64,000 nt of DNA from Limnomonas spitsbergensis (Eukaryota > Chlorophyta > Chlorophyceae > Chlamydomonadales): the NCBI GenBank assembly GCA_037349105.1, contig JAYJMM010000009.1:1674001-1738000 (forward strand). The letters are read 5' to 3'. The notes below the pieces were generated by a model. It did not search any database, was not told the DNA's origin, and worked only from the letters and a program-made list of their open reading frames with translations. This document shows, one piece after another, positions 1-64,000 of the stretch. The position numbers were made by a program, and so were the translations under genes. Each line of letters opens with the position of its first letter. Positions within the stretch are counted from its first letter, which is position 1.

Positions 1-640
1 GAGGGTTGAGGGTTCGAGATTTAGGGTTGAGGGTTAAGGGGTTCGATTTGACGCCCAGGTTTAGAACATGGAGCCATAGGTAAGAGAGCTGATAGTTTCT
101 GAAACAATACATTTAAATCAAGTCAACTCCAAGTTTCACCCTAATCCCTTATCCCAAACCCCTAATCCCAAACCTTAAACCCTGATCCCAAACCCTTAAT
201 CCCAAACCTTAAACCCTTGCCCCAAACCCATAATCCCAAACCTTAAACCCTTATCCCAAACCCCTAATCCCAAACCTTAAACCCTTATCCCAAACCCCTA
301 ATCCCAAACCTTAAACCCTAATCCCAAACCCCTAATCCCAAACCTTAAACCCTGATCCCAAACCCCTAATCCCAAACCTTAAACCCTGATCCCAAACCCC
401 AAACCTTAAACCCTAATCCCAAACCCCTAATCCCAAACCTTAAACCCTTATCCCAAACCTGAAACCTTAATCCCAAACCTTAAACCCTGATCCCAAACCC
501 CTAATCCCAAACCTTTAACCCTGATCCCAAACTTTTAACCCCAATCCCAAACCCCTAATCCCAAACATTCAACCCTAAGCCCAAACCCCTAAACCCTCAT
601 CCCAAACCCTTATCCTTAATCATCGTCACCCAGGAGGGGC
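1..640. repeat. Degenerate telomere-like CCTAAACC/CCCAAACC array
   Basis: From about 120 to 610 the sequence is a tandem array of units of roughly 30 bases alternating CCCAAACCTTAAACCCT and GATCCCAAACCCCTAAT. These are degenerate variants of the plant-type telomere heptamer CCCTAAA. The array lies beyond the last recognised exon of the kinase gene, so it is probably intronic or 3'-flanking to that gene. No coding potential is seen in bases 1-640. Confidence 0.8.
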
Positions 641-767
641 CTTACCGTTGGAGCCGGGGATGAGAGGTGCCAGTTGTTTAAACGGCAGGGTTCATTTAAA
701 TATATTAGACTAAAAGCTTCGCTGCCTTATTAAGCTCTAAATTCCCAGGGGGGGCTTAGTGCCTTAC

Positions 768-848
768 CGTGGGAGCCAGAGGCGAGAGCTGCCGGTTGTT
801 GCTGGTCCGCTTCCCCGCGAAGCTCTTTGCTCGGGTGGGCTGCATGAC
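768..848 (-). CDS. Kinase gene exon 12 (tail)
   Basis: Acceptor CCCTCAG then 27 codons beginning VMQPTRAKSF and ending LAPT, then donor GTAAGG. It is phase 0 at both ends, matching the exon at 3458-3201. It is basic and Ser/Thr-rich with no domain. A partial upstream copy lies at about 965-1012, and a copy of the donor edge at about 645-675. The next exon must lie left of the window. Confidence 0.7.
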
Positions 849-3800
849 CTGAGGGGGACAAACCAAGGTACAGTGTAGTAACAAAAGTACATTTAGTAAC
901 CAAATGTACAGTTTATAAACAAAGTAAACACGGTGTGATACAGTTTGTGAAACATGGTCTCTGCTACAGAACATGCCTAAGGTTGCGGCTCTTTGCTCGG
1001 GTGGGCTGCGTGACATGAGGGGGACAAACCAAGGTACAGTGTAGTAACAAAATGTTAGTAAAATAAAGTGTGTTAGGGACATTAGACATGGGACATGGGC
1101 CAGGGGACATGGGCCAGGAAAGGGGACATAGGACATGGGCCAGGGGACATGGGACATGGGCCAGGAAAGTAGTCATGGGACAAGGGACATGGGACATGGG
1201 ACATGGGCCAGGGGACAAGGGACAGGAAAGGGGACAGGGGAAAGGGGACAGGGGGCAGGGGACATGGGACAGGGGAAAGGAAAGGGGACAGGGGACAGGG
1301 GGCAGGGGAAATGGGACAGGGGAAAGGACATGGGACAGGGGACAGGGGACAGGCGACATGGGACATGGGACAGGCGACATGGGACAGGGGACATGGGGCA
1401 GGGGAAAGGGGGCAGGGGAAAGGGGACATGGGAAAGGGGACATGGGAAAGGGGACAGGGGACAGGGGGCAGGGGACAGGGGACATGGGACATGGGACAGG
1501 GGGCAGGGGACATGGGACAGGGGGCAGGGTACAGGGGACATGGGACATGGGGCAGGGGGCAGGGGAAAGGGGACAGGGGGCAGGGGAAAGGGGACAGGGG
1601 ACAAGGGACATGGGCCAGGGGCCAGGGGCCAGGGGACAAGGGACATGGGCCAGGGGCCAGGGGCCAGGGGCCAGGGGCCAGGGGACAAGGGACATGGGAC
1701 ATGGGACATGGGACATGAGCCAGGAGACAGGAAAGGGGACATGGGACAAGGGGCATGGGACAGGGGAAAGGGGGCATGGGCCAGGGGCCAGGGGACAAGG
1801 GACATGGGCCAGGGGACAGGAAAGGGGACATGGGACAAGGGGCATGGGACAGGGGAAAGGGGGCATGGGCCAGGGAACAGAAAGGGGACAAGGGACATGG
1901 GGCATGGGACATGGGCCAGGGGACAGGAAAGGGGACAGGGGCTAAGGGGCAGGGGACAGGGGACAGGGGACATGGGCCAGGGGACAGGAAAGGGGACAGG
2001 GGGCAGGGGACATTGACATGGGCCAGGGGACAGGAAAGGGGACAGGGGACAGGGGACAGGGGGCAGGTGACATGGGACATGGGACAGGGGAAGGGAAAGG
2101 GGACAGGGGACAGGGGGCAGGGGACATGGGACAAGGGACAGGGGAAAGGGGAAAGGAAAGGGGAAACGGGATAGGGGACAGGGGACAGGGGACAGGGGGC
2201 AGGGGACAGGGGACGGGGGACAGAGGAAAGGGGAAGGGGGCTCATTAACCCCGTTCTCCTCCAATCCGCAGCTAAATATGTGGGATGGACAGCAACCGAA
2301 CGCGTTAGACGTTGGAAGATTCAGGGCCGAGTGTAACGCCCGCCGAGGAAAAATCAACAGGACGTAGGTCCTCTAGATTCAAAAAGAGGGACAGGGCGTA
2401 GGTCGTCCAGATTCGAAAAGAGGGCGTCTGTCCACTAGATTAAAAATAGTGACGGGACGTAGGTCCTTAAGATTAGAATTGAGTGGCGGAACGTATCTCC
2501 TCCAGATTATTAAGGAGTGGCGGAACATAGATCCTCTAGACACAAAACAGTGACATGGCGCAGGTCCTCTAGATTATAAAAGAGTGACATGGCGTAGGAC
2601 CTCTAGATTAAAAAAGAGCGACGGGATGCAGGTCCTATATATTAGAAAATAGTGGCGTGATGCAAGATCAGAAAAGAGTAACATGCCGCAGGAATTGCCG
2701 CAGGTCCTCTACATTATAATATAGTGACGGGTTCATGTTTCAGGGTACAGGGTTCATGTTTCGGGGTACAGCGTTAATGCTTCAGGGTTCATGTTTCAGG
2801 GTACAGGGTTCATGTTATGGTCAAGAGCTCAGGGTCTCAAGCGTCCTAAACCTTAAACCCTAAACACCCTTTCCGCTCCGGGTTCCTAAACCCTAAACCC
2901 TAAACACCCTCTCCGCTCCGGGTTCCTAAACCTTAAACCCTAAACACCCTTTCCGCTCCGGGTTCCTAAACCTTTAACCCTAAACACCCTTTCCGCTCCG
3001 GGTTCCTAAACCCTAAACCCTAAACACCCTTTCCGCTCCGGGTTCCTAAACCCAAAACCCTAAACACCCTTTCCGCTCCGGGTTCCTAAACCTTAAACCC
3101 TAAACACCCTTTCCGCTCCGGGTTCCTAAACCCTAAACCCTAAACAACTCTTCCGCTCCGGGTTCCTAAACCCTAAACCCTAAACACCCTTTCCGCTCAC
3201 CTTGGGCGATGAGGGCGCCTCGTCGTCGGAGTCATCCTTGCCACCGTTGGCGAACGAGACGCGGCGACCGCCCTGCGGCGTGCTGCCTGCGCCCACGCCC
3301 GCACCCCCCCCGCCGCTGCTGCCGGGGGCGTCCGATGTTCCTCCGTCGCTGTCGGTGCCTGCCAGCGAGAAGGACACGCCGCGCTGGCGCCGCCCGGATG
3401 CGTCGCCAGCTTGGTTGGTTCCTGACCAATTGGTCTGGGACTTGCGTCGCGACAGCACCTGAGGGTTTAGAGTTCAGGGATTAGGGTTCACACATTAGGG
3501 TTCAGGGTTTGGATGTTATGGTTTAAGTTATGTAGGTTCAATTTTAGGGTGGAGGGTGGTGGGATAAGAGGTCCAGGATCAGGGTCCAAGGATTAGGGAT
3601 GAGGGTTAAGGAAAATATAATCAGGGATTAGGGCCAGGTTTAAGGGTGGAAGGTTCAAGGTTTGGGAATAAGAGGGAACGGACTGGGGTCAGAGATGAAG
3701 GGGAAATGATCAGGGATAAGGATCAGGGGTTAGGGTTGTAGGTTCAGGGTTTAGGGTTACGCGTTCCCTTCCCCGTGTGCGCCCATAGCGCCTTCCCTTT

Positions 3801-6800
3801 ACGCTTTAGAGAATCATGCCATTGCAATTTTTAATAAATCACTCATTGGCACCTCGGTGATCTTCTGTGATTTCCCTAGATTACGGCACCTGAGTCATCT
3901 TCCGTGACTTCCCTCGCGACCAGAGACGGCATTTGACGCCGAGAGGCTTTCCAATTGCTCGGGTGATTCTAGTGGTACCAAGGCCTGGACACTGCTCCTG
4001 TTCACACAACCTCGGGGCCGTTCACAGAACCACAGGGCCGTCCACACAACCACTGGGCCGTTCACAGAACCACTGGGCCATACACTCAACCACTGGGCCG
4101 TTCACTCAACCACTGGGCCGTACATTCAACCACTCACTAGCAACTGGCTTCAACTCGTGTCCCTCCACTGAGATAACTTCCGCCTCCACCCGCCTATCGG
4201 CAACCATGTTGAGTGTTTTAGGTTTTGGTCATTGTGACTTGTTTCCCCCGATTCGCTCTACTTGGCCCATTCGTAAAAGGCTGTGGTTGGTTGCGTTTAC
4301 TTTGTAACAACAACAACAATATCAGACTAGTGTCCCTTCACCTAGTCACCAGCAACTTGGCGGGCTTCTCGATGTCGTTGAGCAAGTTCAGATTTGTCAA
4401 ACCGAAAGATGTGATAGCCACAGGACGCGTAAATTTGTCACAAATAAATCGGTTGCGTACATATCGGTTGTACGTATCGCTTGCGTACATATCGGTTGTA
4501 CGTATCGGTTGCTTACATATCGGTTGTACGTATCGGTTGCGTACATATCGATTGTACGTAACGGTTGCGTACATATTGGTTGTACGTATCGGTTGCGTAC
4601 ATATCGGTTGTACGTATCGGTTGCGTACATATCGGTTGCGTACATATCGGTTGCGTACATATCGGTTGTACGTATTGGTTGCGTACATATCGGTTGCGTA
4701 CATATCGGTTGTACGTATCGTTGCGTACATATCGGTTGTACGTATCGGTTGCGTACATATCGGTTGTACGTATTGGTTGCGTACATATCGGTTGTACGTA
4801 TCGGTTGCGTACATATCGGTTGTACGTATCGGTTGTGTACATATCGGTTGTACGTATCGGTTGCGTACATATCGGTTGTACGTATCGGTTGCGTACATAT
4901 CGGTTGTACGTATTGGTTGCGTACATATCGGTTGTACGTATCGGTTGCGTACATATCGGTTGCGTACATATCGGTTGCGTACATATCGGTTGCGTACATA
5001 TCGGTTGCGTACATATCGGTTGCGTACATATCGGTTGCGTACATATCGGTTGCGTACATATCGGTTGTACGTATCGGTTGCGTACATATCGGTTGCGTAC
5101 ATATCGGTTGTACGTATCGGTTGCGTACATATCGGTTGCGTACATATCGGTTGCGTACATATCGGTTGTACGTATCGGTTGCGTACATATCGGTTGTACA
5201 TATCGGTTGCGTACATATCGGTTGTACGTATCGGTTGCGTACATATCGGTTGCGTACATATCGGTTGTACGTATCGGTTGCGTACATATCGGTTGTACGT
5301 ATCGGTTGCGTACATATCGGTTGCGTACATATCGGTTGTACGTATCGGTTGTATGTATCGGTTGTACGTATCGGTTGTACATATCGGTTGCGTACATATC
5401 GGTTGTACGTATCGGTTGTATGAATCGGTTGTACGTATCGGTTGCGTACATATCGGTTGTACGTATCGGTGTACTCTTGCCTTCTACCCACATCCTCATT
5501 GATTGGGTTTTACTTCCGTCCCTCCCCCAACATCACCCACTCACCGGCAACTGAGATGAACCTCTGACCTCCGACCACTCACCGGCAACTGCGATGAACC
5601 TCTCCCCTCCGACCACTCACCGGCAACCGAGATGAACCTCTGCCCTCCGACCACTCACCGGCAACTGGTTGGCGCTGCTGCTGGGATGCATGACGCCCCC
5701 TGCACCACTAGATTCGGCGGTACGGAAGAGCGTCGTAGCTTTAAGGTTCCCAACCGACCCGCCAAGCGGACCGAGCGGCGACATCGCCTGATCACCACTC
5801 TTGGTACGCATCGCAGAGGGGAGGTTCGTAGAGCCGCCGCCGCTGCCGCTGCCGCCGCCGGCGGCGGCGGCTGCGCCACCGCCGCTGACGCCGCCTTTGT
5901 GCGGCGAGGCCGAGGCGGTCCCCCCTGGAGAGCCGGAGGGCGGCGGCGACGGCATGCGCACGCCGCCGCCGCCGCTGGCGGCGGCGCTGCTCGTGGTGTA
6001 GCCACCGAACTCGGCAGCGCCGCTTGGCGCCTGCGGGCTGCCAGCGCCGGCGCCGGCGCTGGCCTCCGGCCTGGCAGCGCTTTGCGGGAGCGATGGGGGG
6101 GAGCTGGACTTGGCCATGCAGGCTAGCACCTGTTGCTGTTGCTGCTGCTGTAGCTGTTGCTGTTGCTGCTCTCGTTGCTGTTGCTGCAGGGCGAGGGCTG
6201 CCGCTGCGGCCTGCAGCTTGACCATTTGGTCGGCGAGCGCCTTCTGTCGCGAAGGGTACACCTGGCAAGGTATGAGCGGCGACTGGGCGCCCTGTGGAGG
6301 GAGGAGGAAGCGGGGAGGGGCTCAATATATCCAGTGACGGGATTGTAATTGATGTGTAGGGTTTAGGGTTTAGGGTTTAAACCCTAATCTAGGCAGGCAT
6401 CAGCCACATCTTCTACAGAAGCAGGGGCCTCCCACCTACGCATCACCCAGCTACATGAGAAGAGGAGCAGGTGGAGGAGGAGCAGTAGGTCAAAATCCAG
6501 ATCTAGATCTAGATCCAGATCCTGGCAGTAGATCCAGCGACTGGGGGGGGGAGGACGAAGCGGGGTGGGATTCATATATCTTCACAAATGCAATGACACA
6601 TTAACTACCGTAGATTTGCTTCGCTTGCCCTCTTAATTTAAGTTGTTTGGGGTTGAGGGACCCTTGGACATGCTAATTATTCATTGCCGATGCCAGTTTG
6701 AAGTCAGAAATTAAGAGTTTAGGTCGACAATTTGCCTTGAGGGCAGCAATAGAAGGAATCGCTGTTTACTACACAAGGGAAGGCAAATCAAATCTACGGT

Positions 6801-9800
6801 GCCAGCACTGGTTAATTGATTAACTAACACACTGTGTACCGCCATGGCCAGCGGTACATGGGCACATCCATCTGGATGAAATACTCATGAATTCATGTGC
6901 ATGATTCATTTGTCGTTGCTGTACGTTTTATTTATTTGTCGTTTCTTTACGTTTTATTTATTTGTCGTTTCTTTACGTTTTATTTATTGGTCGTTTCTTT
7001 ACGTTTTATTCATTTGTCGTTTCTTTACGTTTTATTTATTTGTCGTTTCTTTACGTTTTATTTATTTGTCGTTTCTTTACGTTTTATTTATTTGTCGTTT
7101 CTTTACGTTTTATTTATGCATTCATGTGCGAGTTCACGCGCATGATTTACTTATAAATTCATTATGTTCTATTTATGAATTAATGTGCATGATTTGTTTC
7201 TCATAGACCGGTACCGTACCGTACCAGTTAACATGTACAGCACTCTCTGTCTCATATCATGTTTCCCAGCGTTTTGAAGGTCTGACAAATCGGCCTTTCA
7301 TTTTCTGTTGGACACTTGGGGAAAGGGGAATGAATTGCGATCCCGATGCGTGTCCCCCCAAAAAAGCCGCACGCACTGGCGCTTGCAAATGGATGTTTTG
7401 ACACCCTCTGCCGTTAGCAACAGTTGCCGGTATAGGGGGGAAATGAACTCCGGTCTCCAGTCCCCTCGCGTATACACAAGAGAAAGCGCACTGGCGCGCA
7501 AATGGCTGTTTCGACGCTCTCTGCCGTTAGTAACAGCTACCGGTATCATAGCAGAAATGAAATCCGGACCCCGCGCGTATACACAAAAAAACATAAATTA
7601 ACAAAATCACGGTTTCAATTTACTGGTTCGTTTTTCTGATCGGCGGCGGCTGATATTTTTGTTTACGATCACTGGTTCGTTTTTTCTCCAGAACCACCAA
7701 AACAGCAAACATGTGCCAGAGCAGCCCGTGCCTTCGCTGTAACAAAACAAAACTGTTTTTTGATCATAAGGACAGTACCGTAGTGATACGATGAATTGGT
7801 GATACGATGAATTGGTGATACGATGAATTGGTGATACGATGAATTGGTGATACGATGAATTGGTGATACGATGCATTGGTGATACGATGATATTATTGGT
7901 TCTAAATCTTAAAAACCCCAAAATCTAGTTAAAATCGATGGAAAATAAAAAAATGTGAAATTAAATTGGTTAATGGTTTCGACCGCGTTTTCGACAGTGA
8001 TTTAAATTGGTTATTGATTTTTTACATCGCCGGCTTTGGTTCAATCAAACTCAGGGGTCCATAAACACTGTCATCCTCGGCATGATCCACAGCCCTTCAC
8101 AAACCACTTCATGCACCCCGTGGACTTGCTTGCAGCAACAGCCGCACCCAGCCTCTGCCACCCCTGATCTAGCTCCTCCTCATCTGATTCCTCCTACGTT
8201 TATTATTTATATATATACATACGTTTATTATATATATATATATATATACATACGTTTATTATATATATATATATATATACCTTTATTATTTTATTCAACA
8301 ACGGTACCGGTATAGCTTTATCATAATAACCTGTGGACACAGGTTCTTCTGCAGGTTGTTCAGTTCGTTCATGATGACCTGCAGCGACGGCCGCAACTCC
8401 ACCATCTCGGCCCAGCAGCGCTCCGCCAGGAACTTGTACCTGAAGCAGGCAGTATTTATTGTTTTAGGGTTCAGGGTTAAGGGTCTAGGGCTTAACCTTA
8501 AATCCTAAACTAGCCAGGAACTTAAAGTTGAGGCGGGCACAATTTCTTTTTTAGGGTCAGGGTTAGGGGTTACTGGCCTTACCCTAAACTAGCCAGTAAC
8601 ATGTACCTGAGACGGGCAGTTTTTCTTTGTTTAGGGTTAAGGATTTAGGGCTTAACCCCGAAGCCCTAAACTAGCCAGGAACTTGTACCTGAGGCGGGCA
8701 GTATTTTTTGCTATTAGGGCATCTTCAGCAGGCCGCCCTTGTTTAGGGTTAAGGGTTTCAACCTGTTACTAGGCAGCCCTGCGGCCGCATAAGGCCCAGC
8801 GGGGCAGAGCCAGGATGGGCCCATGACCAAGGTAGATTGGCTGGGCAGAACTGCCCCCCCCAGCCAGTGGCCAGAGTGTGGCTGACATGTAGCTGAGTCA
8901 TGAAAAAAGAAACGCTGGAGTTGGCGCGGAAGGGACTTCCCATTCATGATCATCTTGCCGTGAAGGCAGGTCCGGGGTGGGTGGGTGGGAGGGATGTCTT
9001 TGCGGCAAACGAGATGTTTTGCGGCCACTCAGCCGAAGCTATAATAGTGATTTTTGAAGTGCACAGATGTACCGTAAACTAATCTGACCATGTAGGCAGT
9101 TGGGCACACATTGGAAGGGGCAGGGGCACGGAAGGGTTTTGCATCCATGATCCTTCTTTGTAAAGCCGCTACACCAAGAGGTATCGCGATGCTAAAAGGA
9201 GACTACGCATCAACTACGTGCCGCGCATCCTTACAACTCTCCCCCCCCTAGAAGCACGGAGGCACTCTCCCCCCCCTAGAAGCACGGGGGCACTCTCCCC
9301 CCCCTAGAAGCACGAGGGCACTCTCCCCCCCCCTAGAAGCACGGAGGCACTCTCCCCCCCTAGAAGCACGGGGGCACTCTCCCCCCCTAGAAGCACGGGG
9401 GCACTCTCCCCCCCTAGAAGCACGGAGGCACTCCCCCCCCCTAGAAGCACGGAGGCACTCCCCCCCCCTAGAAGCACGGGGGCACTCTCCCCCCCCTAGA
9501 AGCACGGGGGCACTCTCAACCCCTAGAACCACGGGGGCACTCTCCCCCCCTAGAAGCACGGAGGCACTCCCCCCCCCTAGAAGCACGGAGGCACTCCCCC
9601 CCCCTAGAAGCATGGGGGCACTCTCCCCCCCTAGAAGCACGGGGGCACTCTCCCCCCCCCTAGAAGCATGGGGGCACTCTCCCCCCCCCTAGAAGCATGG
9701 GGGCACTCTCCCCCCCCTAGAAGCATGGGGGCACTCTCCCCCCCCCTAGAAGCATGGGGGCACTCTCCCCCCCCTAGAAGCATGGGGGCACTCTCCCCCC

Positions 9801-12800
9801 CTAGAAGCACGGGGGCACTCTCCCCCCCTAGAAGCATGGGGGCACTCTCCCCCCCCCTAGAAGCATGGGGGCACTCTCCCCCCCCCTAGAAGCACGAGGG
9901 CACTCTCCCCCCCCTAGAAGCACGGGGGCACTCTCCCCCCCCTAGAAGCACGGGGGCACTCTCCCCCCCTAGAAGCATGGGGGCACTCTCCCCCCCTAGA
10001 AGCATGGGGGCACTCTCCCCCCCCTAGAAGCACGAGGGCACTCTCCCCCCCCCAGAAGCACGAGGGCACTCTCCCCCCCCTAGAAGCACGAGGGCACTCT
10101 CCCCCCCTAGAAGCACGAGGGCACTCTCCCCCCCCTAGAAGCACGAGGGCACTCTCCCCCCCTAGAAGCACGAGGGCACTCTCCCCCCCTAGAAGCACGA
10201 GGGCACTCTCCCCCCCTAGAAGCACGAGGGCACTCTCCCCCCCTAGAAGCACGAGGGCACTCTCCCCCCCCTAGAAGCACGAGGGCACTCTCCCCCCCCC
10301 TAGAAGCACGAGGGCACTCTCCCCCCCTAGAAGCACGAGGGCACTCTCCCCCCCTAGAAGCACGGGGGCACTCTCCCCCCCCTAGAAGCACGAGGGCACT
10401 CTCCCCCCCTAGAAGCACGAGGGCACTCTCCCCCCCCTAGAAGCACGAGGGCACTCTCCCCCCCCTAGAAGCACGAGGGCACTCTCCCCCCCCTAGAAGC
10501 ACGAGGGCACTCTCCCCCCCTAGAAGCACGAGGGCACTCTCCCCCCCTAGAAGCAGGGGGGCACTCTCCCCCCCTAGAAGCACGAGGGCACTCTCCCCCC
10601 CTAGAAGCAGGGGGGCACTCTCCCCCCCCTAGAAGCACGGGGGCACTCTCCCCCCCTAGAAGCACGAGGGCACTCTCCCCCCCTAGAAGCAGGGGGGCAC
10701 TCTCCCCCCCCCTAGAAGCACGAGGGCACTGTCCCCCCCTAGAAGCACGAGGGCACTCTCCCCCCCTAGAAGCACGAGGGCACTCTCCCCCCCCTAGAAG
10801 CACGGGGGCACTCTCCCCCCCTAGAAGCACGAGGGCACTCTCCCCCCCTAGAAGCACGAGGGCACTCTCCCCCCCTAGAAGCACGGGGGCACTCTCCCCC
10901 CCCTAGAAGCACGAGGGCACTCTCCCCCCCCTAGAAGCACGAGGGCACTCTCCCCCCCTAGAAGCACGAGGGCACTCTCCCCCCCCTAGAAGCACGGGGG
11001 CACTCTCCCCCTCCTAGAAGCACGGGGGCACTCTCCCCCCCCTAGAAGCAGGGGGGCACTCTCCCCCCCTAGAAGCACGGCTCCTTGCACTCTCCCCCCC
11101 CTAGAAGCAGGGGGGCACTCTCCCCCCCTAGAAGCACGGCTCCTTGCACTCTCCCCCCCTAGAAGCACGAGGGCACTCTCCCCCCCCTAGAAGCACGGGG
11201 GCACTCTCCCCCACCTAGAAGCACGAGGGCACTCTCCCCCCCTAGAAGCACGGGGGCACTCTCCCCCCCTAGAAGCACGAGGGCACTCTCCCCCCCCTAG
11301 AAGCATGGGGGCACTCTCCCCCCCCTAGAAGCAGGGGGGCACTCTCCCCCACCTAGAAGCAGGGGGGAACTCTCCCCCCCTAGAAGCACGAGGGCACTCT
11401 CCCCCCCCTAGAAGCACGAGGGCACTCTCCCCCCCCTAGAAGCACGAGGGCACTCTCCCCCCCTAGAAGCACGAGGGCACTCTCCCCCCCCTAGAAGCAG
11501 GGGGGCACTCTCCCCCCCTAGAAGCACGAGGGCACTCTCCCCCCCCTAGAAGCAGGGGGGCACTCTCCCCCCCTAGAAGCACGAGGGCACTCTCCCCCCC
11601 TAGAAGCACGAGGGCACTCTCCCCCCCTAAAAGCAGGGGGGCACTCTCCCCCCCCTAGAAGCACGAGGGCACTCTCCCCCCCTAGAAGCACGAGGGCACT
11701 CTCCCCCCCCTAGAAGCAGGGGGGCACTCTCCCCCCCTAGAAGCACGAGGGCACTCTCCCCCCCTAGAAGCAGGGGGGCACTCTCCCCCCCCTAGAAGCA
11801 TGAGGGAACTCTCCACCCCCTAGAAGCACGAGGGCACTCTCCCCCCCCTAGAAGCAGGGGGGCACTCTCCCCCCCCTAGAAGCACGGGGGCACTCTCCCC
11901 CCCCTAGAAGCACGGGGGCACTCTCCCCCCCTAGAAGCACGAGGGCACTCTCCCCCCCTAGAAGCACGAGGGCACTCTCCCCCCCTAGAAGCACGAGGGC
12001 ACTCTCCCCCCCCCCTAGAAGCACGAGGGCACTCTCCCCCCCCTAGAAGCACGGGGGCACTCTCCCCCCCCTAGAAGCACGGGGGCACTCTCCCCCCCCT
12101 AGAAGCACGAGGGCACTCTCCCCCCTAGAAGCACGAGGGCACTCTCCCCCCCCTAGAAGCACGAGGGCACTCTCCCCCCCTAGAAGCAGGGGGACACTCT
12201 CCCCCCCCTAGAAGCACGAGGGCACTCTCCCCCCCCCTAGAAGCACGAGGGCACTCTCCCCCCCCTAGAAGCACGGGGGCACTCTCCCCCCCCTAGAAGC
12301 ACGAGGGCACTCTCCCCCCCCCTAGAAGAACGGGGGCACTCTCCCCCCCCCCTAGAAGCACGGAGGCACTCTCCCCCCCTAGAAGCACGGGGGCACTCTC
12401 CCCCCCTAGAAGCAGGGGGGCACTCTCCCCCCCCTAGAAGCACGAGGGCACTCTCCCCCCCCCTAGAAGCACGAGGGCACTCTCCCCCCCCTAGAAGCAT
12501 GGGGGCACTCTCCCCCCCCTAGAAGCACGAGGGCACTCTCCCCCCCCTAGAAGCACGGGGGCACTCTCCCCCCCCTAGAAGCACGGAGGCACTCTCCCCC
12601 CCTAGAAGCACGGGGGCACTCTCCCCCCCTAGAAGCAGGGGGGCACTCTCCCCCCTAGAAGCACGAGGGCACTCTCCCCCCCTAGAAGCAGGGGGGCACT
12701 CTCCCCCCCTAGAAGCATGGGGGCACTCTCCCCCCCCTAGAAGCACGGGGGCACTCTCCCCCCCTAGAAGCATGGGGGCACTCTCCCCCCCTAGAAGCAC

Positions 12801-15800
12801 GGGGGCACTCTCCCCCCCCTAGAAGCATGGGGGCACTCTCCCCCCCTAGAAGCACGGGGGCACTCTCCCCCCCCTAGAAGCACGGGGGCACTCTCCCCCC
12901 CCTAGAAGCACGGGGGCACTCTCCCCCCTAGAAGCATGGGGGCACTCTCCCCCCCCTAGAAGCACGGGGGCACTCTCCCCCCTAGAAGCACGGGGGCACT
13001 CTCCCCCCCTAGAAGCACAGCTCCTTGCACTCTCCCCCCCTAGAAGCACGGGGGCACTCTCCCCCCCTAGAAGCACGGGGGCACTCTCCCCCCCCTAGAA
13101 GCACAGCTCCATGCACTCTCCCCCCCTAGAAGCACGGGGGCACTCTCCCCCCCTAGAAGCACGGGGGCACTCTCCCCCCCTAGAAGCACGGGGGCACTCT
13201 CCCCCCCCTAGAAGCACAGCTCCTTGCACTCTCCCCCCCTAGAAGCACGGGGGCACTCTCCCCCCCCTAGAAGCATGGGGGCACTCTCCCCCCCCTAGAA
13301 GCACGGGGGCACTCTCCCCCCCCTAGAAGCACGGGGGCACTCTCCCCCCCTAGAAGCACGGGGGCACTCTCCCCCCCTAGAAGCACGGGGGCACTCTCCC
13401 CCCCTAGAAGCACGGGGGCACTCTCCCCCCCCCTAGAAGCACGGGGGCACTCTCCCCCCCTAGAAACACGGGGGCACTTTCCTCCCCCTAGAAGCACGGC
13501 TCCTTGCACTCTCCCCCCCCTAGAAGCACGGCTCCTTGCACTCTCCTCCCCCTAGAAGCACGGCTCCTTGCACTCCCCCCCCCTAGAAGCACGGCTCCTT
13601 GCACTCTCCTCCCCCTAGAAGCACGGCTCCTTGCACTCTCCTCCCCCTAGAAGCACGGCTCCTTGCACTCTCCCCCCCCTAGAAGCACGGCTCCTTGCAC
13701 TCTCCTCCCCCTAGAAGCACGGCTCCTTGCACTCTCCTCCCCCTAGAAGCACGGCTCCTTGCACTCTCCCCCCCCTAGAAGCACGGCTCCTTGCACTCTC
13801 CCCCCCCTAGAAGCACGGCTCCTTGCACTCTCCTCCCCCTAGAAGCACGGCTCCTTGCACTCTCCTCCCCCTAGAAGCACGGCTCCTTGCACTCTCCCCC
13901 CCCTAGAAGCACGGCTCCTTGCACTCTCCCCCCCCTAGAAGCACGGCTCCTTGCACTCTCCTCCCCCTAGAAGCACGGCTCCTTGCACTCTCCTCCCCCT
14001 AGAAGCACGGCTCCTTGCACTCTCCCCCCCCTAGAAGCACGGCTCCTTGCACTCTCCCCCCCCTAGAAGCACAGCTCCTTGCACTCTCCTCCCCCTAGAA
14101 GCACGGCTCCTTGCACTCTCCTCCCCCTAGAAGCACGGCTCCTTGCACTCTCCCCCCCCTAGAAGCACGGCTCCTTGCACTCTCCCCCCCCCTAGAAGCA
14201 CGGCTCCTTGCACTCTCCCCCCCCTAGAAGCACGGCTCCTTGCACTCTCCCCCCCCTAGAAGCACGGCTCCTTGCACTCTCCTCCCCCTAGAAGCACGGC
14301 TCCTTGCACTCTCCTCCCCCTAGAAGCACGGCTCCTTGCACTCTCCCCCCCCTAGAAGCACGGCTCCTTGCACTCTCCTCCCCCTAGAAGCACGGCTCCT
14401 TGCACTCTCCCCCCCCTAGAAGCACGGCTCCTTGCACTCTCCTCCCCCTAGAAGCACGGCTCCTTGCACTCTCCCCCCCCTAGAAGCACGGCTCCTTGCA
14501 CTCTCCCCCCCCTAGAAGCACGGCTCCTTGCACTCTCCTCCCCCTAGAAGCACGGCTCCTTGCACTCTCCTCCCCCTAGAAGCACGGCTCCTTGCACTCT
14601 CCCCCCCCCTAGAAGCACGGCTCCTTGCACTCTCCCCCCCCTAGAAGCACGGCTCCTTGCACTCTCCCCCCCCCTAGAAGCACGGCTCCTTGCACTCTCC
14701 CCCCCCTAGAAGCACGGCTCCTTGCACTCTCCCCCCCCTAGAAGCACGGCTCCTTGCACTCTCCCCCCCCTAGAAGCACGGCTCCTTGCACTCTCCTCCC
14801 CCTAGAAGCACGGCTCCTTGCACTCTCCTCCCCCTAGAAGCACGGCTCCTTGCACTCTCCTCCCCTAGAAGCACGGCTCCTTGCACTCTCCCCCCCCTAG
14901 AAGCAAGGCTCCTTGCTCACAGCCCCTAACATTTGCATCGACATACTTTTACGTTACCGCATATATACATATATACACAAATGCTACAGATCGACAATTT
15001 TGTTTACCTCAAAGGCACTTCTGCGGGTAGGTAAGGCCAGGCATGCTTGGATTCTATTAACATCAAACATTTAATTTAAATGAAATGTAAAAGAATCTCA
15101 CCTCGAAGGCATTTCCGTGGGGAACATGGGTCGAGCCTTCTTCGTCACCACCGAAGAAAAATCATTTATTTAATTATTTTAAACGTAAACGAAACTTATC
15201 TCACCTCATCCCATGTCCACGGGGGCAGGGGTCGAGCAATCCTCGACATCACAGACTCTATTTATTTAATTATTTGTAATATAAATGTGACTGAAAGGAA
15301 TCTCACCTCGAAGGCGCGTCCGCCGGGAAGGTGGGTCGAGCCTTCTTGGTCACCACCGACAGAAAATATTTTTTTATGTAATATATATTTATTAAATTAC
15401 TTTAAATGTAAATGAAATCAATCTCACCTCGAGGGCACGTCCGCCGGGAAGGTGGGTCGAGCCTTCTTGGTCACCACCGACAAGATGACCTCCGAGTCGC
15501 TCAGCTGCTTAAACACCTGCACCGCCCAAGGAGCAAAATTTGCCATTTATGTCAGAAACAGTCGCTTTGATGGCATTTAACGTAACAGTATGTATAAGCA
15601 TCCAGTCACGGGCTCAGCTGCTTGAGGAGATGCGCCGCCCAGGAGTGCAAAAGTTGCCATTCAAGGCACGGCGAAAAAAAGAATTAGCTGGGGAGACAGC
15701 TGAGGAGACAGCTGGGGAGACAGCTGGGGAGACAGCTGGGGAGATAGCTGGGGAGATAGCTGGGGAGATAGCTGGAGAGACAGCGGGGGAGACAGCTGGG

Positions 15801-18800
15801 GAGACAGCTGGGGAGATAGCTGGGGAGACAGCGGGGGAGATAGCTGGGGAGACAGCTGGGGAGACAGCTGGGGAGACAGCTGGGGAGACAGCTGGGGAGA
15901 CAGCTGGGAAGACAGCTGGGGAGACAGCTGGGGAGACAGCTGGGGAGACAGCTGGGGAGACAGCTGGGAAGACAGCTGGGAAGACAGCTGGGGAGACAGC
16001 TGGGAAGACAGCTGGGGAGACAGCTGGGGAGACAGCTGGGGAGACAGCTGGGGAGACAGCTGGGGAGACAGCTGGGGAGACAGCTGGGGAGACAGCTGGG
16101 GAGATAGCTGGGAAGACAGCTGGGGAGACAGCTGGGGAGACAGCTGGGGAGATAGCTGGGGAGACAGCTGGGGAGATAGCTGGGAAGACAGCTGGGGAGA
16201 CAGCTGGGGAGACAGCTGGGGAGATAGCTGGGGAGACAGCTGGGGAGATAGCTGGGGAGACAGCTGGGGAGACAGCTGGGGAGATAGCTGGGGAGACAGC
16301 TGGGAAGACAGCTGGGGAGACAGCTGGGGAGACAGCTGGGAAGACAGCTGGGGAGACAGCTGGGGAGACAGCTGGGGAGACAGCTGGGAAGACAGCTGGG
16401 GAGACAGCTGGGGAGACAGCTGGGGAGACAGCTGGGGAGACAGCTGGGGAGATAGCTGGGGAGACAGCTGGGGAGATAGCTGGGGAGGCAGCTGGGGAGA
16501 CAGCTGGGGAGACAGCTGGGGAGACAGCTGGGGAGACAGCTGGGGAGACAGCTGGGGAGACAGCTGGGGAGACAGCTGGGGAGACAGCTGGGGAGACAGC
16601 TGGGGAGATAGCTGGGGAGACAGCTGGGGAGATAGCTGGGGAGATAGCTGGGGAGACAGCTGGGGAGATAGCTGGGGAGGCAGCTGGGGAGACAGCTGGG
16701 GAGACAGCTGGGGAGACAGCTGGGGAGACAGCTGGGGAGACAGCTGGGGAGGCAGCTGGGGAGAGAGCTGGGGAGGCAGCTGGGGAGACAGCTTGGGAGA
16801 TAGCTGGGGAGACAGCTGGGGAGATAGCTGGGGAGACAGCTGGGGAGATAGCTGGGGAGACAGCTGGGGAGACAGCTGGGGAGACAGCTGGGGAGACAGC
16901 TGGGGAGACAGCTGAGGAGATAGCTGAGGAGATAACTAGGGAGACAGCTGGGGAGACAGCTGGGGAGACAGCTGGGGAGACAGCTGGGGAGACATCTGAG
17001 GAGACACTGCTGTACTGCACTGTATCATGCTATACTGCACTGTATCATGCTGTACTGCACTGTATCATGCTGTACTGCACTGCATCATGCTGTACTGCAC
17101 TGTATCATGCTGTACTGCACTGTATCATGCTGTACTGCACTGGTTCATGCTGTACTGCACTGTATCATGCTGTACTGTACTGTATCATGATGTACTGCAC
17201 TGTATCACACTATACCGCACTGTATCATGCTGTACTGCACTGTATCATGCTGTACTGCACTGTATCATGCTGTACTGCACTGTATCACACTATACCGCAC
17301 TGTATCATGATGTACTGCACTGTATCATGCTGTACTGCACTGTATCATGCTGTACTGCACTGTATCATGCTGTACTGCACTGTATCACACTATATCGCAC
17401 TGTATCATGCTGTACTGCACTGTATCGTGCTGTACTGCACTGTATCGTGCTGTACTGCACGGTATCGTGCTGTACTGCACTGTATCATGCTGTACTGCAC
17501 TGTATCACACTATACCGCACTGTATCATGCTGTACTGCACTGTATCATGCTGTACTGCACTGTATCATGCTATACTGCACTGTATCATGCTGTACTGCAC
17601 TGTATCATGCTGTACTGCACTGTATCATGCTGTATCGCACTGTATCATGCTGTATCGCACTGTATCATGCTGTATCATGCTGTACTGCACTGTATCGCAC
17701 TGTATCGTGCTGTATCGCACCATATTGACCCGTATGGTGCAACCAGCCTCCGACCGGAGGCCCAAGCAGCGTAGCTGGCTGCACATGGGGCCTCTAACCG
17801 AAGGCCTGGAGGTAGCTGCCCGTAGCTGAACTGTAGCTGACCGTAGCTTAACCTTAGCCGAACCGTAGCTGACCTGTAGCTGAACTGTAGCTGAACTGTA
17901 TCGTAAATCTCCCTATTCTAAACCTTAAACCCTACACCTTTAAACCCGTGCCGTATCGCACCGTATCGTGCTACCTTGGCGACCAGATTCCGACCGGAGG
18001 CCCATGCACCACGCACATTCTCCCCCGTGTAAATCTCCCTTCATCCTTAACCTTTAACCCTAAACCTTGAACCTTTACCCTAAACTTTTAACCTAAGCCT
18101 TGAACATTTGAACCCTGAACCCTATGCATCACGCACCTTCTCCCCCCTGTAGATCTCCCTTAATCCTTAACCTTGAACCCTTAACCTTGAACCCTACACA
18201 CCTTCAACCTACAGTTCAACCCTCAACCCTGAATATTTTAACCTAAACCCTGCACCTTTTAACCCTGAACCCTATGCACCCCGCACCTTCTCCCCCGTGT
18301 ACATCTCCCACATCAGCACCCCGAGCGCGTAGATGTCGGCCTTTGTGGTGAGCGTGCCCTTGGACAGGAGCTCGGGCGGCACGTGCGTCACGGTGCCAAA
18401 GGTCTGCGTCTTGATGTGGTTCTTGTCGTCTTGGAGCACGCGGCTCAGACCAAAATCAGAGACCTGAAGGCAGAAACAATAAGGTCTTGCATGATGCATG
18501 TGAGCATAGCATAGCATAGCCTCAGGGTCAGGGCTACAGGATATAGGCTCATTACAAACCCAGTCCCCCACACTGTCCACACCTTTGCAATGTACTTGCG
18601 CCGGTCCAGCATGTTGGTGGATAGCAGCACGTTGACCGCCTCCCCCCCCTCCAGTCCTCTACACTGCCCCCCACACTGTCCACACCTTTGCAATGTATTT
18701 GCGCCGGTCCAGCATGTTGGTGGATAGCAGCACATTGACCGCCTCCCCCCCGTCCAGTCCTCCACACTGCCCCCCACACTGCCCCCCACACTGTCCGCAC

Positions 18801-21800
18801 CTTTGCAATGTATTTGCACCGGTCCAGCATGTTGGTGGATAGCAGCACGTTGACCGCCTCCCCCCCCTCCAGTCCTCCACACTGCCCCCCACACTGCCCC
18901 CCACACTGTCCACACCTTTGCAATGTACTTGCGTCGGTCCAGCATGTTGGTGGATAGCAGCACGTTGACCGCCTCCCCCCCCTCCAGTCCTCCACACTGC
19001 CCCCCACACTGCCCCCCACACTGTCCACACCTTTGCAATGTACTTGCGTCGGTCCAGCATGTTGGTGGATAGCAGCACGTTGGCAGCCTTAAGGTCCCCG
19101 TGTAAAATGCGGTTTTCGTGCAGAAAAATGATGGACCTGCAGATGGATGATCCGTCCGGAATAGGAACAGGGGGAAATGTTGGGGAAATGATGGACCTGT
19201 GGGAGGGTGGTCCGTCTGGAATAGGAACAGGGGGAAATGTTGGGGAAATGATGGACCTGTGGGAGGGTGGTCGTCCGGAAGAGGAACAAGGAAATGCGAA
19301 AGGAGGAGAGGCTTGTATGTTGTCGCACGCGGTTAGTTGTCGAGCAGAAATATCTAGGACTCACACGTGGGCGATACATCCAAAACTGGGGGGAAACTGT
19401 GGACAATATGCTACATGTATGCCCACGAGCAGAGATTTTTTTCTTCTTCTATAAGATATAACTTCTACCCCCTCTCCCCTGCCCTTCCCCATCCCTCCCC
19501 CTCTCCAGCCTCGCCCTCCCCACTAATTGACCCCCCATAAATTCAAGACGTCGTTGAGTATCTCAACCCCCTGCCCCACACCAGGCACCCCGCACTTTGA
19601 AACCTCCTTGAGGATCTCCAGTGCAGCCCAGGCATCCCACTCGACAGTCTGTGCGTCCAGCGGAGTGTGCAGCCTACGGCATGGAAAGCAACAACGGGAT
19701 GTGGGAGAGAGTGCATGGGAGGGTGCATGAGAGGGTACCCGAGAGGGAACAACAGAATACATGGGAGGGAGCATGGACGGAAACAAAACATGCATGGGGG
19801 GCTACATGGGAGAGTGCATGGGAGGGTGCATGGAAGGGTGTATGGAAGGAAACAACAGCGTGCATGGGAGGGTGCATAGGAGGGTGCATGGAAGGAAACA
19901 ACAGCGTGCAGGGGAGGGTGTAAGGGAGGGTGCATGGAAGGGTGCATGGGAGGAAACAACAGCGTGCATGGGAGGGTGCATGGAAGGGTGCATGGAAGGA
20001 AACAACAGCGTGCATGGGAGGGTGCATGGAAGGGTGCATGGGAGGAAACAACAGCGTGCATGGGAGGGTGCATGGAAGGGTGCATGGAAGGAAACAACAG
20101 TGTGCATGGGAGGGTGCATGGAAGGGTGCATGGGAGGAAACAACAGCGTGCATGGGAGGGTGCATGGAAGGGTGCATGGAAGGAAAAAACCGCTTGCATG
20201 GGAGGGTGCATGGGAGGGTGCATGGGAGGGTGCATGGGAGGTGCATGGGAGGGTGCATAGGAAAGTGTATGGGAGGTTGCATGGGATGGTGCATGGGATA
20301 GTGCATGGAAGGAAACAACAGCGTGCATGTGAGGTTGCATGGGATGGTGCATGGGATAGTGCATGGAAGGAAACAACAGCGTGCATGTGAGGTTGCATGG
20401 GATGGTGCATGGGATGGTGCATGGGAGGGTGCATGGGAGGGTGTATGGGAGGGTGCATGGAAGGGTGCATGGGAGGGTGCATGGAAGGGTGCATGGGAGG
20501 GTGCATGGAAGGGTGCATGGAAGGGTGCATGGGAGGGTGCAGGGGGGGCAGCATGGGAGGGTACATGGAAGGGTGCATAGGAGGGTGTATAGGAAAGTGC
20601 ATGGGAGGGTGCATGGTAGGGTGCATGGTAGGGTGCATGGGAGGGTGCATAGGAGGATGCATGGGGGGGGGGGCATGGAAGGGTGCATGGGAGGGTGCAT
20701 GGGAGGAAACAACCACTTGCATGGGAGGGTGCATGGGAGGGTGCAAAGGAGGGTGCATGGGAGGGTGCATGGGAGGGTGCATAGGAGGGTGCATGGGAAG
20801 GTGCATGGAAGGACACAAGCTTGCATGGGAGGGAGCATGGGAGGGTGCATGGAAGGAAACAACAGTGTGCATGGGACAGTGCATGGAAGAGTGCATGGGA
20901 GGAAACAACAACGTGCATGGGAGGGTGCATGGGAGGAAACAACAGCGTGCATGGAAGGAACAACAGCGTGCATGGAAGGGTGCATGGGAGGGTGCATGGG
21001 AGGGTGCATGGGAGGGTGCATGGGAGGGTGCATGGAAGGGTGCATGGAAGGGTTCATGGAAGGGTGCATGGGAGGGTGCATGGGAGGGTGAATGGGAGGG
21101 TGCACGGGAGGCCCTTTGGCATACACAGTGACAGCGTTCTGGACAGCGATCAAAGGGTTCATCTCCCTCTCCCTTCCCCCGCCCCCTGCGCTGACGCACA
21201 GGAATGTTGACAGACCCCTGGACAGGGAGCCCTTGTCGCAGAACTCCATGATGATGTGCCACTCGAAGCTGGGGGCGCCGAGGTTGGCGTCCTTGGCTCC
21301 AGCGGGCACATGGCCCTGGAGAAGCTGCTTCTCCAGCGCAGCTAAGGCAGGGTCCACCTGGTCGCCCATGTGCGCAATCACCTGAAAGGTATGGGGGAGG
21401 TATGAAGGGGGGGGGGTATGAGGGAGGTATGGAAGAGGTGTGAAGGAGGTGTGGACATGTAGTTAAGGTATATAGGAGGTATGGAAGATATGTGGGGGAG
21501 CTGGCTCTTGAGAAGCGGCTTCTCCAGCGCAGCCAAAGCGGGGTCCACCTCATCGCCCTTGTGCGCAATCCCTGAAAGGTATGATTATCCAAACGATGCT
21601 GTCATCCTCTATCGCGTTCATGTGCATCGCTTCCATGAGAGCAAACTTCTTCCCATCTTCTCCCCTGGCTTCTTTCCAGCTTTTCCCTTGGCCTCTCCCC
21701 AGCTCCCCCCCCCAGCTTCTCCCCAGCTTCTCCCCAGCTCCTCCCCAGCTTCTCCCCTGGCTTCTTTCCAACTCATCCCCAGCTTCCCCCTTGGCTCCTC

Positions 21801-24800
21801 CCCAGCTTCTTACCAGATTCTCCCCCAGCTTCGCCCCTAGTTTCCCCCCAGCTCCGTCCCAACTTCTCCACAGCTCCTTCCCCTGCTCACCTTCAGTGTC
21901 CGCAGAATGCTGTCATGCTCTTTTGCGCTCATGCACACCGCTTCCATTCGAGATATCTTCTTCCCATCTCCTCCCATGGCTTCTCCCTGGCTTCTCCCCA
22001 GCTTCTCCCCAGCTTCTCCCCCAGCTTCTCCCCAGCTCCTTCCCAGCTCCTTCCCCTGATCACCTTCAGTGTCCACACGATGTTGTCGTGCTCTATCCCG
22101 CTCATGAGCACTGCTTCCATTTCAGCCATCTTCTTCCCATCTCTCTCCCCTTCTTCCCCCCAGCTTTTCCCCAGCTTCTACACAACTTTTCTCCAGCTCA
22201 CCTTGAGTGTCCGCACGATGTTGTCGTGCTCTATCGCACTCATCAGCACCGCTTCCATTTGAGCCATCTTCTCCTTGCGTGCCTCCCACTCATGCTCCTC
22301 GGGCTGATCCGGGTTATGATATCCCTACAGGGAAGAAACAAGGAGGGAGGTATGACGTAGGGGGGAGGTGTGACATAGAAGGGGATGTGTGACGTAGGTA
22401 AAAGGTGTGACGTAGGGGGGAGGCATGAGGTAAGTGGTGTGAGGTAGGGGGGAGGCAAGAGGTAGGTGGTGTGAAGTAAGGGGGTATGATAGGGGGTGTG
22501 AGGTAGGGAAGTGTGAGGTAGGGGGGCATGAGGTAGGGGGTGTCGGGGCTGGGGTGCGTCAAGTGGGGGGGGCGTGAGGGAGGCAGAGACATTGGTAGGT
22601 AGGTGGGTGGGTGGGCGTGACAGGGTCGTCAGACCAACAGGTCACGTGGTTTCAGAGCTGGGGCTGGGTGGTTACCTGACAGGCCCCCAGTTTGAATCCT
22701 GACGCGGCGTGAGGATGCATCAGGGGGCGACGTGGGCGTGGCAGGGTTGTGAGCCCCACAGGTCATATGGTTTCAGAGCTGGGGCTGGGTGGTTACCTGA
22801 CAGGCCCCCAGTTTGAATCCTGGCGAGGCGTGAGGATGCATCAGGGGAGGGATGTAGGCATGGCAGGTTCGTCAGCCCAACAGGTCATGTGACAAGAAGG
22901 GAAGTGTGAGAGAGGGGGGGGAGAACTTGACCGCCTACTGCTCCCCCCGGCCATTGCCCATCTGTTGAAGGTGTGAACCCTCTTGATACCTGATTCATAA
23001 CCCTTACAAGAGTTACACCCGTATACCCTTCCCCCCCTCCCTGCCCCTCATAGCCCACCTGGATGATCTTGACCGCCACTTGCTCCCCATAGTTCCCTTC
23101 CCTGTCCAATGCCCACATGTGTGAGGTGTGAACCCTCTTGAAGCCTGATTCAAAACCCCTCATCCCTCCCCTATCCCTACCATCCCCTCATGGCCCACCT
23201 GTTGAAGGTGTAAACCCTCTTGAAAATTAAATCACAAACCCTACCCCCTTACCAGCCCCTCATAGCCCACCTGGATGATCTTGACCGCCACTCGCTCCCC
23301 ATACTCCCAGTCGGCCAGGTACACATTTCCAAAGCCGCCACGGCCGATGAGCTTCAGCAGCTGAAACGGCTCCTCGTCACGCTCTTCAGGCTGTGGAGGG
23401 GGCAGGGGGGAGAGGAGGAGGGGGGGAAGGGCAACTGATTGGACTGTGTAGGGGGGATGGAGGAGGGCCGATGAGCTTCTGCAGCTGAAACGGCTCCTCG
23501 TCACGCTCTTCAGGCTGTGGAGGGGGCAGGGGGGAGAGGAGGAGGAGGGGGGTTTGGCAACTGATTGGGCTGTGTAGGGGGGATGGAGGAGGGCCGGTGA
23601 GCTTCAGCAGCTGAAACGGCTCCTCGTCATGCTCTTCAGGCTGTGGAGGGGGGCAGGGGGGAGAGGAGGAGGAGGGGGGTGGCAACTGATTGGGCTGTGT
23701 AGGGGGGATGGAGGAGGGCCGATGAGCTTCAGCAGCTGAAACGGCTCCTCGTCACGCTCTTCAGGCTGTGGAGGGGGCAGGGGGGAGAGGAGGAGGAGGG
23801 GGGTTTGGCAACTGATTGGGCTGTGTAGGGGGGATGGAGGAGGGCCGATGAGCTTCAGCAGCTGAAACGGCTCCTCGTCACGCTCTTCAGGCAGTGAAGG
23901 GGGGCAGGGGGGAGAGGAGGAGGGGGGTTTGACAACTGATTGGGATGTGTAGGGGGGATGGAGGAGGGCCGATGAGCTTCAGCAGCTGAAACGGCTCCTC
24001 AGATCTGTTGCAACTTGGGTGATACAGGGTTTATGCGGCAGCATGCAGCCGGCGTCCGGGTTCCAGATGCGCTGTTGCAGCTGCTGAATCGTCCACAGCC
24101 TGAGGAGCGAGATGAAGAGCCATCTCAGCTGTTTCATCCACCTATCCCTCCCCCCCCATCATAGCTTGAGGAGCTTCATGGTGTGTCGTTCCAGCTGCTG
24201 AACCCCTCCTCCTCCCCCATCACCCTCACCTCCTCCACAGCCTTAGGAGCGAGATGAAGCGCTGTGTCAGCTGTTCCATCCAACTATCCCTTCCCCCCCC
24301 TCACAGCTTGAGGACTGGCAGGACGGTGCCGTTTCAGCGGCTGATCAGTTGCCCTTCCCCCCCCACCTCTTCTCCCCCCTGCCTGCTCCACAGCCTGAAG
24401 AGCGTGACGAGGAGCCGTTTTAGCTGCTGAAGCTCATCGGCCCTCCTTCATCCCCCCTACACATCCCAATCAGTTGCCAAACCCCCCTCCTCTTCTCCCC
24501 CCTTTCCCCCTCCACAGCCTGAAGAGCGTGACGAGGAGCCGTTTCAGCTGCTGAAGCTCATCGACCCTCCTTCATCCCCCCTGCACATCCCAATCAGTTG
24601 CCAAACCCCCCTCCTCTTCTCCCCCCTTTCCCCCTCCACAGCCTGAAGAGCGTGACGAGGAGCCGTTTCAGCTGCTGAAGCTCATCGGCCCTCCTCCATC
24701 CCCCCTACACACACTGACCGCAGAATACAGCAATAACGGCAAACCTTTGATCGTGACTCTGACCGCAGGGGGAAAACGGCAAACCCCTGAATCTCCATCA

Positions 24801-27297
24801 GCACAGATCCTGACTCTGATTGCAGAATAAAGAAATAACGGCAAAGACAGCAGATGACGGCAAATAACGACAAATAACGGCAAGCCTCTGTTTGCCCCAC
24901 CTCCATGAGCGCTGACCCAAAATCTGATTGCACGCTGTAGCAGAAGGTCGAGGTTCAATAATACTTATAAAACGTATCACTTAGCCTAAACCCCTAAGAT
25001 GTGCACCCCAAACCCCTACACGCACACCCTAAACCTTTACACCTTCACCCTCAAACCTTTACCCTCAGACCTTCACCCTAAACCATTGAACCTAAAGCCA
25101 TAGACCCTCACGGTTCACACTAAACCATTGTACCTTGAACCTTAAACCCAAACCCCTGTATCGCACCTGGATCAAAGAAAGGAAGAAAGCTCCGCTTTAC
25201 TAAGGCATAGAGGTTAAGGAAACAGCGCAGCTTGGGGTTGTAGCCAACCTTAAACCCAAACCCTGTATCGCACCTGGATCAGAACAGATCCCGACTCCGA
25301 TCGCACACTGTATCGTGACAGCTGCGACATCTGTCGTGACACCTGCAACACACGCACACACAGGTGACAGGGACAAACAAACTTCAAAGGGGGCAAACCA
25401 TCTTGAGTGGGTCAAACATTCTTAAGAGGGGGGGGCAACCACCTTGGGGCTGAGGTGAAAACACCTTTACAAGGGTACAAACCAACTTGGCAGCCAGGAC
25501 TGGGGGGATGGGGGGGGGAGGGGATGTTGGAACAAAGGGTCTGGGGCACAACCTCTGGTAAGGGTGAGAAACCTCGTGAGAGCCAAGGCTAGAAGAAACA
25601 TTGCCCCCCCTCCTTTCCATGCCATGTAGGTTGACATTTATCCAGCCTAGCCAGGCAGAAATCAGCCATGCCTCAACACATTGCTCGACAGCCCATGCGA
25701 TCAACATACCGCTCATAGGCACATATGATCAACATACCATGCATGGCATGCAATCAATGAATGCTCGTGAGCCCATGCGGTCAGCACACCACACTTGGGC
25801 CTATGTAATTAGCACACCGCTCAGTAGCCCATGCCATCCACATGCTGCACAGTAGCCCATGCAACCCACATGCCGCTCAGTAGCCCATTCGATCAACATG
25901 CCGCTCATGGGCCCATGCAATCAACAGAATGCTCAGTAGCCCAAGCGATCAACATAACACATACTAGCCCATGCGATCGACAGAATGCTCAGTAGCCCAT
26001 GCGATCTAAAGAACGTTCAGTGGCCCATGCGATCGACAGAATGCTCAGTTGCCCATGCGGTCCATAGAATGCTCAGCAGCCCATGCGATCAACATGTCGC
26101 TCAGTAGCCCATGCAATCAACATGCCGCTCATGGGCCCATGCGATCAACATGCAGCTCAGTAGCCCATGTGATCGACAGAATGCTCAGTAGTTCATGCGA
26201 TCAACATGTCGTTCAGTAGCACATGCGATCCACATGCCACTCAGTAGCGCATGCGATCCACATGCCGCTCAGTAGCCCATGCGATCCACATGCCGCTCAG
26301 TAGCCCATGCGATCCGCATGCCGCTCAGTAGCCCATTCGATCAACATGCCGCTCAGTAGCCCATGCGATCAACATGCCACAAATCATCCCATGCGACTGA
26401 TAGGCCGGATATGCTTTACTCATTCTGTCGCAACTGCTGCTATCACAGCTGCTATTGCTTCTGTAGCCACTGAAGCTGCTACGGCTTCCATGAGTGCTGC
26501 GACCGCCGTTACTCCTGCATTACCTGCTGCTACTGCAAATCCAGCTAATATTTCTGCCGTTGTTGCTACCGCTGCTACGTCATCTACAACTGCTGCTTCG
26601 TTTATTTCTGCCGATACTGTTCCTATCCATTCTGCTGTTGTATCTTTTGCTTATGTTGCTGCTACAGCTGCTACAGCCCCTGTTGCTAAAGCTCTACCTG
26701 CTGCTACAGCTGATCTCACCATGGGGTTCAGCATCCCGTGATCATCTGTGATAAGGCCCAGGTCCGCACCCACGCCGCCGACGCCACCGAAGGACTTCCG
26801 ATTGGGCGTTCCGCGGTTGGACCCTGCGCGGCTCTCATGGAAGGAGCGGCTGTGCATGCGCACGCCGCTCAGGCCGCTGACATGGCTGACATGGCTGGTG
26901 TTGGAGTTCCGGTACGAGCCGAGCTGGATGACGCCCGAGTGCGCGGCTGAGGGCGCTGCTGACTGGTTGGAGGAGCCGTTGTTGGAGAACTGCGCGGTCT
27001 GCAAGGCGGCGGCCAGGTCCATGTCGGGCCCGATGGCGCCGAGCGTCATCGGCGTGCCTGCAACGTTGCTCGAGGCGATGTTGCTGCTGAGGGCGCTACT
27101 GTCCCTGGTGGGAAGCTGCATGACATGCGGCGCATGCGGTGCATGTGGCACTGGCAACTCTTCCTGCTGGGGTACTGGGGCCACCGGGGTAACCATCAGC
27201 ACCTGTGCCAGCACCTCATGGGGAGGTTCATGCGCAGGGGGTGCTACTGGGGGTGCTGCTGGGAGGGCTGGCTGTACCTGCGGCGGCGTCAGTGGTA

Positions 27298-27340
<43 letters not shown>

Positions 27341-27454
27341 CGGCTCGGCCACAGCCGGGATTTCAACGCTGGGCTTTGAATTAGGACGGGGTGGGTCCTC
27401 GGGAATAGGCTGTTCGGCCTCACTCTTGGCCGACTTCGAGCTGATGCAACCCAT
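768..27454 (-). CDS. TKL-type protein kinase gene with N-myristoylation motif (12 exons, 3' end outside window)
   Basis: Protein kinase gene read from 27454 downward. The exons join in phase: 27454-26720, 23390-23271, 22324-22202, 21381-21200, 19673-19596, 19136-19031, 18463-18287, 15516-15428, 8439-8331, 6261-5659, 3458-3201, 848-768 (about 887 codons). The N-terminus MGCISS fits myristoylation at Gly2 and palmitoylation at Cys3, suggesting membrane attachment. The kinase domain has GRGGFG (P-loop), VAVK (beta-3 Lys), an alpha-C Glu in the MEAVLMS helix, HGDLKAANV (catalytic loop with Asp and Asn but Gly in place of the HRD Arg), VSDFG, a PPE motif and a C-lobe ending RCWAE...LRPSL. This resembles the TKL class expanded in volvocine algae. 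A long Gln/Ser/Gly-rich tail follows. Substrate is unknown. Introns are packed with minisatellites and exon-edge copies. The boundaries are my own; the weakest are the 21200 donor and the 23390 acceptor. Confidence 0.85.
1080..2245. repeat. GGGACA(T/G)GG minisatellite in kinase intron
   Basis: Variants of GGGACATGG, GGGACAGG, GGGGCAGG, GGGAAAGG and GGGCCAGG are tandemly repeated over about 1.15 kb. The plus strand is extremely G-rich and could form G-quadruplexes or R-loops. All six frames stay open for long stretches, giving spurious ORFs up to 394 codons. It lies in the intron between exons 11 and 12 of the minus-strand kinase. Confidence 0.95.
2340..2720. repeat. Degenerate ~35-bp repeat (GACGTAGGTCCTCTAGATTA)
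   Basis: About ten diverged units of roughly 33-37 bases share the core GGTCCTCTAGATT followed by AAAAGAGTGACGGG. They start right after a short unexplained open segment at 2270-2345. No gene is visible. Confidence 0.7.
2850..3200. repeat. 48-bp array seeded at the exon-11 donor
   Basis: Seven or so units of TAAACACCCTTTCCGCTC followed by CGGGTTCCTAAACC. The last unit runs directly into the donor of kinase exon 11 (minus strand AAG|GTGAGCGGAAAGGG). The repeat unit therefore contains the intron start next to the splice donor plus telomere-like CCCTAAACC filler. Confidence 0.9.
3201..3458 (-). CDS. Kinase gene exon 11 (tail)
   Basis: Acceptor ACCCTCAG, 86 codons beginning VLSRRKSQTNWSG, donor GTGAGC; phase 0 at both ends. 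The product is Ser/Gly-rich with RRVSFANGG and RGVSFSLAG segments that look like basic-directed phosphorylation sites. Its GC is much higher than the flanking intron. No domain is recognised. Membership of the kinase gene rests on strand, order and phase. Confidence 0.75.
4005..4140. repeat. ~20-bp repeat CACTGGGCCGTTCACACAAC
   Basis: About six units of ACCACTGGGCCGTTCACTCA in the intron between kinase exons 10 and 11. Confidence 0.8.
4440..5475. repeat. GGTTGCGTACATATC / GGTTGTACGTATC minisatellite
   Basis: About 1 kb of two interleaved related units, GGTTGCGTACATATC and GGTTGTACGTATC, often alternating and in one stretch (about 4930-5060) a homogeneous run of the first. Each unit contains small palindromes (GTAC, TACGTA). 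Several ORFs over 300 codons are purely repeat-encoded. It sits in the intron between kinase exons 10 and 11. Confidence 0.95.
5530..5658. repeat. Donor-edge copies of kinase exon 10
   Basis: Four units of about 41 bases, CCACTCACCGGCAACTG followed by AGATGAACCTCTGCCCTCCG. The innermost is the true donor of exon 10 (minus strand TTGCCG|GTGAGTGG), so each unit carries a complete donor copy. More diverged relatives occur near 4130, 4190 and 4340. Confidence 0.85.
5659..6261 (-). CDS. Kinase gene exon 10 (Q/S/G-rich tail)
   Basis: Acceptor TTGCCAG, 201 codons starting VYPSRQKALADQMVKLQ, donor GTGAGT; phase 0 at both ends. It begins with a short helical Ala/Gln stretch containing two poly-Gln blocks (about residues 24-48), then a long Ser/Pro/Gly/Ala-rich disordered region with SP motifs. 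It is very GC-rich. It follows the C-lobe exon at 8439-8331 in phase and is probably the regulatory tail. Confidence 0.75.
6890..7135. repeat. ~26-bp AT-rich minisatellite
   Basis: About nine units of TTTATTTATTTGTCGTTTCT TACG in the kinase intron between exons 9 and 10. Flanking sequence 6330-6880 and 7135-7320 shows no gene, only a short telomere-like tract at 6355-6395. Confidence 0.9.
7320..7600. repeat. Two diverged ~115-bp direct repeats
   Basis: Two copies share CGCACTGGCGC, CTCTGCCGTTAG and CGCGTATACACA landmarks (about 7365-7475 and 7485-7590). They are intronic in the kinase gene, and no coding signal was found. Confidence 0.6.
7780..7895. repeat. 16-bp minisatellite GATACGATGAATTGGT
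   Basis: About seven near-perfect units. Next to it, 7895-8200 shows nothing recognisable, and 8200-8285 is a TA-rich microsatellite (TACGTTTATTATATATAT). Confidence 0.9.
8331..8439 (-). CDS. Kinase gene exon 9 (end of kinase C-lobe)
   Basis: Acceptor CTTCAG, then YKFLAERCWAEMVELRPS and VIMNEL, ending at a GTTATT donor. The start phase completes an Arg codon left open by exon 8. The Cys-Trp and the Arg of LRPS are the classic end of subdomain XI in TKL kinases (CW-x6-RP). This is strong evidence that the strand and gene model are right. The donor is a weak consensus, so the 3' boundary is less certain. Confidence 0.8.
8440..8760. repeat. Acceptor-edge copies of kinase exon 9
   Basis: Three diverged copies of CTAGCCAGGAACTTGTACCT (about 8510, 8590, 8670), spaced about 80-90 bases, correspond to the exon-9 start plus acceptor. 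They are separated by TTAGGGTTAAGGG telomere-like filler. They lie upstream of the exon in transcript order. Confidence 0.85.
8760..9239. other. Intronic, no gene seen
   Basis: Non-repetitive intron sequence between the exon-9 edge copies and the large satellite. Short ORFs on both strands have no recognisable content. Confidence 0.5.
9240..14925. repeat. 5.7-kb satellite CTAGAAGCACGNGGGCACTCTCCCCCC
   Basis: About 200 units of 26-31 bases. From 9240 to about 13490 the dominant unit is CTAGAAGCACGAGGGCACTCTCCCC with a C-tract of variable length. After a mixed zone (about 11080-13260) it is replaced, to 14925, by a second subfamily carrying CGGCTCCTTGCACTCTCC. The minus strand (the kinase-sense strand) has recurrent G6-G8 runs. 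The whole array lies in the intron between kinase exons 8 and 9. Confidence 0.98.
14995..15427. repeat. Donor-edge copies of kinase exon 8
   Basis: Four copies of the exon-8 3' end with donor (minus strand ...TCGAG|GTGAGA) lie at about 15000-15045, 15095-15145, 15198-15245 and 15303-15355. Each is followed by AT-rich TTTATTTAATTA filler. Sequence decays with distance from the true exon. Confidence 0.9.
15428..15516 (-). CDS. Kinase gene exon 8
   Basis: Acceptor GGTGCAG, then VFKQLSDSEVILSVVTKK and ARPTFPADVPS, then donor GTGAGA leaving two bases (AG) that are completed by exon 9. It corresponds to the subdomain X-XI linker of TKL kinases (typical RPxFP). It is in phase with TGEK at the end of exon 7. 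Confidence 0.8.
15684..17005. repeat. 12-bp minisatellite GGGGAGACAGCT
   Basis: About 110 units. Because the period is 12, it produces a plus-strand open frame encoding (AGET)n that runs into the next repeat for a total of 744 codons, and a minus-strand (PAVS)n frame. Neither is judged a gene. It is intronic to the kinase (exons 7-8). Confidence 0.97.
17005..17725. repeat. 20-bp minisatellite CTGCACTGTATCATGCTGTA
   Basis: About 36 units abut the previous 12-bp array with no spacer. There are point variants (ATGA, CACACTATAC). The 17725-18285 remainder of the intron is GTAGCTGAAC and CCTTAAACCC-type filler with no gene. Confidence 0.95.
18287..18463 (-). CDS. Kinase gene exon 7 (activation segment)
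   Basis: Acceptor CCTTCAG, 59 codons starting VSDFGLSRVLQDDK, donor GTGCGG. It contains the DFG motif, an activation loop with KTQTFGTVTHVPPELL, and ADIYALGVLMWEMYTGE (subdomain IX with the conserved Asp). The PPE in place of APE is common in algal TKL kinases. It is the clearest kinase exon in the window. Confidence 0.93.
18575..19030. repeat. Donor-edge copies of kinase exon 6
   Basis: Four copies, spaced about 96-116 bases (near 18590, 18685, 18800, 18915), reproduce the last ~60 bases of exon 6 and its donor (minus strand ATTGCAAAG|GTGTGG). They are joined by CCTCCCCCCCTCCAGTCCTC and CACACTGCCCCC filler. They are very well conserved, so the expansion looks recent. Confidence 0.92.
19031..19136 (-). 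CDS. Kinase gene exon 6 (catalytic loop)
   Basis: Acceptor TCTGCAG, first base completing a Lys codon from exon 5, then SIIFLHENRILHGDLKAANV, ending YIAK at donor GTGTGG. It carries the catalytic Asp and Asn, but the Arg of HRD is Gly (HGD), so this is a non-RD kinase. That substitution recurs in algal TKL kinases and does not remove the catalytic Asp. Confidence 0.92.
19140..19280. repeat. ~62-bp repeat after exon 6 acceptor
   Basis: Three units of GGTCCGTCTGGAATAGGAAC followed by AGGGGGAAATGTTGGGGAAA lie on the intron side of the exon-6 acceptor, including ATGATGGACCTG, which copies the acceptor region. The rest of the intron up to 19590 shows nothing further. Confidence 0.75.
19596..19673 (-). 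CDS. Kinase gene exon 5
   Basis: Acceptor GCCGTAG; one base, then LHTPLDAQTVEWDAWAALEI and LKEVS, ending two bases into a Lys codon at donor GTGCGG. It matches the alpha-D/alpha-E region of TKL kinases preceding the HGD exon. Both phases agree with the neighbouring exons. Confidence 0.8.
19690..21115. repeat. GGGAGGGTGCAT minisatellite
   Basis: A 12-bp unit GGGTGCATGGGA/GGGTGCATGGAA arranged in places into higher-order ~53-bp repeats ending GGAAACAACAGCGTGCAT. About 1.4 kb between kinase exons 4 and 5. It gives long (HPPM)n and (HGRV)n pseudo-ORFs. One of them (612 codons) begins inside exon 4, so intron read-through would stay open for a long distance. Confidence 0.96.
21200..21381 (-). CDS. 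Kinase gene exon 4
   Basis: Acceptor CTTTCAG, then VIAHMGDQVDPALAALEKQL, an insert-like loop, then EWHIIMEFCDKGSLSR, the hinge (MEFC) and KGSL typical of TKL kinases. I place the donor at GTGCGT (21199) because it leaves two bases that fit exon 5. An earlier GGGGTCTGT is out of phase. A degenerate upstream copy of the exon start lies at 21480-21580. Confidence 0.82.
21480..22201. repeat. Edge copies of kinase exons 3 and 4
   Basis: Copies of the exon-3 3' end plus donor lie at about 21577-21652, 21888-21960 and 22069-22135 (ATGGAAGC..GAGCACGA core on the minus strand). One copy of the exon-4 start with acceptor lies at 21495-21582. Between them is CAGCTTCTCCC-rich pyrimidine filler. Confidence 0.88.
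22202..22324 (-). CDS. Kinase gene exon 3 (alpha-C helix)
   Basis: Acceptor CCCTGTAG, 41 codons starting GYHNPDQPEEHEWEARKE and ending MEAVLMSAIEHDNIVRTLK, donor GTGAGC; phase 0 both ends. It contains the alpha-C Glu and the HxNIV of the following loop, directly continuing VAVKIIQ of exon 2. Confidence 0.9.
22325..23270. other. Kinase intron with 120-bp duplication and exon-2 fragments
   Basis: 22330-22610 is GAGGTAGGGGGG-type degenerate repeat. 22615-22850 contains two ~120-bp copies (landmarks TTTCAGAGCTGGGGCTGGGT and CCCCCAGTTTGAATCCT). 22920-23230 holds two or three decayed copies of the exon-2 donor edge (GCCCACCTGGATGATCTTGA, CCGCCACTTGCTCC), spaced about 180 bases. Confidence 0.75.
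23271..23390 (-). CDS. Kinase gene exon 2 (P-loop and beta-3 lysine)
   Basis: Acceptor CTCCACAG, 40 codons, donor GTGGGC. It reads EEPFQLLKLIGRGGFGNVYL then GERVAVKIIQ: the glycine-rich loop GxGxFG with V two residues on, and the VAVK lysine. It is phase 0 at both ends. It is the only copy in the array that continues into the P-loop; all others stop at KLIG. Confidence 0.92.
23391..24005. repeat. Acceptor-edge copies of kinase exon 2 (sense orientation)
   Basis: Five copies, spaced about 120-125 bases, of the acceptor plus first ~50 bases of exon 2 (EERDEEPFQLLKLIG on the minus strand), each followed by GAGGAGGGGGGTTTGGCAAC filler. They lie upstream of the true exon in transcript order. Confidence 0.93.
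24010..24084 (-). CDS. Possible small kinase-gene exon at palindrome centre
   Basis: The minus strand reads open through QLQQRIWNPDAGCMLPH with a TTCAG acceptor-like start. It could be a phase-0 exon between exons 1 and 2, but the donor is poor. It looks coding by composition (balanced residues, no repeat) and lies at the hinge of the inverted array. Exons 1 and 2 join in phase without it. Confidence 0.3.
24085..24715. repeat. Inverted copies of the exon-2 acceptor edge
   Basis: Four or five copies of the same unit (CCACAGCCTGAAGAGCGTGA then GGAGCCGTTTCAGCTGCTGA) now lie on the plus strand, opposite to the 23391-24005 array. The innermost (about 24090, 24235) are diverged; the outer three (24395, 24512, 24640) are nearly identical to the sense copies. 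Together they form a large imperfect palindrome. Confidence 0.92.
24716..25670. other. Kinase intron 1, low-copy
   Basis: 24720-24960 holds CGGCAAATAACG-type short repeats (GATTGCAGAATA... motifs). 24980-25280 is AACCCTAAACCTTTAC telomere-like filler with a ~100-bp duplication around CTGTATCGCACCTGGATCA (25170, 25265). No gene seen. Confidence 0.6.
25670..26400. repeat. ~27-bp minisatellite CAGTAGCCCATGCGATCAACATGCCGCT
   Basis: About 25 units with point variants (ATCGACAGAATGCT, ATCCACATGCCGCT) in kinase intron 1. It is followed at 26410-26719 by GCTGCTAC-rich degenerate sequence abutting the exon-1 donor. Confidence 0.93.
26720..27454 (-). CDS. Kinase gene exon 1 (N-terminus)
   Basis: Start codon at 27454: MGCISSKSAKSEAEQ. 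Gly2 and Ser6 fit N-myristoylation, and Cys3 fits palmitoylation. 245 codons end ...GMLNPM at donor GTGAGA. The middle is Pro/Gln/His-rich (poly-Q at residues 42-53), followed by Ser/Asn/Gly-rich sequence; likely disordered. A TATTTAT-like motif lies about 75 bases upstream of the ATG on the minus strand. No earlier in-frame ATG is needed. Confidence 0.85.
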
Positions 27455-28780
27455 GTTGCCAGCTGGTCGCGCCTACAGACGCCACAGATGCAGCCTGGTG
27501 ATCTGATCCAGGCGGCACGATAAATAGAGGGGGGCGGCAGCGAGGTCTGATGTTATTAGGTCTGATGCTCCGCGGTCTCGGGAAAGGCCTGAGTTCAGAG
27601 GTATGATAGAAGCCGATCGACCTAAACGTCAATCAGCTGATATTAAACTAAGAATATGTATCCTGATAAGTCTAAATCGTCATCCGAGGCATCGGCTGGT
27701 TGTGTAGGCCACATCGCTCTAGTGTGGATTAAATGCGCCACATCGGATCAAGGGCGGGCCATTTGCATGTCTTCATACATAAACCACCTAATTTGCATGC
27801 AAATAGATGTCACGCGAATAGTCATCGCTGGTGTGGGCCGGCATTGCTGACTCACACCGGCTCCCTGCTCCGACTGGCCGAGAGCTTCGAAGACAAAATT
27901 CCGGAAGTGTGGGCGTGTGCCATAGGTGAATGATGTCCTCATGCCGCGCTACGGCTTTATCGATCATTCTTTGCGCGATCAGGAATTACGCTGCGAGCAT
28001 TTGTACCCTAAGCCTGTCAAGATCTTGTTTTTCTCAGGGACATAACTTTTGACCCGACATCAAACGATCAAATGACAAACCTGCCTTGTGTTTCTGAAAT
28101 GTGCGTGTGTGTGATTTGGCATGACACTGCCTCCATACCACCAATTGCGGCTTAGCTAGTACAAGGGTCCCTCATTCTACATGCCTTGGTGTTCTCCATC
28201 TTTCGTCCCAGGTAGACTGAGAAGACTGCCACGTCTCAACAAGCGTGATGCAAGGTCTGGTCTGAGCCAGTGCTGGACGGAATGCACATGACGAGGACAA
28301 ATTCAAATCGACAGCTCATACCGCATGCTTGGAGCTTGTCATGTGTCAGCTTGCACAGCCATTCTGTCTGCGCAGCCCTTACCCGCGACACTTGCATACC
28401 GAATGAACTTGCCAGTGCACGCCCTCCATGACTCAATCCTCTGTCTACCGCTGGTTAGGCTGGATAGCCCTGCTATTGACCTCACCCCCTGAAAAAATAC
28501 GCTGAAAGCGTGCCTTTTGATGCAGCTCAGCAGGGGTACCTGGCTAACACGTGTAACACCTGGCTAACGCGTGTTTGCTACTTATTTGTCTCCTGTGACA
28601 GGAAAAAGGACAGCCTGCAGGTAGGGGTGGGAGGCTCTGGCTTTTGTGGAAAGTGTAGTTCAGTTTTTTTTGAAGGCTAGTCTCTTTTGGGTTGGCCTGA
28701 CCTTTTTCTTGATGTTCTTGTTGTTTGGAAGGTGAACTTGCTTTCCTCTAGGGCTTGAGTTTCCTAGCTTTTTTGTTTGC
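27455..28780. other. Intergenic, 5' flank of kinase gene
   Basis: Low-repeat sequence with no convincing ORF. It should contain the kinase promoter on the minus strand. A short direct repeat ACACGTGTAACACCTGGCTA lies near 28545-28575. Confidence 0.5.
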
Positions 28781-28784
28781 CGAC

Positions 28785-29520
28785 GGGGCCGGGCAATATT
28801 TTAAGCAGGGCCCAGAGGTGTGACGTCATTTACTTATTTGTCTCCCAACCGGACAATGGGGCGCCCATGCGGACGAGCCTCTTCAGCATGGCCCAGAGAT
28901 GGTATGTCATTGACCCATTTGCCAGCTGTGCCCTCGTTTTGGGGCTACGAGTGCACCTTCAGCAGGCCACCCCGGGGCTTCAGAAAACCCGGTTTGAACA
29001 AAACCAAGGCCGATCCGTTGTGGCATGGCCAGCAGCCAATACAGCGCGTGGGGACATACCATACACGAAGCCTTCTTTTGACTGTCCCTTCACTTAATTT
29101 CCTTTTTCCCCTCCCAGCCGTTCAGTTAGGCGCCCACGCGGCCGAGCCTTTTTGAGCAGGGCCCAGAGGTGTAATGTCATTGACCAAGGCCTCCGGTAGG
29201 TAGACAGCTGGACAGTGTCCGATTGGTTTCTGAGCCATGAAGACATATATGCACTCAAAGACTGCAGAGCCCAGCAGGTATGCACCGTTCTAAACTCACA
29301 GACAGCTCATCCCATGCTCATCATGAAAAAGCAGGTCCCATGCTCACGAAGGACAGCAAACATCTGATTTCGTTTGGAGATGGCACCCAGGAGAGAGCTT
29401 TACATCTTCTCATCGTTTTTTTCATCTTGCCCCCTGGTGTTTGTCCCCTGAAGTTAGGCGCTCACGCGGCCGAGCCTTTATGAGCAGGGCCCAGAGGTGT
29501 AACGTCATTGACCCAGGAGA
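28785..29520. repeat. Four copies of a ~55-bp dispersed repeat
   Basis: Copies near 28785-28835, 28860-28915, 29125-29185 and 29455-29512 share GCGGCCGAGCCTTTTTGAGC followed by AGGGCCCAGAGGTGTAACGT and CATTGACC. Relatives occur inverted at 53760-53815 and 54015-54070, direct at 54450-54510, and diverged near 34935, 57885 and 58240. No ORF and no clear terminal repeats; possibly a short non-autonomous element. Confidence 0.75.
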
Positions 29521-29822
29521 GAGCTGAAAGAACAGACGAGGAGGCACTCATAAAAAAGTTACTGTTTGGGGCGCCAGAGGGATGCAGCATTGCTACACTG
29601 TTACAAAATCATAAATTCAGCTAGTCTGCGGCAGTAGCGGCAATACAGTTGCATGGTGCGAAAAAACAGGGATGCACCTCTCATGCCCATGCATTTTTCA
29701 ATGCATCGCCCCAGGAGTAGCTCACAGTGGGCATTGTTGACGGACCTGCTCTGCTGTGCGTACATGCTGAAATCACGGATTTAAGGGAAGCCAATGGACG
29801 AAACGACAACTGTCGGTGTAAA

Positions 29823-30241
29823 TTACGCCTTCTCCGTTGCGACGTCCTCAGGGCCTGAAATGTTTCCCGGAACGCGGTTGGAGAAGGGGTTGAGGAAGAC
29901 AGGAGGCGCGTTCATTCGTTGCTGCGGTCAAGCGCAGGGAGTCGAAAAATAAGTCACGATCATACAAAAAAAATCGGCTCTACATGGGATAGCGTCAAAG
30001 ATAGATAGATACTCACGGCAACTTGTCCTATCTTCTTGGCCTCAGCTAGGAACTCGGGCTTGAGGGTATCGGGCTTCTTGTACCATAGCAACATGGGTGC
30101 GATATACCATAGGACGCCTGCGACCGCAATGGTTGCTGCTACGCGAGGCGCGGTGTAGCTTAGAGGCACCTCAAAATATTTCCCGGTCCTGGGGCATGTG
30201 GGGTGGTCCATGGACCAGCGCTCAACCTGTGCCTTCGCCAT
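29823..30241 (-). CDS. Small single-span membrane protein, 107 aa, two exons
   Basis: Exon 1 is 30241-30017: MAKAQVERWSMDHPTCPRTG through KKIGQVA, then donor GTGAGT. A 95-base intron ends in CAG, and exon 2 is 29921-29823 (QRMNAPPVFLNPFSNRVPGN ... EKA, stop). The join is phase 0. Residues about 32-53 (VAATIAVAGVLWYIAPMLLW) form one hydrophobic helix, followed by a Lys-rich flank. The size and layout resemble small subunits of organellar inner-membrane complexes, but I cannot name the family. It is the only compact, repeat-free gene in the window. Confidence 0.72.
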
Positions 30242-30830
30242 AGTATAGTTTCGTATGTAATGCTGTTCCGTGATGGGCAGCACAGTTCCAGACGCGCTGA
30301 TGCAGAATGGTGACAAGCGGATTTGGGGGTTTACGGCCATGTGCCGTACACCTCAGCAGACTACCCAGCAGCGAGGCTCCTTGCTTGTCTGTGGTGTGGG
30401 CCTGGCACGAGACCCTGCCTCTCATCTACGCCACATATGCAGCTTTACGTCCCAAGCGCTTCACTGCACCACATCCGGAATTTGCTGCACATTTATATAC
30501 CTTGTCTAAATAACAGATAAGGTGCACTTGGGTCTCCATGTATGGCCCAGATCTTCTACCGCCTTCTGTCCTCGCACCCTCGCGCATGCGTCTCTGAGCG
30601 AGCAATACCAGCAATTTGCCACAGACCTGGCATCACTGGCATTCACTGCAGCTCATGCATCCATCAACCTCGAGGCTAGGCCGAGCAACAGCGCATGGCG
30701 AGAGATCCCAAAAGAGATTATATCCTACCGTATACCCCAGTGGAATTATTCCACACTACTGGCGGGCACAACTTCTCTTCACCGTCAGACTAACATATCG
30801 GCATGAGTGTTACGATCAACATCTCGTTGT
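30242..30830. other. 5' flank of the small gene, no further gene seen
   Basis: An in-frame ORF extends upstream to 30340 but I prefer the ATG at 30241. A plus-strand ORF at 30522-30806 (94 codons) has ordinary composition but no recognisable family, start context or splice partners. Confidence 0.4.
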
Positions 30831-30849
30831 AGCCATCCACGCTCTCACG

Positions 30850-31545
30850 CACGCTTTTCTAGGTCCCAGCCCCATGCATACGTGTACGCATGCCTTTCTA
30901 TAACCAAGCCCCATGCACACACCGAGGCATACGCTTCTAGAAGCCAGCCCCATGCATGCTCGCATGCTTACTCTGTTTTGGAACACATCCCTATGCAAAG
31001 ATGTATGCATGCTTTTCCAGAATCCAGCCCCATGCATACAGGCATGCATGTTTTTCTGTTACCCAGCCCCATGCACAAGGTACGCATAAATGCTTTCCCA
31101 AACGCCAGTTTCATGCATAACACATGCGCTTGCATGCTATCCCAAGGTCCAGCCCCATGCATAAGCGCTTGCATGCTTTCCCAAGGTCCAGCCCCATGCA
31201 TAAGCGCTTGCATGCTTTCCCAAGGTCCAGCCCCATGCATACGCGCATGCATGCTTTCCCAAGGTCCAGCCCCATGCATACGCGCATGCATGTTTTTCTA
31301 GGACCCAGCCCCATGCATACGCGCATGCATGCTTTTCTAGGACCCAGCCCCATACAGACACGCATGCATGCTATGTCAAGAACCCAGCCCCATATATACA
31401 AGTATGCATGCTATTTCTGGAACCCAGCCCCATGCATTCACCCATGCATCGTTTTCCAGAACCCGGTTCCATGCATAACCGCATACATGCTTTCCCAGAC
31501 TCCAGCCCCATGCATACCCACATGCATGCTTTTCTAGAGCCTGAC
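30850..31545. repeat. ~40-bp minisatellite CCAGCCCCATGCATACGCGCATGCATGC
   Basis: About 17 units of CCAGCCCCATGCATACGCGC followed by ATGCATGCTTTTCCAGAA. Each unit carries ATGCAT and GCATGC palindromes. It is intergenic. Several 70-140-codon ORFs across it are repeat-derived. Confidence 0.93.
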
Positions 31546-32461
31546 TGGTCGGCCTGCCTGGGGGCCCCTGACTTGTGGGTACCGCCCCTACCACTTAACT
31601 GGCTCCCCGCTCCCAATGTTAAGCCTTTCAGGCATGCCAGGGGAGCCGGAATATGGGTGGTACTATAGCGAAATCGTTCAGATATGTACAATCAGAAACT
31701 GGAGTTCCCTAACATCTGCCTGCAGTCCAGACAGTCTTGGGGGGGGAAAAAGCTCCACTCGCTCCCGTGGTCCAGCTTATGTTCAGCGAACACCCCGAAA
31801 GATCCCTGAGCTACTCCAGGTCACTCCCTGGCCTGATCAGGGCACAAGAAACCAGAATTCAGTCTTCAGAGTCATGCCTGGGTAAGCCCGCTTGTCATTC
31901 ACATCCATCTTGGCGCTTCTCTAGCTCCAGGGAAAAGAAAAACAGAAAGAGCAAGAAACTGCCGTTGCTCTCGCCCCAATGCGCCGTTGACACCTGACCC
32001 TTAAGGCCACATGAGATGTGCGCAGGAGCAGCGGTGTCCTCCTCTAGCCATGCCCCCCCGCCGGTTTTGAACCACAGCGGTCCTCTGCGCTTAACTGACT
32101 CGAAACAAAAGCCCAAGTTTACTTAGCTTCAGCGCCAGCGCCATCGTCCCTCTGTGCTCCCGTGGCTCGCTGCTCCTGCTACTACGGTACTTGATCAATA
32201 TTTGCATACTCGGCTATGACACGCTGGCCGTCGACCCACTGCCTGCTGTGCACTATTGCCAGCCACGCTGCACTTGGAGGTGCTCCTCCTTGTGCTGGCG
32301 CCAGCCCGTTCCTGCCAGGTACGGCGTAGGGACCGTCAAGTGCTCAGCTGCCCTGCCGCTCCGGGGGTTTCTTCTCCCCCCTAATCCTTCCCAGCCGCCT
32401 GACCCTCAAGGGCTGACTCCTACTCTTCTCGTGCTGCCTCCTTGGTCACCTAAGCCCTCCT

Positions 32462-34410
32462 CTAGACTGCTCTCGGGGTCACATTGGCCTCTCCCCTGCC
32501 AGTGGTGTAATAGATTTCATACAGCCCGTTCGCCATTGGCCTGGCTATGCCCCGCTCCATCTGCCGCGTCGCGGGGTTGGTGGTCATGACCTCCATCTCT
32601 GGCTTGTTCATCGCCCCAGCTTCCAGGGTCGCCCTGGTAGCCGCCCTCGCTGCCCCGGCGGCCGCTCCTCTCTGTATCGCGGAGCTGGGCCCTGCCACCG
32701 TGGCTGGCCCTGCCTCCTGACCGGTCGTCTCGAGCTCTGCGGCTCCTTCTGGCTTGCACCTTGGGCACGCCCACTCTCCTGCTGGCAACGACAGAAGTCC
32801 TAGTGTCAGGCAATCCATGTGCCAGCCGGTGTTGCACACGTCGCACAAGAGCATCACCTCTCTTCGGTTAGCATTGCGGCAAATCTCGCACGACAGGCTG
32901 TTGCTTGGCCTGGTCGCGCTGAAGTTCACCTTCCCCCTCAGGTTGGGCAAGTGGCATGGGGAGCAGTTGACAGCATTCTCTGTCACTGTCAGGCCGTCTG
33001 CTCCCTCAAGCAATAGGGCTCCCGTTGCTCCCAGCCGCAGCACCCTCAGGATCTCATGCCTGGCCTTGGGGTCGAGGCTGCGGCGCTCAGACGAGTACTT
33101 CACACAAACGTTGTCCCCCACCGCGAATCGCCTGGCCTGAAGAACATATCCCCCCCCGCAGATCCTGGCGTAGTCCCGGTGCTGAGCTACCTTGAGATGC
33201 TCACCCGCGACTCGGAGCGCCTCCTTGATCCTGGCCACCCTGGCCAGGAGGAGGTCCGCTGCCTCTTCCACCGTTGCTACCCGCGCGGTGCTCCACAGGT
33301 CCGTCCCCACCCTGCTGGAGGGAAACACGGCGGGGCTTCTGCCCGAATAGCACCTCATACGGCGCCATGCGCGTGGCTTGCTGCGGCGAGCACAGGAATC
33401 CCATGGCCACCCATGGGACCATCATGTCCCAGGGGTCGTCGTTGCTCCCTTCCTCACAGCACTTGCGCAGCCCTGCCTTGAGGGTCTGGACCGCCCTCTC
33501 GGACAGCCCGTCCGCCTGGGGGTGGTTGGCAGTGGTTGTGCGATGGTCAATGAAGCAGTCTAGGAGCATGTCTTGGAATTCCCCCTGGAACTCTGCTCCC
33601 TGGTCCGTGACCACCTCTGCGCATCCCCCAAACCGTGCGACCACGTTTATTTTGGAAGAAAGCCAAGGCCGCCACATCCGACGCCTTGCTAGGGATAGGG
33701 ATCAGCTCCACCCACTTACTAGTTGGAGTAGTGCTCCAGGCAAACCATGACATACCGGTTTCCCCGAGGCGTGGGCGTGAATGGCCCGCACAGGTCCACC
33801 CCCCATCGGAAAAACAACCCCTTGATGGACAAAGGGTGCAGGTCTGGTTGCGTGTGATTGAATGTGGACGCCCTTGCCCTGTCACACACCCCGCACTCCT
33901 GGACCACCTTCTTGACTGCGGCCCTGAGCCCCCGCCACCAATGTTGTTGCATGACCATGAAGGCCGTGCGGTGACTGCCAGAATGCCCCGTGCTGGCATG
34001 TGCCTCTTGGATCACTGCCAGCCTGTCCTCTGGCCTGGGTACCACACAACGCCTGCCGTCGGGCATGAGCCTCATCAGCACACCTCCCCTTTCTGGTTCC
34101 CACTAGAACGGTGCGGCCTTACGCTGCACCCTGGTCTGTGCCACGGGCTCTGTCCCTGGGGCGTGCGATTTCTGGCGGAGATACGGCAACACTGGCTCAT
34201 CCAACCACACATCCACCCTGGCCGCAAGTGGGTCCCTTACTCCCCCCGGTGGATCCCTTACTCCCCCCTTGTCTTCTTCCCCATCAATTCCGGGCTCATT
34301 CCACCTAGTTCTTGCGCTGCGTCGGCCCAGTCAGCCGCCGCCGCGGACTCTCCCAAGCAACGTCGGTATGATGCTGCCACCTCCCCACTGCCCGAGCAGT
34401 AGTCTGACTA
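32462..34410 (-). pseudogene. Decayed Ty3/gypsy-like retrotransposon pol (integrase + PHD finger)
   Basis: Read from 34410 down. A possible linker lies at about 34240-34110 (DVWLDEPVLPYLRQK). A segment at 34081-33719 has an HHCC zinc finger (HASTGHSGSH, CGVC) and the first catalytic Asp (GVDLCGPF). The frame shifts to SKWVELIPIPSKASDVAALA (about 33720-33660), then to EVVTDQGAEFQGEF and HPQADGLSERAVQTLK with the second Asp and Glu (33650-33330). After another shift, 33320-32462 holds the C-terminal barrel and a PHD finger. At least three frameshifts break it. RT, RNase H, gag and LTRs were not found, so it is a 5'-truncated relic. Confidence 0.85.
32756..32890 (-). other. C4HC3 PHD finger in the integrase C-terminus
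   Basis: Ligands in order CEIC, CDVC, H in GWHMDC, C, and CPRC give the full Cys4-His-Cys3 set, with the aromatic Trp two residues before the final pair-region (EWACPRC). PHD fingers read histone H3 tails, so in an integrase this would be a candidate chromatin-targeting module. The segment itself is intact even though the rest of pol is broken. Confidence 0.85.
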
Positions 34411-34440
34411 GAAAGTATCAAAGTAGTGTTACGGTATATA

Positions 34441-34476
34441 CTAGGGTTTAGGGTTTAGGGTTTAGGGTTTAGGGTT
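34441..34476 (+). repeat. Perfect interstitial telomere-type tract (TTTAGGG)4
   Basis: Four consecutive TTTAGGG units flanked by single-copy sequence, at the truncated 5' edge of the retrotransposon relic. It is the longest perfect plant-type telomere tract in the window. Confidence 0.95.
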
Positions 34477-35153
34477 CGTATCGTGCCCCATTGGCCATTT
34501 GTCCAATTAATGCCGGAGCAGCTCATGATTGGAGGCAGCTGTAGTGGCAGCTCATATACTTGAAGTAATCCAGACGGAGTGCGGCTGATGGATCGGCAGT
34601 TGCATCCTTAGCGCAGGGTGGTGGTGAAGTCGGTGTCGTACTCGAGGTGCCAGCCCGCAAGGTCTCATCCCCTTTGCAGCCAGGGTTTGCGCTTAACATG
34701 TTTTTGATGTTGGGCGTTTCAGGTGTTTTTACCCCCCCTCCCTCGGGACTGGCCTCCAATGAAAAGAAAACGGCCACTGACCTCGTGGCAGCCTGCCCAC
34801 CGCAAGTTCCAAGTAGGACTGTAGGAGGGCGACCCCCCCGCCCCCGGGGCCCAGGGCAGCAGCCTGCAGGAAGGGCAGGCGGGGGACATCCACCCATGGG
34901 CAGGGAGAGGAAGAAAATTAAAGGGAACGCCGAAATGGCTTGGAGGGAGCCCACGCGACTGAGCCTTTTTAGCCTCTGCTTCTTAGCATGGCATCTTCCG
35001 GGAGGATTTTCACACCTATCCCGTCCCTCATCCACACCATTTCCAGACCACATGCCAGACACAAGCCAAATCCTGCAACGTGTTGTCCCTTCAAATTTTT
35101 ATTTCGCTGCATCGTTCATGAATCTAAGATTGAAGGAGCGGGCAGCGCCCCCC

Positions 35154-53162
<18,009 letters not shown>

Positions 53163-53188
53163 GCATTGTTCAGATATCCTGTCACTAG

Positions 53189-53312
53189 GTGCCGCGCCGG
53201 CCGTTAGACGAACCTTCTGTAGCCGATGTTAAGCAGGGGATGCGAAGTACAGCGTGCTGCCTCCTGAAATTGCAAACAGGCCGGGCGTGTGCGTGACGTC
53301 TTGCTCTTCGTG
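53189..53312 (+). pseudogene. Downstream copy of the SELO terminal exon
   Basis: Begins CACTAGGTGCCGCGCCGGCC GTTAGACGAACC and ends GTGACGTCTTGCTCTTCGTG AGC, reproducing acceptor, coding sequence and stop region of exon 15 about 140 bases later. It has small indels and substitutions that break the frame. It lies outside the coding region. Confidence 0.93.
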
Positions 53313-53319
53313 AGCTTTG

Positions 53320-55149
53320 ATGAGAGGCACTGCTCTATTTTAATAAGCTGTTATTTGTGAGCTATGTCGAGATACCCTGCTCAGGGGAGTTACAGCCGAT
53401 ACTGAGATATCATGCACTACGGATAAGCTTCGTGAGCCGAATTGAGATGAACGGTTCGTCATGATTTGAATGGATACATGCGATCCTACTCGTCGGAAGC
53501 CCTGTTGAGATGTCGTACTTCATTCAGATGTGTTGAAAAACCGTGCTCGTTATGAGCGCTATGTTTGTACATTCTTTCTTCATGCGCCATTACGAGGTAT
53601 CTTGGTGAAGACATTTTGCTGCTTGCTGGCCGGACAGGGCTTGCCAACCTGTTTTAATATGATCTACTACTAGTGAGCAGGGGTAAATGGGGTGGCTACG
53701 TTCGAAAGTTTAAGTGGCTTGACCATATCGCTGATTGTCATTCCACGGACGATATACATCAATGACGTAAAACCTCTGGGTCCTTTTCAAAAAGGCTCGA
53801 CCGCGTGGGCACCTAAGAATACGGGCAGAAAAAAAGAAAATTGGGTGATTAAATGAAGGGACAGACAAGGCCCTGGTCAAAAATAAATGTCGGCCATGTT
53901 GGCAAATAAAAAGTCTGCTAATACAAGGTACCTAGTGTGCACGGTTAGCTGCACGAGCCTCTCAATTCAACTACAATGTTGACTGCATGAGCCATTAGCA
54001 GGGCAGAGCCAGCGGGTCAATGACGTAACACCTCTGGGTCCTGCTGAAAAAAGGATCGGCCCCGCGGACGCCTGACTGTATGTTCAGGAGGAAAATAAAC
54101 GAAAGGCGAATACATCTTTCACTATGTTAAGAGCATCCCACCCTAGCCTGCCCTGATACAAATCGTGTAAGTCCGTGGCACCTCCGAGGGGCCTGTCCAA
54201 GACCATGAAGGTGATCCAGCCATGTGTGTGCCCTTTTACTGTGTTTCCTCTTTCCGGCTTTTCCTGACCTTCTGTCAGAGTGGCTGGTATGTTTGTTTCA
54301 TTCCCTTTTTCGAGAGTTAGTATCTGGACGTGTTGGATCTTCCTGGGACTTCCTTCGCTTTTGGGATGGTCTCTTTTCCTCTATTTTGTCGTCTGTTCCT
54401 TTCCTTTATCAAGTAGCCTTAAGTTTATGTTCCTCCCGGCCAGACAGTCAGTGGCCAATGCGGCCAAGCCTTTGCAGCATGGCCCAGAGGTGTCATGTAA
54501 TTGACATGGTAACTGAAACTGCGTGTCAGCTGCTGTTGCTCGGATGGCATGCGATGATGTGCCCTGGAAGTGCTATTTTGTTTTGCATGGGCGCACGTCT
54601 AACCTCAAAATGGCAGGCAGGGGAAAGGGACGACGTGATGCGTATTACCCACTCTTCCCAAGTGCTTCAAAAACCCTAGACACGCCTGCACAAAAACAGC
54701 ACTTAGGAGGTCCCGCCTGGAGATCCTTTTATAAACAAAAATAGGCTTGATGTGCATGTAATTGACCGGCCTGTTATGCATAAGTCAGCGACGTTACACC
54801 TTTGGGCCATGTTTTGGATAAGTATGAGGGGAATCCAAGGGGGGATCCAAGAGGGAATCCCCAACTACTGCGACCACCATGAGTGTTACAACACCATACA
54901 CATTATAAGAACACGACAAATCAGGTTGCGTGGCAGCCAGGTATTTTATTTACCCGGGAGACAAAATGAGTATTTTGAAAACAGAACTGTGAGGAGGCCT
55001 TTAGGCGTCAACAGTAGCCTCTCTTTCTTAATCGTCAGTTGTTCTCGTACCATCCAGGATTGAGACCCCCCCTAAGCATGGCATCAATCGAGGCAGGTTC
55101 CCGATGGATTCGGTGGTGGGCCGCTCTGGGCAGGCAACTGAATGTCACC
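53320..55149. other. Intergenic region with dispersed-repeat copies
   Basis: Three or four copies of the ~55-bp dispersed repeat, two inverted (53760-53815, 54015-54070) and one direct (54450-54510), with a partial inverted copy near 54775-54815. No convincing gene; ORFs up to 151 codons lack recognisable content. Confidence 0.6.
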
Positions 55150-55518
55150 TCAGTACCCCTGGGATGCACTCACTTCAGCCCAGCCATATACCGGTTGGGG
55201 CTCATCGTCAAACCCGTAAGTGCTCCAGAAAAATACTCGCGCCTTGCCAAAGTGCAATGCTGCGATTCTTGCCACCGTCCTGATATATTCTTCAGTCGAT
55301 ACTCCGCGGATCTTGGAGCTGAAACGGCGGAAGTTGGGGGCTGAAAAGATCAGTTTTGGATGCTCTCCGACTTCGAATACCACCGTCCCATCTTGTTTAC
55401 AAGTCATGCTGTGATCTCCAGCAAAGTGCTCCTTAACGTCGCGTAGGAAAATGTCCCACTTATCTTGCTCCGAGGAGTCCAGCGGTGGACTAATATCGAA
55501 TCCGGCGTCTATTCCCAT
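55150..55518 (-). CDS. Hypothetical protein, 122 aa, intronless
   Basis: MGIDAGFDISPPLDSSEQDK through FGKARVFFWSTYGFDDEPQP and a stop. Composition is ordinary and soluble (acidic N-terminus, mixed beta-like core), with no repeat content and no recognised domain. An AAATATAAAC TATA-like motif lies only about 10-20 bases before the ATG, which is unusually close. It may be a complete small gene or the last exon of a gene including 55642-56243. Confidence 0.45.
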   Translation of the reverse strand: MGIDAGFDISPPLDSSEQDKWDIFLRDVKEHFAGDHSMTCKQDGTVVFEVGEHPKLIFSAPNFRRFSSKIRGVSTEEYIRTVARIAALHFGKARVFFWSTYGFDDEPQPVYGWAEVSASQGY

Positions 55519-55641
55519 CTTTAGCGTTTATATTTTAGATGAGCCAGCAACTTTCGGCTTGGCGTGGTTCAAGACCTTTAACTTGGATTTTACAAAACGC
55601 CAGCACAAAAAACACTTCGTACGCCAGCCCACGTCCGGACC

Positions 55642-56160
55642 TTACTTGCCAGTTCCAGTCGGACTTGGCACGGGTGGCACGGTCGCGTGACTGACATCGC
55701 GTTTAACACGTCGGCAGAATCGGGGGGCTTCCGACACGTCAGCACGCACCTCCCCAGAGCGAACCACCACGCAATGGGCATGTGCATCGCAAGAAGCAAA
55801 CAAAACCACTAGTACCATTCCGGGATCGATTCGTTCAACTAGTCCTACATGATACGTGAAGCCACCTGCAGGACGATTCTCTGTAATCAAACATTTTTTA
55901 ATTTAGGCAAAGGAATTCTGCGCCTTGCAAGTTCAACGAGCCTTGCCTTCAAGTACTCGGCTCAGGCAGCACAGTCTCGGGTACTAAAAACTTACTTGAG
56001 TACTCCCCCGTGACAGGGTCTGGGACGTAATAATCCCATTGGTTCAAATAGTTTAAGTTCATTCTTGACAGGGAAGAGATTAAGCAATTGGGACGTGTCG
56101 AAGGTAAAGAATGACACGCTGGCAATATTGAGACAAAAACTTGGGTCGGGAGCAAGTTTT
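55642..56160 (-). CDS. Possible two-exon gene fragment
   Basis: The minus strand shows an open segment ending NQWDYYVPDPVTGEYS at a CTCAA|GTAAGT donor (about 55996). After a TTGATTACAG acceptor (about 55883) comes KNRPAGGFTYHVGLVERIDP and MVLVVLFASCDAHAHCVVVR to a GCAA|GTAAGG donor (about 55648). The two segments join in phase. No family is recognised, and the first frame is not unique because another reading is also open. Confidence 0.28.
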
Positions 56161-56399
56161 TGGATATGGCGATATGGAGCTGATATTTGGGTCAAATTGA
56201 GTCGTCGTCGAGCCCATATTGTGGTGTGGCCGAAAATATTCACACAAAAGTCGTCGGTTACCTCTCGATATGGAGCAATGCGAACGAACGCGCCCCTGAA
56301 CCGACTCCTATGTCCCCGGAGGAACCTTCATGTCCCGAAGGGATAAGGATGAAAAAACATGTGTGCGAGCGTGCGTGTGTATGAGAGGTTCACTAACTA

Positions 56400-57880
56400 G
56401 AGCTGCTCGCCGTGAGCAACCAGATAGTTCGATGCCCCCACGCTCAAGTATTTTGAGCATAGCCCATAGGTAATTAATGGCGTTGGTCCTGAGCATCCAG
56501 AAATTGGACAGTTTGCTGAGTCTTGTGTCCTGGGCCCAGATGTCATGAACATCACTAACTGGAGCTGTTCGTGAGCAACCACGCAGTTGGACGCCCCAGA
56601 GGCCGAGTCTTTTGAACAGGGCCCAGAGGTCATTAATGGAGCTGTTCGTGAGCAACCAGGTAGTTGGACGCCCCAGAGGCCGAGTCTTTTGAACAGGGCC
56701 CAGAGGTCCTTAATGGAGCTGTTCGTGAGCAACCAGGCAGTTGGACGCCCCAGAGGCCGAGTCTTTTGAACAGGGCCCATTAATGAGGTCCTTAATGGAG
56801 CTGTTCGTGAGCAACCAGGTAGTTGGACGCCCCAGAGGCCGAGTCTTTTGAACAGGACCCATTAATGAGGTCCTTAATGGAGCTGTTCGTGAGCAACCAG
56901 GCAGTTGGACGCCCCAGAGGCCGAGTCTTTTGAACAGGGCCCATTAATGAGGTCCTTAATGGAGCTGTTCGTGAGCAACCAGGTAGTTGGACGCCCCAGA
57001 GGCCGAGTCTTTTGAACAGGGCCCAGAGGTCATTAATGGAGCTGTTCGTTAGCAACCACGCAGTTGGACGCCCCAGAGGCCGAGTCTTTTGAACAGGGCC
57101 CAGAGGTCCTTAATGGAGCTGTTCGTGAGCAACCAGGTAGTTGGACGCCCCAGAGGCCGAGTCTTTTGAACAGGGCCCATTAATGAGGTCCTTAATGGAG
57201 CTGTTCGTGAGCAACCAGGCAGTTGGACGCCCCAGAGGCCGAGTCTTTTGAACAGGGCCCATTAATGAGGTCATTAATGGAGCTGTTCGTGAGCAACCAG
57301 GCAGTTGGACGCCCCAGAGGCCGAGTCTTTTGAACATGGCCCATTAATGAGGTCCTTAATGGAGCTGTTCGTGAGCAACCAGGCAGTTGGACGCCCCAGA
57401 GGTCGAGTCTTTTGAACATGGCCCATTAATGAGGTCCTTAATGGAGCTGTTCGTGAGCAACCAGGCAGTTGGACGCCCCAGAGGCCGAGTCTTTTGAACA
57501 GGGCCCATTAATGAGGTCATTAATGGAGCTGTTCGTGAGCAACCAGGCAGTTGGACGCCCCAGAGGCCGAGTCTTTTGAACATGGCCCATTAATGAGGTC
57601 CTTAATGGAGCTGTTCGTGAGCAACCAGGCAGTTGGACGCCCCAGAGGCCGAGTCTTTTGAACATGGCCCATTAATGAGGTCCTTAATGGAGCTGTTCGT
57701 GAGCAACCAGGCAGTTGGACGCCCCAGAGGTCGAGTCTTTTGAACATGGCCCATTAATGAGGTCCTTAATGGAGCTGTTCGTGAGCAACCAGGCAGTTGG
57801 ACGCCCCAGAGGCCGAGTCTTTTGAACAGGGCCCATTAATGAGGTCATTAATGGAGCTGTTCGAGAGCATCCAGATTCCA
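56400..57880. repeat. 82-bp satellite (about 16 copies)
   Basis: Unit: GGAGCTGTTCGTGAGCAACC, AGGCAGTTGGACGCCCCAGA, GGCCGAGTCTTTTGAACAGG, GCCCATTAATGAGGTCCTTA AT. Some units are 64-bp variants with CAGAGGTCATTAAT. Outer units (56400-56560, 57855-57960) are diverged. The GGCCGAGTCTTTTGAACAGG GCCCAGAGGT segment matches the dispersed ~55-bp repeat seen at 28785-29512. All 75-codon ORFs here are repeat-derived. Confidence 0.96.
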
Positions 57881-58039
57881 GACATGTGGCTGAATCTTTT
57901 GTCCATGGCCCAGAGGTGTCGCATCAGTACATCACGAACTGGAGCAGGTTGTGGGGACCTGCTGGCCACCTGTCCCATGCATTCAATCCGAAGATGTTTT
58001 TGGCAGGGTCTGGAGATGTGAGTGACGTCGTTGCCTAAG

Positions 58040-58375
58040 CCTAACCCGCCGCCACTGCCATGGCCTTTTTTTATATCCCTCACGGCCGAGACTTTTTCTG
58101 CCGTGCCCAGGCGAAGATCGTCATAGCCTAGGCCTTGCCTGCCGCCACCATCATGCCCTTTTCCTTCAGCAGGGCCCCAGCCAGGCGAGGACCGTCATAG
58201 CCTAGGCCTTGCCCGCCGCCACCATCATGCCCTTTTTCATCCCTCACGGCGCCCACATGGCCGAGATCTTTTCAGCCATGCCCAGGCGCGCAACGTCATA
58301 GCCTAGGCCTCGCCCGCCGCCAAAATCTTGCCCTTTTTCGTCAGCAGCGCCTAGCCAGGCAAGGATCGTCATAGC
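58040..58375. repeat. Downstream copies of the M3 peptidase 3' end
   Basis: Four copies (about 58035-58070, 58118-58165, 58192-58235, 58300-58340) of ATAGCCTAGGCCTTGCCCGC CGCCACCATCATGCCCTT, the complement of the last ~12 codons plus stop of the M3 gene. Between them lie CAGCAGGGCC-type pieces resembling the dispersed repeat. Confidence 0.9.
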
Positions 58376-58582
58376 CTAGGCCTTGCCCGCCGCCACCATC
58401 ATGCCCTTCTTCTTGAGCATTGGGTCGATTACGGGGTCGCGGCCGCGGAACGCGCGGAAGGCCGCCCCGGGCTCAATGCTGTTCCCGCTCGAGTAGATGT
58501 ACTTGCGCGCCCGGGCTGCCGTCTCAGGGTCAAAGCATGAGCCGGCCTCGAGGAATGCCTCGAAGCCGTCGGCGTCCAACAC
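58376..58582 (-). CDS. M3 peptidase last exon
   Basis: Acceptor [64 protein letters not shown], stop. FRGRxPxxxxML is the typical end of M3 oligopeptidases. Confidence 0.93.
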
Positions 58583-61500
58583 CTAGGAGTGGAGTGGGAG
58601 GTGTGAGTGTGAGTGTGGGTGTGGGTGTGGGTGTGAGTGTGGGTGTGAGTGTGAGTGTGGGTGTGAGTGTGGGTGTGGGTGTGGGTGTGAGTGTGAGTGT
58701 GGGTGTGGGTGTGGGTGTGGGTGTGGGTGTGAGTTTGAGTTTGAGTGTGAGTGTGGGTGTGGGTGTGAGTGTGAGTGTGGGTGTGAGTGTGGGTGTGAGT
58801 GTGGGTGTGGGTGTGAGTGTGGGTGTGAGTGTGAGTGTGAGTGTGGGTGTGGGTGTGGGTGTGAGTGTGAGTGTGAGTGTGAGTGTGGGTGTGGGTGTGG
58901 GTGTGAGTGTGGGTGTGGGTGTGAGTGTGGGTGTGAGTGTGGGTGTGAGTGTGGGTGTGGGTGTGAGTGTGGGTGTGGGTGTGAGTGTGGGTGTGGGTGT
59001 GGGTGTGGGTGTGTGTGTGAGTGTGGGTGTGGGTGTGGGTGTGGGTGTGAGTTTGAGTGTGAGTGTGGGTGTGAGTGTGGGTGTGAGTGTGGGTGTGGGT
59101 GTGGGTGTGGGTGTGAGTGTGGGTGTGGGTGTGGGTGTGGGTGTGGGTGTGAGTGTGGGTGTGGGTGTGAGTGTGAGTGTGGGTGTGGGTGTGAGTGTGG
59201 GTGTGAGTGTGAGTGTGGGTGTGAGTGTGAGTGTGAGTGTGGGTGTGAGTGTGAGTGTGGGTGTGGGTGTGGGTGTGAGTGTGGGTGTGAGTGTGGGTGT
59301 GGGTGTGGGTGTGGGTGTGGGTGTGGGTGTGAGTGTGGGTGTGAGTGTGGGTGTGAGTGTGGGTGTGAGTGTGAGTGTGGGTGTGAGTGTGGGTGTGGGT
59401 GTGGGTGTGAGTGTGAGTGTGAGTGTGGGTGTGGGTGTGGGTGTGGGTGTGGGTGTGGGTGTGAGTGTGAGTGTGGGTGTGGGTGTGGGTGTGGGTGTGA
59501 GTTTGAGTGTGAGTGTGCGTGTGGGTGTGAGTGTGAGTGTGAGTGTGGGTGTGAGTGTGGGTGTGGGTGTGAGTGTGGGTGTGGGTGTGAGTGTGAGTGT
59601 GGGTGTGGGTGTGGGTGTGAGTGTGAGTGTGAGTGTGAGTGTGGGTGTGAGTGTGGGTGTGGGTGTGAGTTTGAGTGTGGGTGTGAGTGTGAGTGTGGGT
59701 GTGAGTGTGGGTGTGGGTGTGGGTGTGGGTGTGAGTGTGGGTGTGGGTGTGAGTGTGGGTGTGGGTGTGGGTGTGGGTGTGAGTGTGGGTGTGGGTGTGG
59801 GTGTGAGTGTGGGTGTGGGTGTGGGTGTGAGTGTGTGTGTGTGTGTGTGTGAGTGTGGGTGTGGGTGTGGGTGTGGGTGTGGGTGTGGGTGTGAGTTTGA
59901 GTGTGAGTGTGAGTGTGGGTGTGAGTGTGGGTGTGAGTGTGGGTGTGGGTGTGGGTGTGGGTGTGAGTGTGAGTGTGGGTGTGGGTGTGGGTGTGGGTGT
60001 GAGTGTGGGTTTGAGTTTGAGTTTGAGTGTGGGTGTGGGTGTGGGTGTGAGTGTGGGTGTGAGTGTGGGTGTGAGTGTGGGTGTGAGTGTGAGTGTGAGT
60101 GTGGGTGTGGGTGTGGGTGTGAGTGTGGGTGTGAGTGTGAGTGTGAGTGTGGGTGTGGGTGTGGGTGTGGGTGTGGGTGTGAGTGTGAGTGTGGGTGTGA
60201 GTGTGGGTGTGGGTGTGAGTGTGGGTGTGGGTGTGGGTGTGAGTGTGGGTGTGAGTGTGGGTGTGAGTGTGAGTGTGAGTGTGGGTGTGAGTGTGAGTGT
60301 GGGTGTGAGTGTGAGTGTGAGTGTGGGTGTGAGTGTGAGTGTGGGTGTGAGTGTGAGTGCGAGTGTGAGTGTGAGTGTGGGTGTGGGTGTGAGTGTGGGT
60401 GTGAGTGTGAGTGTGAGTGTGAGTGTGGGTGTGAGTGTGGGTGTGGGTGTGGGTGTGAGTGTGAGTGTGAGTGTGAGTGTGGGTGTGAGTGTGAGTGTGG
60501 GTGTGGGTGTGGGTGTGAGTGTGAGTGTGGGTGTGAGTGTGGGTGTGGGTGTGGGTGTGAGTGTGAGTGTGGGTGTGAGTGTGAGTGTGAGTGTGAGTGT
60601 GAGTGTGAGTGTGAGTGTGAGTGTGGGTGTGAGTGTGAGTGTGAGTGCGAGTGTGGGTGTGAGTGGGAGTGCGAGTGTGGGTGTGAGTGGGAGGGGGACT
60701 GGGAGGAGGCGGGGGACTGGGAGGAGGAGGGGGAGGGGGGGGGGGAGGAGGAGGAGGGGGAGGGGAGCAGCGGGGCGAGGCGGGGTGGCATGGTCGAAGC
60801 AGGAGCTAGCCTCGAGGAATGCCTCAAGGCCGTCGGCGCCCAACACCTAGGAGCGGAGTACAGGATTTAGGGTTCAGGGAAACCTGGTTGAGAGTTTTGC
60901 AGGGCGGGGCGGAACGGGTTGAAGCAGGGTAAAGTGGGGCAGGGCGAGCCGGAGCGGGGCGGGGCGAGCCGGGGCGGGGCGGGGCGAGGTACGGCGTTGC
61001 GTTGCGTTGCGGGGCAGGGCGGAATGCCTCGAAGCCGTCGGCGTCCAACACCTAGAGGGCAGTGTTACCCGGACGGAAATACGGTACAGTCAAACGGTAC
61101 GGATACGGTACAGTCAAACGGTACGGATACGGTACGGTACGGCCGAAATGGCCGGACAGGTAAGACAATGGCCAACACGGTGTTTTAACACGGGACGATT
61201 TTGTTAAACGGAGCGATACGATACGGTAAATGGTACAGGATTTGGACCTAAACGGTCGTACTGGGCAACCCTGCTAGGAGGGGAGTGGAGGACGGGAGGT
61301 AAGGGCGTGGAGAAGCTAGGGCGGGGTGGGGAGCAGCGGGCGAGGCGGGGCGGCAGTGGCTCGGTCGAAGCAGGAGCTGGCCCACAGGAACGTCTCGAAG
61401 ACGTCGGCGTCCAACATGTAGGGTAGCACAATGGGACTGGGCGGCTCAGGACTGGGCACTCGTGCAAATCTGAGCAATATACTAATGGGTATACCAGGAT

Positions 61501-64000
61501 CCCTTACCTGCCACCTTCTCCCCAGCCCAGAAGTACACATGGTAGGTGTTTAGGGTTTAGGGCTTCGGTTTTAGGGGTACGGGTATGTTTTCAACCTCGC
61601 ACCTACTAGCCCACCACCGCCCAGAGGTGCGCATACTAGACTTTTCAGATCAAGGGTTCAGAGCACTGACGATTTCACACCACTATCCCATACCTGCAGA
61701 AATCCCCAAACTCTCTGACTGTCTATACCAGCTTGCCACACCCACCAGCACACCGCAGCCCAAAAGTACACGTAATCAGAGCCTTTAGGGTTCAGGGATA
61801 AGGGCATTGGCAAGTTAACACCCTACACATTTAGGATGTGGGGTTTAGGGCATTGGCAAGTTTACACCCTAAACCTTTAGGGTTCAGGGTTATGGGTATT
61901 GGCAATGCACGTAACCAGCATTTAGGATCCAGGGTTTAGGGTTTAGGGTTATGGCAATTTACACCCTGAACCCTGTCCCACACCTGCCAGCTCACCTCAG
62001 CCCAGAGGTACACGTAGTAAGCCGCAGCATAGCTGGACGATGCGAACAAATGCTGGAAGTGCGCTGGACGGTGCCTCATCACGATGCCCTAAGGTTCAGG
62101 GTACAGGGTTCAGGGTGCTGGGTTCAGGGTTCAGGGTGCTGAGTTCAGGGTGCTGGGTTCAGGGTTAAGGTAGAGCTTTACCCCTATAACCAAAGGTACA
62201 CGCAGTAGGCCGCTGCGCAGCTCCGCCATACGAACAAATGCTGGAAGTGCGCCGGACGGTGCCTCATCACGATACCCTAAGGTTCAGGGTTCAGGGTTCA
62301 GGGTTAGGGTAGAGCTTTAACCCTGGGACCAGAGGTACATGTAGTAGGCTGCAGCAAAGCTGGACCATACGAACAAGTGCTGGCGGTGTGCTGGGCGATG
62401 CCTCATCGCGATGCCCTAAGGCTCAGGGTTCAGGGTTTAGGGTGTGGAGATACGGCAGAGCTAGAACCTTGGGATCAGAGGTACATGTAGTAGGCCGCAG
62501 CGAAGCTGGACTATGCGGACAAGTGTTGGAGGTGAGCCAGGCCCGAGGGGTCAGGGCAGCATGTGAGGGGATAGCATGGCATGCTTTAACCTCACACCTG
62601 TGGCATGCCCAAGCGTGCCAGCTCCTTGTCCTCGAAGTCATTGAGGTCCAGCGCCTGGGTCTGCTCAGCAGTCAGCTGATGAAGGGCCTGGTCCACTAGG
62701 GCAGACGCGGTGTACCTTACAAGAGTAAAGCAGGACAGGATCTTGAGTGAAGAAGGGTGGCGGATATGGTGTGAATAAGAGTGATGCAGATGGTCTGCTC
62801 AGCAGTCAGCTGATGAAGGGCCTGGTCCACTAGGGCAGACGCGGTGTACCTAAACAAATTGTGTGAAGAAGGGTGGCGGATATGGTGTGAAAAGAGTGAT
62901 GCAGATGGTCTGCTCAGCAGTCAGCTGATGAAGGGCCTGGTCCACTAGGGCAGACGCGGTGTACCTTACAAGAGTAAAGCAGGACAGGATCTTGAGTGAA
63001 GAAGGGTGGCGGATATGGTGTGAATAAGAGTGATGCAGATGGTCTGCTCAGCAGTCAGCTGATGAAGGGCCTGGTCCACTAGGGCAGACGCGGTGGTGTG
63101 AAGAAGGGTGGCGGATATGGTGTGAATAAGAGTGATGCAGATAGAAGGCCTGGTCCAGTAGGGCAGATGCGGTGTACCTACACAAAAAGGAGATTGTGTA
63201 AAGAAGGGTAACGGATATGGTGTGAACAAGAGTGATGCAGATGGTCAGCTCAGCAGTCAGCTGATGGAGGGCCTGGACCACTAGGGCAGACGCGGTGTAC
63301 CTACTGAAAAATAATGCAAGACAAGAGATTGTGTGAAGAAGGGTGATGGATGTGGTGTGAAGAAGAGTGGCAGCTGTGGTGTGAAGAAGGGTGGCGGATG
63401 TGGTGTGGAAGAGGGTGATGCAGATGGAGAGCCTGGTCCACCAGAGCTGAAGCGGTGTACTTGTAAAATAAATAAATTTGACGTTCCACGATTGACGGAG
63501 ATGGTATGAACAAGAGTGGCAGAGGTGGTGTGAGGAAGAGTGTCAGGGATGGTGTGAACAAGAGTTATACAGATGGAGGGGCCTGGTCCAACAGAGCTGA
63601 AGCGATGTGTGCCTGAAAAATAAAAACATTTTATGCTATAAGGTGCCAACAAGGGTGATGGAGATGGTGTGAACAAGTGTGCCATGGATGGTGTGAACAA
63701 GAGTAATACCGTTGGAAGGCCTAGTTCACCAGAGCTGGAGCGGTGCACCTGGGGAAAAGTTAGATGGTGTGAGGAAGGGTGGCGGAGATAGTGTGAACAC
63801 CAATGACATAGATGGTGTGAACACGAGTAATACCGTTGGAGGGCTTGGTTCACCAGAGCTGAAGCGGTGCACCTGGGGAAAAGTTAGATGGTGTGAGGAA
63901 GGGTGGCGGAGATAGTATGAACAATAATGGCAGAGATGGTGTGAACAAGAGTGTACCGTTGGAAGGCCTGGTTCACCAGAGCTGAAGCGGTGCACCTGGG
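58376..64000 (-). CDS. M3-family zinc oligopeptidase, C-terminal three exons
   Basis: Exons 62715-62598, 62088-61996 and 58582-58376 join in phase to a ~138-residue C-terminus; the rest, including the HExxH zinc site, lies right of 64000. Landmarks: [84 protein letters not shown]. This is the signature order of thimet/oligopeptidase A/dipeptidyl carboxypeptidase-type M3 peptidases, which degrade short peptides; organellar versions clear presequence peptides. The His of AHF and the Tyr residues of YYVYLW, which shape the substrate site in the family, are present. All three exons carry arrays of edge copies. Confidence 0.9.
58588..60700. repeat. 2.1-kb GTGTGG/GTGTGA hexamer array
   Basis: About 350 hexamers of two kinds, GTGTGG and GTGTGA, in irregular order with rare TTTGAG, GTGCGA and GTGTGT variants, beginning six bases upstream of the last-exon acceptor and ending in GGAGGAGG-rich sequence. 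All frames are open, giving fake ORFs of up to 816 codons. TG-rich DNA of this kind can adopt Z-DNA. Confidence 0.98.
60780..61420. repeat. Acceptor-edge copies of the M3 last exon
   Basis: Three copies (about 60785-60850, 61020-61055, 61355-61420) of GAATGCCTCGAAGCCGTCGG CGTCCAACACCTAG, the complement of acceptor plus first ~50 coding bases. They lie upstream in transcript order; the hexamer array separates them from the true exon. GGGCGGGGCGAGCC (60900-61000) and ACGGTACGGATACGG (61080-61145) short repeats lie between. Confidence 0.92.
61500..61995. repeat. Donor-edge copies of the M3 penultimate exon
   Basis: Truncated copies at about 61505-61545, 61605-61640 and 61735-61775 preserve CACCGCAGCCCAGAGGTACA CGTA, the complement of YVYLWAE plus donor. 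GGGTTTAGGGTTCAGGG filler lies between. Confidence 0.85.
61996..62088 (-). CDS. M3 peptidase penultimate exon
   Basis: Acceptor [26 protein letters not shown] then [11 protein letters not shown], donor GTGAGC; phase 0 both ends. Chosen over the three upstream copies because it alone has a correct donor and the family's SYAAxYYxYLW. Confidence 0.93.
62185..62540. repeat. Three upstream copies of the M3 penultimate exon
   Basis: Copies at about 62190-62276, 62327-62416 and 62478-62535. The first two are open throughout (62327-62416 reads [15 protein letters not shown] ... YMYLW) but lack a usable donor next to LW; the third is truncated. Substitutions such as YCVYLWL remove conserved residues. 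Confidence 0.93.
62598..62715 (-). CDS. M3 peptidase antepenultimate exon
   Basis: Acceptor TTGTAAG, completing a codon, then [20 protein letters not shown] and [19 protein letters not shown], donor GTGTGA. It continues in phase into GIVMRH; the family has LGMP-x-x-I-x-x-RHR here. Confidence 0.92.
62716..64000. repeat. Acceptor-edge copies of the M3 antepenultimate exon
   Basis: About ten copies running off the window (near 62792, 62910, 63045, 63140, 63245, 63430, 63575, 63712, 63838, 63965) of GGCCTGGTCCACTAGGGCAG ACGCGGTGTACCT, the complement of acceptor plus [10 protein letters not shown]. Units near the true exon also retain QLTAEQT; distant ones have diverged (CACCAGAGCTGAAGCGG). A GATGGTGTGAACAAGAGTGA 20-mer fills the intervals. 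Confidence 0.95.

Follow-up and report, generated by a model that had tools for sequence, protein, structure and literature searches.

Introns of the snow alga Limnomonas spitsbergensis are likely lengthened by blind local tandem duplication, with selection removing the events that damage exons and leaving arrays that copy a single exon edge. The window, meaning the whole 64,000-nucleotide stretch of DNA analysed here (C9:1674001-1738000), lies in a genome assembly of 260,226,709 bases on 124 contigs. Probe alignment and direct reading showed that exon edges are partially copied in tandem in its kinase, SELO and M3-type peptidase genes, on both strands. The initial annotation had claimed that most exons in these genes carry such copies and that acceptor-type and donor-type arrays both occur; both types were found, and edge copies accompanied 20 of 25 internal exons. 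Copies are ~70-98% identical and arrays span ~0.1-2 kb. No description of exon-edge arrays in an alga was recognised in the literature searched, which covered few subscription journals, and the available portion of the genome paper (PMC11228838) does not mention them. That portion reports introns averaging 788 bp and a repeat content of 33.16%, including unclassified repeats at 22.78% of the genome. The accessible part of PMC11247165 lists intron lengths (mean or median) of 934 bp for Chlamydomonas sp. UWO241, 788 for Limnomonas, 516 for CCCryo 101-99 and 229 bp for C. reinhardtii.

The SELO gene illustrates the arrays most fully. An independent spliced model gave GT-AG boundaries at 13 of 13 introns. 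Edge copies were located by 80-base probes centred on each junction and aligned to the surrounding 6 kb, together with direct reading, which gave the following features (window positions):

36750..53159, + strand: SELO gene, 14 modelled exons with the first exon edge uncertain (spliced alignment of P0003 and P0021)
36801..37051, + strand: donor-edge array of exon 1 (36750-36827)
38209..38771, + strand: donor-edge array of exon 2 (38200-38277)
38848..40114, + strand: acceptor-edge array of exon 3 (40073-40294)
41323..42708, + strand: donor-edge array of exon 5 (41293-41399), period ~125
42830..43219, + strand: acceptor-edge copies of exon 6 (43186-43310)
43598..44004, + strand: donor-edge array of exon 7 (43590-43663), period ~124
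44579..45171, + strand: donor-edge copies of exon 8 (44543-44621)
46571..46712, + strand: donor-edge copy of exon 9 (46548-46608)
47163..48362, + strand: acceptor-edge array of exon 10 (48294-48417)
48373..50548, + strand: donor-edge array of exon 10, split by an insertion
51821..52370, + strand: acceptor-edge and donor-edge copies of exon 12 (52040-52219)
53035..53325, + strand: near-whole copy downstream of the last exon (53049-53159, ending in the stop codon)

Exon 3 is preceded by ~10 copies comprising the acceptor and 30-42 coding bases, and the exon 5 array holds nine further junction-spanning copies that are 91-98% identical to the edge. Such arrays offer a natural experiment in splice-site choice, since most decoy sites are preserved while the genes continue to encode conserved proteins. 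The exon 5 unit, the only one searched genome-wide, gave 11 matches, all at its own SELO locus, and so is not a mobile element. The acceptor edge of exon 10 recurs at seven copy offsets, and the insertion in the donor array of the same exon (48559-50061) is 1.5 kb long with an 8-bp flanking repeat, identified by eye.

The two other array-bearing genes lie on the opposite strand. The kinase model is incomplete, its exons having been placed by hand, and that of the C9 M3-type peptidase was built on E. coli PrlC, with poor similarity and some exons uncertain:

18287..27454, - strand: protein kinase gene, incomplete model of 7 exons
23342..24000, - strand: acceptor-edge array of kinase exon 3 (23271-23390), period 124, 5.3 copies
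24359..24711, - strand: inverted copies of the kinase exon 3 edge array (direct reading and a TRF row)
21596..22272, - strand: donor-edge copies of kinase exon 4 (22202-22324)
18565..19089, - strand: donor-edge array of kinase exon 6 (19031-19136), period 115
58400..64000, - strand: 3' part of the M3-type peptidase gene, running past the window end (E. coli PrlC-based model)
62002..62537, - strand: acceptor-edge copies of M3 exon 61996-62088
58026..58419, - strand: copies of the end of M3 exon 58400-58582

Kinase exon 6 has four further donor-edge copies. Beyond the window the M3 gene continues with PF01432 hits at C9:1742502-1746821. A small gene encoding 107 amino acids had been described as free of arrays, and none were seen in it by eye.

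The survey comprised 19 gene loci, the three window genes plus 16 others, picked by family (SELO, M3, chaperonins) and from the genes named in the initial annotation, out of 18,277 annotated genes. Gene models were made with a purpose-written spliced aligner; 346 junctions passed the splice-site filter, and counted exons were at least 49 nt long. The SELO paralog on C38 was modelled from a distant reference, leaving some exons uncertain. The M3 paralog pair on C41 and C119 gave clean models, the C41 protein being 83% identical to its reference, a Chlamydomonas eustigma protein. E. coli GroEL yielded poor chaperonin models and was replaced by comparison within three paralog pairs, with limits set by conserved exons showing third-position differences, and by a within-genome reference for seven further loci. 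M3 exon 13 proved to be a false exon. Its two junctions were dropped from the 57-junction test and the exon from the 25-exon count; it is still counted in the position profile, the unit lengths, the decay and paralog tests, the direct/inverted totals, and the AG|GT and decoy-dinucleotide tests.

Junction coverage was counted by self-alignment, which is stricter than the probe search and under-detects short periods. By this measure 30 of 57 window-gene junctions lay inside a local tandem copy (32 of 59 in a first version that included the junctions of the false exon). Among 26 internal exons, copies involved the donor edge only in 11, the acceptor edge only in 4, both edges in 5 and neither in 5; the single exon scored as copied whole was the false one. 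Donors were covered more often than acceptors in the window genes (19/29 vs 11/28), a bias that is reversed in the 16 other loci (14/145 vs 20/142) and is therefore not claimed. Edge-array units had a median length of 131 bp with a 5-95% range of 81-257, a spread that speaks against a fixed unit near 120 bp; the median for intron interiors was 119 bp. Local copies were overwhelmingly direct rather than inverted, both in the window genes (28,984 vs 1,495 bp, 19:1) and in the other loci (25,437 vs 481 bp, 53:1).

Array content rose with intron length. Across 160 introns the two were correlated (rho 0.75), array sequence increasing by 0.72 bp for every bp of intron, and most of the added sequence in the long introns of the sample is array. 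None of 16 introns under 150 bp held an array, compared with 25 of 26 introns of at least 1200 bp. Three short-intron loci (L020, L023 and L031) had no array at all, and the single intron of the 107-amino-acid gene, 95 nt long (30016-29922, placed by eye), fits the same rule. The initial annotation had proposed a genome-wide process focused on exon borders. Copying does act beyond the three genes, with local direct copies making up at least 10% of intron sequence in 13 of the 16 other loci and junction-spanning copies present in 11 of them, but the focus on junctions fails the enrichment test given below, which the initial annotation had itself named as grounds for rejection. The window sits in an array hotspot on C9: coverage in 6-kb tiles averaged 0.56 in the window and 0.53 and 0.70 in two nearby C9 stretches, against 0.00-0.37 in ten stretches elsewhere. 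The hotspot is part of the reason that the three window genes looked so striking.

A process of blind duplication and selection would proceed as follows. Head-to-tail duplication of ~80-250 bp segments would occur in noncoding DNA, most strongly in the C9 stretch that includes the window, and, blind to splice junctions, would let introns grow by arrays. A duplication running from intron into exon, or the reverse, would leave a single exon edge intact beside its partial copies, and could persist if the true junction was still used. One that split an exon, or duplicated an entire internal exon together with its two splice sites, would change the mRNA and be removed by selection; one-edge arrays would then be the survivors. 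The copies are presumably spliced out of transcripts. The duplications themselves may be made by slippage, unequal exchange or microhomology-mediated copying. Of the mechanisms suggested earlier, local direct copies are compatible with slippage or repair, while neither R-loops nor junctions are singled out.

The pattern of what is copied agrees with such selection. Among internal exons with two good junctions, no genuine whole-exon copy was found in the window genes (0/25) or the other loci (0/121), against 9.0 and 2.5 expected from blind, unselected placement on a rough, uniform-placement estimate. Measured against that rough expectation, the absence of whole-exon copies is probably due to selection. 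Array coverage also declines steadily with depth into the exon, and these two properties together account for arrays having one full-length copy and otherwise partial ones. The earlier claim that each array has only one full-length copy thus holds for internal exons, with none of the 25 in the window genes copied whole, but not for the last SELO exon and its near-whole copy.

We considered whether the copies are kept as splicing aids, their decoy AG|GT edges acting as recursive or nested stepping sites by which long introns are removed piecewise. Upstream acceptor copies followed by GT do resemble, in sequence, the stepping sites of recursive splicing. Within donor copies, the splice-site GT was preserved more frequently than the remaining GTs (per-array values 0.88 vs 0.74; p=0.004, 36 arrays), a difference that drift alone does not predict. 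Against shifted positions, dinucleotides were better kept at both acceptors (0.79 vs 0.62, p=0.029) and donors (0.85 vs 0.73, p=0.013). However, the acceptor signal vanished once a composition-matched control replaced the shifted positions (AG intact 0.81 vs 0.80, p=0.56, 32 arrays). The enrichment of AG|GT at arrayed acceptors that recursive splicing predicts was likewise absent (17/32 vs 57/139 at other acceptors, p=0.24). Paralogs that have no array at a junction still keep the intron there, so those arrays either postdate the intron or are independent of it. Overall, the retention of donor GT and acceptor AG indicates that decoys are not purged, and a role for the copies as splicing aids appears very unlikely. 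Were they used in this way, their use would explain how the alga tolerates dozens of nearly identical decoy junctions, duplication of an AG|GT edge would be self-neutralising and introns would grow harmlessly, an idea to which we give similarly little credence. Donor-copy GTs would then be under selection, a possibility hinted at by the single control comparison that was positive, and telomere-like motifs of fixed polarity at intron ends would belong to the same splicing context.

The paralogs also bear on the age of the arrays. Arrays occurred in both members at 5 of 83 paralog junction pairs (odds ratio 3.35, p=0.12), a result compatible with some sites being intrinsically prone to arrays. 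The donors of C41 exon 10 and C119 exon 9 share an array with offsets of 133 and 134, a match that points to an array predating the gene duplication.

Amplification focused on junctions, in which breaks, R-loops or template switching at exon borders spread copies away from the splice site, would account for arrays at so many internal exons of the window genes and for the dominance of direct copies. We nevertheless judge it very unlikely, as junctions were not enriched in arrays. In the window genes the 30 covered junctions compare with 34.5 expected from circular shifts (P(sim>=obs)=0.89), and random intron-interior points were covered at 37.2 of 57. With only 57 junctions, a modest enrichment in these genes could be hidden. 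In the 16 other loci junctions were in fact depleted, with 34 of 287 covered against 47.6 after shifting (P(sim<=obs)=0.011) and 56.6 of 287 at random interior points. The position profile across the 19 loci had no coverage peak at junctions. On the donor side of window-gene introns, the first 20 nt were covered at 70% and more distant positions at 58-73%. Acceptor-side coverage in these genes started from 42% at the junction and climbed to 73% by 320-640 nt. For the 16 other loci the junction value was 13-17%, compared with ~25% far into the intron. Detection favours exon edges because selection holds the exon copy constant, which makes the conclusion of no focus conservative; true junction coverage may be lower still. 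The arrays compared are not independent, since interior coverage includes copies descended from exon edges. Duplication thus does not favour junctions, and outside the window junctions are covered less than other intron positions. The short-intron genes L020, L022, L023 and L031 had arrays at none of their junctions. The initial annotation had also held that copies decay with distance and that arrays grow outward from the splice junction. Neither found support: in 14 arrays with at least four junction-spanning copies the median rho between identity and distance was -0.24, with 9 negative and 5 positive, so that no reliable decay was evident. This result carries a caution, as a blind process combined with selection can mimic a pattern aimed at exon borders.

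It is highly improbable that the arrays were created or expanded artificially when noisy long reads were misassembled, although assembly errors do commonly arise from tandem repeats. The assembly was built from PacBio CLR reads, according to the available text of PMC11228838, which also gives a read length L50 of 32.9 kb at 63x coverage, compared with an array span of ~0.1-2 kb. The divergence among copies, the interruption of one array by the 1.5-kb insertion with its by-eye flanking repeat, and the offsets shared between the C41 and C119 paralogs all argue against an artefact. For the most uniform arrays, the assembled copy number may still be wrong. In each 125-bp SELO exon 5 unit the coding part is preceded by AG and followed by GT, as in mutually exclusive or repeated exons, but with no genuine whole internal exon copied (0/146), several exon 5 copies frameshifted and a single-copy model giving the full conserved SELO protein, alternative exons are an extremely remote prospect.

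Blind duplication followed by selection has parallels in known systems. Minisatellites (VNTRs) in introns are likewise local, head-to-tail, imperfect and noncoding-enriched, with unit and copy number varying by locus; TRF and the direct-to-inverted ratios showed head-to-tail direct copies here, and locality was found for the one unit searched. Both edge and interior units are longer, however, than the classical minisatellite range, and arrays in the hotspot are so dense that over half of the junctions fall within them. Tandem genomic duplication as a route to intron gain has been proposed and, according to the accessible part of PMC3443670, shown in vivo. As described there, it too involves a short duplication that carries an AG|GT edge while one copy stays coding. 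In that system duplication within an exon creates a new intron, whereas in the alga duplication on an existing junction yields a longer one. The arrays show how introns can lengthen via short tandem duplications running across splice junctions.

Interstitial telomeric sequences offer a further likeness, as motifs of the TTTAGGG type lie within introns. Those in the alga are short, degenerate and of fixed polarity at intron ends, unlike long interstitial blocks. The TTTAGGG-type motif was also present at 4 of 12 contig ends read. The array hotspot is rich in telomere-like motifs too, which numbered 13 and 23 in the two neighbouring C9 stretches and 0-7 in the ten others.

Donor-edge copies, those spanning the 5' edge of an intron in 36 local tandem arrays, kept the donor GT at a frequency of 0.88, compared with 0.74 for other GTs in the same copies (p = 0.004). 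Telomere-like six-base motifs were counted in the introns of 19 loci (window SELO, kinase and M3 peptidase genes plus L011–L031, SELO/M3 paralogs and chaperonins). Their polarity was fixed by intron end, with the G-strand type at the start and the C-strand type at the end. G-strand motifs reached 8.1 per kb in the first fifth of window-gene introns and 3.6 at other loci; C-strand motifs in the last fifth reached 16.2 and 7.4 per kb, respectively. Shuffled introns gave about 1.4 and 1.3 per kb. C-strand motifs were concentrated 20–100 bases upstream of the acceptor, where their sequence may supply CTAAC, resembling the branch-site consensus, together with an AG-free stretch. CTRAY by itself showed only a weak peak in introns.

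Tandem copies and telomere-like motifs were both abundant at about 1.66–1.77 Mb of contig JAYJMM010000009.1 (window, L009, L010, L047 and L048). This hotspot may mark where a subtelomere once lay or where a fusion took place. Further features of the window are as follows.

Features of the window
48559–50061: 1.5-kb insertion, limits by eye
23342–24000 and 24359–24711: kinase exon-3 edge array, opposite orientations
9236–14905: large satellite block, 27-bp unit
58600–60689: large satellite block, 6-bp unit
56560–57874: large satellite block, 82-bp unit
15686–17006: large satellite block, 12-bp unit
32462–33701 (-): open frames, putative retroelement integrase, by eye

The insertion interrupts the SELO exon-10 donor array, is bordered on each side by TGTGAAAT (48551–48558 and 50062–50069, by eye) and contains an 85-bp tandem repeat of its own. 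It is perhaps a hAT-like DNA transposon. The kinase array is present both ways round, indicating that inverted and direct duplication both occurred there. Satellite blocks lie between or near genes, and the open frames resemble a retroelement integrase carrying a PHD-type zinc finger.

Gene pairs with members on separate contigs of the assembly (C41/C119, C39/C99, C36/C119 and C84/C114) had exons mostly about 80–92% identical in aligned pieces and mostly unalignable introns, which together suggest a large-scale duplication of old date.
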